Assembly: GCA_943736015.1 (NCBI GenBank)
Contig: OX031065.1
Location: forward strand, 1,991,501-2,055,500
Direction: 5' to 3'
DNA length: 64,000 bases
Source: Tridacna crocea
Lineage: Eukaryota > Mollusca > Bivalvia > Cardiida > Cardiidae
Below the pieces are notes generated by a model. The model saw nothing but the letters and a program-made list of their open reading frames with translations, searched no databases and had not been told where the DNA came from. Position numbers and translations under genes: made by a program. Positions 1-64,000 of the stretch are shown in pieces. How positions within the stretch are numbered: position 1 is the first letter of the stretch; each line of letters opens with the position of its first letter.

Positions 1-705
1 ATCTAGAAGACAAGTCAAAAGTTGCCGGCTGCTGTGGCAGCTGTGGGTCCTAATCAATCCCTGCAAGTCTTGAATTTGTTTGGCTGTCTGTTCTTGGAGG
101 ACTTGCAAAGTTACCATATCCATCTGTGTTTTCAATGGGCTTTGCCTGGGTGCAGGCAAAGGTGATTTGGGTGGCTCCAGATGGAGAGTTCGTTTAGGCG
201 GAGAAACCAACTTATCAAATTACTCAGTTTGTGCAGAATGTGTAACGGGTTTCTCTATATTTTGCACAGAAGGTCTAGTTTGACGGGGTGGGGTTTGTAA
301 AGTAGCAGCAGTCTTTGGAACTGTTGTCAATTCCGAAAACAATTGCTCAAAACCCTGGCTTTTCTTAGTAGGCCGTATATCACTTTGTGACAAAGGCCTA
401 CGTAGCTGATCCTCAGTTTAACTTATTTGAGACTCAAGTTCAGCCCTTTCTGGCTCTAGTGCGGTTAAGGGAGGAAGTGGCAAACTCTTATCTGCCCTTT
501 CTCTCTTTTAAAGTTGTTTTTTAGAAGGAACATTGAAATCTAATTGGTTCCAGGTTTCTTCCTCAACTGCCCCCATCATCATCATGGAGAACGCCATTTT
601 CGTCACCGGACCATACATATCTCTATGGTAGACAATGGCCTCTGCTCTTTTTTGGCCAATGCCTTTAAATAATGCTGCAGAGTTGGTTAGTTGCAGTTTT
701 GATGT
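1..705 (-). pseudogene. Decayed coding relic with helix-hairpin-helix-like segment
   Basis: One minus-strand frame runs from about 705 to the left window edge and reads as protein-like sequence interrupted by several in-frame stops. Near its upstream end it reads LFKGIGQKRAEAIVYHRD followed by MYGPVTK, which matches the helix-hairpin-helix pattern G-I/V-G-x-K-R/K-A and resembles, from memory, the C-terminal HhH of the kinesin KIF22. Downstream come Pro/Lys-rich stretches (PPRQTRPSV, SPPKRTLHLEPPKSPLPAP) and a Gln-rich helix-like part (LQVLQEQTAKQIQDLQGL). The stops argue for a dead copy. The HhH lies upstream of the disordered part, which is not the KIF22 order, so a different HhH protein or a gene carried by a mobile element is possible. 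It is cut by the window edge. Confidence 0.5.
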
Positions 706-1163
706 TCATTCTGCTCATTTTTCCAAAGAGAAATGAATACAGGCAATTTTTTGTGTTTAATCAAAAATTAAACAAAATGCAAAACCTGCAAGGAAAAGGC
801 ATGCAATTTAAACAAAACAAAGAAAGCAATGACTGACAGTTAAATTCAAGTGCTTAGAAAGAAAGTGTACCTGAAAATAACAGAAAACTTTCTAATTGTA
901 AATAGGTGGATGGGGTAATAGTACAGATAACTATCCCCAAAGGCGATGTTACTTTTTGACTGGTCGCCTCTGGGTACAGAGACAATCCTCTGACTTCGTG
1001 AACGTCCACACAGCAGATTGTCAGGTGAGAGAGTGAGCGAAGAGAAATACTGGTTCCCTATTTCAATTTTACCCGCCACTCTGGTTTCTCAGTGACACTG
1101 GTACCCAGCGTCACTCCAATGGCAAGATAACGGAACTGTGTTTGAATATCGTCATGACTGTTT

Positions 1164-1170
1164 TATAAAA
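1164..1170 (+). promoter_or_regulatory. TATA-box-like motif
   Basis: TATAAAA followed by GG sits in a repeat-free stretch (about 706-1480), with a GC-richer segment 30-80 bases downstream. It could be the core promoter of the plus-strand gene whose coding exons start at 4635. No transcript data are available here. Confidence 0.25.
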
Positions 1171-1489
1171 GGACATCCCGAGCTGTTACCTGAAGTTCGC
1201 AGAAACACAGCAGTTTGAAGAACATTGCGCGAGGCGGCGTTAAAAAACACAGAATTGAATATTACCCAAAATTCCGAAAGTACAAAGGTCGTACTTGTTA
1301 TAAATACTTTCATCAATAATGTTAAACAGTTAGCTTGGGGGGAAAGGGGGGGTCGTAGATCAAGATCAGTCTACACCCCCCTCCCCAACATGCTTTCTGA
1401 ATCTCTGGTCTAAGACTCTGCCGGGATATTCTTGAAAAAAGCAAACATGAAACTACGATCATTCGAGTCTACCATGCTGATAAGATGCT

Positions 1490-1733
1490 TTGGGCTTATT
1501 TAGCACGCTAATGGGTAACCTTTACAACACAATCCATTGGTGTAGAATAAAACTTTTGAAAATATATAAGGAAATGGAGAAAATACTTAGATCTACCAGC
1601 ATTTCCCTTTTTTTTTTCCCACACAAAGTTTTTTACCCTTTCAGACACAAATTTCATCATTTGTGCAACATTTTTTCTTCTGTATACTTTGAATTTGACC
1701 AGCCTAAAATTTTGTCAATGGGAAAAGGGTTGA
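1490..1733 (+). repeat. Family A MITE, very degenerate
   Basis: Only the long arm is clear (CCAGCCTAAAATTTTGTCAATGG near 1700, ending in a GGAAAAGGGTTGAC tail). The hairpin is reduced to a weak match around 1575-1620. Confidence 0.5.
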
Positions 1734-1810
1734 CATTAACAATGTCTTTCCTATTCGCCCTCGTTCTTTTATTCTGTAGAAAGCTCTAAATTTAGATTTC
1801 TCTCCTGTAG

Positions 1811-1874
1811 ATCAAGTTTCCAGTTGTTTCCAAATCAAGAGAATTGACAGGCCCCAAACAGACCAGAAAGAAAG
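1811..1874 (+). other. Exon-like segment, possibly 5'UTR exon
   Basis: A 64-base segment lies between a good acceptor (TTTCTCTCCTGTAG) and a good donor (AAAG then GTAGGA). It contains no ATG and does not connect in an open frame to the start at 4635. It would therefore fit only as a non-coding leader exon of the plus-strand gene. This is an inference from splice-site shape alone. Confidence 0.3.
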
Positions 1875-1904
1875 GTAGGAAACATATTAGCAATGCTCTA
1901 TGAA

Positions 1905-1965
1905 GATAAGGGGCTTCGTGCATCTGCAAACGGTATCAACTCAGATCAGCCTGCACAGGCTCACA
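1905..1965. repeat. Family C palindromic repeat fragment
   Basis: GGGGCTTCGTGCATCTG then TATCAAC and CAGATCAGCCTGCACAGGCT match the left half of family C copies at 22.04, 39.3 and 50.6 kb. Confidence 0.5.
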
Positions 1966-2065
1966 TGTATTCATTATTCTTTTGCTTTCAGGATTCCACT
2001 GGTAGCTGACCCGTGTTGAATCTTTTTGCCTTCAGGGTCTTGCTGGTAGTTTAACAGCATGGATT

Positions 2066-2294
2066 TTAACCCATTACCACACAATCCCGACTTTTGACGA
2101 CCCTGGGAAAGAAGTCTTTAGAAAACATTGTGAGGAAAGGAGAAAATGCTGGTAACCAGCATTTTCTCCTTTTCTCACAATGTTTTCTACCCTTCATAAA
2201 ACAAATTTCAAACTTACAGTCACTTTCATTTGGTTGTCTGAAAATGTCTTCAATTTGGACAAGCCAAACATTTTGTCATTTGATAATGAGTTAA
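2066..2294 (+). repeat. Family A MITE, complete
   Basis: TTAA at both ends, full short arm, hairpin centred on GCTGGTAACCAGC, and full long arm. It is a good reference copy of the family. Confidence 0.9.
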
Positions 2295-2399
2295 GGGCGA
2301 CTAGCTAGTTTTGATGAATCATGGATATATATTAGACCCCCTTTTGCCAGGGCATAACTCATTAGTGGCCCAATCTATATCATAGGCGTAACTTCTATT

Positions 2400-2665
2400 A
2401 CGCACACCATGAACGTGCGTTATGTAAAAAAAAGTAGAGAATAGGTCGTAGGTTGCCTCTTTTCGCGTATTTTCAACCACCAAGACATGAGTCCGACACG
2501 CTCCCCACAGAGTCACCCGGACGGGGTTCAAGTCTTGAAAACCAGGGAATGTTAAAAAAAATAAAAATAGGTCGTAGATTGTAGGTCGCGTATTTTCAAC
2601 CATCAAGTCATGAGTCAGACATGCTCCCCACTGAGTCACCCGGACGGGTTTCGTATGTCTTGAAA
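2400..2665. repeat. Two-copy direct repeat, about 123-bp period
   Basis: GCGTATTTTCAACCA recurs at 2465 and 2588 together with the following GAGTC...CACCCGGACGGG and CTTGAAAACCAGGGA segments. The period is a multiple of three, so a 157-codon minus-strand frame runs through it, but nothing in that frame looks like a known protein. Confidence 0.6.
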
Positions 2666-2826
2666 ACCAGGGATTGTTTTGTAAAGAGCTAAAAAATGAT
2701 AGAGAAGCCTGTCCAAGTATGTGGCCAAATCCAATCTGTGGTTTCAGAGAAGAATTTTGAGGTATTAATTTTTTTTTTAGTTGCTGTGGCAACCAGAGTT
2801 CTATGTGAAACCATATCTTTATTTAT

Positions 2827-3003
2827 GGCGACAAAATTTTAGCCTTGTCCAAAATTGCAAGTATTTGCAGACAATTTCAGGGTGGCTCAAATGGTGCAAT
2901 GTTTCTTTGACAGGGTAGAAAACATTGTGGGAAAAGGAGAGAATGCTGGTTTCGAAGGCCTTCTTTTCCAGGTGCGTGTAAAGTCAGCATTGTGTGGTAA
3001 AGA
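2827..3003 (-). repeat. Family A MITE, right hairpin arm disrupted
   Basis: The long arm and the left hairpin arm are recognisable. The right arm is replaced by unrelated bases, although the short-arm end (GTCAGCATTGTGTGGTAAAG) survives. Confidence 0.7.
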
Positions 3004-3019
3004 TTTTGGACAAAATTAG

Positions 3020-3239
3020 TTAACACTGCCAAATGACAAAATTTGTCACTGGTCTAAATTCAAAGCATAAATTTACAGATCTATGTAAAATTGAATGTAT
3101 CACCAATTAGAATATGTGTGTCTTAGGGTAGAAAACATTGTGGGAAAAAGAAAATACTGGTTACCAGCATTTTCAACTTTTACGATAAGCCCTGTTACTT
3201 TGGGTTGTTAAAACTTGGGATTGTGTGGTGTAGAGTTGA
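3020..3239 (-). repeat. Family A MITE, diverged
   Basis: Begins at a TTAA about 17 bases after the previous copy, in the same orientation. The hairpin is eroded on the right side. Confidence 0.65.
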
Positions 3240-3311
3240 TTTGGTAGGTCTATAGGTAATCAAACATCATTGGTGGCTAAACCTGATAAGTTTCTTCTTG
3301 TAATAATAATT

Positions 3312-3572
3312 GGCCTGCAACACACGAAAAGGGTCATTCGGACATTTGCGTAAGGTGTCGTCTCGGATCAGCCTGTGCAGTCCGCACAGGCTAATCTGAA
3401 ACGACACTTTCCGATTTTATGTGATTTTCTGTTTTACGCAGATCTACTGTGGCACAAAATCTAATGTAGTCGTAAAGTGCCGTACCGGATTAGTCTGCAC
3501 GGATTGCGCAGGCTAATCCGGGACGACATTTTACGCAAATGTCCGAATGCATCTTTTCGCTTGTGGCACTCC
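3312..3572. repeat. Family B palindromic MITE, long form
   Basis: Ends are CTGCAACACACGAAAAGGG and the near-inverse ATCTTTTCGCTTGTGGCA. It contains two internal palindromic cores (GTGCAGTCCGCACAGGCTAA and GCACGGATTGCGCAGGCTAA) separated by an AT-rich spacer with ATCTACTGTGGCAC. Confidence 0.8.
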
Positions 3573-3580
3573 ATTATACA

Positions 3581-3810
3581 TTAACTCTCGACCAAGTGAC
3601 AGAACTTTAGACACGTCCAGATTCAAAGCTTTTGCAGATGACAAAAATCATGTGACTCAAAAATTGAAGTTTGATTCGGGAAGGAGCTGAAAACATTGTG
3701 GGAAAAGGAGAAAATACTGGTTACCAGTATTTTCTCCCTTTACCACAATGTTTTCAAAAGGCTTCTCCCTCAGGGTCGTGAAAACCAGGGATTGTTTGGT
3801 AAAAGGTTAA
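3581..3810 (-). repeat. Family A MITE, complete
   Basis: TTAA-bounded. The hairpin tip is ATACTGGTTACCAGTAT instead of the usual ATGCTGG...CCAGCAT, with the same change on both arms. Confidence 0.9.
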
Positions 3811-4244
3811 GGTGTACAGCCCCTGGAAGCTAGAGAGATTAACCGAATAGCCTTTAAATAATTAAACAATTGAATTTGATGTTACACGATATAAATTTAC
3901 CTATGGGTTAATTAGCCTATGGATCTTCCCATATCAAAAGACAGTAGCCGTTGTGATTGGCCAAATACCCTTTATGAACTTCGATGTTACACAAGATTTA
4001 CTGATGAGCTAGTGGGCATAAACCTAAATTCAGCTCTTTTCACAGAAAAAGTCAAGGAATTGTTCCTTTTCTTGACTGTGTTGTTGTCCTAATGCAAAAA
4101 CTTTTGACATTTTATAATATCTATCATGGCTGAAGATATCTACTTCAAACACAGGCTAGTTAGTTGTTAAGTATTGATCATGAGGGGGACCAATATTGGT
4201 TAGACAGGTAGCCATCAAAAAATGTTTTGACACAGTTATGCCCC
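3811..4244. other. No feature recognised
   Basis: AT-rich unique-looking sequence upstream of the first coding exon of the plus-strand gene. I see no open frame of note and no repeat shared with the rest of the window. Confidence 0.5.
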
Positions 4245-4460
4245 CTAACCCATTACCATACAATCCCAATCTTTAACGACCATGAGAAAAAAGCCTATTG
4301 AAAACATTGTGGGAAAAAGAGAAAATGCTGGTAACCAGCACCTTTCCAACAATCTTTTCTACCCTTCCCAAGTCAAATTTCAAATTTTCAGTCGCTTTTG
4401 TCGTCTGCAGATGCTTTCAATTTAGACAGGTCTCAATTTTATTCTTTAGTAAAGAGTTAA
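4245..4460 (+). repeat. Family A MITE, shortened hairpin
   Basis: Both arms are present. The right hairpin arm has lost about 15 bases (CCAGCACCTTTCCAACAATC), so the stem is asymmetric. Confidence 0.8.
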
Positions 4461-4634
4461 ATAACTGATTTTTCACTGAAAAATCAATTTATTTCTAAAA
4501 TAACTGCAGGCAAGCATTGGCATCCCCCTGTGATGCTCATGCTATTTTGTTTTTTTTGTCATAGTTGACGAGTCACCCACTGCTAAAGACCAAACAGTCC
4601 ACCATATTTAAGTACAATTTAACTGCACAAGGGA

Positions 4635-4795
4635 ATGGAGACAGCCGCAACAAAATCACCAGTCTATATGAACCCTAGACTAACCACAGTTCCCGATATG
4701 CAAAGAATGAGCCCGACAAAATTACACGAACAAGTCGTCGATCTCCTACCTGCCATGAATAACAGCGATGATGAAGATGGACTTTCTCTGAAAAG
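4635..4795 (+). CDS. Coding exon 1 of the 220-residue protein
   Basis: 53 codons plus two bases, starting METAATKSPVYMNPRLTTVP. The donor is AAAAG then GTGAAA. Confidence 0.6.
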
Positions 4796-6577
4796 GTGAA
4801 AGGCTTTTTTATATATCCTTCCTTATACCTCGCTAGGTCCCGTAAGCGCAGTTGGTAAAATACATGGCTTGGGATCAAGAGTTTGCATTCCCAACTTCCA
4901 TATTTTTTTTCCTGATGATTGACGATAGTCATTGCAGCCGGATTCATTTCTATCTTACCACTGATCGTTGTTTAGACAATGGCTATGTAGGAAAGCAGCC
5001 AGTGGCTTTGAAAGAAAATAGTGCAAAGTAGTGGTAAAAGAAACTTAAGGAAAGCATGAATAGATGCACTTGCCACCGCAAAAAAATGGCAAAAATCACC
5101 ATACAATCAATGACTCCCTAACCCTCAAACCCTTTACTATTACTCCATCATTGCCAACCAAAAAATTCTACTTTTTGTCGGGGTTTAAGGTTGAGTTTCA
5201 CTACTTTTGAAAATAAAGGTTATAGTTAGTATTGGTTGGCAGATAGTGTAGATCAAAGATCAGACTGTACATTTTGTGCAGTCTGATCTCGTTCTATGCC
5301 ATCCAGAAAAGCATCATACGAACCATAATGAAATAGTTGACCAGCCCAAGGCAGAAAGGCTTTTCGGAAAGCAGAAAACGCATATGACAAGCAATTTTTT
5401 CTCTTGGTTCAAGTACCAAAGGGGTCTCTTGTGGCTAAAATTTTGGATATTTGATCATGAGTCTTCAAGTACAATGTCCATCTGCTGTACTGGTCAGGCG
5501 AAAATTGCCCTCAGGCAAGGCACTCCAGAGCCCTTGCTCAGCACCAGTGACCTAAGGCACACAAAGGCAATCTGCGACATTGATAAATGACATAATGTTG
5601 ACCATGTTACCATTTACCGGTCTTACAGTGTTCTCAATCACACGCCAATCATGTTATACAATTGAAATTCACCCAATAAATTTTGGTTACGCACGAGACG
5701 TCACATAAGAAATAAATGGACAAAAAAGACCATTATCTGCTTGTCTTGTGTAGAATAACAGGTTTTGAAGTTACGTTTTACCCTTATTAACGAATTTTGT
5801 CAAATCATGCACAGATACCTATCCAAAAATTAACATACATGAAAAATTAATCGGTGCAAATAACACAGAATGAGAAGGCTTTTAAAACTCAATGCAGGAA
5901 AGAAGAAAATCCTGGTATCCAGCATTGTCTTCTTTTCCAGCAATGTTTTCCATCTTTTCAAAAACAAGTCCCATATTTGAGCCACATTTAATTTGTTCCC
6001 TGCAAATAGTTTTAGTTTAGACAAGGCCACAAGTTAGTAGTCTGTTAAGGAGTTATGAATCTTATTCTCTTTCAGACAGTCATTAAAACAACAGATGAAC
6101 AAAGTACATGGCAGTGTAGATTCCAGATTTTCTGACAGCAGTAACAAACCATTTAGAAATCCAATTCTCTTTCTACCCACAACAACAACTAACGAATCAT
6201 TTGACATGAACAGTGCTACATGCAGTTTTAGTTCACTCTCCCAAGAGAGCACCGACTCTAATTCCGGAAAACAACTTATGTTTAGCTGCCCAGTGGACGA
6301 AGATGACATCAACGACACGTTCAATCTTCCATGTGAGGATGACGATATTACGACTAACGAGGCAAAACCTGGCGTGACTTCAAAAGGACTGAGTAACACT
6401 GATGGTGGTGGTTTAGACAATACATCAACTGGGTTAGACATGCTAACACAACAGTTATTTATGTCTGATTCCCTTACTCAGCTAGGCGATGAACAAGGAT
6501 TTCTTACTCCTGCATATTTTAAACCAGAAACTGGAACAGTGACCCTATTGTTGCCAAACTTACACCCTGAAACTTAA
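4635..6577 (+). CDS. Two-coding-exon gene, 220-residue acidic Ser/Thr-rich protein of unknown function
   Basis: Coding exons are 4635-4795 and 6076-6577. The start is the first ATG after an acceptor-like TTTTTTTGTCATAG ending at 4564. It has G at -3 and +4, and an in-frame TAA lies just upstream, so the upstream part of this exon would be leader. The first exon ends ...LSLKR in phase 2 at a GTGAAA donor. The second begins after TATTCTCTTTCAG and supplies the one missing base, giving Arg then QSLKQQMNKV. The stop is at 6575-6577. The product has no signal peptide or membrane segment. It has acidic runs (NNSDDEDG, PVDEDDIND, PCEDDDITTNE), many Ser/Thr, and a more hydrophobic end (FLTPAYFKPETGTVTLLLP). 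I do not recognise the family. The clean phase match and long open second exon support a real gene. Its 3' end faces that of HAUS4. Confidence 0.65.
4818..5070 (+). repeat. SINE S1, tRNA-derived
   Basis: The tRNA-like head (GTAAGCGCAGTTGGTAAAAT, then a diverged B box near GTTTGCATTCCC) is followed by the S1 body (GGATTCATTTCT, GGAAAGCAGCCAGTGGCTT, GAAAGCATGAATAG). It begins only 22 bases after the donor at 4795. Confidence 0.65.
5235..5300. repeat. Family D palindrome
   Basis: TGTAGATCAAAGATCAGACTGTAC and its near-inverse GTGCAGTCTGATCTCGTTCTA form the family D core. Confidence 0.6.
5300..5861. other. Intron sequence, nothing identified
   Basis: Intron of the plus-strand gene. A 104-codon frame starting at 5276 has no recognisable domain and begins inside a repeat, so I do not call it. 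Confidence 0.4.
5862..6055 (+). repeat. Family A MITE, degenerate, abutting a splice acceptor
   Basis: Hairpin remnants (GAAAATCCTGGTATCCAGC) and a diverged long arm end about 20 bases before the acceptor of the exon at 6076. The family arm therefore supplies part of the sequence in front of that exon. Confidence 0.6.
6076..6577 (+). CDS. Terminal coding exon of the 220-residue protein
   Basis: One base plus 166 codons and TAA. It stays open from the acceptor to the stop and ends LLLPNLHPET. Confidence 0.7.
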
Positions 6578-6733
6578 CTATCCGAGTATTGTTTACTCAA
6601 ACAAATAGCTTGCCTTGTTTTTCTATGCAGTGTAGATCAAAATGACTTTACATAAAACTTGTACAATACAATTTGAATATACTCTGCCAACTTCTTTGTA
6701 AAATATTCTGGCCAAAACAATCTTTTTGTTTTT

Positions 6734-6962
6734 TTAACTCCTTACCAAACGATAAAATTTTAGACTTATCCAAATTGAAAGCACTTGAAGACGACAAAAT
6801 ATAAGTGACTGAAAAATTGAAATTTGTTTGGGGACGGGTAGAAAACATTGTGGGAAAAGGAGAACATGCTGGTTACCAGCATTTTCTCCTTTTCCCACGA
6901 TGTTTTCAAAAGGGTTCTTTTTCAGGGTCGTCAAAAGTCAGGATTGTGTGGTAAAGGGTTAA
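6734..6962 (-). repeat. Family A MITE, complete
   Basis: TTAA on both sides and an intact hairpin. It lies about 160 bases after the stop of the plus-strand gene, probably in or just beyond its 3'UTR. Confidence 0.9.
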
Positions 6963-7210
6963 ACTAGAAAAGTTCCACCGAGATTAACTCTGTGCTATAC
7001 AGCTCAAATGTCTTTCCATGAGAGTGTATTATCCACTTTTACATGTCGCAGTGATACATAGTGAAATGTGTGACCTTGTAGGATATTTATTTCACTGTTA
7101 AATTTACAAAATTTATTAACAAATTAATTTCTGAAAGAGTAAAAAAATGCCCTAAAAGAGTTAACTCTATCTGGTATCAAAGGTGACAAAAACTGTAAAT
7201 TCTTTTATAC

Positions 7211-7320
7211 AGGCTGCAACACACAAAAAAAGGCATTCAAACATTTATGTAAAGTATCGTACTGGATCAGCTTGCCGAGTCCACATGGGCTGATCCAAGA
7301 CAACATTATCTGCTTGTTGC
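7211..7320. repeat. Family B, partial
   Basis: GCTGCAACACACAAAAAAAGGC start and GATCAGCTTGCCGAGTCC core are present. It ends at GCTTGTTGCATGCCATATGG, where the next copy starts. Confidence 0.6.
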
Positions 7321-7321
7321 A

Positions 7322-7595
7322 TGCCATATGGCTTGCAACACGCAAAAAGGGGCATTCGGACTTTTGCGTAAAGTGTCGTTTCGGATTAGCCTGTGCAGCC
7401 AGCGCAGGCTAATCTGAGACGATACTTTCCATTTTTATGTGATTTTCTGTTTTGCACAAGTCTACTGTATCAGAAAGTCTAATGTAGTGGTCAAGTGATG
7501 TCCGGGATTAGCCTGCGTGGACTGCGCAGGATGATTCGAGATGACACTTTACGTAAATGTCCGAATACCCATTTTCGCGTGTTGCAAGAGATATT
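7322..7595. repeat. Family B palindromic MITE, long form
   Basis: GCAACACGCAAAAAGGGGC start, two palindromic cores, and an inverse end CCCATTTTCGCGTGTTGCA. It directly follows the partial copy. Confidence 0.8.
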
Positions 7596-7775
7596 GGAAG
7601 CATTCAAAGATGACAAATCAAATATGATTTATATAACAAGATTTACCTTCTCAAAGATAGAGAGCATTGTGGGGAAAATGAGAAAGAAAATGCTTGTTAC
7701 CCTTTTCCTACAGTGTTTCCAAAAATCCTTCTTCATGGTCATACTAAGCCAAGGATTAATCATAGAGAGTTAACA
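7590..7775 (-). repeat. Family A MITE, degenerate
   Basis: Long-arm remnants, AGAGCATTGTGGGGAAAATG, a broken hairpin tip, and a short-arm end CCAAGGATTAATC. Confidence 0.55.
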
Positions 7776-8044
7776 ATACAGAAACAATACTTTGGGTAGA
7801 ACAATCTGTGATATTTTGAGTGGTTTAATATATAATTAAAACTTGAAAAGTTAATCAAAATCACCAAATTTATCTAGTCTTCAATTCTTTTTTTATCCAT
7901 GTTATTACTATTTTTATTTCAAAAACCCAGGCTAGTACTGGTGAAAACCAGGACATACATAAAAATGTGAGGTGTTGCTGTGACATTGCAGAAATAATGT
8001 TAAAAGTGGCACAACACACCTTTCAGTCATTCATATTTTTTCTC

Positions 8045-8254
8045 TTAACTCTTTACCACGCAATTCAGACTTTTAACAACCCTGAGATAGAAGCCTTTTG
8101 GAAACATTGTGGGAACCAGCATTTTCTCCTTTTCCCACAATGTTTTCTACACTCCCAAAATCAAAACTCAATTCTAGATTCACATTTATTTTGTTGTCTG
8201 CAAATGCTTTCGATTTGGAGTAGTTCAAATTTTTTTCATTTGGTAAAGAGTTAA
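8045..8254 (+). repeat. Family A MITE with deleted left hairpin arm
   Basis: TTAA-bounded. The left stem stops at CATTGTGGG and joins directly to AACCAGCATTTTC, so the hairpin cannot form. Confidence 0.85.
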
Positions 8255-8402
8255 CCAAGTCACAAAATTTTGTACTTGTCCAAATGAATAAAATTGCAGA
8301 AAACAAAATAATGTGGCTCTGGTGCCGATATCTACATGTATCTTTCAAACGAAAGAAAACGCTGTGGAAAAGGAGAAAATACTTGTAACAAGGATTTCTT
8401 GA
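8251..8402 (-). repeat. Family A MITE, truncated, head to head with the previous copy
   Basis: Shares its TTAA (8251-8254) with the preceding copy in opposite orientation. It breaks off at AATACTTGTAAC, 49 bases before the HAUS4 stop codon, and so probably forms the HAUS4 3'UTR. Confidence 0.65.
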
Positions 8403-8451
8403 GCTTTTTTCAAACTGCTTTAACGCCTCTTTTTGTTTTTCTTTTCTTGCT

Positions 8452-8632
8452 CTATTGACTTTTTTCAAACTTTTTCAAAGCCCACTGTTTATTTTCCAGT
8501 TCATCTTTTAGTTTACCAAATTCGGACACGATATTATTGAAGTCTTCACCCAAACTTGTATAGGCTTTCAAAGCCATTTGTCGATGTAACTTTTCTGTGT
8601 CGTTCTCTTTTATTGCATCATCAAGGTGTTTC
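8452..8632 (-). CDS. HAUS4: HAUS4 terminal exon
   Basis: One base plus 59 codons and TAG, after the acceptor CATTTATTTCAG. It encodes the conserved C-terminal coiled coil, KHLDDAIKEND through KKFEKSQ. Confidence 0.93.
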
Positions 8633-11600
8633 CTGAAATAAATGAAAATATGAGTTCATATATTTATGTTACTTGGGAATTAATAACTTGGTGTTTTTTC
8701 GCCACTATCAACCTTACTTCAGTCATATCACAGAAATGGCTTGCCTATTCATGTATGTCCTGTTTCTCAGTAGGCTAGGGGTTTGAAGTGTCATGCCCAT
8801 TAACATTCTCTTGAAAAACCCATTGCTTCCAGTAAAGCTTGAACCCAGGGCCTCTTAGTAATGAGTCCAGCACTTTACAACCAAGCCACACGGGACCCAC
8901 TGTCACTTGGATTACATCAGAGACCTACAGTATATCATGTGAAGACAACTGAATGAGCTATGGGGCCACGTCAAGTAATTTCTCCTGTTGTTGAAAACCA
9001 AGGTAACAAGAGCACAACATGTGGGTGCCAACCCTCTGCTAAAAGTGCTTGATTTTCAATAATAATCCTTTGCAGAAAAAAGGGACATATTTTTGTCAAA
9101 AATATTTTGAAGGTTACCTGCCACTGTTGCGTAACTTGCACAGTTTCTGTTATCAGTGTATTCAGTAATAAAAGAGATATTGCAGGATGTCAAAGTTTTC
9201 ACACTACTCTGCACTGATACAGATAATCAATAAAGGGCTATGACAATAACTTATTGTTTTCTTCCAAATCACCCATGCAAAAATATTTTCTCTTTCGACT
9301 GAAATAGGTCTTGTGGCTACCCACTATAGTTTTCTCATTGTAACATTTTTAACCCTTTCCTCCATAGATACTCATTTCTACACATTGCTTGTAGGAGCCT
9401 TTGGAAAACATTGTGGCAAAAGGTGAAATTGCTCATGACGAGCAATTTCACCTTTTACTACAATGTTTTCTATGCTATCAAAAGGTGTCATATACACATA
9501 AGAAAGAGCTTCATCCTTGCTGTTATTTTGGGTGAATTAGAGATACAATAGAAATGTCTTATGGGGTAAATGGTTAAAGAATAAAAACATAATTTAATGC
9601 AGGAATGTATCAGAATTTGTTGACCCACTCTTATCTGGACCATTGTAAAAAGCACTGTGTTAATTTGAAAAAAAAAACCGGCCTAATCTGGCTGATTTGC
9701 TTTGGCCATTTTTCTCAAATACAAGACGAAAGGCTCCTTTTTGCAGCAACCTTGTGTTTTACACTGTGAAAAAAAAAAGGTGAAACAGTCAGCCTAAGAC
9801 ATCTTAACGTATCTGTTACATACATTTCTATTTTGGTTTTGCTCTTTTTGCTTACAAAAAATGGGAGACCACGCTTTCAAAAGAATTCCTTTGTAAAGAT
9901 GGTAAGAAAAGAGGTAAACTTGGTAAAGACTTAACCCATTACCAAACGACAAAATTTTAGACTGGTCCAAATTGAAAGCATTTGCAGACGACAAAATAAA
10001 AGTGACTGAAAATTTGAAATTTGTTTTGTGAAGGGTAGAAAACATTGTGGGAAAAGGACAAAATGCTGGTAACCAGCATTTTCTCCTTTTCCCACAATGT
10101 TTTCTAAAGGCGTCTTCTCAAGGGCGTCAAAAGTAGGGATTGTGTGGTAATGGGTTAATGTATCTGTTACATACATTTTTATTTTGGTTTTACTCTTTTT
10201 GCTAACAAAAAAGTGGGAGACCACGCTTTCAAAAGAATTCCTTTGTAAAAATGGTAAGAAAAGAGGTAGACTTGGTAAAGGCTTAAAGAAAAAGTTTTAA
10301 AGATGCAAACCTAACAACCCTGAGTGACTGGACTGTTTCTACTGTATATGTATCATAAAGTATCTGTAATTCAATCAACCTGTAAACCGGTAAAAAAAGA
10401 GTTGTAATGAATGAATGAAAGAATGTTGTTTTATGGCGCATCGACAGCTTTGGTCATTTAGCGCGCATATCTACGTTAAAAGATAATAAATGTGGAGTTA
10501 TTTAAACTGAATAAAGTTTGAATGACAATAAAAGAATTGAATTAAGAAAATTTAATACATATCGAGTTACAGGGCAATCCCTATATACTCAAGTTTTAAA
10601 TGATAAGAACTGAATTAAGAAGTATGCGTAAAGGGCTTTATCGAGTTACAGGGCAATCCCCATATACTCAAAAGTTTTAAATGATAAGATTTAAGAATGT
10701 GATAAAAAGGTTAAAACTCAATGCTGGTTTGATAAAAAGAAGTTTTTAAATGAAAAAAAAAAAAAGAAATGTGTCATTTATAATGTGCATAAAAGAGTGT
10801 AGGACAAAACCCCCCATGGACAAAACCCCCCTAGGACAAAACCCCCCTAGGATAAAAGCCCCCTAGGACAAAACCCCCATCATATATAAAAAGCATATAA
10901 ATTTGAGAAAACACACATAAATTGCAAACAGTTTTAAAGTATTGAAAACAAGTCTGTTTGATTTAAGGAAAAAAATCAAACATGAAAGGCAAAAAATGAT
11001 TTAGATATTATCTTATTTTAATTTGTACCTTAAGTTTGTTGATGATTTCAATTGATATATCAAACCCTATGCAGACTTGGGTAAGACAGGTGTTGAGAAG
11101 GGATTAAGACACCTGATTTGCAAGTTTACACCTGTCATATTCACTAATATTTAGTAGTAGATTTGAACATATAAAAGCACCAAATAAGAAAAAAAAAATC
11201 CTTTGATTAATATATAAATGATTTTTTCCATTGTATGATTGCATTTATAATTTATTATGAATTTATTATGAATATATTGAGAAAAAAACACGTTTTTGGT
11301 CATAAAGCAAATTTTTAAGAAAAAAAATTATTTAAATCATTATTACATAAAACATTATTTTTTACAACCCCCACAAGTATTTAAAGCAGTAAATTTTATT
11401 CAACTTTAAAATGATTGTAAAAAAAAAATCATTTTAAAACCATGGGGGTTTTGTCCACTTTTCAGTTAAGGGTATGGGGTTTTGTCCAGGGGGGTTTTGT
11501 CCATGTGTGTTTTGTCCTAGGGGGGTTTTGTCCTAGGGGGGTTTTGTCCGTACCCCGCATAAAATAAGATATTGAGTGGCTGGGCGTCCCTGCCTACTCC

Positions 11601-14600
11601 AAAGCATTCCGACATCTGTGCAAATTGTCGCGCAGTCCGCACAGGCTAATCCGAGGCAGCACTTTACGACTATATTATTAGTTGTCCGGTCAGCTGGCAG
11701 GGGACTTAGAAACCTCTTCACGGTTGTAGTGAATCATGTCAGCTCCAACCGAAGGCAAGGTGGCCATATGATTTGACACAGCCTTGAACAAGTTTTCAAG
11801 TCCCCTGCCACCTCACTGTACAACAAATTTATTATACTGCAAAGTTTTACTCTTTCAAAGCACATTAAGCGAAATTTTCCTGTATTATAATCTCACGAAT
11901 CGAATATGCTGACAAAATAGAAATTACCTTCTGAAAGCCCCAATTCAATGAAAATTGACGTCACTGGAAAGTGACCTCACTAAAACATGCAGTTTGGTGC
12001 ATAAATGTGCAGTCTGGTGATCAATCGACGCCGCCATTTTGGATGTTGTGTTGCATGTGTAGTGATGTTTACAGGGCACTCAAAAGGGAAAATGGTTTCA
12101 CGTGATTTTTGCCAGGGAACATGATATACTCGTATATGTTCCCGTCATGTTAACCAATCAGATCATGAGAAATTTCTTTTCAGTATAATAATATTATTCT
12201 GTCAGATCACATGAAATTTCTTTTCAGTATAATAATAGTTTTTGTGCTACAGTAGACTGGCACAAAGCAGAGAATTATATTAAACCTGAAAGTCTTGTTT
12301 TGGATAAGTCTGTGCAAACTGCCCGAGCAGACTTATCCTACACTGCACTTTTTGCTTATGTCCAAATGCTCCTTTCTGTATGTTGCAGGCTGTATACTTT
12401 TTGATAAAAGGTACAAGTGTAACTTAATCAAGAAAAATATTTACAGAAATCAAACCATACCTTATTTTCAAACACATGGCATCACATTTAGCAAACAACC
12501 ATTCTGTGGTTATTGTATCAAGCTCTGTCTGATTCTGTAATTTGTATTTTGTGAATAACTTCTCTAACAATTTAAGTGACTCTATCAGTTTCTGCAATAA
12601 AAACTTGGATTTAGTACAAACATATAAATACTGGGCTATGCTCTGTTAAAAGGAGATTTAATGGATCTGAAAAATTATTGGTAGGAAAAACACTCAAGTA
12701 CATGTAGTTAACTCATTACCAAACGACAAGATTTTGGACACATCCAAATTGAAACCATTAGCAGACGACAAAATAAAAGTGACTGTAAATTTGAAATTTG
12801 TTTTGTGAAGAGTAGAAAACATTGACGGAAAAGGAAAAAAATGCTGGTTACCAGCATTTTCTCCTTTTCCCACAATGTTTTCTAAAGGCTTCTTTCTCAG
12901 GGATTGTGTGGTAATGGGTTGACTCTTAAACCTTTCCCAAACAATCCCTGGTTTTTACAGGTCAGGAATAGAAGTCTTTTGAAAACACTGTGGGAAAAGG
13001 AGAAAATGCTGGTAACCAGCATTTCCTCCTTTTCCCACAATGTTTTCTACCCTATCATATAGAAAAATCATCTTTTTAGCAACTCTTAAGTTGTCATCTG
13101 CAGAATGCTGTCAGTTTGGTGTGTCCTATATTTGCCATTTGGGAAAGAGTTAACCAAACGGCAAAATTTCAGACAACTCCCAAATTGAAAGCTTTGCAGA
13201 ACTACAACAAAATACCCAGTAAGAGTGATTCAAAATTTGAAATTTGTTTTGGTAAGGGTAAAAACAGTGTGGGAAAAGTAGAAAATGCTGCCTACCAGCA
13301 TTTTCTCCTTTTCCAACAAAGTTTTCAAAAGGCTTCTTTCATATACTTGTGACTTCAAGGGTAACCTTGACCTTGGACCTACTCAAGAAGATGGTTCAAA
13401 TGGCACTTGCTGCAAAACTCGCAAATGGCACTTGCAGGGTTCGAAATTCCCACATATTTACTCGCAAAATGCAAGCCAGAATTGGAAAATGCGAGTTGAA
13501 ATGTCAAGCACTTGCAAAAAAATGCGAGTGCAAATTATTGAAGAACAGTTACGGAATGTACTTAATTTCATATGTGAATACAAAAAACAAGAGGGCCATT
13601 GGCCCTGGAACGCACACCTTTGACTAAGGCTTATGAATGAAATTCAATACTTTGAGCAACTTTGGTAAAGCTTCACCCAAGGAACATCCCTACCAAGTTG
13701 CATCAAGATTGGCCCAGTGGGTTAGGAGAAGAAGATATTTAAAGAAATTGTTGACGGGCGACAGACGCCGGACATAGGGCAATCAAATATCATAAAGCTC
13801 TACACCTTCCAGTTTCAAAGAAGAATTTTACATTTTCCTTTTTTGTCCTATGTTCGAACTTATGGTCCCTGGGCATGGGTCACTTTTAACCAAAGCAGCA
13901 TCCTTGGAACAAACTTGGAACAAACTTGGTAGAGGTCCACTCAAAGATGCTACATACCAAGTATTAAGGCTCTACACCTTCCCGTTTAAGAGAAAAAGAA
14001 ATTTAAAATTTTTCTTCTTTTTCTTCTTTGTTCCTATGTTCCAACGTGTAACCTCCAGGGCAGGGCCGGTTTAAATGCCAGGGACATCATATGACCAAAC
14101 TTGGTAGAGGTCCACTAGAAGATTCTGCATACCAAATATCAAAGCTCTGCACCTTCAAGTTTCAGAGAAGATTTCTAAAGTTTTCCTTCTTTGTTGCTAT
14201 GTTCGAACCTGTGACCTCCCGAGGCAGGGCCAGTTTTGACTCCAAGGGCCCAACTTGGTAGAGATCCACTAGGAATTGCTACATGCCAAATATCAGCTCT
14301 ATGCCTTCTAGTTATAGAGAAGAAGAATCTTAAAATTTCCATTCATTGTTCCTATGTTCGAACTTGTGACCATCGGGGCAGGGCCAGTTTTGACCCCACG
14401 GGCATGATTTGAACAAACTTGGTAGAGGTTCACTAGGAGATGCCACATACCAAATATCAAAGCTCTATGCCATCTAGTTTCAGAGAAGAAGAAATTTAAA
14501 GTTTTCCTTTTTTGTTCATATGTTCAAACTAGTGACCCCCGGGGTGGGGCCAGTTTTGACCCAAGGGACATTATTTGAATAAACTTGGTAGAGGTCCACT

Positions 14601-17600
14601 AGGAGATACAACAGACCAAATATCAAAGCTCTATGCTTTCTAGTTTCTGAGGAAAAGAATTTTAAAGTTTTCCTTCTTTGTTCCTATGCTCAAATTTGCG
14701 ATCCCCGGGGTGGTGCCAGTTTTGACCCCAGGGACATAATTTGAACAAACTTGGTAGAGGTCCACTAGGAGATGGCACATATTAAATATCAAAGCTCTAC
14801 GCCTTCAAGTTTCAGAGGAGAAGATTTTTAAAGTTTTCCTTCTTTGTTCCTATGCTCAAACTTGTGACCCCCAGGGTGGGGCCAGTTTTGACCCCAGGGG
14901 CATAATTTGAACAAACTTGGTAGAGGTCCACTAGGAGATGTCACATACTAAATATCAAAGCTCTACGCCTTCAAGTTTCACAGGAGAAGATTTTTAAAGT
15001 TTTCCTTCTTTGTTCCTATGCTCAAACTTGTGACCCCTGGGGTGGGGCCAGTTTTGAACCCAGGGACATAATTTGAACAAACTTGGTAGAGGTCCACTAG
15101 GAGATGCTACATACCAAATATCAAAGCTCTACCCCTTCTAGTTTCAGAGGAGAAGATTTTTAAAGTTTTCCTTCTTTGTTCCTATGCTCAAATGCGCTAA
15201 AACGCGTTATCCCCCGGGGCTGGGCCATTTTTCATCCTAGGGGCGTAATTTGAACAAACTTGGTAGAGGTTCATTGGGAGATGCTTCAGACCAAATATCA
15301 AAGCTCTACCCCTTCTAGTTTCAAAGGAGAAGATTTTCAAAGATTTAGTTTTTTTTTTTTTTGTTGCCATGGCAACCAGAGTTATGGGTGGAATTAAATT
15401 CTTTGAACAATTTTGGTAGAGCTTCACCCAAGGAACATTCCTGCCAAGTTTCATGAAAATTGGCCTAGTGGTTTAGGAGGAGAAGATGTTTAAAGAAATT
15501 GTTGACGGACGACGGACGCCGGACATTGGGCGATCACAATAGCTCACCTTTAGCACTTTGTGCTAAGATGAGCTAAAAAGGGTTATTCTTTTCGTTCTAG
15601 ATTAACATTGGTCATATTGCACTGAGAATGCCCTTCGACAGCTATTGATAATCAGCCTATACATGTCGCCATTGAAGCCTATAGCTACGAGAAGCAAGTC
15701 GGACGTGGTGGAATCGCTAAACCAGTTACCGAACAGGCAGATATTCGGATGTGACACGTCCATATTTCATTTACAAAATCGTCCACCATTGTAAGTTTGA
15801 TTGAAATTTAACTTGGCAGTAGAACAGAAATTCAACTGGAATTGAACTGATTTTTAAATGAGGGTTTTAATGTCAATTAACGTTCCTTTTGTTTTGTTGT
15901 TGTCTCGGTTGACAGGTTACGTTATAGAATAGAACTGAAGAGTTTGTACTGGCCATTCCTTCTTTACAATTGTTAGGCAAGCTGAGCTTTAAAAAAAAAG
16001 TCCAGTTTTAATTTTGCAAGTGGAAATAAAAGCCACTTGCTAATATTTGAAAGTGGATGAAAAAATGAAATTCGAACCCTGACTTGTACTTGGGAACAGA
16101 ACGAGAATAATTGTGCTACGCAATCCTGAAATCTATCCACATATGTAGAAGTTTTTATCCAGAAAAATATGGACAGATAAATACATGCTCCACCCTTCAC
16201 TATAGGGGATGACTGATTGTATGGTGTTTAACAAAGGGGCCAGTGCACTTATCTATGTGTTACTGGAAATTCTTTTACCAGAACTTCAAACAATTTTCTT
16301 TCTAAGCCACCGGCTGCTTTCCCACATGATCATTGTTGAAATAATGGTCAGCAGTGGGAGAGGAATGAATCCTGTCGAAGTAATTGGCCGAGCCAGGGGT
16401 CATGGCCAGGGATTGAACCCTGGACTCTGTGTTCTCAAGTCCTAAGCTATAGGGGAGTGATCTTCAAGTGTGACCTTGAGCTTGGACCTACCCCCAAAAA
16501 TAGTTTAAATGTCACTTCTACTGACATAAGGAATAATTGTGCCACATTATTCTTAAATCCATCCATAAATGTAGAAGTTTTGGTCCAGACTGACAAATCT
16601 GGATGGACAGACAGATAGATAGACATACACACCCACAGACACGACATTGTGACAAAGGTGTCTCACTCATTAAAAGCACACTCAAGAAATAAGGATTGTT
16701 TGATAAAAGACAAATCTGATGAAATGTCAACTTCATTAATTTAGCGCTCAAAACATTAATGAATTTCTAACAACCAAAATGTGTTTTTTATCGGCACTGT
16801 TTACCTGGTAGTATAATGAAAACTGTTTCTCTCGTTTCCAATAATCATCCTTCAACAAAGCCTGTTCCTCCTTTAAGTATTGTATATCTGACTCGACTAT
16901 GGCTGGTAGTTGGAATGATTTGGCAAACATTAGTTTACTGCCATCTGTGTGAAATCAGAAGTAGAAAATTAACCAGTTACTACACGAGCCCGAGAAGAAG
17001 GCTTTTGAAAACATGGTGGAACTAGCACTTGTTTTTCTACAAAAAAGCAGGTCTTCCCACCCACCTTTTGGTGCCAGAAGGATTAATAATCCATAATAAA
17101 GTTAATAACATTTTTCCCAGATTTCTATCGTGGACATGAATTGGTATGTAAAATGACTAGGGAAAATAATCAATGGGAAATAACTCAAAAATATACAAGC
17201 CAGAGTTATGGTTTTTGTGCATGAAACTTTGCCTTATATTGCTTTACAAATGTATGAAGTTTTATCAAAATATCTTAAAAGGTTTCCAAGTTATGGAGGA
17301 GACACGATTTGCGACAGACAGACACACGGGAAAAAAACAATGTCTACCGAGTCTGATGGAGGGGGGGGGGAAAGACATAAAAAGGAGAAAATGCTGGTAA
17401 CCCAAAATGTTTTCTACCCTTCCCAAAACAAACTTTAATTTTTGAGTCACATTTATTTTGTGGTCTGCAAATGCTTTCAATGAAGACCTGTCTAAAATCT
17501 TGTCACTTGGGAAGGAGTTACTGAATCTGCCTCTAATTTTGCACTTTGTTATTTGGAAGTTGTCTAACCACAGGCTGTAATACATGATGTCAAACAAGAG

Positions 17601-20600
17601 ATCACCTTGTTATGGATGCATAAAACCCATTTTGTCAGACAATAGACTGAATCATGAAGTAGAATTATCCTTTGAAATGCAGAAAAATTAAAGATAAAGA
17701 AAAGCTTGGCTCCTGTAAGCCTGTGCTTGCATGCTTTCAACTTGGACGAGCCAAACCCTAGTGGCTCAGTCAGTTGCGTGCAGGACTTGATAACAGGGGA
17801 CAGAGGGTTCGATCCCTGTGTCCCCACATTTCTTTCTGAGGGTTGATGATATTCATTGCGACAGGATTCATTCCTCTCCAAAGCAGCTTATCATTGTTTC
17901 TACGATTGTTATATGGGAAAGCAGCCTGTGGCTTGGAAAGAAAATTGCATGGAGAACTGGTAGAAGAGACTCCAGGAAAGTATGTATGGGTGCAATGGCT
18001 ACTGCAATATAACTGAAGTAGTGTTGAAAACAGCATTAAATACCAGGTGATCAGTCCATTTAACCCATTACCACACAATCCCTACTTTTGAGAAAGAAGT
18101 CTTTAGAAAACATTGTGGGAAAAGGAGAAAATGCTGGTAAGCAGCATTTTCTCCTTTTCCCACAATGTTTTCTACCCTTCACAAAACAAATTTCAAATTT
18201 TCAGACTGACACTTTTATTTTGTCGTCTGCAAATGCTTTCAGTTTGGACAAGTCTATAATATTGTCGTTTGGTAATGAGTTAAAGAGGATGAATCTAAAT
18301 TTATCATCTGATAAAAAGTTGATGCAGGTTTCGGCATAATATAAGTCCTTCTTTTACCACAATGTTCTTTAGTCCATCAACTGAACCAAGTCCGAATGTG
18401 CCTGTCAAAAATCTTGCTGTCTGATAAGGATTCATGGCATACCTGAAGAAGAGTTCTCCGGATCGTGAGCGACAACTAGGTGTTCACATTTCCGTCTCAA
18501 CCTCTCCTCCATTTCAGGGATCAGGACTTGTTGTAAAGATTCCATGTGCTGAAACATAGAAAATATTCAGCCCTTTACCACACAACCCACGAGTAAAGGA
18601 TTTGTGAAAACATGGATAAAGAAGAAAATGCCAGTGATCAACATACTCCCATATTCCCACATTGTTTAAAAAAAAAATTATTTCATCAGGCCCATAAAAA
18701 CATGGATCATGTGGTAAAAAGTTAACCCTTTACCACACAATCCCAAGTTTAAACACCGTTCCCCAAGAAACATTTGGGGTGAACAGCAATAGAGGTAACT
18801 AGCATTTTATCTATAAATCATTAACAATAATATTTTAGGCTTGTTCGAATCAAAAGCATTTGTAGACGACAAAATAAATATGACTGAAAACTTGAAATTT
18901 GTTTTGTGAAGGGTAGAAAACAATGTTTTCTAAAGGCTTCTTTCTCAGGGTTGTCAAAAGTAGGGATTGTGTGGTAATAGGCTAACCTTTATTTTCTACC
19001 CTTTCAAAGATACATTTCATAATATGTGCAATACTAAATTTGTTTTCCACAAACACTTTCAATTTGGACCAGTCCAAAATGTTGTCTGGTAAAGTGTCAA
19101 TGGATTTCTCGTACCTTCCTGACAGGATTCTGTGTATCCAGATTTTCTCGTGTCAAGCCCAGGGCCGTTACTCTTGAGCTGGGATCTGGACTGAAATCCA
19201 AGTAGTCCCAAACTTCTGCTCTTGTCAGACATTGTTGTAGAATGCTGTAAAACTATTGGATATACCACATAGTTAGTACCACAAACAAATTCATTAAATG
19301 ATTAAACAAATAGAAGATCCTACACGATTGTTTATGTATTATCATTTTTTATAAAATGAGTTTACTGCACGCCTTGGCAAGCGTCATGCTTATTTTAGTC
19401 AACAATTATTATATAAATGATGTTACATAAACATCAATGTGAGATTATATCTATCTCAATATAATGAGTTAAAAACAAAGTTTAGTTTGAAATGTGAACA
19501 TCCACATAAAAATAGCTCTGTGACAAGCACATTGAAAGTAAAATGAGACGAGGGGGTAATTCAAACCATTTCCAAAATTTTTCTGACTTTGAATAACGTA
19601 CACTGCATTTTTTGTTTAACTCCATATCAAATGACAAAATTGTAGACTAGCCAAAATCAGTTAACTGAACATGAAAATCTCAGCATAAACACACTCTTAA
19701 CTACAAAATGACCCGAACCAGGACCAAAAAAAGAGTATAATATGCAAGTCTATTGTCGAAAGTAAGCCATGGATTTAATGCACTGCTAGGGGCAGTTTTA
19801 ACTCTTTATCTAACAACAAAATTATAGTCTGGTGCAAAATGAAAGCATTTGCAGAGAAACAAACGAACGAGTCTAAAAAATTAAAATTCCTTTTGGGAAA
19901 GGTAAAAAACGTTGTGGGAAAAGGGGAAAATGCTAGTTACCAGCATTTCCTCCTTTTCCAACAATATTCTCAAAAGTCTTCTCTCTCGGGATAGTCAAAA
20001 GTAGGGATTGTGTGGTAATGGGTTAACTGACAATGAAAACCATATTATATTTCCACACATAATACATCTCAGCAACAATGACGTCATTTATTTTCCACAA
20101 AAGGGGACAGTAGTACAATTTTCTGTACATGTTTCAGTTGGTTTCACCAGCAAATAAACACATTCATAACTACAAAATGACCAGAACCAGGACCAAAAAA
20201 AAAAGAGTATAATATACAAGTCTATTGTCGAAAAAAAAGCCATGAGTTAAATGCAGTGCTGGGGGTGGTATAGCTCTTTACCAAAATGACAAAATTATAG
20301 TCTGCTGCAAAATGAAAGCATTTGCAGACAACAAAATGAATGAGTCTAAAATATTAAAATTCCATTTGGGAAGGATAGAAAACATTGTGGAAAAAGGAGA
20401 AAATGCTGGTTACCAGCATTTTCTCCTTTTTCCACAATGTTTTCAGAAGGCTTCCTTCTCAGGGTCGTCAAAAGTCAGGGTTGTGTGGTAAAGAGTAAAT
20501 GTGATAAATAAAGTTCTTTGGCGCCTTGACAGCTTTGGTCATTAAGCGCAAATGGCCATATTACAAGATGATGAGATGGAATCGTTTGAGTTTAATTACA

Positions 20601-23600
20601 TAATTTAATTCCGAGCTTTAACTACCCTGAAGTTAGGCTTTTAAAAACATTGTGGAAAAAGAAGAAAAGGCAGGCAACCAGCATTTTCTCCTTTACCCAT
20701 AATGTTCTCTATCCTATAAAAGGGAAATCTCACCATTTGAACAGTATTTTAATTGTTATCTGCAAATGCTATCAATTTTAACCTGTATAAAATTTCGTTT
20801 GGTAAAGAGTTTGTAAAAAACACCTTCAGTTTATAATACTTACACCTTTAATTTTTTACCAAACGACAAAATTTTAGACTTGACAGCACTTGCAGACGAC
20901 AAAATCAACGCTACTCAAAAATTGAAATTTGTTTCCAGCAGGGTAGCAAACATTGTGGGAAAAGGAGAAAATGCTGGTTACCAGCATTTTCTCCTTTTCC
21001 CACGATGTTTTCTAAAGCTTTCCTTTCAGGGACCTGAAAACCAGGGATTGTTTGGGAAAATGTTTAAAGACAACAAAAACTTAACTTAGGTCCTTATGGA
21101 ACCCAATTGCAGACAACAAATAAATTGAGTCATAATGGTAAGATTTGTCTCCAGAAGGAAAAGATTTGAAAGTATAGATATGATCAAATGATTGATTTCC
21201 TATTTTACATGTGGTGTCTTTGTTTTGAATTTGTCGGGTACACAATCTTGTGATGTTCTTTTTGTTATATTAACCAAAGTAAGGCAAAATCATGAAAATG
21301 AAAACCAGGGTTTTCTCTTTTCCTAAAATCATTTTCAAAAGCCCTTCTCCCTAGGTTGTTAAAACTTGAGATAAAACCCGTCCAATGAGAAAAACTTGTC
21401 TCATATTTGACTTCGACTTTTTTTTCCAGTTGGTCAAATATAAGATGAGTTTTTCTCATAAGACGAGTGAGGATCAAAGCAGGGCAAGTGTTTTTTCAAA
21501 GTCACTTGTCCTACAGGACGGGTGTCTTCTCCCTGAGGTCCCAAGCTAAAGACCTGTAAGTGGGTGTCACTGTCAACTTTGAGATTTTTCACTGACCCAT
21601 AATTTAGGCGTGAGTAGTGGTGTACATCTTAGGAAGCAGAATTGAAAGAGATAAGTAAAGTTGTAATAACTTCTTTCTGAATCGATATAAAATAAATAAT
21701 TCTAAACAACCCACCATCTTCTATTTTAATTCGTAATGTATTCTACCCTACCAGCCTATCAGGGTCAAACTTCATGATGTGGGCTATGTTTAATTTGTCA
21801 TCTGTAAATACCTTCCATTATTTGTTTGGTAAGGAGTTTATTGGTAAAGAATTATAAGTGACCTTTTCACAAAACCTGTTGGTCCCTGGATGATAGAGAG
21901 ATTTCCTGGCTTTTTATCTCATAATCTAAGAGCAGCTCTCGTAGCTCTGTAAACAGAATGTGGTTCAGAAGCCAACCATGTTTTTCCCGTCTTAGAACTT
22001 CCTCGGCCTGAAATAAATACATAAGTCATGCTCTGTGAAGAGGGGGCTTAATGCATCTGTGAAAAGTATCGACCAAGGTCAGCCTGTGCAGTCTGCATAT
22101 ACTGACCTTGGTTGAAATTTTTCATTATCTGTTGAATATCTATATGTAGAAAGACCATCTGTGAAAAGTATCGACCAAGGTCAGCCTGCGCAGTCTGCAT
22201 ATACTGACCTGGGTTGAAACTTTTCGTTATCTGTGTGTCATGGATCCCCCCTTTTGCCAGAACATGGTTCAGATATTTTTATACATTTATCAACCAGTCT
22301 GTTGATCTGCAACCAAAAAAAATACCTCTCAAAACAATCAAAGGGAGAAAAACCACAATACATGTCTTCTCCATTTACCTACAACATGTTTTTTACCTTT
22401 TAACTCTTTATCAAACGGAAAATTTTTAGACTGGTCCAAATTAAAAGTATTTGCAGATGACAATTTCATAGTGGCTCAAATGACACAATCTTTCTTTGAT
22501 AGGGTTGAAAACTTTGTGGGAAGAGGAGAAAATGCTGGTTACCAGCATTTTCTCCTTTTCCCACAATGTTTTCAAAAGGCTTCATTCCCAGGGTCGTTAA
22601 AAGTTGTCATTGGTAAAGGGTTAACTCTTTCTGAACTGGTCCAAATCAAAACCACTTTCAGACGACAAAATTAACGTGACTTAAATATTAAAATTTGTTT
22701 CCAGCAGGGTAAAAAACATTGGTGGAAAAGGAGAAAATGTTGGTTAACAGCATTTTCTTCTTTTCCTATGACATTATCAAAAGGGTTCTTTATCTGGGTC
22801 ATGAAAACTAGAGACAGTACGGGAAAGGGTTGATTCTTTAGCATGTGACAAAGTTTAGAACGTTCACAATGAAAGCATTAATTTTGTAGATGATAAATCA
22901 AATGAGACTCAAATAATGACATTTGTACCTGAAAAAATAGAAAATATTAAATGTATTAATAAGCAAAAAGGAGAAAAGGCTGGTTACTAGCATTTTCCTA
23001 CAATGTTTTCAAGAACCCCCTCCAGTCTATGAGAAAATACTTTTAAACCCACTTTCTGTAATTTTGTTATGAATGAGACTGATTGGTAAATGTGTTACAC
23101 TGACATAAAGTTCCAGATCATAGGGAGTGACCCTATTCTAAGTCCATCATTTCTCTTTGAAAATCCTATGTTGTGGGTATCCATTAGAATCACTTCGATG
23201 AGACAATACTGAGTACCCACAACATAGGGTTTAGTATAGAATAAGTTATATTTTCAATTTTGAAATCAAAATCACTCCCTCTATCTGGAGCTCTGTTGAT
23301 ATCAGTCCATATTTCAGTCTGCTCTGTGAAAAGGAAGCGGGTTAACTCGGCCTGGTACCAACTCGGCCCCTGAGTCAACTCGGCCTCGGGTCAACTCGGC
23401 CTGGTACCAACTCGGTCCCTGAGTCAACTCGGCCTCGGGTCAACTCGGCCTGGTCAACTTGGCCCATTTACAATCCATTAGGCAAAATGGGGTATCAGAT
23501 ATGTAAATGATTTAAATTTGTATACTTTAGGTATAAATAAATGATTCTAAGATGGTATAATGTTTGAGCACTTGTCAGAATAAGACAGAAAGAGCGTTCA

Positions 23601-26600
23601 GTTACAAATGGACATTTAGTGTAGTGTTCAGCGAGTATTCATAAACATTTCATGTTACTCTTATCAGTATTCTTTCACGGGCATTTGACATCCCGAGAGC
23701 AATGATAAAATTATTTTGACTTTAATAAAATTATTTTTAGAAACTAATTATTGAAAACATTCTTCTTATTGAATGATTCTGCCAACATGTACTTACTCAA
23801 GTTGATTAAAGACATTGGCTGATCTCTGCAAGTAAATTTTTCACACTTGAAAAAAAAAATGCTACAATTAAAGAATTATCAGTTATTGTTATTTGTTGTT
23901 CAGTAAAGAAAGATCGTCATGCAGATCATTTAAAATTAATTGCGGGAGCAATACATGTTTAAAGACACCGCATATTAAACTAATCCCTCAAAATTAAAGG
24001 TGGGTATTTAGAATTTTTACATCTCACTAAATTAAAAAAAAATATATCACTGAAATTTTTATGAAAAAATAATACAAATCATCAATAATTAAGACTCATA
24101 AAATTACAAAAAAACTTTTTTTGATAGTGTTCCCTTAAAAGGCTACGTAGCCTCTTAAGGTATTTTTAGATTTCGTGCCAAAAATTAATAAAGCATTGAG
24201 GGAATGTCAAGTGACTGGCACGTGACTAATAACGCTTAAATTCCTTTACATAACAAACATGTAATGATTATTTTCCATAATGTCTTCTTCGGACGCTATG
24301 CTTGAAACTTTGTCTGTGTATTCCTGTATGTGAATGAGAGAACTGATCATCTAAAAATAGAATATGTCTCTCGTTGGTGTCAACCTGGGCCTTAGTAAAT
24401 CTCTAATTTCTCGTGTTGTCAGATGTTTTTCGATTACTGGGGTTTTATGAATGCAAATTAAAAGGCTTTGGGAGTATAAGGATGATTATTTTGCATTTTT
24501 GTAAAATTTTCATCCCAAAATCTGAAGGGCCACCCTTAAGAATGAAAGACAAAAACGGATAAACATTTCAGGTGAAAGTAAGGCAATTACATAACACAAA
24601 TAAGTATTCTTCCTATTTTAATTATCTTTCTGTATAAACTTGCTAACAACACAAGCTCAGATACCTTTTAACTCATTACCACATGAGAAAATTTTGGACT
24701 GGTCTAAATTGAAAGCATTTGCAGACGACAAAAAAAAGGTGACTGAAAAATAGAAATTTGTTCTGGAAAGGGTAGAAAACACTGTGGGAAAAGGAGAAAA
24801 TGCTGGTTACCAGCATTTTCCCCTTTTCCCACAGTGTTTTCAAAAGGCTTCCTTCTCAGGGGAGTCAAAAGTAGGGATTGTGTGGTAATGGGTTAATGCA
24901 TAAGGCCGAGTTGACTCGGGCAGACTTGACCCAAGGCCGACTTGATCAGGATTCTGTGAAAAAGGCGGCTCAAAGAAATTACATAAAGTATCAACCCACG
25001 TCATCCTGGGCACTCACAGCAGGATGACCTGAGCAGCAACCTTTTGTTTTTGCTAAATTTACTGTATATCCAGGGACCATTTTACCTCAAAGCAGGATGA
25101 CCTGGGCAGCAACCTTTTGCTTTTGCTAAATTTACTGTATATCCAGGGACCATTATACACTCACAGCAGGGTGACCTGGGCAGCAACCTTTTGCTAAATT
25201 TACTGTATATCCAGGGACCATTTTACCTCACAGCAGGATGACCTGGGCAGCAACCTTTTGCTTTTGCTAAATTTACTGTATATCCAGGGACCATTTTACA
25301 CCCACAGCAGGATGACCTGAGCAGCAACCTTTTGCTTTTGCTAAATTTACTGTATATCTAGGGACCGTTTTACCTCACAGCAGGATGACCTGAGCAGCAA
25401 CCTTTTGTTTTTGCTAAATTTACTGTAAATTTACTGTATATCCAGGGGCCATTTTACCCTCACAGCAGGATGACCTGGGCAGCAACCTTTTGCTAAATTT
25501 ACTGTATATCCAGGGACCATTTTACCCTCACAGCAGGATGACCTGGGCAGCAACCTTTTACTTTTGCTAAATTTACTGTAAATTTACTGTATATCCAGGG
25601 ACCATTTTACCCTCACAGCAGGATGACCTGGGCAGCAACCTTTTGCTTTTGCTAAATTTACTGTATATCCAGGGACCATTATACCTCACAGCAGGATGAC
25701 CTGGACAGCAACCTTTTGCTAAATTTACTGTAAATTTACTGTATATCCAGGGACCATTTTACACCCACAGCAGGATGACCTGAGCAGCAACCTTTTGCTT
25801 TTGCTAAATTTACTGTATATCCAGGGACCATTTTACACTCACAGCAGGATGACCTGAGCAGCAACCTTTTGTTTTTGCTAAATTTACTGTAAATTTACTG
25901 TATATCCAGGGACCATTTTACCCTCACAGCAGGATGACCTGGGCAGCAACCTTTTGCTTTTCCTCAATTTACTGTATATCCAGGGACCATTTTACACCCA
26001 CAGCAGGATGACCTGAGCAGCAACCTTTTGCTTTTGCTCAATTTACTGTATATCCAGGGACCATTTTACACCCACAGCAGGATGACCTGAGCAGCAACCT
26101 TTTGTTTTTGCTAAATTTACTGTATATCTAGGGACCATTTTACACTCACAGCAGGATGACCTGAGCAGCAACCTTTTGTTTTTGCTAAATTTACTGTAAA
26201 TTTACTGTATATCCAGGGACCATTTTACCCTCACAGCAGGATGACCTGGGCAGCAACCTTTTACTTTTACTAAATTTACTGTAAATTTACTGTATATCCA
26301 GGGACCATTTTACACTCACAGCAGGATGACCTGGGCAGCAACCTTTTGCTTTTGCTAAATTTACTGTATATCCAGGGACCATTTTACCCTCACAGCAGGA
26401 TGACCTGGGAAGCAACCTTTTGCTTTTGCTAAATTTACTGTAAATTTACTGTATATCCAGGGACCATTTTACCTCATGAATCAGTCAGGAGCACCTAACA
26501 AAATGGATTTTTGGTCAGATTTCCATGAAACTTGCAGAGTTTGTTTATCTTATCAATAGCTTCAACCCTATTGATTTTGAAAAAATTCCTACCAACAATA

Positions 26601-29600
26601 TGGGAAAAGTAGCCATTTCAAGTTGAAAACTTTCATTTCTTTTTTACGCAATAAAGTTTTCATTTTTAGTCAGATTTCTGTGTAACTTACACAGTTTGTT
26701 TATCTCATCAATAGCTTTAATCCTATTGATTTTGAAAAAAAATCTGACAAACAGTATGGGAAAAGTAGCCATTTAAAGTTTAAAATTTCAATTTCTTGTT
26801 TACATGATAAAGTCTTCAATTTTGGTCAGATTTTCTTGAAACTTGCAGAGTTTGTTTATCTTATCAATAGCTTCAACCCTATTGATTTTAAACAAATTCC
26901 AGCAAACCGTATGGGAAAAGTAGCCATTTCAAGTTGAAAACTTTCATTTCTTGTTTACGCGATAAAGTTTTCATTTTTGGTCAGATTTCAGTGAAACGTG
27001 CACAGTTTGTTTGTATCATAGCTTGAACCCTGTCGATTTTGAAAAAATCCGACAAACAGTATGGGAAAAGAAGCCATTTCGAATCGAACGATTTCATTGC
27101 CTGTTTACACAATACAGTATTTATTTGTGATCAGATTTTTATGAATTTTCCAGCTTGTTTATCCTATCAATTGCTTTTTAACCCTGTTGAGTTTGAAAAA
27201 ATTCAACAAACAGTAATGGAAAAGTAACCATTTTTAGTTGAAAATGTCAATTTTTTTGTCTTTTTGCGTAATGAATTCCTATGTACGCTTTATTTAAAAG
27301 CAAACTCTCTGCCAGGAGAGCGTATTCAGGCCCTTCAGGGCCTTCTAGTTTTTAAGATAGACATCAAAGGCATTTCAAAGGTATTTTATCTGAATAAATC
27401 TGTATTTATCAACTATCTAGAACTTTTATTCCATGCTACACCAGAAGTGTTACGGGTCTACTACATTAAAGCTAAGTGTGACAGTGCATCATGGGATCAT
27501 AAATTACATGGCAATCAAAACCTGTATAGTCAGATTGTGTTGCTTTGAGTCTATGAGTTGATTATGATAAGAATCTTTTCTTATTCTTTTCTTTAATATG
27601 CAATTCATATCTAAAGTTATAGTTTATCTGAAATGAGAAGTCATTCAACAAGGCAATGTTCCGCCTTGCCCCTTTTTCCTGCCTCCCTGCCCCGTTTTCC
27701 TGCCTCCCTGCCCTTTTGCCTCGTCTAGAATAATCACTAAAAATGGATCTTGTAGACCCGTAACTATCTAAGTTCTTACATTGTATAATAAATCACAGAA
27801 ACCCCTTTTTCCAAGAGCATGACAGTTCCCCAGTATATTACCTGTCTAAGATCCTTGTATGTCTGGGGTGACAGGCCATCTTTATTGACATGCACAGAAA
27901 TACTTGACAACAAACTGCAGAAATCTGGATACCTCTCTACATCATCAGCTGTTAAGTTCAAATAGGGCAGTTGGCTATTCACTGAAAATTGCAATGAGAA
28001 AACAATGTTACAATGAGGCTTTTTTAGCAATATACATGTAGTAGCCAAGTTGCTTAGTGGGTGGCTGGTTTAAGGTCCAGGCTCAAAATAACTCATTGAC
28101 TATTCAACACTTATCCATCCTTGAATGGATCCCAAAAACAGACCCATTCCTAATCTGAAAATGCTACCATTTTCCTCAAAATTGTGCATGAAAATTTCCA
28201 AAAAACAAATTACGTTTCTCAATGCATAATGGACTCATTCTAAAGCAATACAATGCAGAGTGCTGTGTTTTTTTAATTCGTCGGTAATCTTAACACCAAA
28301 CATCATTTGTAATTGCAGAAAATTCTGTCTTCAGCAACCAAACTAGGAAATGAGCCATAGGTTACTGCAAGTAATATTGAAAAGAAAATCAAACCAACAG
28401 GTTCTAAGCTCCCTACAGAGTTTGACCATAAGAAGACTGACAAGTCCAGTCAAGTTTTAGATGAATATAAACACATTGTAATGCAACAATTAGTTTGTCC
28501 AAAAATGAAATCTGTTTTAAATCTGACATTCAATAGATCCAAGTTTGAATGGAGAATATTGGTCAGGCCTAAAAAATGGTTTGTATGGGTTGATATCTAC
28601 AGAAATGTTAGGTGTCGGTGAAATGGCTTAAAACCTAGAATGCCTGCATATATCCATATTTGAAGTCACATGCACAACTACACATCATAGAGACAAAATT
28701 AAAGACACCCATAATGTCTACTAACCTCTTAACTCATTACCACACAATCCCGACTTTTAACGACCCTGTGAATAAAGCCTTTACACACACTGTTTACACT
28801 GTTGTGGGATCTATCTAAGCATCAGCTTCTTGGATCCCTTTTCATAGGTTTTATTTCTTACCCGATTATGGTTCCGGTCCATAGCACTCGGCTTCGAACT
28901 TTGCTGATAGGTGTTTCCATACTTCATTTAGTTTACATTAAAACTATATACAGTTTTACATACAATTAAGTCCTCAGGCAGCCTTTTGAAAACATTGTGG
29001 GAAAAGGAGAAAATGCTGTTTAACAGCATTTTCTCCTTTTCTCACAATGTTTTCTACCCTTTTCCAAATCAAATTTTTATTTTTGATTCACGTTTGTCGT
29101 CTGCAAATGCTTTCAATTTGGACTTGTCCAAATTTTGTCGTTTGAAAAAAGTTAAAAGGCATAAAAATAAACCGGCTGCCACAATGCAACTGAAATAACG
29201 ATGAAACTGAAATTAAATACCTAGCATACAAAGCTTACAAAAAAGTTTGAACAGTACTTTAACTTGAACAATTACCGTTTAACTTCAAACATTAGACCTT
29301 AATTTATTTCATCTATTATCCGATTTCTGGTTGTGTCCGGAAATTTATCTTGTATTAAGAGTTAGACTCGCGTGGCAAGTTAGTCTATAAATAAAGCAAA
29401 TAGAAAGTGTGAATTGCCACTTCTTGAGGCTTTTACTTGTCAAAAAATGCGACATTGGCAATAAATTCCGATATTTTTACATTTTTCGTGTGTGGAAGCA
29501 AACTTCTGCGTGTTTTTCCCGTTTTCATCTGTCAAACTTTCGCGCACCTTTTCATTTCTAATGTCCAATTTGAAATTCAATTTACGCCTACATGAATATT

Positions 29601-29860
29601 CTTTACGAGACAATACAGTTTTTGTTACAGAATTTTCATAATTGCGTGTAATATTTTAACTCATATTATTCATGTCATTTATTTAGATTCATTGATATAG
29701 AAATCCACAGTTGGACATTAAAGCGATTCTTGAAAATAAGCGGTAAGGAAGTCTATTCTGCGCAATGATGAAAATTTGATCCAAGTAAATTAATGCAACT
29801 AAATGAGTCTGTGCAACCTGACATGAGTCGAAACTTTTTCCCACCGGTCAATTTTTGCAT
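8452..29860 (-). CDS. HAUS4: HAUS augmin-like complex subunit 4, nine exons
   Basis: The spliced exons are 29860-29818 (tentative), 27981-27842, 22007-21871, 19244-19115, 18548-18443, 16944-16805, 12591-12461, 10379-10311 and 8632-8452. They give a 358-residue protein, close to the 363 I recall for human HAUS4. Every exon phase chains without a frame break. Diagnostic matches recalled from the human protein are NLTADDVERYPDFCSLL near the N terminus (human NLSKEDLLQNPYFSKLL), the segment LYDTYTVETVQSL (human LSDTYTVEKVEVH), and the C-terminal LGEDFNNIVSEFGKL with ENKQWALKKF (human ENKRWALQEF). The family is largely coiled coil and belongs to the octameric augmin complex, which recruits gamma-tubulin ring complex to spindle microtubules for branching nucleation. 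No residue looks damaging, so the gene appears intact. Introns hold more than twenty family A copies, SINEs, a family E element and a minisatellite. Confidence 0.92.
8690..8905 (-). repeat. SINE S2, tRNA-derived, diverged
   Basis: On the minus strand the head reads GTGGCTTGGTTGTAAAGTGC and GGGTTCAAGCTTTAC (A and B boxes). The body GGGCATGACAC...CCCTAGCCTA matches the S2 copies at 46.2 and 62.3 kb. It lies in the last HAUS4 intron. Confidence 0.65.
8940..9348. other. HAUS4 intron, nothing identified
   Basis: No repeat shared with the window and no exon-like segment with conserved HAUS4 sequence. Confidence 0.5.
9349..9577 (+). repeat. Family A2 MITE (variant hairpin), complete
   Basis: TTAA at both ends and the same GGAAAACATTGTGG stem base, but the upper stem is AAGGTGAAATTGCT with its inverse around a CATGACG loop. 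The arms outside the stem also differ from family A. Confidence 0.8.
9578..9810. other. HAUS4 intron, nothing identified
   Basis: AT-rich sequence with A-runs and no feature I can support. Confidence 0.5.
9811..9936 (+). repeat. Direct repeat, left copy, flanking a MITE
   Basis: Starts GTATCTGTTACATACATTTC and runs to GGTAAAGACTTAA. It recurs almost unchanged at 10157-10285 on the other side of the MITE. Confidence 0.85.
9931..10158 (-). repeat. Family A MITE, complete, between direct repeats
   Basis: TTAA-bounded with a near-perfect stem. The two flanks are copies of each other. Confidence 0.9.
10157..10285 (+). repeat. Direct repeat, right copy
   Basis: Second copy of the 125-bp segment at 9811. 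It ends 26 bases before the HAUS4 exon at 10311. Confidence 0.85.
10311..10379 (-). CDS. HAUS4: HAUS4 exon 8 (69 bases)
   Basis: Acceptor CCGGTTTACAG, donor AG then GTTTGC. It encodes LIELQILYDTYTVETVQSLR plus VV. Both flanking codons are split Arg codons. An earlier-looking GT in GGGTTG would break the frame, so the donor is placed at GTTTGC. Confidence 0.9.
10410..10490. repeat. SINE-tail-like fragment
   Basis: GAATGAATGAAAGAATGTTG and GGCGCATCGACAGCTTTGGTC recur near 20504 and 41866. Confidence 0.45.
10555..10705 (+). repeat. Two-copy direct repeat
   Basis: ATCGAGTTACAGGGCAATCC and ATATACTCAA...GTTTTAAATGATAAG occur twice, about 83 bases apart. Confidence 0.75.
10802..11549. mobile_element. 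Family F element: inverted termini built of 16-bp tandem repeats
   Basis: The left end is about five units of GGACAAAACCCCCCTA. The right end is the inverse array of units, from about 11440 to 11549. The middle is AT-rich, without coding capacity. GTA flanks both ends directly and may be the target duplication. I cannot assign a superfamily. It is a non-autonomous DNA element by structure, located in a HAUS4 intron. Confidence 0.65.
11570..11680. repeat. Family B fragment
   Basis: CATTCCGACATCTGTGCAAA and GCGCAGTCCGCACAGGCTAA match the left half of family B. Confidence 0.55.
11681..12284. other. HAUS4 intron, nothing major identified
   Basis: It contains a short two-copy direct repeat (GAAATTTCTTTTCAGTATAA at about 12168 and 12215). 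Otherwise no recognised feature. Confidence 0.5.
12285..12400. repeat. Family B-like diverged palindrome
   Basis: GTTTTGGATAAGTCTGTGC with GAGCAGACTTATCC, then TATGTCCAAATGCTCC and TGTTGCAGGC, follows family B layout at low similarity. Confidence 0.4.
12461..12591 (-). CDS. HAUS4: HAUS4 exon 7
   Basis: 43 codons plus two bases, from acceptor TTTTTATTGCAG to donor GTATGG. It encodes KLIESLKLLEKLF through WLFAKCDAMCLKI, matching the human QVLLRCLTLLQRLL...KCGAMILKL region in recalled sequence. Confidence 0.93.
12708..12922 (-). repeat. Family A MITE
   Basis: First of three chained copies. The short-arm end has lost TTAA (GGGTTGAC). Confidence 0.85.
12926..13153 (+). repeat. Family A MITE
   Basis: Second of the chain. 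It starts at a TTAA and shares its right TTAA with the next copy, which is in opposite orientation. Confidence 0.85.
13150..13340 (-). repeat. Family A MITE, short arm truncated
   Basis: Third of the chain, broken off after GGCTTCTTTC. Confidence 0.8.
13587..15574 (-). mobile_element. Family E Helentron-like element with about nine internal tandem units
   Basis: On the minus strand it starts AGCTCATCTTAGCAC (a short hairpin), continues GATCGCCCAATGTCCG, has repeated units of about 170 bp (GGTCACAAGTTTGAAC-type blocks), and ends in the palindrome AGGGCCAATGGCCCT just before CTTGTT. There is no visible target duplication. The 5' hairpin, central tandem repeats, 3' hairpin and T-rich target fit non-autonomous Helentrons (HINE, and the bivalve pearl type). 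No Rep/helicase coding is seen. Confidence 0.6.
15575..16199. other. HAUS4 intron, nothing identified
   Basis: No recognised repeat or exon between the family E element and the SINE. Confidence 0.5.
16203..16455 (-). repeat. SINE S1, tRNA-derived
   Basis: The minus strand reads a head with B box GGGTTCAATCCCTGG, body GGATTCATTCCTCTCC and GGAAAGCAGCCGGTGGC, and tail AACACCATACAATCAGTC. Confidence 0.75.
16460..16660. repeat. Diverged repeat with GACCTTGAGCTTGGACCT motif
   Basis: GACCTTG(A/G)(G/C)CTTGGACCTAC also occurs at about 13358, and a GACAGA/GATA-rich stretch follows at 16600. Confidence 0.35.
16805..16944 (-). CDS. HAUS4: HAUS4 exon 6
   Basis: Two bases plus 46 codons, GSKLMFAKSFQLPAIVE through FSLYYQ, between TTTCACACAG and GTAAAC. 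Coiled-coil region. Confidence 0.92.
16976..17040 (+). repeat. Family A fragment
   Basis: CCCGAGAAGAAGGCTTTTGA then AAACATGGTGG retains the short arm and stem base only. Confidence 0.5.
17378..17521 (+). repeat. Family A MITE, 5'-truncated
   Basis: Starts inside the left stem (AAAAGGAGAAAATGCTGGTAA), jumps to AAAATGTTTTCTACCC, and keeps the long arm. Confidence 0.75.
17755..18045 (+). repeat. SINE S1, tRNA-derived, near full length
   Basis: A box TAGTGGCTCAGTCAGTTG, B box GGGTTCGATCCCTG, then GGATTCATTCCTCTCC and GGAAAGCAGCCTGTGGCTTG. It ends TGTTGAAAACAGCATTAAA. Confidence 0.85.
18060..18283 (+). repeat. Family A MITE, complete
   Basis: TTAA-bounded, starting about 15 bases after the SINE. 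The hairpin tip is GCTGGTAAGCAGC. Confidence 0.9.
18443..18548 (-). CDS. HAUS4: HAUS4 exon 5
   Basis: 35 codons plus one base: HMESLQQVLIPEMEERLRRK and onward to ENSSS. Acceptor TATGTTTCAG, donor GTATGC. Confidence 0.92.
18571..18724. repeat. Family A-related short copy
   Basis: CCCTTTACCACACAACCCA at one end and CATGTGGTAAAAAGTTAA at the other: two short-arm-type ends around an eroded hairpin. Confidence 0.6.
18721..18830 (+). repeat. Family A fragment
   Basis: Shares TTAA with the previous copy. Short arm and part of the stem only. Confidence 0.55.
18831..18984 (-). repeat. Family A MITE with collapsed hairpin
   Basis: Long arm, then GTAGAAAACAATGTTTTCTA: the whole stem above the ACA/ACA base is gone, followed by a normal short arm. 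Confidence 0.85.
18986..19098 (+). repeat. Family A long arm only
   Basis: TTTTCTACCCTTTCAAAG to CCAGTCCAAAATGTTGTCTG. It ends 17 bases beyond the HAUS4 donor side of the exon at 19115. Confidence 0.7.
19115..19244 (-). CDS. HAUS4: HAUS4 exon 4
   Basis: One base plus 43 codons: ILQQCLTRAEVWDYLDFSPD to VRK. A second open frame (MSDKSRSLGLLG...) crosses the same bases, but only the ILQQ frame joins both neighbouring exons without a stop. Confidence 0.9.
19245..19616. other. HAUS4 intron, nothing identified
   Basis: AT-rich, no recognised repeat. Confidence 0.5.
19617..19670 (-). repeat. Family A long-arm end fragment
   Basis: TTTAACTCCATATCAAATGA then AATTGTAGACTAGCC. Confidence 0.55.
19798..20026 (-). 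repeat. Family A MITE, complete
   Basis: TTAA on both sides. Arm variant shared only with the copy at 20271. Confidence 0.85.
20271..20498 (-). repeat. Family A MITE, complete
   Basis: Duplicate of the copy at 19798. The end TTAAs are mutated (TAGCTC and GAGTAAA). Confidence 0.85.
20504..20580. repeat. SINE-tail-like fragment
   Basis: AATAAAGTTCTTTGGCGCC and TTGACAGCTTTGGTCATTAA match the fragment at 10410. Confidence 0.45.
20612..20812 (+). repeat. Family A MITE, diverged
   Basis: Hairpin recognisable with mismatches (AAAAGGCAGGCAACCAGC). Long-arm end CGTTTGGTAAAGAG. Confidence 0.75.
20848..21067 (-). repeat. Family A MITE
   Basis: Complete hairpin. The long arm lacks the usual GGTCCAAATTGAA block (GACTTGACAGCAC). 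Confidence 0.85.
21270..21373 (-). repeat. Family A fragment
   Basis: TTAACCAAAGTAAGGCAAAA, then the right stem and short arm (TTTTCAAAAGCCCTTCTCCC). Confidence 0.5.
21374..21729. other. HAUS4 intron, nothing identified
   Basis: No shared repeat and no exon-like conservation. Confidence 0.5.
21730..21840 (+). repeat. Family A long-arm fragment
   Basis: TTCTACCCTACCAGCC to ATTTGTTTGGTAAGGAG. Confidence 0.55.
21871..22007 (-). CDS. HAUS4: HAUS4 exon 3
   Basis: 45 codons plus two bases: AEEVLRREKHGWLLNHILFT and onward to RDQQV. The acceptor is ATTTATTTCAG. The donor is placed at TTTT then GTGAAA rather than ACAG then GTTTTG. Only the former gives the phase needed to join ILQQ (codon TT+C = Phe). 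Confidence 0.88.
22035..22235. repeat. Family C palindromic repeat, two tandem copies
   Basis: AAGTATCGACCAAGGTCAGC and its inverse ACTGACCTTGGTTGAAA occur twice, about 110 bases apart, centred on TGCAGTCTGCATA. Confidence 0.8.
22400..22624 (-). repeat. Family A MITE
   Basis: TTAA-bounded. First of three chained copies in the same orientation. Confidence 0.85.
22621..22832 (-). repeat. Family A MITE
   Basis: Shares TTAA with the previous copy. The first bases of its long arm are deleted (TTAACTCTTTCTGAACTGG). Confidence 0.8.
22833..23050 (-). repeat. Family A MITE, degenerate
   Basis: Third of the chain. The right hairpin arm is shortened. Confidence 0.6.
23051..23345. other. HAUS4 intron, short inverted repeat only
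   Basis: CCTATGTTGTGGGTA (near 23166) and TACCCACAACATAGG (near 23212) form a 15-base inverted repeat with a 30-base spacer. Nothing else seen. Confidence 0.5.
23994..24539 (+). repeat. Family G TTAA element, single form
   Basis: TTAA-bounded, starting AGGTGGGTATTTAGAATTTT and ending AAATCTGAAGGGCCACCC. It is the same as the right-hand half of the paired insertion at 51996-52877. Confidence 0.8.
24668..24896 (-). repeat. Family A MITE, complete
   Basis: TTAA-bounded. It sits just inside the right CTCGGCC-type end. Confidence 0.9.
25010..26475. repeat. Minisatellite, 19 units of about 70-85 bp
   Basis: Unit: GCAGGATGACCTGGGCAGCA, then ACCTTTTGCTTTTGC, TAAATTTACTGTATATCCAG and GGACCATTTTACCCTCACA. 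Length variants come from a duplicated AAATTTACTGTA block and from loss of the TTTTGC block. I counted nineteen GATGACC-type starts. It lies in HAUS4 intron 2. Confidence 0.92.
26490..27265. repeat. Tandem repeat, about five units of 155 bp
   Basis: Each unit carries TTTTGGTCAGATTTC, CAGAGTTTGTTTATCTTATC, AACCCTATTGATTTTGAAAA and TATGGGAAAAGTAGCCATTT. Similarity decays toward the right. Confidence 0.85.
27328..27348 (+). mobile_element. Helitron-type 3' terminus
   Basis: The palindrome AGGCCCTTCAGGGCCT is followed by TCTAG and then TT. A short GC hairpin a few bases before CTAG, inserted before T, is the Helitron 3' signature. The preceding tandem arrays may be the body of the element. I could not fix a 5' TC end. 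Confidence 0.45.
27660..27725. repeat. Short CTGCC-rich tandem repeat
   Basis: CCTGCCTCCCTGCCC and a TTTTCC spacer occur about 2.5 times. Confidence 0.7.
27842..27981 (-). CDS. HAUS4: HAUS4 exon 2
   Basis: Two bases plus 46 codons: NSQLPYLNLTADDVERYPDF to YKDLRQ, between ATTTTCAG and GTAATA. It is the most N-terminal part with clear family similarity. Confidence 0.92.
28060..28735. other. HAUS4 intron 1, nothing identified
   Basis: AT-rich, no repeat shared with the window. Confidence 0.5.
28739..29155 (+). repeat. Family A MITE split by an insertion
   Basis: The short arm stops at AATAAAGCCTTTACAC and resumes at about 28978 (CAGCCTTTTGAAAAC). Roughly 190 bases of unrelated sequence lie between. 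Outer TTAAs are present. The hairpin tip is GCTGTTTAACAGC. Confidence 0.8.
29156..29817. other. Repeat-free stretch near the HAUS4 5' end
   Basis: No recognised repeats, which is unusual for this window and fits a 5' intronic or promoter-proximal region. Confidence 0.4.
29818..29860 (-). CDS. HAUS4: HAUS4 exon 1 (tentative)
   Basis: ATG then QKLTGGKKFRLMS, ending in phase 1 at TCAG then GTTGCA. This joins exon 2 as Val-Asn-Ser-Gln and gives a total length close to the family. A later in-frame ATG (second Met) would also work. There is no sequence similarity to confirm it. Confidence 0.4.
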
Positions 29861-29935
29861 CTTTCAAAATCCTTCACAACTCTACCCAAATCTTTACGTA
29901 ATCTGTTCTAAATCTTACCATTTTTAGCTCATCTG

Positions 29936-30376
29936 AGCACGAAGTGCTCAAGGTGCGCTTCTGTGATCGCCCAATGTCCGTCGTCCGTCGTCCACAATTT
30001 CTTTAACTCATTACCAAACGATAAAATTTTAGGTTTGTCCAAATCGAAAGCATTTGCAGACAACAAAATAAAATTGACTGAAAATTTGAATTTTTGTCTT
30101 GTGAAGAGTAGAAAATATCGTGGAAAAATGAGAAAATGCTGGTTACCAGCATTTTCTCCTTTTCCCACAGTGTTTTCTAAAGGCTTCTTTCTCGGGGGCG
30201 TCAAAAGTAGGGAATCACTCACTTGTGTGGTAATGGGTTAAACATCTTCTCCTTTTAAACCACTGGGTCAATCTTGTTGAAACTTAGCAGGGATGTTCCT
30301 TGGATGAAGCTCTACCAAAGTTGTTCAAGAGATCGAATTCCACCCATAACTCTGCTTGCCATGGCAACCAAAAGGA
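29936..30376 (+). mobile_element. Family E element, 5' part, carrying a family A insertion
   Basis: AGCTCATCTGAGCACGAAGT hairpin, GATCGCCCAATGTCCGTCGT, CCACAATTTCTT, then the MITE, then AAACATCTTCTCC. It ends at TTGCCATGGCAACC, where an opposite-orientation copy begins. Confidence 0.7.
30003..30241 (-). repeat. Family A MITE, complete, nested in family E
   Basis: Uninterrupted versions of the target (TTTCTTTAAACATCTTCTCC) are at about 56151 and 60369. Here the TTAA is doubled around the MITE. Confidence 0.95.
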
Positions 30377-31030
30377 AACAAGAGGACCACTGGCCCTGGA
30401 ACGCTCACCTTAGACTATAGCTTATGAATGAAATTCAATTCTTTGAACAACTTTGGTAGCTTCACCAAAGGAACATATCCCTGCCAAGTTTCATTAAAAT
30501 TGGCCAGTGCCTTAGGAGAAGATGTTTAAAGAAATTCTTGACGGACGCTGGACGACAGATGACAGACGCGATCACAATAACTCACCTTTAGCACTTTGTG
30601 TAAAGGTGAGCTACCAAATATCAAAGCTCTACGCTTTCCAGTTTCAAAGACGAATTTTAAATTTTCCTTCTTTGTCCTATGATCGAACTTGTGATCCCTC
30701 GGGCTGGGCCAGTTTTGACCAAAGCAGCATCCTTGGAACAAACTTGGTAGAGGTCCACTCAAAGATGCTACATATCAAATATCAAAGCTCTACACCTTCC
30801 CGTTTAAGAGAAAAAGAAATTTAAGATTTTCCTTCTTTGTTCCTATGTTCCAACCTGTGACCTCTGGGGCAGGGCTAGTTTTGACTCCATGGAAATCATA
30901 TGACCAAACTTGGTAGAGGTCCATTAGAAGATTCTGCGTACCAAATATCAAAGCTCTGCCCATCAGGTTTCAGAGAAGAAGATTTTTAAAGTTTTCCTTC
31001 TTTGTTCCTATGTTCGAACCTGTGACCCAC
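30377..31030 (-). mobile_element. Family E element, minus orientation, composite
   Basis: AACAAGAGGACCACTGGCCC is the inverse of the 3' hairpin end. The 5' AGCTCACC end lies at 30612, and further family E tandem units continue to about 31030. Confidence 0.6.
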
Positions 31031-31393
31031 TGTTACCCCCTTGTTTCAAGCTGTAGTTACGAGGTTTTTGAAGTACACCGACGAAAAGTGACCTATAAAG
31101 CGGACTGTGTTGAATAAATAAGACCATGAGCCTTTGAAGCTCCATTGGTCTATCACGGATTACTTTACATTTTCTCGGTCGACCATATTAGTGCATCGCT
31201 TGTATATTGAAAACGCTATAGGACACCAAAAATACTTTGGTTCTCCATTACCATAAGGGTGTACTGTAATATCCGGCCAAAACGCAGTCTCACTTGACTG
31301 GTGATCGACGTTTGTGGGGATCGAGACTCGAATCGTTGTCTGCGCATTTCATATTTTTCGAAGATTCGACCTGTCTTATATGACGTATCATTC
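31031..31393. other. No feature recognised
   Basis: Unique-looking sequence between family E and the long duplicated repeat. Confidence 0.5.
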
Positions 31394-33011
31394 CCCCAAT
31401 ATTGAGGGATTGTAGTAATACTTGCTCTAAAGTAGCAATGGAGGAAATGGCTTTTATCAATACGTTTGAGGAAAAATTAGGCCTGTTTTAGCTCCACATT
31501 TCTCTAAACTGCTGATCATAGCTAAATGAATCGCTCCAGGTAGCGTTTTATTGAGTAAACGTTTATTCAAGTTTCAAATTCAAAGTAACGGCTGTCGTCT
31601 AGAAAAGTAGTCTGGTTCTGTACCCAGGATGCCCAAATTAGATAGATGTGTATTTGTAGGATGCCATCTAGCGGGAGATAATAAGACTCGAATTTCCTTG
31701 GGTTGTATTCACTGTCTGTTTTTAAATGCGATTTTTTAGGTCAGTATTATGTTTGTAATCTCACGCATTTTTTTCGTCCGTACATTCTACCATAGTAAAT
31801 TATGTTCAATTGTCAGCTGTTAACGTTTCAAGGTGTCGATAATAACAGAGAAAAACAGATTTCCAGTCAGATTTGTCTCCCTTTTCATTGACATTATCTT
31901 GCTGCAAACACAAACATGTAGCCTGGCTTGTGTACTAATGTAACTACCACAACTCCTTTGGGAGATGTATAAATAAAGAAAAACAGATATTACCGGATCT
32001 GTTTGCTTTTTTCTGATTCCTAGTTTTTAAAGAACACCTTCAACGGTATTTCAGAATTGACATTACGTGTACATGTTTACTCTATTTTCTTACAAAACAT
32101 TTAAAGGAATCTGTTTTCAGAGCCATTGTTCTTTACAAAAATACCCATTGGCAAGGGATAGATTGCTGATGTATTTAAACCGAAGAAAATATGTATGTCA
32201 CTAGTTTGATAATGGTACAGCATCCAGGTTACCATGTGTTTAATATGATAATTCGTATTAAAGGGACCTCTTAAGTTTACGTGCCCTAAGTTTTTTTTAA
32301 GATCTTCTTGAAAAACAAAAATTTATACAAAAAAAAAAATAAAATAAATAATTTTCTCCTCAGAAACGTACTGTACGGCTACATTCAGTAATTGTCTTTT
32401 CTTTTTTTTTTTCATTTAAATAATGGGATGTATTTGCTAAAACTGGTAATTCTGTCTATTTTTATCACGTGAGGTATGACGTCATCACACTGATTTGAAT
32501 ACGAACCGATGTTGCTGATCATGTGACATTTTCACAAGTCGTTGAAAGGCACTGGCGCGGAATTTAAAGATATTTAAAGACGCTACATAGGCCATTAAGG
32601 CAAAAACATTAACAATATTTTCTTATCTTTTACTTTTGTCTTTCTTCATTACAGATATTTTTTCCAGCTACCGGTCTACACCCACTCAACTCAGACACAT
32701 TTTTCCCAAGTTTGACGAGACTATAACTATTAAATTGTTCTCTGTTTACCATTGCTTAACCAAATAAGCAAGGCACTGTAATATTCGGTGGTGAGGACTA
32801 GATGCTTGATTTTGGTCGTTGTGCCTAACGGCAGTAGCGACAGTTCTTCACAGAAATATCATTTTTGTCAGTTTAATTTGTATAAAATGGCACTCATATA
32901 GATCTACACCCTTTTTTTCTTCTTGGGACTACCACAGCAAAGTATATTGAATTGGAGGTTTGAACAGCTATCGTGGCAGGAAAGAAGACATTTCATTGGT
33001 CAGTATTGTTT

Positions 33012-33202
33012 TTAACTCTTTACCAAACAATCCCAACTTTTAACCTTCGGTAAAAAAGCCTTTTGAAAACATTGTGCGAACAGGAGAAAATACTGATAAC
33101 CAGCATTTTCTCCGTTTCCCACCATGCTTTTTCTACCCTTCCCAGATCAAATTTCAATTTTTCAGTCACATTTATTTTGTTGTCTGCAAATGCTTTCAAT
33201 TT
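33012..33202 (+). repeat. Family A MITE, long arm truncated, in the long repeat
   Basis: Starts at TTAA and stops at CTTTCAATTTC exactly as in the copy at 53290, so it predates the duplication. Confidence 0.85.
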
Positions 33203-33269
33203 CAAAAGCACCGTTGCCAAAAACTACGTGTGATAGAGTAGCAAATAAAAGTCCGAGTCGCACTCTGGC

Positions 33270-33400
33270 ATCTCCACGATGCCTTATACCGAGCAATTTG
33301 TCTCCACGATGCCTTATACCGAGCAATTTGTCTCCGCGTTGCCTTATACCGAGCAATTTGTCTCCGCGATGCCTTATACCGAGCCTTATACCGAGCAATG
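33270..33400. repeat. 30-bp minisatellite, about four units
   Basis: Unit TCTCCACGATGCCTTATACC plus GAGCAATTTG. The ten-codon period keeps several frames open on both strands. Confidence 0.9.
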
Positions 33401-33537
33401 TATCCCATAATTATAGATCCATAGCATACATTTGGTCCAAAAATTGATTGTCCCAGATCTGGGCTCTTGGTCGTGCAGAAAATTTACAAACAGCCAAAAG
33501 CTTCGACACATTACCTGTAAGCCTGATCAGATTGTAC

Positions 33538-33948
33538 CATCTTCGCAAGCCAAGACTGACGATTCACTACATAAATCTCTCTTGGCGGATCGAGCTTTTT
33601 TTTACATTCACCCAATAACCTTTTTATTTATTGGATGCAGCCAGCTCTAGCTGCAACGAATGAAATCACTCGTAGCATTTCATCTTTGATAAAAATAGAA
33701 CAAGGTCTCTACCTTTCGAATAGAAGGTAAACATGGAAACCCACGTGGATGTCTGCTTATCGCTTCATGTGTATTCGTAAGCGGTTTGTAAAACGATGTT
33801 TCATTTGCTTTTAGAAATATGATGTAGAGGGGGTAATAACCAGCATCCAATAGAGGGCGCATCGCAGGAATCTCGAAATCGGTCTCAATCAGCCAAGGTA
33901 AGAACCACGTCATGCACGTAGTGATCGTAAACTTGGCTTGCGAAGATG
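33538..33948. mobile_element. 411-bp non-autonomous element with 8-bp target duplication (hAT-like)
   Basis: The ends are inverse copies of CATCTTCGCAAGCCAAG. It is flanked by GATTGTAC on both sides (33530-33537 and 33949-33956). The partner long repeat has a single GATTGTAC at about 54013 and no insertion. An 8-bp duplication fits hAT, though the terminal bases are not the common CAG. No coding capacity. Confidence 0.85.
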
Positions 33949-34136
33949 GATTGTACAGGCTATCAGGGGTGAACAGTCCTTGGATATGCATTAAGGTCTC
34001 TTTTTACAGAGCATGGGTAATTTGGAAGAAACAAATACAATGTACGCTGTGTATATTTATAGATACTTTATCATCTCATTTACTTCTGCTAACGAACAAT
34101 GTTTTTTCGACGTAGCTGTCTTTGCTGACTTTTGAA

Positions 34137-34292
34137 TTGTTCAGATCAAAAGCACTGGCAGACAACATATTGCACAAATAGTAAAATCAGTCTTCAAAAG
34201 GGTAGAAAAGATTGTGGAAAAAAGAGAGATGCTGATAACCAGCATTTTCTCCTTTTTCCACAATGTTTTCAGAAACCTTTTTCTTTACAGTC
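34137..34292 (-). repeat. Family A MITE, long arm truncated
   Basis: GTTCAGATCAAAAGCACTGG to TTTTCAGAAACCTTTTTC. Confidence 0.7.
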
Positions 34293-34301
34293 ATTACATA
34301 T

Positions 34302-34520
34302 TTAACCCTTTACCCCATAAGGCATTTCTATGGTATCTCTAATTGACCCTAAATAACAACAAGGATGGAGCCGTTTCTTATGTGTGCATGATACCTTTTG
34401 ATAGCATAGAAAACATTGTGATAAACATTGTCATGAGCAATTTCACCTTTTGCCACAATGTTTTCCAAAGGCTGCTACAAGCAATGCGTAGAAATGAGTA
34501 TCTATGGAGTAAAGGGTTAA
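34302..34520 (-). repeat. Family A2 MITE (variant hairpin)
   Basis: TTAA-bounded. Carries GTCATGAGCAATTTCACC and the outer arms seen in the copy at 9349. The left stem is shortened. Confidence 0.75.
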
Positions 34521-34687
34521 AGGATTTTATGGTAAAGGATTAGCCGTGTACCAAACCTTCCCTCATTTAACTGCAACATGACGGAAATAATGTAAAATAT
34601 GGCTAAGATTTCCATCAAACTTTCTCTCTGGTTGCCAGGGAAAGAACCCAAAAATTGCACGCATTTTTGGAGATAGAGCACAGGTTT

Positions 34688-35250
34688 ATACCCCCGCAAA
34701 ACGAATGTTTGCAGGGATATACTTGAATCAACCTATCTGTCTGTTTGTCTGTCCATCCATTTGTGTGTCTGTCCATCTGTCCGTTTGTCTGTGTACAAAA
34801 TACTAGTAATTTTGTGTTGCGAACTCCTCCTACAGTTTACCTTCAATTGTATTAAAACTTTGCTTTTATACTGATCATTATATTGAAAATTTGCAAGACA
34901 CAATTTTCAAGTGTCAACTCTTCCTTGTTGAGCAATTATCCCCCCTCAACTTGACAATTTTTTCTGTCAAAGCAATGGCAAGTGTTTTAACCCATTCCAA
35001 ATCAATCCCTGATGGTTTCTACGACCCTGAGATAGAAGCCTTTTGAAAACATTCGGGGTAAAGGAGAAAATGCTGGTTACCAGCATTTTCTCCTTTTCCC
35101 ACAATGTTTTCTACCCTACTGGAAACAAACTTCAATTTTGGAGGTACCTTTATTTTGTCGTCTGCAAGTGCTTTCAATTTGGACCAGTTTAAAAGTTTGT
35201 TGTGTGGTAAAGTGTTAAATTACATTCTGTGACAGCTCTAATTTTCTATT
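34688..35250 (+). repeat. Family H repeat interrupted by a family A copy
   Basis: TATACCCCCGCAAAACGAAT start, GTCTGTCC-rich part, TACAAAATACTAGTAATTTT, and end TGTGACAGCTCTAATTT after the MITE. Related copies are at 38908 and 41200. Confidence 0.75.
34987..35218 (+). repeat. Family A MITE, complete, nested in family H
   Basis: Doubled TTAA. The family H copy at 38908 has a single TTAA at the same place (GGGGTATTAAGTCACATTTA). Confidence 0.92.
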
Positions 35251-35264
35251 AGTCAACTCTTAGG

Positions 35265-35370
35265 CTGTTAAGCGCAAAACATTGACCTTTTGCAGGCAAT
35301 GTAGATAAAGATCAGACTGCACAGATTGTGCACACTGATCTTTGATCTATGCTTTCTGATAAGGAGATAT
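35265..35370. repeat. Family D palindrome
   Basis: GATAAAGATCAGACTGCACA and TGTGCACACTGATCTTTGAT are near-inverse. Confidence 0.7.
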
Positions 35371-35460
35371 TATCCCTCAAAATAAGACCTTTGAAATAGC
35401 AAAATGTGGGGGTTTACTATTGGATCAGAAGTTGATTTCACTTGTTTTGCAGGATGAGGA

Positions 35461-35689
35461 TTACCCCTTTACCACACAATGACGACTTTTGATGACCCTG
35501 AAAGAGAAAGCTTTAGAAAACATTGTGGGAAAAGGAGAAAATGCTGTTAAACAGCATTTTCTCCTTTTCCCACAATGTTTTCTACCCTTCCTATAGAAAA
35601 TTTTAACTTTTCATTAACATTAATTTTGTCGTCTGCAAATGCTGCGAATTTGGACCAGTCCAAATATTTGTCTTTTGGTAAAGACTTAA
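35461..35689 (+). repeat. Family A MITE, complete
   Basis: Hairpin tip GCTGTTAAACAGC, changed symmetrically from GCTGGTAACCAGC. The left TTAA is mutated. Confidence 0.88.
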
Positions 35690-35767
35690 TACCAAAATGG
35701 GAACCCTTGTCAAAAAGTGGTGGTGTTAGTCGGGCTGTTGTCAGCAGTCACGGACTGTAACTCTTTA

Positions 35768-35965
35768 ATATCTTATGAACAAAGTCCGTAACAAAGAAAC
35801 AAGTGAACAAATGCATGGCAGAAATAAGGGACCGGGCATGATTCGAACCCCGGAACTCCCGGACCAAAGGCCAATATCTTAACCACTGAGCTAAAGAGAT
35901 ATCTCCACTACGCAGTGATTAAGTATTCTATTTTAATCAGGACAAAGCCATGCAGGAAGGAGTGG
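35768..35965 (-). repeat. SINE S3, tRNA-derived, copy 1
   Basis: Minus strand: TAGCTCAGTGGTTAAGATAT (A box) and GGGGTTCGAATCATGCC (B box), then CCGGTCCCTTATTTCTGCC. Confidence 0.7.
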
Positions 35966-35986
35966 TCTCCTGTAACACCCCCCCTT

Positions 35987-36216
35987 TTAACTTATTACCA
36001 AACAACAATATTTTAGGTTTGTCAAAATCGAAAGCATTTGCAGATGATAACATAAAAGTGACTGAAAATTTGAAATTTGTTTTGTGAAGGGTAGAAAACG
36101 TTGTGAGAAAAGGAGAAAAATGCTGGTTACCAGCATTTTCTCCTTTTCCCACAATGTTTTCTAAAGGCTTCTTTCTCAGGAGCATCAAAAGTAGGGATTG
36201 TGTGGTAATGGTTTAA
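35987..36216 (-). repeat. Family A MITE, complete
   Basis: TTAA-bounded, lying between the two S3 copies. Confidence 0.9.
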
Positions 36217-36304
36217 GTCATCATTTATTGATGACTCAAAGCCATATTAGGCAAAAAGTCCGTTTTTGGACAACAAATGGGATTAATGGCTCAATGGCCA
36301 ATCC

Positions 36305-36505
36305 TGGACGAGCCCGTATCTTATGAACAAAGACCGTAACAAAGAAATAGATAAACAAATGCCTGGCAGAAATAAGGGACCGGGCAGGACTCGAACTCTA
36401 GAACTCCCAGACAAAAGTCCAATACTTTAACCACTGAGCCAAAGAGATATCTCCCCGATGCAGAGCTTAGGTATTATATTTAAATTGGGACAAAGCCATG
36501 CATGG
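36305..36505 (-). repeat. SINE S3, tRNA-derived, copy 2
   Basis: Same layout and orientation as copy 1 (TTGGCTCAGTGGTTAAAGTA and GAGTTCGAGTCCTGCC). The pair may result from local duplication. Confidence 0.7.
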
Positions 36506-36544
36506 TGTTAAATTTGAAAGCAGCCGAGATGACAGATTGAATGA

Positions 36545-36701
36545 GATTTAAGTAATGAAGTTTGATTTTGATAAAATAGAAAACATTGTGGAAAAAAGGA
36601 GAAAATGCTGGTAAGCAGCAATTTCTCATTTTTCCACAATGTTTTCAAAAGCCGTCTACCTCAGTGCTATAGAAACAGGGAATTGTTTTGCAAAGAGTTA
36701 G
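36545..36701 (-). repeat. Family A MITE, long arm truncated
   Basis: Hairpin tip GCTGGTAAGCAGCAATTTC carries mismatches. Confidence 0.75.
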
Positions 36702-36804
36702 TGTTGCTAATTTTCTTTGGCTTGAATGATATTCTAAACATGGATTCCAAGTTACAACTTCATTTATTGAACCCTCTACCACAAAATCCCAAGTTTTCAT
36801 TCTT

Positions 36805-37033
36805 TTAACCCATAACCACACAATCCCTACTTTTGACGCCCCTGAGAAAGCAGCCTTTAGAAAACATTGTGGGAAAAGGAGAAAATGCTGGTAACCAGCA
36901 TTTTCTCCTTTTCCCACAATGTTTTCTACTCTTGACAAAACAAATTTCAAATTTTCAGTCACTTTTATTTTGTCGTCTGCAAATGCTTTCGATTCGGACA
37001 AACTTAAAATTTTGTTGTTTGGTACTGAGTTAA
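36805..37033 (+). repeat. Family A MITE, complete
   Basis: TTAA on both sides. Fully paired stem. Confidence 0.92.
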
Positions 37034-37154
37034 CTTGTAAAACTTGGTCAGAATGTTTGGGTCTTGTATGATAAAAAAAGTAGGCTGCGCACACTCATGT
37101 ATTTTTCATCACTAAAATCTGGATTTCTTAACTATATCAACCCTATATGACTTT

Positions 37155-37184
37155 ACTCAGGTGAGCGCCAGTGGCCCTCTTGTT
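37155..37184 (+). repeat. Family E 3' end fragment
   Basis: ACTCAGGTGAGCGCCAGTGG then CCCTCTTGTT, without the rest of the element. Confidence 0.6.
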
Positions 37185-37217
37185 TTATTTTACATATCAT
37201 TTTCGGATAAAACATGG

Positions 37218-37444
37218 TTAATTCTTTACCAAACGACAACATTTTGGACTTGTCCAACTTGAAAGCATTTTCAGACGACAAAATTAATGTAACGAAAAAA
37301 GTGAATTTTAACTTTGGAAGGGTAGAAAACATTATGGGAAAAGGAGAAAATGCTGATTACCATCATTTTCTCCTTTTCCCACAATGTTTTTAAAAGCTTT
37401 TCTTCTAAGGGCCATTAAAAGTCAGGATTGTGTAGTATAGGATT
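37218..37444 (-). repeat. Family A MITE
   Basis: Left TTAA present. The right end is mutated (GTGTAGTATAGG). Confidence 0.85.
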
Positions 37445-37496
37445 TACTGCAGTGTTGTTAGATAAGTTGTTCAGATATGATAAAATTAATGTTATT

Positions 37497-37625
37497 TTAT
37501 TTTCTAACATGACATGTGAATTTGGCTCTTTAAACACACTGCAACGAAAGCTTGGTAAAATCAACATTCTAACATGACACGCGAATTCGGCTCTATAAAC
37601 GCAGTGCAATGAAAGCGTGGTAAAA
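37497..37625 (+). repeat. Two-copy direct repeat, about 68 bp
   Basis: TTCTAACATGACA(T/C)G(T/C)GAATT(T/C)GGCTCT occurs twice with conserved flanks. Confidence 0.75.
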
Positions 37626-37639
37626 CCTGCGACAATCCA

Positions 37640-38252
37640 TGTAGAGTGACGTCATTCTATATCAAGTGACGTCATTCAATGAGTGGGTTATTCAATGGAA
37701 CTTAATTTTCATCCGGGTTTTTACTCCAAGTTTGAACTTGTTTTCCTTTCATTAAGAGCTGGCCATGTTAGAATCGAAATAATTTTCCTTTTATCGTTCA
37801 TTAAACCACGTTGTGAGTTATGAGGTGCAATAAATAAACCACTCGCCATCGTCGATTATTTATTATGCCTCATAACTGTGGTTTATTGAACAATAAACCA
37901 CGATAGAGAGAAGATTGTTTCTTAATCATACCATAGAGTGACGGCATTCTATATAGAGTGACGTCATTCAGAGTAAATTCAGTAAGTAAGTTATTCAATG
38001 GAATATAACCTGCATTTGCATTTTACTGTAAGTATGAACACGTTTTTCTTTGATTAAGAGATGGTCATGTTAGAATCAAAATAATCTTCTTTCTATCGTG
38101 GTTTATCGTTCAATAAACCACGTGAGTTATGAGGTGCAATAAATAAACCACTCATGCTATCGCCCTCATGGATTAAATTGTGCCTCATAACTCACAACTG
38201 TGGTTTATTGAATGATAAACCATGATAGAAAGAAGATTATTTCTTAAGTAAC
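37640..38252. repeat. Foldback element in two tandem copies
   Basis: Each copy carries GTGACGTCATTC, then TGAGTTATGAGGTGCAATAA and the inverse GCCTCATAAC, with nested GTGGTTTAT(T/C)G...CAATAAACCAC inverted repeats, and ends AGAAGATT(A/G)TTTCTTAA. The second copy starts at about 37931. Confidence 0.8.
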
Positions 38253-38475
38253 TTTCCTAGTGCTCGTAATTCTCTGTTGCTGTGTAAGAAAATCTTTGCG
38301 CAAAACCTTATTTTCTCATGCTACTCAAATGAAACACAGGCACCAGCAAAGCTACAACCATATAAATTTCCATATTTATTTTATGTTTTATTCATGTAAA
38401 TAGTAAAAATGTTTTAGGCATGTTATGTTTTACATATATTCTTTTACATCCTGTTAAGTTTTATGTACATGAGAG
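38253..38475. other. No feature recognised
   Basis: AT-rich sequence with no shared repeat. Confidence 0.5.
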
Positions 38476-38700
38476 TTTATCCCTTTACCAAACAATCCCT
38501 GGTTTTTACGATCCAGAGATAAAAGCTTTGTGAAAACATTGTGGGAAAAGGAGAAAATGCTGGGAACCAGCATTTTCTCCTTCTCCCACAATGTTTTCTA
38601 CTCTGCTAGAAACAAATTTCAATTTTTGAGATACCTTTGTCATCTGCAAATGTTTTCAATTTGGACCAGTCGAAAATTTTGTCATTTGGTAAAGAGTTAA
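38476..38700 (+). repeat. Family A MITE
   Basis: Complete hairpin (GCTGGGAACCAGC). Left TTAA mutated to TTTAT. Confidence 0.88.
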
Positions 38701-38907
38701 GGTATGTTTTCTCTGGTATATTTAATGATAACACATAGAGTTTCATGCACAGTTTTAGTTGCTTTGTAGACTGAAGATCAAGATCACACTATAAGAATTA
38801 CACTGTTTATTCTTTGATTTGCTAAGCCCATTGTGTATATAATGAGCAAAACTTTACTATTCTAGTGCTTGAATTTGTTTTCCTTACATATTGTCCAAAA
38901 TTATCAT

Positions 38908-39275
38908 ACCCCAGCTAAATAAATGTTTTTGGAGGTATACTGCAATCAGCCTGTCTGTGGGTGTGTCCGTCCATCTGCGAGTCCGTCTGTCCGTCCGTCC
39001 TTCCACAACGTCCGGGTGTGTGTCCGACCATGCGTCTGTCTGTGTACAAAATACTAGTAATTTTGTGTCGCAAACTCCTCCTACAGTTTTCCTTCAATTG
39101 TATTGAAACTTTGCACATATATTGATCATATATTGAAGATTTGCAAGACACAGTTTTCAAGTGTCAACTCTTCTTGGTTGAGGAATTATCTCCCCTTGAA
39201 CTTGACACTTTTTTTCTGCAAAAGCGCTGGCAGGGGTATTAAGTCACATTTAGTGACAGCTCTACTTATATCTAT
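38908..39275 (+). repeat. Family H repeat, uninterrupted
   Basis: ATACCCCAGCTAAATAAATG, GTCCGTCC-rich part, TACAAAATACTAGTAATTTT, GGGGTATTAAGTCACATTTA. Confidence 0.75.
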
Positions 39276-39292
39276 GACATATTTGAGCCTTG

Positions 39293-39390
39293 TTCTGTGA
39301 AAAGAGGGCTTAATGCAGCTGACAGCAAAAAGTATTGAACCAGGTCAGCTTGCACAATCCATGTAGACTGACCTGGGTCAAAACTTTGTG
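39293..39390. repeat. Family C palindrome
   Basis: ATTGAACCAGGTCAGCTTGC with AGACTGACCTGGGTCAAAA. Confidence 0.75.
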
Positions 39391-39391
39391 C

Positions 39392-39620
39392 TTAACCCTT
39401 TACCAAACAATCCCTGGTTTTTTACGGCCCTGAGATAGGAGCCTTTTGAAAACATTGTGGGAAAAGGAGAAAATGCTGGTTACCAGCATTTTCTCTTTTT
39501 TCCACAATGTTTTCAGGCCTGCTAGAAATAAATTTCAATTTTAAGTTATGTTTATCTTGCTGTCTGCAAATGGCTTTAATTTGGACGAGTCCAAAATTTT
39601 GTGGTTTAGTAAAGGGTTAA
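39392..39620 (+). repeat. Family A MITE, complete
   Basis: Directly follows the family C copy. TTAA at both ends. Confidence 0.9.
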
Positions 39621-39698
39621 TTTTCACAATTTCTTTTTATGTCAAAGGATCATACGACTTCAAAAGTTATTTAGTTGCATAAAAAGAGGTTTTATACA

Positions 39699-39919
39699 TT
39701 AACTCATTACCATACGACAAAATTTTAGGTTTGTCCAAATCGAAAGCATTTGCAGATGACAAAATAAAAGTGACTGAAAATTTGAAATTAGTTTCGTGAA
39801 GGGTAGAAAACATTGTGGGAAAAGGAGAAAATGCTGGTTACCAGCATTTTCTCCTTTTCCCACAATGTTTTCAAAGGACTTCTATCTCAGGGTCGTCAAA
39901 AGTAGTGGTAGTGGGTTAA
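39699..39919 (-). repeat. Family A MITE
   Basis: Complete hairpin. The short arm is shortened (AGTAGTGGTAGTGGG). Confidence 0.88.
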
Positions 39920-40078
39920 TGGTAATGAGATGATTTGCGTCTTTTTATAAGCATTAAATTCCTTCTCTGCCAGAACTTGACCCACTCATTGTAACTGTCC
40001 CTCATAGGCTCAGATTCTGTTTAGAATATGCAGAAATTATTGTTGGAAAAGTTGTAATAATGGCTGACTGTTACTAAC

Positions 40079-40245
40079 TTAACCCTTTACCATACTATTC
40101 CGACTTTTAACGAGCCTGAGAAAACAGGCCTTTTGAAAACATTATTGGAAAAGGAGAAAATGCAGGTATTCAGCACTGTCTTTCCCCAGGATGTTTTTCT
40201 GCACTTCCAAAATGAAATTTCAGTTTTGAGACAACATTTACTGTA
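40079..40245 (+). repeat. Family A MITE, broken after the stem
   Basis: Short arm and left stem clear, right stem eroded, long arm lost after about 25 bases. Confidence 0.65.
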
Positions 40246-40439
40246 TATGTGGATATGTATACACATGTCAAAATTCTTGGGACTTACTAATCACAGACAT
40301 TATGCAAACAGAATTGTTTGCAATTCGAGACACTTGTTATTTTGTTGGTATACCCGTGGTAAAATACACAAACAGAAAAGTTTGCAAATTTGTCAAAATT
40401 GAAAAAATTTCTAGGTCGCAAAAATTTCCACTTATACAG

Positions 40440-40506
40440 TACTTTGTCAACTGCAAATAATTTTGTTGCAATGTTTTTAAAAGGTTTCTACCTCAGGATT
40501 GTTAAA
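40440..40506 (-). repeat. Family A fragment
   Basis: TTGTCAACTGCAAATAATTT then GCAATGTTTTTAAAAGG and the short arm. Confidence 0.45.
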
Positions 40507-40509
40507 TTG

Positions 40510-40856
40510 ATTCATTGATTGATTGACTGATTGTATGGTGTTTAATGCTGTTTTCAACATAATTTTAGTTAAATCTTTGCAACCAGTGCACCTATCCATT
40601 CTTTCATGGAGTGTCTTTTACCTGAACTGTGCACAATTTTTCTTTCCAAGTGACTGACTGCTTTCCCATTCCAAGTGACTGACTACTTTCCCACATAGCC
40701 ATGGTCAAGACAATGGTCAGCTGTGGGAGAGGAGTGAATCCTGTTGTAATGACTATCATCAGTCCCAGAAAGAAATTGGCCGAGCCAGGGATCGGACCCA
40801 CGCCTTCCTGTTCTCATGTCCTGCATGCAACCAACAGAGCAACCGGGGCTTGGCTC
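40510..40856 (-). repeat. SINE S1, tRNA-derived
   Basis: The minus strand reads head GGTTGCTCTGTTGGTTGC, B box GGGTCCGATCCCTGGC, body GGATTCACTCCTCTCC, and tail AACACCATACAATCAGTCA. A 20-base body segment (CCAAGTGACTGACTGCTTTC) is duplicated. Confidence 0.8.
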
Positions 40857-40894
40857 AGGGTCATTAAAACATGAGATTGTTTGGTAAAAGTTCA
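40855..40894 (-). repeat. Family A short-arm fragment
   Basis: CTCAGGGTCATTAAAACATG and GATTGTTTGGTAAAAG. Confidence 0.6.
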
Positions 40895-41103
40895 ACTCTT
40901 TACTAGACATTCCCTGGTTTTCATGACCCTAGAGAAAAGCCTATTGAAAACATTGTGGGGGAAAGGAGAAAATGCGGGTAACCAGCATTTTCTCCTTCTA
41001 CCCTTCCAAAAACAAATTTCAATTTTTGAGTCACATTAATTTTGTTGTCTGCAAATGCTTTCAGTTTTGGCGCGTCAAAAATTTTGTCGTTTGGTAAAGT
41101 TAA
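40891..41103 (+). repeat. Family A MITE, right stem partly deleted
   Basis: The right stem goes from TTCTCCTTC straight to TACCCTTCC, losing the CCCACAATGTTT block. Confidence 0.82.
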
Positions 41104-41199
41104 CAAAAACACAATGTGTTTTCTTGCTGTCAGAGTACAGCATTATATAACCAAACATATATTTATCAAAGACAGATGGAGCACTCACTACATGCTAAT

Positions 41200-41365
41200 T
41201 ATACACCCCAAACAAATGTTTTCGAGGGTTTACTGGAATCAGTCTATCCACCATGTGTTTCACTGTTTGTCTGTGGGTCCGTCTGTGTCCAAAATACCAG
41301 TAATTGCCTGTTTCTGCCAAAGCGCTAGCGGGAGTGTTATGTCACATTCAGTGATAGCTCTAGTT
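41200..41365 (+). repeat. Family H repeat, internally deleted
   Basis: TACACCCCAAACAAATGTTT start, short GTCTGTGGGTCCGTCTGTG, then GCGCTAGCGGGAGTGTTATG end. The central third is absent. Confidence 0.7.
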
Positions 41366-41418
41366 ATTTTGTATCGGGGTATCTCAACATTTCAGCCCCA
41401 AAATGTTTGTTGGTAGTG

Positions 41419-41644
41419 TTAACCCTTTACCAAACAATCCCTGGTTTTTACCACCCTGAGATAGAAGCCTTTTGAAAACATTGTGGTAAAGGAGAAAATG
41501 CTGGTAACCAGCATTTTCTCCTTTGCCCCCAATGTTTTCTACCCTGCTTGAAACAAATTTCAAATTTTGAATTGCTTTATTTTTGTCCTCTGCAAGTGCT
41601 TTCAATTTGGACCAGTCTAAACTTTTTTTTTAGCAAAGAGTTAA
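41419..41644 (+). repeat. Family A MITE, complete
   Basis: TTAA-bounded. Confidence 0.9.
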
Positions 41645-41714
41645 CCCTTATCGTGCACAATATCTAAAATGAAATTTGAAAATAAATCCCAAATATTGAT
41701 ATTTCAAAAACATG

Positions 41715-41845
41715 GTTTGGGGGATAATATCTATGTATCAGACTGTGTAGATTAAAGATCAGATCGCACAATCTGTGTAGTTTGGTCTTGATCTACACTG
41801 TCCACAAAAGGGCAGTCGGTCACGCTTAGCAACCAAAGGGTTAAT
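41715..41845. repeat. Family D palindrome
   Basis: GTAGATTAAAGATCAGATCG and TGGTCTTGATCTACACTG. Confidence 0.7.
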
Positions 41846-41865
41846 TTTTGTAATTGATTTTAATG

Positions 41866-42590
41866 AATGAATGAATGAATAGCGTTTCGAGGCCCGTCGA
41901 CAACTTAGGTCATATTGGGCGCACTTACTTAGTAAACAATAATGCGAGGTGAAAGTAACATACATGTGCAACAACATAAGACAAACATGATAAATGAGGA
42001 ATGGACAAAAACACAAAATGATGCCCCTTTTGTTGCCTTTTACGACATGCACACTGTCACTTTTGTTCCGCCAGATGAAATGGCAGATGTGACGATCGCG
42101 GGTTTTGATTATTTTCGTTTATTTATCGTCGCTACCGGTTGCCCATCTGAGCGACGCCCCCAGAAGACGGTTAGTTGTTATGGGGGATAGTGCAAGGATA
42201 CAGGACGAAACTACTGAGAATTCAGCCTGGTTCTTTAACGTGCTCGGTGTATAGCACCGTCACACGGGACCTCGGTTTAACGTCTCATCCGAAAGACTAT
42301 TAATAACTTTTTTTTCAGTTGACGATCGCGGGACTGCAGTGGTTTATTCTTATACCCCCCGATTAAACCACACGGGGTCCCACAGGCCAACTGATTCCCA
42401 TTCCAAACCCTATTTACATCGAGAAAAAAAAATATAGGATTTGGAATAAGAACTACCCAGCCTGCTGCAATCCTACGAATTACGAGGAAAGCAGGCGTTT
42501 GTCTCTAATTTTAGTCGCCTTCTACGACATGCCATAGAGAAAGGCCGAGGTCCTATTCTATACAATAAAAACCCCCGGGACCCACGGGGA
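41866..42590. repeat. Composite interspersed repeat
   Basis: A GAAT tetranucleotide run with the 10410-type tail, then GCCTTTTACGACATGC (42037) and its relative GCCTTCTACGACATGC (42519), with GGGACCTCGGTTTAACGTCT between. The last motif is one I remember as widespread in invertebrate repeats. Confidence 0.5.
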
Positions 42591-42733
42591 GTAAATGATT
42601 TTAAACACTCAGTTTTGTCATTGTTTGTATGCACTATTTGCACAAATTTCCTGGTTCCCAAATATCTATTTTGAGCCATGTAGATTTCGTTGAAATGTGA
42701 AAAGCAGATTTTTAAATCTGTTGACATATTCTA

Positions 42734-42959
42734 TTAACTCATTACCATACAACAATATTTTAGGCTTGTCCAAATGGAAAACGCTTGAAGGCGACAAAAT
42801 AAGAGTGACTAAAAATTTGAAATTTGTTTCGTGAAGGGTAGAAAACATTGTGGGAAAAGGAGAAAATGGTTACCAGCATTTTCTCCTTTTCCGACAATAT
42901 TTTCTAAAGGGTTCTCACTCAGGGTCATCAAAAGTAGTGATTGTGTGGTAATGGGTTAA
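42734..42959 (-). repeat. Family A MITE
   Basis: TTAA-bounded. The stem tip is shortened on the left (AAAATGGTTACCAGC). Confidence 0.88.
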
Positions 42960-43085
42960 ATCTTTACCAGACGACAAAATTTAGACTTGTCTAAATTGAA
43001 AGCATTTGCAGACGACAAATTGAATGTGTATAGAATATGTTTTGGAAAGAGAAGAAAACAATGTGGGAAAGAGAGAAAATGATCA
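42956..43085 (-). repeat. Family A MITE, truncated
   Basis: Shares TTAA with the previous copy, same orientation, lost after the left stem. Confidence 0.75.
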
Positions 43086-43257
43086 CAAATGAAAAGATTC
43101 CTCCTATGACTATATACTGTACGTGATGAAATTTAACGTCCCCTTAATTTAGGGTTGCCCTTATCAAAAACTACTGATTGACTTAAAATATAGTTCATAC
43201 TGTTGAAAAACTGCCTCTTGTCTCTTTTTTGTCTAAGTTTTCCTTGCTGTGATTGTA

Positions 43258-43432
43258 ATTTACCGTTTTACTTCTGGCTTTTTTACCTATGGCCTTTTTA
43301 CCTATGGCCTTTTTACCTATGGCTTTTTTTACCTCTGGCCTTTTTACCTCTGGCTTTTTTACCTCTGGCTTTTTTTTTTACCTATGGCCTTTTTACCTAT
43401 GGCTTTTTTTACCTCTGGCTTTTTCACCGCAC
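43258..43432. repeat. 15-bp tandem repeat
   Basis: About a dozen units of CTTTTTTACCT(A/C)TGG. The five-codon period leaves repetitive open frames. Confidence 0.9.
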
Positions 43433-44154
43433 ACCAATTTGTACTAGTGGTACAGTATCAAAAGGGCTCTTTTGTCAGAAGACATTAAACAGTACATTAA
43501 AGTTACAAAGAACAATGACGGTTGTTAGAATATGTCAACAAGACACTAGAGGACAATGGAACAGGAAAGAAAATAACCATTGACCAAGAGATGAAGTCCT
43601 TACGACTAAATGACAAACTTCTCTGAAAAACCGCAGGTTCTTACATGTTCTCTGTACATTAGTGACCCGAAAAATTTCATTGTTCCACTCAAAGCATTCA
43701 AAGGGGTTATATATGCTTGTATAGATCAAGATCAGACAGGGCAGAATGTAGAGTAGTCTGGATTTGGTTGTATGAAAATTTTACTCAACAATTAAGTGCC
43801 GTTATGATTCAGAGAAAAATACGTTCGAATTTACATGTTTAGGGAGAAAATGGGGTTTTGGTAAATCAGCAATTGATCCCTTTTCATCAGTGGTGTCCAT
43901 CATTTACTGGGTGTAAGACAAATACAATAGAATACAGCATTTTTGATTTGTTGTCAAAGTTTGGGTTCGGAGAGTTAACCGCATGAAAACTAGGAAATGT
44001 GACCCATCACGCAAAAAGGGACCATCTGCAAATTCTGTACATCAATTAAATGAAAACAGATCAACAATGGTGCAAGTCAATTTAGGTTGATAATTAAAAA
44101 ATGATTGCATAAAAAGGTACAATGACCACTTTTCATACAGAAAATATAATTGTA

Positions 44155-44245
44155 AGCAAAAAGTGTCAACCCTGGTCACCCTGCGCAATTCGTGCAGTCT
44201 GACCAAGGTTGATACTTTTCGCATTTCCCGGAAGGTCCCTGTTTG
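44155..44245. repeat. Family C palindrome
   Basis: GTGTCAACCCTGGTCACC and GTCTGACCAAGGTTGATAC. Its counterpart lies at about 59795. Confidence 0.7.
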
Positions 44246-44377
44246 GGTGATGGGTCACAAATGTAAAATTGTGTGTCTCACATATTTTCAAAAATAGTCT
44301 TTATAATTTGGCAGCTGAAGGATCAATAATTTGTTCAGTCTGTTCTTAGTAGATGATATTACCAGCGTTTCATTTCC

Positions 44378-44454
44378 TTTTTCCTCAAAGTGTTGGGAAA
44401 AGGATCTTTCTGCTAGGTCGTTAAAACATAAGATAGAATGGCAAAGGTTAAACA
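44378..44454 (-). repeat. Family A fragment
   Basis: Right stem and short arm only (AAGTGTTGGGAAAAGG...GGCAAAGGTTAA). Confidence 0.5.
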
Positions 44455-44687
44455 TGGCACTATCAAGTACCTGAACTTAGATAATATACTTAATGTGAGA
44501 CCTTATGTTACAAACAAATTGACAATTTAGACTCATTAATGGAATGTCTAAATCTTTAAAATCGGCAAAGTACATGTATATTATGGTAAGTGTTCAGAAC
44601 CTATGTCTGTTGATATACAAGTTCCTATAATTGCATAGAACTTGGATAGAAGTTTGTCGTCTTTATACCGTTTAGTCCTTTAGTATT

Positions 44688-44945
44688 TGAGATTCCTTAC
44701 TCAAAACATTGCCATAAGATAGCTGATACACCTTTAGTATTCAAGATTCCTTACCCAAAACATTGCAACGATACAGCTGATACACCTTTAGTATTCAAGA
44801 TTCCTTACCCCAAAACATTGCCATAAGATAGCTGATACACCTTTAGTATTCAAGATTCCTTACCCAAAACATTGCAGTGATACAGCTGATACACCTTTAG
44901 TACTCAAGATTTCATACCCAAAACATTGCCATAAGATAGCTGATA
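44688..44945. repeat. Tandem repeat, about four units of 61 bp
   Basis: Unit: TTTAGTATTCAAGATTCCTT, ACCCAAAACATTGC, CATAAGATAGCTGATACACC. Confidence 0.9.
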
Positions 44946-45101
44946 CATCTGTGCTCATTCTTTAGTTGACTGGGGACAATTTTCTGTTGGGTTATGTTAC
45001 ATCCTTTTATCTGTTATCTAAATAACTGAAAACATTGAAAAATGAAGCACTTGTCATTACTTCTACATCAAAATTGTTGTATAAGACCAAAACTTTAATA
45101 C

Positions 45102-45310
45102 TTAACCCTGTACTACACAGCAAAATTTTAGACTGGTCCAAATCAAAGCACTTGCAGACGACAAAATAACTGTTATTCAAAAATTGAAATTTGCTTCTAG
45201 CAGGGTAGGAAACATTGTGGGTTACCAGTGTTTTCTCCTATTCCCTCAATGTTTTCAAAAGGGTTCCATCTCAGGGTTGAAAAATAAGGGATTGTTTGGT
45301 AAAGGGTTAA
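45102..45310 (-). repeat. Family A MITE with deleted left stem
   Basis: CATTGTGGG joins directly to TTACCAGTG, so the hairpin is lost. TTAA at both ends. Confidence 0.82.
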
Positions 45311-45402
45311 ATAAGAGATACAGGATTTAATGGAAAATTGATGTATCTTTGGTTAGTTAAATGCAATTTGTTGTTGTGAACGTTAGACCCTTTTATTATA
45401 TG

Positions 45403-45632
45403 GCCTACAACACACGAAAAGGGGCATTCCGACATTTGTGTATATTGTCTTCTTGCACAGGCTAATCCAAGACGGTACTTTACGACTACATTAGGTTCTG
45501 AGCTTCAGTACACTTGCCTGAAACAGAAATTTACATAAAAACAGAAACTGTCGTCTCGGACTGTGCAGGCTGATCCGAGACGACACATTACGCAGATGTC
45601 CGAATGCCCCTTTTTGCGTGTTGAAGGCCATA
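45403..45632. repeat. Family B palindromic MITE, long form
   Basis: CCTACAACACACGAAAAGGG and CCCCTTTTTGCGTGTTGAAGG ends. The first core is shortened. Confidence 0.75.
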
Positions 45633-45929
45633 TACTAAAGGATATTCAATCCATTAGGATCCAGGGAAATAAGACACAACCTTGGATTGGGAAGCTACAA
45701 AATACAAATGTTTGGGAATTTTGATGAAATGTTGGATAATATTCTCGTTGATAGCTGACCTATGATATGGGTCGACAAAATGTGAAGTAAAGAGGGACAG
45801 TAATTATCCTTAGACTGCCAAATAAGAGTAAATTTGGTTTGTATGGTACATGTATTTAAGTAAAGAAACCCAAATATTACAGCATTTTGGATACTGTGAC
45901 TTGACTAGATCTGTCTCCCAAAACTTTGG

Positions 45930-45985
45930 AACCTGTAAACTGTAGATCAGACTGCACAGCTTGATCTACACCGTGTGCTTAAGTT
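45930..45985. repeat. Family D short copy
   Basis: CTGTAGATCAGACTGCACAG with CTTGATCTACACCG. Confidence 0.55.
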
Positions 45986-46149
45986 ACTATATGTTGTGTT
46001 ACAGAAAGCTAAGGGAACAACACGGAAAATATTGATGATAGATGTAGAAAGTAGGTTAATCAGAAACAATGGTTGTCGTTGATGTCATGTTCCTAAAACT
46101 GTATTATTTAACCGACTTCCTTGACTTTCCCTTCCCTTTACAAATAACG

Positions 46150-46388
46150 CTTTTTTGATTGATTGAATGTTGTTTTACGCCTCTTTCAGCAATATTTCAA
46201 ACATATGACAAGGACAGCTCAGATATTCATGTATATCCTGGTTGTTACCTATACTAGGCTAGGGATCTGAGTGCCATGCCAAAGGGCACTCCCATAAAAA
46301 GCTTACTGGATCTTGTGTGGCTTGAACCCAGGGCTTCCAGATCACAACTCCTACACTGTACCACTGAGCCACGCAGAACCCCCTTACA
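46150..46388 (-). repeat. SINE S2, tRNA-derived
   Basis: Minus strand: CGTGGCTCAGTGGTACAGTG, GGGTTCAAGCCACAC, a body with AACAACCAGGATATACATG, and tail GGCGTAAAACAACATTCAAT, then CAATCAA. Confidence 0.85.
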
Positions 46389-46895
46389 AGTAATGGTACT
46401 TTGATGTAAAACATTTTGGTTGCTTCATTTGATGCTACAAATGTTGTTTCTCATCCAATGTTTCAGTCTTTTATAAGTATCTGTTTTTGCAGTGTTGAAG
46501 TTAAAATATAAATACATGTGCATAAAGTTAAATAATTTTCCTGTAAAAAGCTGATGTAAGAAAACCCTTCATTTTGGAAAGAACCAAAACTAAATAGACT
46601 ATTACCAAATACATGTACATGTATTGTACACTGAAGGCATGAATCGGTGCAAGAGGAGGCAGAGTAGATCAAGATCAGACTTATTTCATCCTCGGGAAAA
46701 CAGTATGTTATAAAGCAGGCAAGATGTTTAGGCAAAAAGTAGGTCCTTAGTTCACATTTTGCATCTAGATTAGATTGTATAAGTATTGTGTACAATAGTA
46801 GGTTCTACAGTAGATAGTGTATATTAAGATCAGACAGTATTTTAAGTCAAAAGTAGGTGCTGGCCCACTTAGTCTATATAAAGATCAGAAACTAT

Positions 46896-47124
46896 TTAAC
46901 TCATTACCAAACGACAATATTTTAGGCTTGTTCAAATGGAAAGCACTGGCAGATGACAAAATAAAAGTGACTGAAAATTTGAAATTTGTTTTGTGAAGGG
47001 TAGAAAATACTAGGGGAAAATGAGAAAATGCTGGTGTCAGAATTTTCTTCTTTTCCCACAATATTTTCCAAAGGCTTTTTTTCCTCATGGTCGTCAAAAG
47101 TAGGGATTGTGTGGTAGTGGGTAA
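46896..47124 (-). repeat. Family A MITE, diverged hairpin
   Basis: Counterpart of the copy at 62986. The stem tip is broken here (GCTGGTGTCAGAATTTTC). Confidence 0.8.
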
Positions 47125-47667
47125 AAGCATTAAAATTGGTGTTATAGCACACAGTGAACATCGAGATCAGATTGATTTTTATGCACAAAGTTCATTGTTA
47201 CAACTGCCAGTGTAGATCTAGATCAAACTTTATACTATAGACAACAGTAGGTGCTACAGCAGGCCGTTAAGATCTAATTAAGACTAAAAACTAAGGCAAC
47301 ACTTAATGCTATAGCAGGGTGTGAATCGAGATCCAGCTGTATGTTAAGCACAATATCAATGACTGCAGCAGGCAATTGAGATCTTTTTCAGAATACGCAC
47401 CTAGGTTAAAGCCAAGATCAGAAGATGTCAAAAGCCAAGATCAGACTCTACCGAAGGCAAACAAAGGTTTTAAAAGTTCAGATGAAGATCGGACTATTTA
47501 TTTCTATCCAGACAAGCAATGACTTCAGCTTTTCACCCATTAATCACAATGTAGGTCAGAAGAATACTTGTGTTAAGTGTCCAACTTTAGACCTTTACAT
47601 TGAACCATTGTTCATTGTGAATTGCACGTTTCACATTGTTCATTGTCAATTGCACGTACATCTGTTA

Positions 47668-47894
47668 TCAACTCTTTACCAAACAAACACTGTTTTTTAC
47701 AACTCTGTGAAAGAGGTCTTTTGAAAACATTGTGGGAAAAGGAGAAAAATGCTGGTAACCAGCATTTTCTGCGTTTCCCACAATGTTTTCTGCTTTTCCC
47801 AAAACAAATTTCAATTTTGGAGTCACTTTAATTTTGTCGTCTGCTAATGCTTTCAGTTTGGAATAATCTAAAATTTTGTCGTTTGGTAAAGAGT
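47668..47894 (+). repeat. Family A MITE, complete
   Basis: Both end TTAAs mutated (ATCAACTC and GAGTAGG). Hairpin intact except for one extra A. Confidence 0.85.
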
Positions 47895-47896
47895 AG

Positions 47897-48640
47897 GGGA
47901 AGACAATCCTAATTGACAGGATGTACGATGGTTTCTCTACGTACATGTACATTAAATCTTTACCAAACGAAAAAAATTTAGACTGGTCCTTATTGAAAGC
48001 ACTTGCAGACGCCAAATTAAACTCAACTCAAAAATTGAAATTTGTTTCCAGCAGGGTAGAAAACATTGTGAGAAAAGGAGAAAATGCTGGTTACCAGCAT
48101 CTTCTCCTTTTCCCACAATGTTTTCAAAAGCCTCTATCTCAGGGTCGTAAAAACCAGGGATTGTTTGGTAAAGAGTTAATCCCTTTAGGCTGGTGAGCGC
48201 GACTTACTGATCTTTTGCGGAAAGCATAGATCAAGATCAGACTGTACAGAATGGGTTAAATAATAAACCAAAGACATTTGTACTTAAGGAAGACAATCCT
48301 GATTGACAGGATGTAAGATGGTTTCTCTACATACATGTACATTAGTCCCCTGTAGGCTGGTGAGCGCAACTTACTGACCTTTTGTGGACGGCATAGATCA
48401 AGATCAGACTGTACAGAATGGGTTAAATAATAAACCAAACTGGCACATTTGTACTTAAGGAAGAGAATCCTGATTAAGAAGATGTAAGATGGTTTCTCTA
48501 CATACATGTACATTAATCCCTGTAGGCTGGTGAGCGTGACTTACTGACTTTTGCGGACAACACAGATCAAGATCAGACTGTACTGGGCATACAGCCCGAT
48601 CTTGGATCAACACTGTTCGATAAGGAGAAATATTTCCTTC
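47897..48640. repeat. Tandem units of about 170 bp with family D cores
   Basis: AGGCTGGTGAGCG(C/T)(A/G)AC, AGATCAAGATCAGACTGTAC, GGATGTAAGATGGTTTCTC and ACATACATGTACATTA recur three times. The first unit is split by a family A copy. Confidence 0.85.
47952..48179 (-). repeat. Family A MITE, complete, nested in a tandem unit
   Basis: TTAA doubled. The empty version is ACATGTACATTAATCCCTGT at about 48502. Confidence 0.93.
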
Positions 48641-48733
48641 AAATATACTTTTCATACAGAAACCTTTTGGCTTTCATTATTGGTTTGACAGTTTCATGTC
48701 TTTTTTTCTCTGGCAGGATTACTATTTGTTTGT

Positions 48734-48930
48734 TTAACTCTTTACCATACGAGAAAATTTTGGACTGGTCCAAATCGAAAGCATTCGCAGACAACAAGAA
48801 AAAAAGGAGATTAAAAAATTGAAGTTTGATCTGGATAGGGTTAACAGAATTTTCTCCTCTTCCCACAATGTTTTCAAAAGACTTCTTTCTCAGGGTCGTT
48901 GAAATTCGGGATAGTGTGGTAAACAGTTAA
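48734..48930 (-). repeat. Family A MITE with deleted left stem
   Basis: GGGTTAACAGAATTTTCTCC replaces the hairpin tip. TTAA at both ends. Confidence 0.8.
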
Positions 48931-50494
48931 GTAGGCTTTGTTGGACCTTTCATGTAGGCTTTGTTGGACCTTTGTTTATGTTAGGGAATTCAACATTGCG
49001 CTTTGTAGGCTTTGTTGGACCTTTCATGTAGGCTTTGTTGAACCTTTCATTATGCTAGGGAATTCAACATTGCGCTTTGTAGGCTTTGTTCGACCTTTCA
49101 TGTAGGCTTTGTTGGACCTTTCATTATGCTAGGGAATTCATCATTTCGCTTTGTAGGCTTTGTTGGACCTTTCATGTAGGCTTTGTTGGACCTTTCATTA
49201 TGATAGGGAATTCATCATTTCGCTTTGTAGGCTTTGTTGGATCTTTCATGTAGGCTTTGTTGGACCTTTCATTATGCTAGGGAATTCAACATTGCGCTTT
49301 GTAGGCTTTGTTGGATCTTTCATGTCGGCTTTGTTGAACTTTTAATATGCTAGGGAATTCATCATTGCGCTTTGTAGGCTTTGTTGGATCTTTCATGTAG
49401 GCTTTGTTGGACCTTTCATTATGCTAGGGAATTCAACATTGCGCTTTGTAGGCTTTGTTGGACCTTTCATGTAGGCTTTGTTGGACCTTTCATTATGCTA
49501 GGGAATTCAACATTGCGCTTTGAAGGCTTTGTTGGACCCTACGTTATGCTGGAGAATTCAACAATGCCCTCTACAGGCTTTGTTGGACTTTTCATTATGC
49601 TAGGGAATTCAACATTGCGCTTTGTATGCTTTTTTGGACCTTTCATGTAGGCTTTGTTGGACTTTTCGTTATGCTAGGGAATTCAACATAGCGCTTTGTA
49701 GGCTCTGTTGGACCCTACGTTATGCTAGAGAACTCAACATTGCGCTCTACAGGCTTTGTTGGGCCTTTCGTTATGCTGGAGATTTTAACATTGCGCTTCG
49801 TAGACTTTGTTGGACCTTTCATGCAGGCTTTGTTGGACCTTTCATGTAGGCTTTGTTGGACTTTTCATTATGTCAGAGAATTCAACATAGCGCTTTGTAG
49901 GCTTTGTTGGACCCTTCGTTATGCTGGAGAATTCAACATTGCGCTTTGAAGGCTTTGTTGGACCTTTCTTTATACTAGAGATTTTAACATTGCGCTTTGT
50001 AGGCTTTGTTGGACCTTTCATGCAGGCTTTGTTGGACTTTTTTTATTATGCCAGAGAATTCAACATTGCGCTTTGTAGGCTTTGTTGGACCCTTCGTTAT
50101 GCTGTAGAATTCAAAATTGCGCTCTGCAGGCTTTGTTGGACCTTAGGTTATGCTAGAGATTTTAACATTGTGCTTTGTAGAATTTGTTGGACCTTTCATG
50201 TAGGCTTTGTTAGACCTTTCATGTAGGCTTTGTTGGACTTTTTAATGTAGGCTTTGTTGGACCTTTCGTTATGCTAGAGATTTTAACACTGCGCTTTGTA
50301 AGCTTTGTTGGACCTTTCATTATGCTAGAGATTTTAACATTGCGCTTGGTAGGCTTTGTTGGACCCTTCGTTTTGCTGGAGAATTCAACATTGCGCTTTG
50401 TAGGCTTTGTTGGACCCTTCGTTATGCTGGAGATTTTAACATTGCTCTTTGTAGGCTTTGTTTGACTTTTCATTATGCTGGAGAATTTAACATT
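48931..50494. repeat. Complex tandem array, 1.56 kb
   Basis: Two blocks alternate: GTAGGCTTTGTTGGACCTTT (about 23-24 bp with CAT) and TATGCTAGGGAATTCAACAT plus TGCGCTTT. The left part is homogeneous with GGGAATTC. The right part drifts to GGAGAATTC or AGAGATTTT. Repetitive frames (GFVGPF-type) are by-products. Confidence 0.93.
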
Positions 50495-50520
50495 GCACAT
50501 TTAGTACACAATAAAACATT

Positions 50521-50531
50521 CTGTCTCTCTC

Positions 50532-50569
<38 letters not shown>
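50521..50569. repeat. CT microsatellite
   Basis: Nearly pure CT dinucleotides after an imperfect start. Confidence 0.95.
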
Positions 50570-50572
<3 letters not shown>

Positions 50573-50614
50573 GATAGATATGGTATAAATATATAAGCCG
50601 GGCAAGTTTTGGCA

Positions 50615-50720
50615 AAAGGGGACTTTATGCACCTGTGAAAAGTATCGACCCAGGTCAGCCTGTGCAGGCTGACCTGGGCCGAAATTTTTCGCTATTAGTC
50701 AATTTTCTGTATATCAAAAG
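50615..50720. repeat. Family C palindrome
   Basis: AAGTATCGACCCAGGTCAGC and AGGCTGACCTGGGCCGAAA. Confidence 0.8.
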
Positions 50721-51995
50721 GCCATGTATGTCATGAACAAGTCGGTTGTGAAAAAAAAGAGTGAATATTATGGATCCTTTTTAAGTGATGTCTTGCTTGG
50801 TATGGTATTGCACAGAGATGCATCCCAATATTGAGGGATTGTAGTGATTAATACTTTCTCTAAAGTAGCAATGGAGAAAATGGCTTTTATTAATATACAT
50901 GTCTGAGGAAAAATCAGGCCTGTTTTAGCTCCACATTTCTCTAAACTGCTGATCATAGTTGAATGAATCGCACCAGGCAGCGTTTTATTGAGTAAACGTT
51001 TATTCAAGTTTCAAATTCAAAGTAACTGCTGTCGTCTAGAAAAGTAGTCTGTTTTTGTACCCAGGATGCCCAAATTAGATAGATTCTATTTATAGAATGC
51101 CATCAATCGGGAAATAATAAGATTCGAATTTCCTTGGGTTGTATTCACTGTCTGTTTTTAAATGGGATTTTTTAGGGTCAGTATTATGTTTGTAATCTCA
51201 CGCATTTTTTTCGTCCGTACATTCTATCATAGTAAATTATGTTCAATTGTCAGCTGTTAACGTTTCAAGGTGTCGATAATCATAGAGAAAAACAGATTTC
51301 CAGTCAGATTGGACTCCCTTTTCATTGACATTATCTTTCTGCAAACAAAAACATTTAGTCTGGCTTGTGTACTAATGTAACTCCTTTGGGAGATGTATAA
51401 ATACAGAAAAACAGATATTACTGGATCTGTTTGCTTTTTTCTTATTCCTAGTTTTTAAAGAACACCGTCAAAGGTATTTCAGAATTGACATTACACATGT
51501 TCATTCGATGTTCTTGCAAAACATTGAAAGGAATCTGTTTTCAGAGCCATTATTCTTTACAAAAATACCCATTGGCAAGAGATAGATTGCTGATGTATTT
51601 GAACCGAAGAAAATATGTATGTCACTAGTTTGATAATGGTACACCATCCAGTTTACCCTGTGTTTAATATGATAATTCGTATCAAAGGGACCTCTTAAGT
51701 TTACATGCCGTAAGATCTTCTTGAAAACACAAAAACAAAACAAAAAAAATTTTCTTGTCAGAAACGTTCTGTACGGCTACATTCAGTAATTTTCTTTTCT
51801 GTTTTTTATTTTTTTCGTTTAAATAATGGGGTGAGTTTTCTAAAAACTGGTAATTCTGTCTATTTTTATCACGTTAGATATGACGTCACTCTGATTTGAA
51901 TACGAACCGATGTTGTTGGTCATGTGACATTTCCACAAGTCTTTGAAAAGCACTGGCGCGAAATTTAAAGATATTTAAAGACGCTACATAGGCCA

Positions 51996-52335
51996 TTAAA
52001 GGTGGTCCTTCAGATTTTGGGACGAAAATTGTACAAAAATGCAAAAAAATCACTCTTATGCTCCCAAAGCCTGTTAATTTTCATTCATAAAACCCCAGTA
52101 GTCGAACACCTTTGACAGCACGAGAAATTAGAGATTTACTACAGCCCAGGCGCGAAATCTAAAAATAGCTTAAGAGGCTACGTAGGTTTTTAAGGGAACA
52201 CCACAAAAAAATTTGTTTTTTTGTAATTTTATGAATCCTAATTATTGATGATTTGTGTTATTTTTTCATATGAATTTCAGTGAGATATATTTTTTAATTT
52301 GGTGAGATGTAAAAATTCTAAATACCCATCTTTAA
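51996..52335 (-). repeat. Family G element, internally deleted, left partner
   Basis: Inverse orientation to the right partner. About 200 bases are missing from the middle relative to the 23994 copy. TTAA on both sides. Confidence 0.85.
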
Positions 52336-52877
52336 AGGTGGGTACTTAGAATTTTCGCATCACACCAAATCAAAAAATATATATATCACCGAAATTTATA
52401 TGAAAAAACAACACAAATCATCAATAATTAAGAATCATAGAATTACAAAAATATTTTTTTTGATGGAATTCCCTTAAAATGCTAGGTAGCCTCTTAAGCT
52501 ATTTTTAGATTTCGTGCCAAAAATAGAAAAATGCATTGTGGGAATGTTAAGTGACTGGCGCGTGACTAATGACGCTTAAATTCCATTACATAACAAACAA
52601 GTAATTATTTTTCATAATATCTTCTTCGGATGCTATGTTTGAAGCTTCGTCTGTGTATTTCCAGTATGTAAATGAGCGAGTTGTTCATGTAAAAATAGAA
52701 CGTGTTTCCCATCGATGTCGACCTTGGTCGTAGTAAATCTCTAATTTTTCGTGTTGTCGGATGTTTTTCGACTACTGGAGTAATATGAATGACGATTATA
52801 AGGCTTTGAGAGTATAAGAATGATATTTTTGTATTTTTGTAAACTTTTCGTCCCAAATTCTGAAGGGCCACGTTTAA
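52332..52877 (+). repeat. Family G element, full form, right partner
   Basis: Shares the central TTAA with the left partner and ends GAAGGGCCACG before TTTAA. Copy 1 of the long repeat has a single TTAA (32595-32598) here. Confidence 0.85.
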
Positions 52878-53289
52878 GGCAAGAACATAAACAATATTTT
52901 CTTATCTTTTACTTTTGTCTTTCTTCTTTACTGATAATTTTTCCAGCTACCGGTCTACACCCACTCAACTCAGACACATTTTTCCCAAGTTTGATGAGAC
53001 TATAAGTATTAAATTGTTCTCTTTTGACCATTGCTTAACCAAAAAGCAAGGCACTGTAATACTTGGTGGTGAGGACTAGATGCTTGATTTTGGTCGTTGT
53101 GCCTAACGGCAGTTGCGACAGTTTCTCACAGAAATATAATTTTTGGCGGTTTAATTTGTATAAAATGGCATTCATATAGATCTACACCCTTTTTTCTTCT
53201 TGAGACTACCACAGCAAAGTATATTGAATTGGAGGTTTGAACAGCTATCGTGGCAGGAAAGAAGACATTTTAAAGGTCAGAATTATGTT

Positions 53290-53465
53290 TTAACTCTTTA
53301 CCAAACAATACCGACTTTTAACCTTTGGAAGAAAAAGTCTTTTGAAAACATCGTGGGAACTGGAGAAAATGCTGATAACCAGCAATGTTTTTTCTACCCT
53401 TCCCAGATCAAATTTCAATTTTTCAGTCACATTTATTTTGTTGTCTGCAAATGCTTTCAATTTCA
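53290..53465 (+). repeat. Family A MITE, truncated and with right stem deleted
   Basis: Counterpart of 33012. The right stem is missing (AACCAGCAATGTTTTTTCTA). Confidence 0.8.
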
Positions 53466-53539
53466 AAAGCACCGTTGTGATAGACTACATGTGATAGAGT
53501 GATAGAGTAGCAAATAAAAGTCCGAGTCGCACTCTGTCA

Positions 53540-53890
53540 TCTCCATGATGCCTTATACCGAGCAATTTGTCTGCATGTTGCCTTATACCGAGCAATTTGT
53601 CTGCATGATACCTTATACCGAGCAATTTGTCACCGTGATGCCTTATACCGAGCAATTTGTCTCCGTGTTGCCTTATACGAGCAATTTGTCTCCGTGATGC
53701 CTTATATCTCCATGACGCCTTATAACGAGCAATTTGTCTCCACGATGCCTTATACCGAGCAATTTGTCTCCACGTTGCCTTATACCGAGCAATTGGTCTC
53801 CACGTTGCCTTTTACCGAGCAATTGGTCTCCACGTTGCCTTATACCGAGCAATTGGTCTCCACGATGCCTTATACCGAGCAATTTATCCC
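53540..53890. repeat. 30-bp minisatellite, about twelve units
   Basis: Same unit as at 33270, but about three times as many copies, with one shortened unit (TTATATCTCCATGACGCC). Confidence 0.92.
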
Positions 53891-54187
53891 ATAATTATAG
53901 ATCCCTAGCATACATTTGGTCCAAAATTTGATTGTCCCAGATCTGAGGGCTCTTTGCCGTGCAGAAAATTTACAAATAGCCAAAAGCTTCGACACATTAC
54001 ATGTCAGCCTGATCGGATTGTACAGGCTATCAGGGGTGAACACTCCTTGGATATGCATTGAGGTCTCTTTTTACAGAGCATGGGTAATTTGGTAGAAACA
54101 AACACGGTATGTATATTTATAGATACTTTATCATCTCATTTACCTCTGCTAACGTACAATGTTTTTTCGACGTAGCGGTCTTTGCTA

Positions 54188-54645
54188 GCTCTTGACCTAC
54201 TTTTAGGTACTGATAATAAATGAATGAAAAGACATTTGTGATGGGTCAAAAATGCAGATGTGTTTATTCTCAGGGTCAAATGTAGACACGTTTCTTCCAG
54301 GAACCCCTGCCTATTTGCTAGCAAATTAATACCGCACGTCTTTTTGAAAGATATCTCTTATTTTATTTCAAATTGACAATAAGCTCTCAAGATAAACTCT
54401 AATAATTTTATCTTACGTCAAATAAATGTGAGCAGCGATAAAAACAAGAGGCTTCATGTAAAATTGGTTTCAGTTGTAGAAGTACAGAGTAATCACCTAG
54501 TTTAGGTATATGATATACATGTACTATATTGGTGCACAGCCTCATATAGGGCAAAAGGTAAAGAAATATTCTGAATAAGTTTTAAATGAAGCTGAACGTG
54601 GCAACCTCTGCAAATTTTTGATATCCGATATATCATAATTATAAT
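54188..54645. other. No feature recognised
   Basis: AT-rich sequence between the long repeat and family B copies. Confidence 0.5.
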
Positions 54646-54647
54646 AT

Positions 54648-54790
54648 GGTCTGCAACATGCGAAAAGGGGCAATCGGACATTTGCATAAAGTGTTGTCTC
54701 AGATTAGCCTGCGCGGACTGCACAGGCTGATCCGAGACGACACTTTACGCAAATGTCCGAATGTCCCTTTTTGCGTGTTGAGAGCCATAT
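54648..54790. repeat. Family B palindromic MITE, short form
   Basis: An almost perfect single palindrome: CTGCAACATGCGAAAAGGGG and CCCTTTTTGCGTGTTGAGAG around CGCGGACTGCACAGGCTGAT. Confidence 0.85.
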
Positions 54791-54793
54791 AAT

Positions 54794-55070
54794 ATGGTCT
54801 GCAACACGCGAAAAGGGGCAATCGGACATTTGCATAAAGCGTTGTCTCGGATCGGCCTGCGCTGACTGCATAGGCTATTTAACAGAGACGACACTCTCCA
54901 TTCTTGTATTATTTTCTTTTTTGCACAAGACTACAGTAGGACAAAAGCAAATTTAGTCGTAAAGTGCCGTCTCGGATTATCTGCGCAGACTGCGCAGACT
55001 GATCCAAGACGACACTTTACGCAAAAAAGTTCGAATGCCCCTTTTCGTGTCTTGCAGACCATATCTAATA
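54794..55070. repeat. Family B palindromic MITE, long form
   Basis: Directly follows the short form, separated by TATAATATGG. Two cores around a GCACAAGACTACAGTAGGAC spacer. Confidence 0.85.
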
Positions 55071-55584
55071 CAAAATATTTTTTATAAATAGCATCATTTA
55101 CAAAACTTTTTTATTAGTATTGAAGAATGGAAAGCTGGAAAGCTACCCATTCTAACCCATTACGGTACAGCCATAAAATTTTACGTCTCTGCCGTTTAGG
55201 GTACTCGAAAACATGGGGGACACAGAACGATTCCCCATAACAAATAAATATTGATTGACTTACAATGCGGATCATGCTTTGGAAAAACCGTCAACTGTTC
55301 CTTTCTAAGTTTGCCTTGCTATGTTTGTAAATTCTAATAGTGCTAGAATGTCGGGCCGGCTTCGTGCATTGGCGGTTCCTTGTTTGAATCTACATAAAAC
55401 CACATGTAGCAGAACTTTAAGATTAATGAGAAATAAACACGTTTGGGCTAAAAATGACCAGTAAATAAGTGCGTAAAAAGAAAGTGCAGGAAAATAAAGT
55501 TACTTAAAACAAAAGCAGAAGTTAATACAGGTCAAGGGCTTACTTAAGAAGACAATGCATAAGAAAGTAACGGTACAATGAACA

Positions 55585-55700
55585 ATATTGGTTCTAAGAA
55601 CAAGTCAACAGGGCTCTTTTATAAGCAGGACATTAAAGTTAAAAACAGCAAGAGCAGGTCAACAGGGCTCTTCAATAAGCAGGACATTAAAGTTACAAAG
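55585..55700 (+). repeat. Local tandem duplication, about 55-60 bp
   Basis: GTCAACAGGGCTCTT(T/C) and AAGCAGGACATTAAAGTTA occur twice here and once in copy 1 of the block. Confidence 0.8.
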
Positions 55701-56070
55701 AACAATGACGATCCTTGGGATACGTCAACAGGACACATTAGAGAACAATGGAAGAGGAAAGAAAATAACCATTGATCAAGAGATTAACTACTTACAACTA
55801 AATGACAAATTTCTCTGAAAAACCGCAGTTTCTTACATGTACTCTGTACATTAATAACGGTAAAAATTTCATTGTTTCACTCAAAGCATTCAAAGTTGTT
55901 TTATATGCTTGTATAGATCAAGATCAGACGGAACAGAATGTAGAGTAGTCTGGATTTGGTTCTATGAAAATCTTACTCAACAATTAAGTGCCGTTATGAT
56001 TCAGAGAAAAATACTTTAAAAGTATAGTGGGAAAATGAGGTTTTGGTAAATCAGCAATTGATCCCTTTTT

Positions 56071-59000
56071 AGCTCACATGAGCGCAAAGTGCTCATGGTG
56101 AGCTTTCGTGATCGCACAGTGTCCGTCGTGCGTTGTCCATCGTCCACAATTTCTTTAAACATCTTCTCCTCCCAAACCATTGGGCCAATCTTGATGAAAC
56201 TTGGCAGGGATGTTCCTTGAGTAAAGCTCTACCAAAGATGCTCAAGAGATTGAATTCCAGTCATAATTCTGGTTGCCATGGCAGGTAACTAAATGGAAAA
56301 AAATAGCAAAATCTTTCAAAATCTTCTTCTCTGAAACTAGGTGTCGAGCTTTGATATTTAGTATGTAGCATCTCCTAGTAGATCTCTACCAAGATTGTTC
56401 ATATGAAGGCCCTGAGGTCAAAACTGGCCTTGCCCCGGGGATCACAAGTTTGAAAAGAAAACAAAGAAGGAAAACATCAAAAATCTTCTCTGAAACTAGA
56501 AGGGGCAGAGCTTTGATATTTGGTATGTAGCATCTACTAGTAGACCTCTACCAAGATTATTCATATGATGCTCCCGGGGTCAAAACTGGCCCCGCCCCAG
56601 GGGTCACAAGTTTGAAACAAATGAACAAAGAAGGAAACTTTAAAATTCTTCTTCTATGAAACTAGATGGAGCAGAGCTTTGATATTTATTATGTAGCATC
56701 TCCTAGTGGACCTCTACCAAGATGAAACTTCATGAAAGATGAAACTATATCATATTTGGTATGTAGTATCTCCTAGTGGACCTCTACCAAGATTGTTTAT
56801 ATGATGCCTATGGGGTCAAAACTGGTCCTGCCTAGGTGGTCACAAGTTTGAAACATAGGAACAAAGAAGGAAAACTTTGAAATTCTTCTTCTATGAAACT
56901 AGATGGAGCAGAGCTTTGATATTTATTATGTAGCATCTCCTAGTGGACCTCTACCACGATTGTTCATATGATGTCCCTGGGGTTAAAACTGGCCCCGACC
57001 TGGGGGTCACAAGTTTGAAACATAGGAACAAAGAAGGAAAACTTTAAAATTCTTCTTCCATGAAACTAGATGGAGCAGAGCTTTGATATTTATTATGTAG
57101 CATCTCCTAGTGGACCTCTACCAAGATTGTTCATATGATGCCCCTGGGGTTAAAACTGGCCCCGACCCGGGGGTCACAAGTTTTAAACATAGGAACAAAG
57201 AAGGAAAACTTTAAAAATCTTCTTCTATGAAACAAGAAGGAGTAGAGGTTTGATATTTGGTATGAAGCATCAGCTAGTTGACCTCCACCAAGTTTGTTCA
57301 CATGATGTCCTTGGGGTCCAAACTGGTCCAGCTGCGGCAGTCACAATTTCGAAACATAGGAAGAAAGAAGGAAAACTTTAAAAATCTTCTTCTCTGAAAC
57401 TTGAAGGGGCAGAGCTTTGATATTTGGTATGTAGCATCTTCTAGTGGACCTCTACCAAGATTGTTCGTATGATGCCCCTAGGGTCAAACCTGGCCCCGCC
57501 CCGGGGTCACAGGTTTAAAACATAGAAGCAAATAAGGACAACTTTAAAAATCTTCTTCTCTGAAACTAGAAGGTGTCGAGCTTTGATATTTGGTATGTAG
57601 TATCGCCTAGAAGACCTCTACCAAGATTGTTCATATGATGCCCCTGAGGTCCAAACTGGCCCTGCCCAGGGGTTCACAAGTTTAAAACATAGGAACAAAG
57701 GAGGAAAACTTTATTTTTTTTCTTTGAAACTAGACGGGGCAGAGCTTTGATATTTGGTATGTAGCTTCTCCTAGTAGACCTCTACCAAGACTGCCCCTAG
57801 GGTCCAAACTGCCCCCCTGGGGTCACAAGTTTAAAACATTGGAACAAGAAAGGAAAACTTAAAATATCTTCTTCTCTAAAACTAGAAGGTTTTGAGCTTT
57901 GATATTTTGTATGTAGTATGTCCTAGTAGACCTCTATCAAGATTGTTCATATGATGCCCCTGAGGTCCAAACTGGCCCTGCCCCGGGGGTCGCAAGTTTG
58001 AAACATAGGAACAAAGAAGGAAAACTTTAATTCTTTTTCTTTGGAACTAGAAGGGGCAGAGCTTTGATATTTGGTATATGGCTTCTCCTTCTGAACTTCT
58101 ACCAAGATTGTTCGTATGATGCCCCTAGGGTCAAAACTGGCCCCGCCCCGGTGGTCACAAGTTTGAAACATAGGAACAAAGATAGAAAACTTTAAAATTC
58201 TTCTTCTATGAAACTAGAAGGGGCAGAGCTTTGATATCTATTATGTAGCATCTCCTAGTGGACCTTTACCAAGATTGTTCATATGATGCCCCTGGGTCCC
58301 AAACTGGCCACACCCTAAGGGTCACAAGTTTGAAACGTAGGAACAAAGAAGGAAAACTTTAAAAATCTTCTTCTCTGAAATAAGAAGGAGTACAGCTTTG
58401 ATATTTGGTATGAATCATTTGCTAGTTGATTTCTACCAATTTTGTTCACATGATGTCCCTGGGGTGCAAACTGGCCCAGCGTCGGGGGTCACAAGTTTGA
58501 AACATAGGAAAAAAGAAGGAAAAATTTAAGATTCTTTTTCTTTAAAACAAAAAGTGGCAGAGCTTTGATATTTGGTATGTAGTATCTCCTAGTAGACCTC
58601 TACCAAGACTGTGCATATGATGCCCCTGGGGTCCAAACTGGCCCCGCCCTGGGGTCACAAGTTTGAAACATAGGAAAAAAGAAGGAAATCTTTAAAATTC
58701 TTTTTCTTTGAAACTAGAAGGGGCTAGGCTTTGATATTTTGTATGTAGCTTCTCCCAGTGGACCTCTACGGAGAGTGGTCGTATGATGCCCCCAGGGTCA
58801 AAATTGGCCCCGCCCCGGGGGTTACAATTTTGAAACAGGAACAAAGAAGGAAAACTTTAAAAAAATCTTCTTCTCTGAAACTACAAGGTGCAGAGCTTTG
58901 ATATTTGGTATGTAGTATCTCCTAGTAGACCTCTTCCAAGATTCTTTATATGATGCCCCTGTGGTCAAAAACTGGCCCCACCCTGGGGGTCACAAGTTTG

Positions 59001-59544
59001 AAACACAGGATCAAAGAAGGAAAACTTTAAAATTCTTCTTCTATGAAACTAGAAAGGGCAAAGCTTTGATATTTATTATGTAGCATCTCCTAGTGGACCT
59101 CTACCAAGATTGTCCATATGATGCCCTTTGGGGTTAAAACTGGCCGCTCCTCGGGGGTCACAAGTTTGAAACATAGGAACAAAGAAGGAAAACTTTAAAT
59201 TTCTTCTCCTCTGAAACAAGCAGGAGTAGAGCATTGATATTTGGTATGAAGCATCTGCTAGTTGACCTCTACCAAGTTTGTTCATATGATGTCCATGGGG
59301 TCCAAACTGGCCCACCGTCAGGGGTCACTAGTTCGAAACATAGGAACAAAGAAGGAAAAATTTAGAAATATTTCTCTCTGAAACTGGAAATCGTAGAGCT
59401 TTGATATTTCATTATGTAGCATCTTTTAGTGGACCTCTACCAAATACGATACGACGATCTTTTCAGAAAAGAAGAATTTTCATTATAGACCTTTACTGTT
59501 TAGTTCTCAGGTGAGCGATATAGGACCATCATGGTCCTCTTGTT
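56071..59544 (+). mobile_element. Family E Helentron-like element, 3.47 kb, about 18 internal tandem units
   Basis: Starts AGCTCACATGAGCGCAAAGT (hairpin), then TGATCGCACAGTGTCCGTCG, about eighteen units of roughly 170 bp (GATATTTGGTATGTAGCATC, GTGGACCTCTACCAAGATTG, GGTCACAAGTTTGAAACATA), and ends AGGACCATCATGGTCCTCTT plus GTT. The undisturbed site is at about 43884 (CCCTTTTCATCAGTGG). No target duplication beyond T residues is seen. No coding. Confidence 0.75.
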
Positions 59545-59794
59545 ATCAATGGTGTCCATCATTTACTGGGTGTAAAACAAATACAATAGAACTCGGCACA
59601 TTTGATTTGTTGTCAAAGTTGGGTTCAGAGAGTTAACCACATGAAAAAAGGGACCATCTGTGAATTCTCTACATCAATTAGATGAAAACGGATCACGTTG
59701 GTGCAGATCAATTTAGGTTGATAATTAAAAAATGATTGCATGAAAAGGTACAGTGACCTCTACCTCTTTTCATACAGAAAATATAACTGTAAGC

Positions 59795-59875
59795 GAAAAG
59801 TGTCTATGCAATTCGCGCAGTCTGACCAGGGTTGATACTTTTCGCATTTCCCAGAAGGTCCCTGTTTGGGTGATG
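59795..59875. repeat. Family C palindrome remnant
   Basis: Counterpart of 44155, with the left half shortened. Confidence 0.55.
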
Positions 59876-59989
59876 GGTCATAAATGTAAAATTGTGTGTC
59901 TCACATATTTCCAAAAATATTCTTTATAATTTGGCAGGTGAAAGATCAATAATTTGTTCAGTTTGTTCTCAGTGGATGATATTACCAGT

Positions 59990-60075
59990 TTTTCATTTCC
60001 GTTTTTCTCAAAGTTTTGGGAAAATGACCTTTCTGCTGGTTCGTTAAAACATGAGATAGAATGGCAAAGGCTAAA
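59990..60075 (-). repeat. Family A fragment
   Basis: Counterpart of the fragment at 44378. Confidence 0.5.
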
Positions 60076-60288
60076 CATGGCACTGTCAAATACCTGAACT
60101 TAGATGTATTTAATGTGAGACCTTATGTTACAAACTAATTGACAATTTAGACTTATTAAAAGGGAATGTCTAAATCTTTAAAATCAGCAAAGTACATGTT
60201 TATTATGGTAAATGTTCAGAACCTATGTCTGTTGATATACAAGTTCCTACGATTGCATAGAATTTGGATAGAAGTTTGTCTTCTTTTT

Positions 60289-60685
60289 AGCTCACCTGAG
60301 CACGAAGTGCTCATGGTGAGCTTTTGTGATCGCCCAATGTCCGTCGTCTATCGTGCGTCATCCACAATTTCTTTAAACATCTTCTCCTCCTAAACCACCG
60401 GGCCAATCTAGATACAACTTGGCAGGGATGTTCCTTAGGTAAAGCTCTACCAAAGTTGTTCAAGAAATTAAATTCCAGTTATAACTCTGATTGCCATGGC
60501 AACCAAAATGAAATTTTCTCTGAAACTGGAAGTCGTAGAGCTTTCATATTTCATATGTAGCACCTTCTAGTGGACCTCTGCCAAATACGGTACAATGATC
60601 CTGGGGTCAAAACTGGCCCCGCCCCGGTGGTCACAAGTTTAAAACATGGGAACAAAGAAGGAAAACTTTGAAATTCCTCTGTTCT
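60289..60685 (+). mobile_element. Family E element, 3'-truncated
   Basis: AGCTCACCTGAGCACGAAGT start and one partial tandem unit. No 3' hairpin. The site in copy 1 of the block is at about 44660. Confidence 0.75.
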
Positions 60686-60840
60686 GAAGAAGATGGAAAC
60701 TTCTTATGTGTGTTCCTTATGATAGTCTGACAATAACAATATTTTACTTTTTTTCATTAAATGTCATGTCATTGAAAAAAAGGGACTAGGTATAAATACT
60801 ATGGACCAATATCTCTTTCACTATAGGTCAAAATGTAATT

Positions 60841-61628
60841 ATGGCCCCCTTCAAAGAAGCGGGGTTATATTGCTTTGCACTTGTCGGTCGGTCCGTTGGC
60901 CCTTCGGTCAGTCGGTCCTTCGGACCACATTTTTGTCCAGAGCATAACTCAAAAAGTATTTCAGGTATCATCTTGAAACTACATAGGTGGATAGATCTCA
61001 TTAGGGAGAAGTGCAGTGCACAAGAATCATAATTCTGCCCATCATATTTATGGAGTTATTGCCCTTTGTTGATTTTCATACTTAATTTTTGTCCAGAGCA
61101 TAACTCTAAAAGCATTTCAGGTATCATTCTGAAACCTCAAAGGTGGATAGATCTCATTAAGGAGAAGTGCAGTGCAAAAGTACCATAATTCTGCCCATCA
61201 TATTTTTGGAGTTATTGCCCTTTGTTGATTTTCATACTTAATTTTTGACCTGAGCATAACTCAAAAAGTATTTCAGGTATCATCTTGAAACCTCATAGGT
61301 GGATAGATCTCATTAAGGAGAAGTGCAGTGCACAAGTACCATAACTTTGCCCGTCATATTTTTGGAGTTATTGCCCTTTGTTGATTTTCATACTTAATTT
61401 CTGTCCGGAGCATAACTCAAAAAGTATGTGAGGTAAAATAATGAAACTTTAAAAGTTGATAGTTCACATAAGTGCAGCGCCGAAGAATTGTTAATATATC
61501 ATTAATAATTTTTGAGTAATTACCCTATGTTCGTTTTTACACTTTGATCTGAACAGTTTATAATCACATCTTATATTTAGAATTGGATGCCATTGGGGGG
61601 CATACATGTTTTATAAACATCTCTTGTT
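60841..61628 (+). mobile_element. Second Helentron-like element with three to four 156-bp units
   Basis: Starts near GCCCCCTTCAAAGAAGCGGG, has a GGTCGGTCCGTTGGCCCTTC stretch, and units beginning TTTTGTCCAGAGCATAACTC at about 60931, 61087, 61243 and 61399. It ends GGGGGGCATACATG, TTTTATAAACAT, CTCTTGTT. The last eight bases are the same as in family E. Confidence 0.6.
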
Positions 61629-62091
61629 AAAGTTCATCTTGTTAAGCAACAGACAAACAGACAATAGTTATTTGATTTTATTTCATAAAATGACATGTTA
61701 TCAAAGAAGGGGTCTAAATGCGTAATTTCATTATGGACCAATTACAGTCAGTTTGCCCATCCATCCACCTTGACGGATATCTTCTAAAGTCCTTGGCATT
61801 TATGAAGGATAGTCTTTTGATACAATTTTCTTCTGTAAGATGTGTCACAGAAAAAGCTGTTGCCTTTCACATACTGGACTTGGTGAGCCCCGATAGATCA
61901 GTCAGTAATGTTTGTGAGCTGTTAGTCTAGGGTTCCCAGTTTGGGCTGGCTTGATTACTGTCTCGCTCAACATCCTTTTGCATTTGATCAAAAGTTAGTA
62001 AGACAAGTCTCATTTGTGTCTTACCAAAGAGCGAATGATAGTTTAATCTGTCATTGGACCACTATTTTGACGAGGAAATTAATACCTGTAA
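61629..62091. other. No feature recognised
   Basis: A 70-codon frame at 61718 has no recognisable similarity. No shared repeat. Confidence 0.45.
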
Positions 62092-62239
62092 GGTAAGGGA
62101 GCAACACGGAAAATATTGATGATACATGTAGAAAGTAGGTTATTGAGAAACAATGGTTATTGTTGATGCCATGTTCCTAAAACAGTATTGTTTATTCAAC
62201 TTCCTTGACTTTCCCTTCCCGTTACAAATAACGTTTTTT

Positions 62240-62472
62240 TGATTGATTGAATGTTGCTTTACGCCTCTTTCAACAATATTTCACTCATATGACCAGGACA
62301 GGTCCCATATTCGTATACATGTTTATCCTGGTTGTTACCTTTACATGGCTAGGGCTCTGCTGTGTCATGCCCAAGGGTACTGCCATGAAAGTATTACTGG
62401 ATCTTGTGTGGCTTGAACACAAGGCCCCCAGATCACAAGTCCTATACTGTACCACTGAGCCACGCAGAAACA
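62240..62472 (-). repeat. SINE S2, tRNA-derived
   Basis: Duplicate of the copy at 46150 with the same ends. Confidence 0.85.
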
Positions 62473-62985
62473 CTTTACAAGTAATGGTACTTTCATGCGA
62501 AACGTTTTAGTTGCTTCATTTGATGCTACAAATATTGTTTCTCGTCCAATGTTTCAGTCTTCATAGGTATCTGTTTTTGCAGTGTTGAAGTTAAAATATA
62601 AATACATGTGCATAAAGTTAAATAATTTTCCTGTAAAAAGCTGATGTAAGAAAAACCTTTCATTTTGGAAAGAACCAAAACTAAACAGACTCTAACCAAA
62701 TACTTGTACATGTATTGTACACTGAAGGCATGAATCGGTGCAAGAGGAGGCAGAGTAGATCAAGATCAGACTTATTTCATCCTCGGGAAAACACTGTTAT
62801 AAAGCAGGCAAGATGTTTAGGCAAAAAGTAGGTCATTTAGTTCACATTTTGGATCTAGATCAGATTGTATAAGTATTGTGTACAATAGTAGGTTCTACAG
62901 TAGATAGTGTATATTAAGATCAGACAGTATTTTAAGTCAAAAGTAGGTGCTGGCCCACTTAGTCTACTTAAAGATCAGAAACTAT

Positions 62986-63172
62986 TTAACTCATTATCAA
63001 ACGACAATATTTTAGGCTTGTTCAAATGGAAAGCATTTGCAGATGACAAAATAAAAGTGACTGAAAATTTGAAATTTGTTTTGTGAAGGGTAGAAAACAT
63101 TATGGGAAAATGAGAAAATGCTGGGTACCAGCATTTCCTTCTTTTCCCACAATATTTTCCAAAGGCTTTTTT
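62986..63172 (-). repeat. Family A MITE, short arm replaced
   Basis: The hairpin is better kept than in its counterpart at 46896 (GCTGGGTACCAGC). It ends at GGCTTTTTT, where another repeat begins. Confidence 0.82.
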
Positions 63173-63800
63173 ATGCTCCCCGAAGGGCGAGCATATAGTC
63201 GCCGCTTCGTCTGTCCGTCCGTCCATCCGTCCGAAGCCATTTCTCCACAACCCTTGGACCAAATTGGATAAAACTTCATATATGAACTCCTTAGGGTAAA
63301 GTGCCGACATCTCTTTCCCGGTTTTTCAATTTGACCTTGTTTCATGGAAAGAAAGGGGCTTAATGCAAAATTGCAATTTTTACTAATATCTCATTCAGTT
63401 TTTGTCAAAATATCATGAAACATCGTGGTTATATTGTTTATGGAAAGTTTCAGCATGTGCCCGTGCACTTTTAATTTAGGCATTTTTTAAGTTGACGTTC
63501 TGTCATGGAAAAAGGGGGTTTCTTGCAAAATTCCAATTTTTACTAATATCTCTTTCAGTTTTGGTTAAATTTCATTAAACTTCATGGTTATATCGTCTTT
63601 TCAAAGTTTCACCATGTGATCTTGTTTCTTTATCGATGTGTTTTTCAATTTGACCCTCTGTCATGGAAAAAGGGGGTTTCTTGTAAAAAGCCAAGAAAAA
63701 AGGGGCCCTTGGGACCCCTGAAATCCGGAAAACAAAGTATCATATAATAAGACGAGTGCGTTTTCGGTGGGACCCCCCATGAGAAAGATATCTGGATCCG
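63172..63800 (+). repeat. ATGCTCCCCGAAGGGCGAGC-type repeat with tandem units
   Basis: Starts TATGCTCCCCGAAGGGCGAG, with a GTCCGTCC stretch and about two to three units of roughly 160-170 bp (CAATTTTTACTAATATCTC, TTCATGGTTATATCGTC, TTTGACC). It replaces about 210 bases present in copy 1 of the block. Its right edge is uncertain. Confidence 0.6.
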
Positions 63801-64000
63801 CGCATGGACTAAAAACTAAGACAACACTTAATGCTATAGCAAACTGTGGATCAAGATCATGCTGTATGTTAAGCACAATATCAATGACTGTAGCAGGCAA
63901 TTGAGATCTTTTTCAGAATACGCACCTAGCTTAAAAGAAGATGCAAAAAGCCAAGATCAGACTCTACCGAAGGCAAATAAAGTTATTAACAGTTCGGATG

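Follow-up and report, generated by a model that had tools for sequence, protein, structure and literature searches.

Some MITEs attain extreme copy numbers, and it is an open question which of their internal sequences make this possible. The question is raised by a 64,000-nt stretch of the Tridacna crocea genome (hereafter the window), in which one short element with an internal hairpin recurs about once per kilobase.

Abundance and anatomy of a TTAA element

We built a 229-position profile of this element (family A) from 87 full copies and searched the window with nhmmer. The search returned 65 non-overlapping matches (Table 1), in line with the 64 whole or partial copies counted by eye in the initial annotation, and none in reversed sequences; two of the 65 (9349-9484 and 34302-34520) score higher as members of a second family, B. 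The 65 comprise 34 full, 14 short-end, 11 long-end and six internal copies, lie in mixed orientation as previously described (28 plus, 37 minus), and occupy 18.4% of the bases. With up to two mismatches allowed, the window contains 82 occurrences of the terminal motif, versus 3.5 expected from shuffles. No Pfam match was found for the 10 ORFs tried of the window's 35 ORFs of at least 100 aa.

The initial annotation had proposed one dominant MITE family with a conserved foldback at about one copy per kilobase, and had allowed that this density might be local; it is instead genome-wide. In 22 arbitrarily placed 10-kb stretches (220 kb), the profile search found 248 copies, i.e. 1.13 copies/kb (bootstrap 0.82-1.45), covering 19.7% of bases (14.0-25.8%). 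Scaled to the 1.05-Gb genome, this density corresponds to about 1.2 million copies. The exact terminal motif occurs at 428,980 ends genome-wide (214,387 + 214,593), versus 24 + 23 for the reversed pattern. At this density, roughly one fifth of the genome would consist of family A.

Family A elements carry TTAA at both ends and a mirror-image hairpin inside, arranged as TTAA, 55-bp short arm, 67-bp hairpin, 107-bp long arm, TTAA. The hairpin is a perfect palindrome with a one-base centre. The asymmetric layout and the inverted terminal motif noted earlier are both borne out, as is the hairpin itself, although its length is 67 bp rather than about 65 bp. In the 65 full copies whose hairpin could be located, the short side most often measures 55 bp (50 copies) and the long side 107 bp (38 copies); 28 are exactly 229 bp long, and most others differ by a few bases. 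We examined 224 hairpins for arm order: one or both arms were unrecognised in 84, and the remaining 140 all have the order short arm, hairpin, long arm.

Table 1 Family A and B copies in the window, with element-free paralogues of four insertion sites. All family A copies are nhmmer matches; positions are window coordinates unless prefixed
Feature	Position	Strand	Hairpin	Detail
A, full	1519..1731	+		83 bits
A, full	2066..2294	+	2121-2187	229 bp; 226 bits
A, short-end	2829..3004	-		
A, full	3024..3237	-		
A, full	3581..3810	-	3689-3755	
A, full	4246..4460	+		
A, long-end	5864..6055	+		
A, full	6734..6962	-	6841-6907	
A, internal piece	7592..7754	-		
A, full	8045..8254	+		shortened hairpin
A, long-end	8252..8429	-		
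B	9345..9581	+	9404-9470	262 bits as B, 80 as A; A model matches 9349-9484; hairpin pairs 21, 26, 31 compensated
A, full	9931..10158	-	10038-10104	
A, full	12708..12921	-		
A, full	12926..13153	+	12981-13047	
A, long-end	13151..13347	-	13260-13326	
A, fragment	16980..17021	+		
A, long-end	17380..17520	+		
A, full	18060..18283	+	18106-18172	
A, fragment	18569..18667	+		
A, fragment	18722..18810	+		
A, two pieces (18824-18926, 18920-18985)	18824..18985	-		hairpin collapsed; 18-bp remnant at about 18913-18931
A, long-end	18992..19099	+		
A, full	19798..20026	-	19905-19971	
A, full	20271..20497	-	20378-20444	
A, long-end	20607..20811	+	20643-20709	
A, full	20849..21064	-	20946-21012	
A, fragment	21079..21158	-		
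A, fragment	21303..21372	-		
A, long-end fragment	21734..21838	+		
A, full	22400..22624	-	22507-22573	
A, short-end	22629..22832	-		
A, long-end	22833..23022	-		
A, full	24668..24896	-	24775-24841	
A, short-end fragment	28729..28783	+		
A, long-end	28976..29154	+	28988-29054	
A, full	30003..30241	-	30111-30177	paralogue 15430-15557, one TTAA
A, short-end	33012..33205	+	33065-33131	
A, internal	34129..34294	-		
B, full	34301..34525	-		element 34302-34520; 244 bits as B, 65 as A
A, full	34987..35218	+	35045-35111	paralogue 39177-39267, one TTAA
A, full	35461..35689	+	35516-35582	
A, full	35987..36216	-		paralogue L022:4656-4778, one TTAA
A, short-end	36509..36700	-		
A, full	36805..37033	+	36860-36926	229 bp; perfect hairpin
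A, full	37219..37444	-	37325-37391	
A, full	38478..38700	+	38532-38598	
A, full	39392..39620	+	39448-39514	
A, full	39699..39922	-	39806-39872	perfect hairpin
A, short-end	40079..40242	+		
A, fragment	40467..40506	-		
A, fragment	40853..40892	-		
A, full	40893..41099	+		
A, full	41419..41644	+		
A, full	42734..42959	-		TTAA common with 42956..43081
A, long-end	42956..43081	-		TTAA common with 42734..42959
A, fragment	44359..44449	-		
A, full	45102..45310	-		
A, full	46896..47124	-		
A, full	47669..47894	+		
A, full	47952..48179	-	48059-48125	paralogue 48288-48406, TTAG
A, full	48734..48930	-		
A, short-end	53290..53466	+		
A, long-end	62986..63172	-	63093-63159	

Of 77 full-model copies, 75 had usable flanks and carried TTAA at both ends, a figure biased by the presence of TTAA in the model itself. 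Element-free paralogues were found for nine of these 75 copies: the site reads as a single TTAA in six of them and as TTAG in one, and the other two, which are only 72-76% identical and gapped at the site, have no TTAA. The short-arm end reads TTAACCC[T/A]TT and the long-arm end TTAAC[T/C]C[T/A]TT. Piggybac-type MITEs have been defined by CC[C/T]T beside the TTAA (PMC2872659); CCCT conforms to this, while CTCT, CTCA and CCCA deviate from the strict form. The lone TTAA in most paralogous empty sites and the TTAA-CYC ends fit a piggyBac-type non-autonomous element (MITE). Family A is also short, uniform in length and high in copy number, and is best explained as a DNA transposon of this type present in roughly a million copies. 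Kolobok, the other TTAA superfamily, has its own transposase and purine-rich (A/G) termini; family A ends start with C, which speaks against membership. The genome contains 118 matches to piggyBac (PF13843), many of them intact. We inspected 15 of these loci, eight by their flanks only, and found no transposase gene with family A's own ends as TIR; both ends were located at four of the 15, all TTAACCC (e.g. TTAACCCTTTATATAC, TTAACCCTAGTCATGC, TTAACCCTTTCAGTGC).

Conservation and compensated change in the hairpin

The hairpin might simply hitchhike in an ordinary MITE, its apparent conservation arising from the way copies were found and from a few founder subfamilies. Subfamilies do exist, and they inflate covariation cell counts. 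In the closest copy pairs, moreover, hairpin and arms decay similarly (distance 0.050 where the mean arm distance is 0.065). However, when copies were detected with models of the arms only, 164 of 168 arm pairs still enclosed the hairpin (144 of 147 for spacers below 100 bp), and hairpin distance rises only to 0.110 at a mean arm distance of 0.274 and to 0.221 at 0.467. Between distant copies, then, hairpin divergence lags far behind that of the arms, with near-parity in the closest copies.

Family B, overlooked in the earlier reading of the window, has the same 229-bp geometry and a hairpin that matches that of A through compensated changes. Compared in register, the arms of A and B are identical at 20/41 and 37/93 positions (40-49%), near saturation, whereas the hairpins agree at 58/67 (87%); the outermost 12 bases are alike, and the comparison is between two families at the consensus level. 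The 13% of hairpin sites that changed are the centre base and exactly four base pairs, all four compensated, which leaves no uncompensated consensus pair. Genome-wide, perfect hairpin cores number 183,553 of type A and 15,594 of type B, with one A/B hybrid beside these 199,147 pure cores. We consider hitchhiking very unlikely given this contrast between arms and hairpin and the near-absence of hybrids. Maintenance of the hairpin by compensated changes across families A and B is the new point here.

Compensation is also seen among copies. Covariation analysis gave 77 cells changed on both sides of the stem, versus 15.2 in shuffles (0 of 500 reached 77) and 20-31 in slid registers. Compensated types seen at least three times number 91 against 20.0 expected, and rarer types 29 against 20.4, so the excess lies mainly in changes common to several copies and is weak in individual copies. 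Some common alleles are uncompensated, such as position 12 G>A (complementary partner in 1 of 28 copies), and the symmetry is thus not absolute.

Symmetry could also arise in a palindrome without function, if template switching at the replication fork (quasi-palindrome correction) copied one arm onto the other. The process is documented and has been proposed as a source of compensatory stem changes (PMC8794818). Consistent with it, compensated doubles exceed independence at the copy level, with 33 against 2.6 expected at pair 26 (12.5-fold, beside 1,392 singles) and 139 against 47 at pair 28 (2.9-fold), and each of the four pairs that differ between A and B has undergone a G-C/C-G or A-T/T-A swap, with no route via a G.U intermediate. 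Template switching nevertheless explains little of pair 28, where a non-partner control already gives a 2.3-fold excess (204 against 90); that control does not account for pair 26. Up to 16 of the 33 pairs in a copy have become mismatched, compensated types lie close to chance when rare and far above it when recurrent, and template switching alone leaves the limited hairpin change beside near-saturated arms unexplained. We regard it as a fairly unlikely sole cause.

Possible roles of the palindrome

Retention of pairing while the surrounding sequence changed suggests a role for the hairpin in the spread of the element, and its conservation is better read as DNA-level constraint on the source elements. 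We infer selection on source elements for pairing or for dyad symmetry, the palindrome most likely serving them as a cis-acting DNA element. We give about even chances to the specific reading that family A is a 229-bp TTAA MITE whose off-centre 67-bp palindrome aids mobilisation of source copies in this way. The element would be moved by a transposase of the piggyBac family whose gene lies elsewhere in the genome, and source copies would need the palindrome, or at least profit from it. The palindrome would work at the DNA level, where it might extrude as a hairpin or offer a dyad site to a transposase dimer. Symmetry would be kept because copies whose palindrome is broken give rise to fewer daughter copies, while ordinary copies, once inserted, would simply decay.

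PiggyBac and piggyBat offer a parallel: they share the TTAA target and asymmetric ends, and paired cysteine-rich domains of their transposases bind short subterminal palindromes in those ends (PMC11707139). Those palindromes, however, are about 14-19 bp, imperfect in piggyBat, and belong to autonomous elements, and the accessible text of PMC11707139 describes no perfect 67-bp foldback. This difference in size counts against our preferred reading, as do the pair-specific excess at the copy level, which mutational correction would give, the failure to find a transposase with matching ends among 15 of the 118 piggyBac loci, the two of nine element-free paralogues without TTAA, and the uncompensated common alleles.

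The initial annotation judged the dense foldback a strong candidate source of hairpin RNA, a ranking that our results so far do not support. In such a scenario the stem would be kept at the RNA level, with copies in introns or UTRs transcribed and the ~32-bp stem diced to small RNAs. The predicted fold of a whole copy is very stable (-81.9 kcal/mol versus -38.8 for shuffles). MicroRNAs of the hsa-mir-548 family arose from Made1 MITEs, whose palindrome likewise folds to a stable hairpin; in that mariner-derived element, however, the palindrome is the whole 80-bp unit, two TIRs around 6 bp, whereas in family A it is internal and apart from the TIRs (PMC1784062). Stem mismatches in existing copies show no preference for wobble and no strand-specific sign that it is tolerated (285 G.T/T.G versus 314 A.C/C.A), and the A-to-B swaps avoid it; these two indirect signs lean against an RNA role. 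Typical pre-miRNAs have large loops, whereas the family A hairpin has a loop of 3 nt. No Rfam family reached gathering score within the window. We think an RNA role quite improbable.

The closest precedent is the CMITEs of the coral Acropora, likewise piggyBac/TTAA MITEs with CCC-type ends, tandem arrays and an only partly identified transposase partner (PMC2872659). Between CMITE families, a 75-bp internal region is better conserved than the TIRs, and the authors of that study suggest that it has a role in transposition (PMC2872659); the hairpin shared by A and B shows the same trait. CMITEs differ in being about 100 bp long and in numbering about 1,600 in A. millepora, as against 229 bp and ~1.2 million copies for family A. 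The 60-bp CMITE internal query printed in PMC2872659 has perfect stems of at most 5 bp, in place of the 67-bp palindrome with compensated changes in family A, and showed no local similarity to family A above shuffles on either strand.

A cut-and-paste element at Alu-like numbers is unusual. The genome holds several hundred thousand natural variants of a single palindrome. Arms versus hairpin, paired versus unpaired doubles and family A versus B serve as internal controls, so that counting can separate selection for pairing from mutational template switching. Unclassified DNA transposons are annotated over 34.9% of the T. crocea genome (2,578,864 elements), where DNA elements dominate; the accessible part of that report describes no individual family among them (PMC10858879), and family A may explain part of this share. 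A more far-reaching possibility, which we hold to be rather unlikely, is that the palindrome is a structurally selected extruded hairpin, kept for pairing and not for sequence and possibly coupling excision to replication, and that the element thereby multiplied to about a million copies, which make up a fifth of the DNA. If so, a non-autonomous element would rank among the largest single constituents of an animal genome.

Genome-wide density and anatomy of the element

The terminal motif of family A, a 229-bp TTAA MITE with an internal palindromic hairpin, matches the window 82 times at ≤2 mismatches, compared with 3.5 times in dinucleotide shuffles. Pairing of these ends yielded 33 candidate elements (30 once overlapping alternatives were dropped), mostly ~229 bp long. 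We constructed a 229-position profile from 87 full copies drawn from the window and 19 other genome stretches (L009-L027). With this profile, the window contains 65 non-overlapping family A copies, 34 of them full, with 28 on the plus strand and 37 on the minus strand, and there were no matches in the same sequences reversed. These results agree closely with the initial annotation, in which 64 copies in mixed orientation and the same terminal motif had been read by eye. Two of the 65 copies score higher under the sister family, family B (see table).

The genome comprises 1,048,827,098 bases in 31 contigs (C1-C18 each 40-77 Mb; C19 57 kb) and has 214,387 + 214,593 exact matches to the degenerate end motif, compared with 24 + 23 for a reversed-pattern control. 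We estimated density from 22 stretches of 10 kb (220 kb), 19 + 3 in number and placed at round coordinates on C1-C18 rather than drawn at random. They contain 248 copies, or 1.13 per kb (bootstrap 0.82-1.45), ranging from 0 to 28 per stretch and covering 19.7% of bases (14.0-25.8%). Extrapolation gives a genome total of ~1.18 million copies (0.86-1.52 million), counting fragments. The window, with its 65 copies covering 18.4% of bases, is typical of the genome, and the high density is genome-wide rather than local.

TTAA bounds the element at both ends and is counted in the arm lengths: a short arm of 55 bp is followed by a 67-bp palindrome (positions 56-122) and then by a long arm of 107 bp. 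The consensus palindrome is perfect, with 33 pairs flanking one centre base, and the inverted ends agree across approximately the first 16-18 positions, apart from a few mismatches. The hairpin was located in 65 full copies; the short side is exactly 55 bp in 50 of them and the long side exactly 107 bp in 38. Both arms were recognised for 140 of 224 hairpins; all 140 have the short-hairpin-long order, in agreement with the asymmetric layout of the initial annotation, and none is a short-short or long-long isomer, so we rejected arm swapping via the palindrome, although at one place, the possible recombinant in L026, a B hairpin seems to adjoin an A-like long arm. As single-stranded DNA, the hairpin of one copy has a folding energy of -36.3 kcal/mol, compared with -6.6 kcal/mol when shuffled. 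Read with the short arm first, 71% of copies from the window and L009-L027 have A as the centre base and 17% have T; the T centres could be palindrome inversions. We also considered whether the hairpin centre repeats the terminal TTACCA internally and rejected this, since the family B centre, TCGTSACGA, departs from that family's own end, TTTACTCC. One symmetrically collapsed hairpin in the window looks like a palindrome-driven deletion, and spacers are shortened in several other copies. Parts of the MITE have been recruited into tandem repeats elsewhere in the genome. Between window positions 53466 and 62986, the profile search found no MITE copies.

Coordinates of tandem arrays and of individual MITE and hairpin features (L-numbers are other genome stretches)
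Feature	Location	Strand	Detail
~166-bp satellite	window 13918-15346, 30612-31028, 56309-59443	both	long arrays
Other arrays	window 25011-26511, 26507-27249, 48931-50496, 53540-53892, 60929-61435		
Tandem repeat with MITE parts	L020 (whole)		hairpin every ~1.69 kb (540, 2237, 3930, 5625, 7317, 9012)
Tandem repeat with MITE parts	L036 1-3060		920-bp unit carrying identical MITE copies
Tandem repeat with MITE parts	L017 9504-10000		~39-bp array built from MITE short-arm end
Copies scoring higher under family B	window 9349-9484, 34302-34520		
Collapsed hairpin	window 18913-18931		shrunk symmetrically between arms to AGAAAACATTGTTTTCTA
Possible recombinant	L026 ~6585-6902		family B hairpin and short arm adjoining A-like long arm
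Copies with single-TTAA empty site	window 30003-30241, 34987-35218, 35987-36216		
Copy with other empty site	window 47952-48179		paralogue reads TTAG
Hairpin at piggyBac-bearing locus	L049 582-646, L048 120-150		edge of 180-bp inverted repeat; 591-aa frame

Conservation and compensated change in the palindrome

Divergence of full copies from the consensus is 7.3% in the hairpin, compared with 19.6% and 21.3% in the arms and 12.6% and 12.0% in the 16-base ends. Between the closest copies, hairpin and arm distances are about equal (0.050 versus 0.065), whereas between distant copies the hairpin lags, at 0.110 for an arm distance of 0.274 and 0.221 for 0.467. Given that the gap opens only in distant copies, a lower rate of decay once inserted does not by itself account for hairpin conservation. 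The first family model used copies picked by their ends and hairpin motif. With arm-only models, 164 of 168 short-long arm pairs still enclose the hairpin (21 of the 168 have spacers >100 bp and may span neighbouring copies), as do 144 of 147 pairs with spacers <100 bp, indicating that hairpin retention is not only a search artefact.

We examined pairing in an aligned set, A1, of 113 of the 120 hairpins of exactly 67 bp (103 distinct), leaving out two L036 and five L020 tandem-array repeats. In this set, 92.6% of cells are paired, and both sides are changed in 77 cells, compared with 15.2 for shuffled data and 20-31 when the register is slid, although cell counts are non-independent under subfamily structure and are inflated by related copies. 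None of 500 shuffles attained the observed value for any of five pairing measures.

Family B, with nine copies in 284 kb, matches family A in its length of 229 bp and in where the hairpin lies. Aligned in register, the arms of the two families are identical at 20 of 41 and 37 of 93 positions, which is the best of the registers tried and close to saturation; the hairpins are identical at 58 of 67. The hairpin differences are the centre and exactly four pairs (14, 21, 26 and 31), and in all four both sides have changed to give a new complementary pair. Single copies in L023, L025 and L022 carry only some of these changes and resemble lineages at an intermediate stage. Counts across the genome of the palindrome's perfect 31-bp core are 183,553 for the A form (centre limited to A or T), 15,594 for the B form and one for a hybrid of one A and one B arm (any centre base for the latter two). 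The idea that the hairpin is a module moved between unrelated elements is weakened by the detectable homology of the A and B arms in register.

Compensated types found in at least three of 313 copies number 91, compared with 20.0 expected, and those found in ≤2 copies number 29, compared with 20.4. Since recurrent types exceed chance and rare ones lie near it, compensation appears to be mainly inherited from source lineages. For pair 28 (G-C to A-T), there are 139 compensated doubles genome-wide against 47 expected; non-partner doubles are also above expectation (95 + 109 against 90), so most of this excess is probably due to age heterogeneity. Pair 26 (A-T to T-A) shows a clear excess, 33 against 2.6, that is tiny beside 1,392 singles. 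Some common alleles are uncompensated (of 34 copies with C>T at position 6 and 28 with G>A at position 12, 2 and 1, respectively, have the complementary partner), individual copies have up to 16 mismatched pairs, and the consensus of a six-copy cluster has one unpaired position. We conclude that symmetry is favoured in sources and not enforced copy by copy.

The strongest rival to selection is template switching, which yields compensated changes of this kind by itself (PMC8794818); the weak compensation at the copy level limits this explanation without removing it, and we consider it unlikely. The initial annotation had proposed the element as a strong candidate source of hairpin RNA. MITE palindromes can turn into microRNAs, as described for Made1 (PMC1784062), where, unlike in this element, the two TIRs themselves form the palindrome. 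However, G.T mismatches in the stem (285) are not favoured over A.C mismatches (314), and the A-to-B swaps bypass wobble intermediates, both of which lean against a role as hairpin RNA, a reading that we consider improbable.

Insertion behaviour and a possible role in mobilisation

We joined the flanks of 75 complete copies and sought uninterrupted paralogues. Element-free paralogues were found for nine, with a single TTAA at the site in six, including three window copies, and TTAG for another window copy; the two without TTAA both have 72-76% identity with gaps at the site. One TTAA is common to both neighbours in eight adjacent copy pairs. We conclude that the empty sites and common TTAA are piggyBac-type behaviour.

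The piggyBac transposase family, PF13843, has 118 matches in the genome, many with intact frames. Several lineages have open frames and near-identical copies (C18:19006660, C10:28376412, C3:59405428 and others), such as the L033 and L034 copies, 99.6% identical across 2.75 kb, suggesting recent activity. Both ends were located at four of 15 inspected loci and all begin TTAACCC (TTAACCCTTTATATAC; TTAACCCTAGTCATGC, with a one-base variant; and TTAACCCTTTCAGTGC). At none of the 15 does the piggyBac element itself terminate in TTAACYCWTTACCA, as the MITE does, which leaves the transposase partner to be inferred. The L048/L049 hairpin shares the outer sequence GAAAACATTGTG with the element, and its inner stem is different, still mostly paired. 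We do not take it as proof of a partner, since decayed hairpins also lie near other piggyBac loci, e.g. in L029.

The palindrome is most likely a cis-acting DNA element for mobilisation. The ends of piggyBac are described as having asymmetrically placed 19-bp palindromes and those of piggyBat as having imperfect palindromes of smaller size; in a transposase dimer, two cysteine-rich domains bind these sites (PMC11707139). By analogy, the off-centre dyad would be consistent with the piggyBac end plan, i.e. with a transposase-dimer site. The palindrome length and pair swaps would also allow an extruded hairpin.

Unclassified DNA transposons are reported to make up 34.9% of a Tridacna crocea assembly (PMC10858879). 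No exact core match was found in viral and bacterial/archaeal collections, and no publication among the matches listed describes this element or any molluscan TTAA MITE with a palindrome. Among known elements, the coral CMITEs come closest: in this group of TTAA MITEs the internal region varies less from family to family than the TIRs do, and in 2010 it was suggested to have a role in transposition (PMC2872659); the CMITE internal query printed there is neither similar to this element nor a long palindrome. We conclude that the initial observation was correct. The element belongs to a known type, here taken to an extreme, and its new and testable feature is that the symmetry of its long palindrome has outlasted the surrounding sequence.
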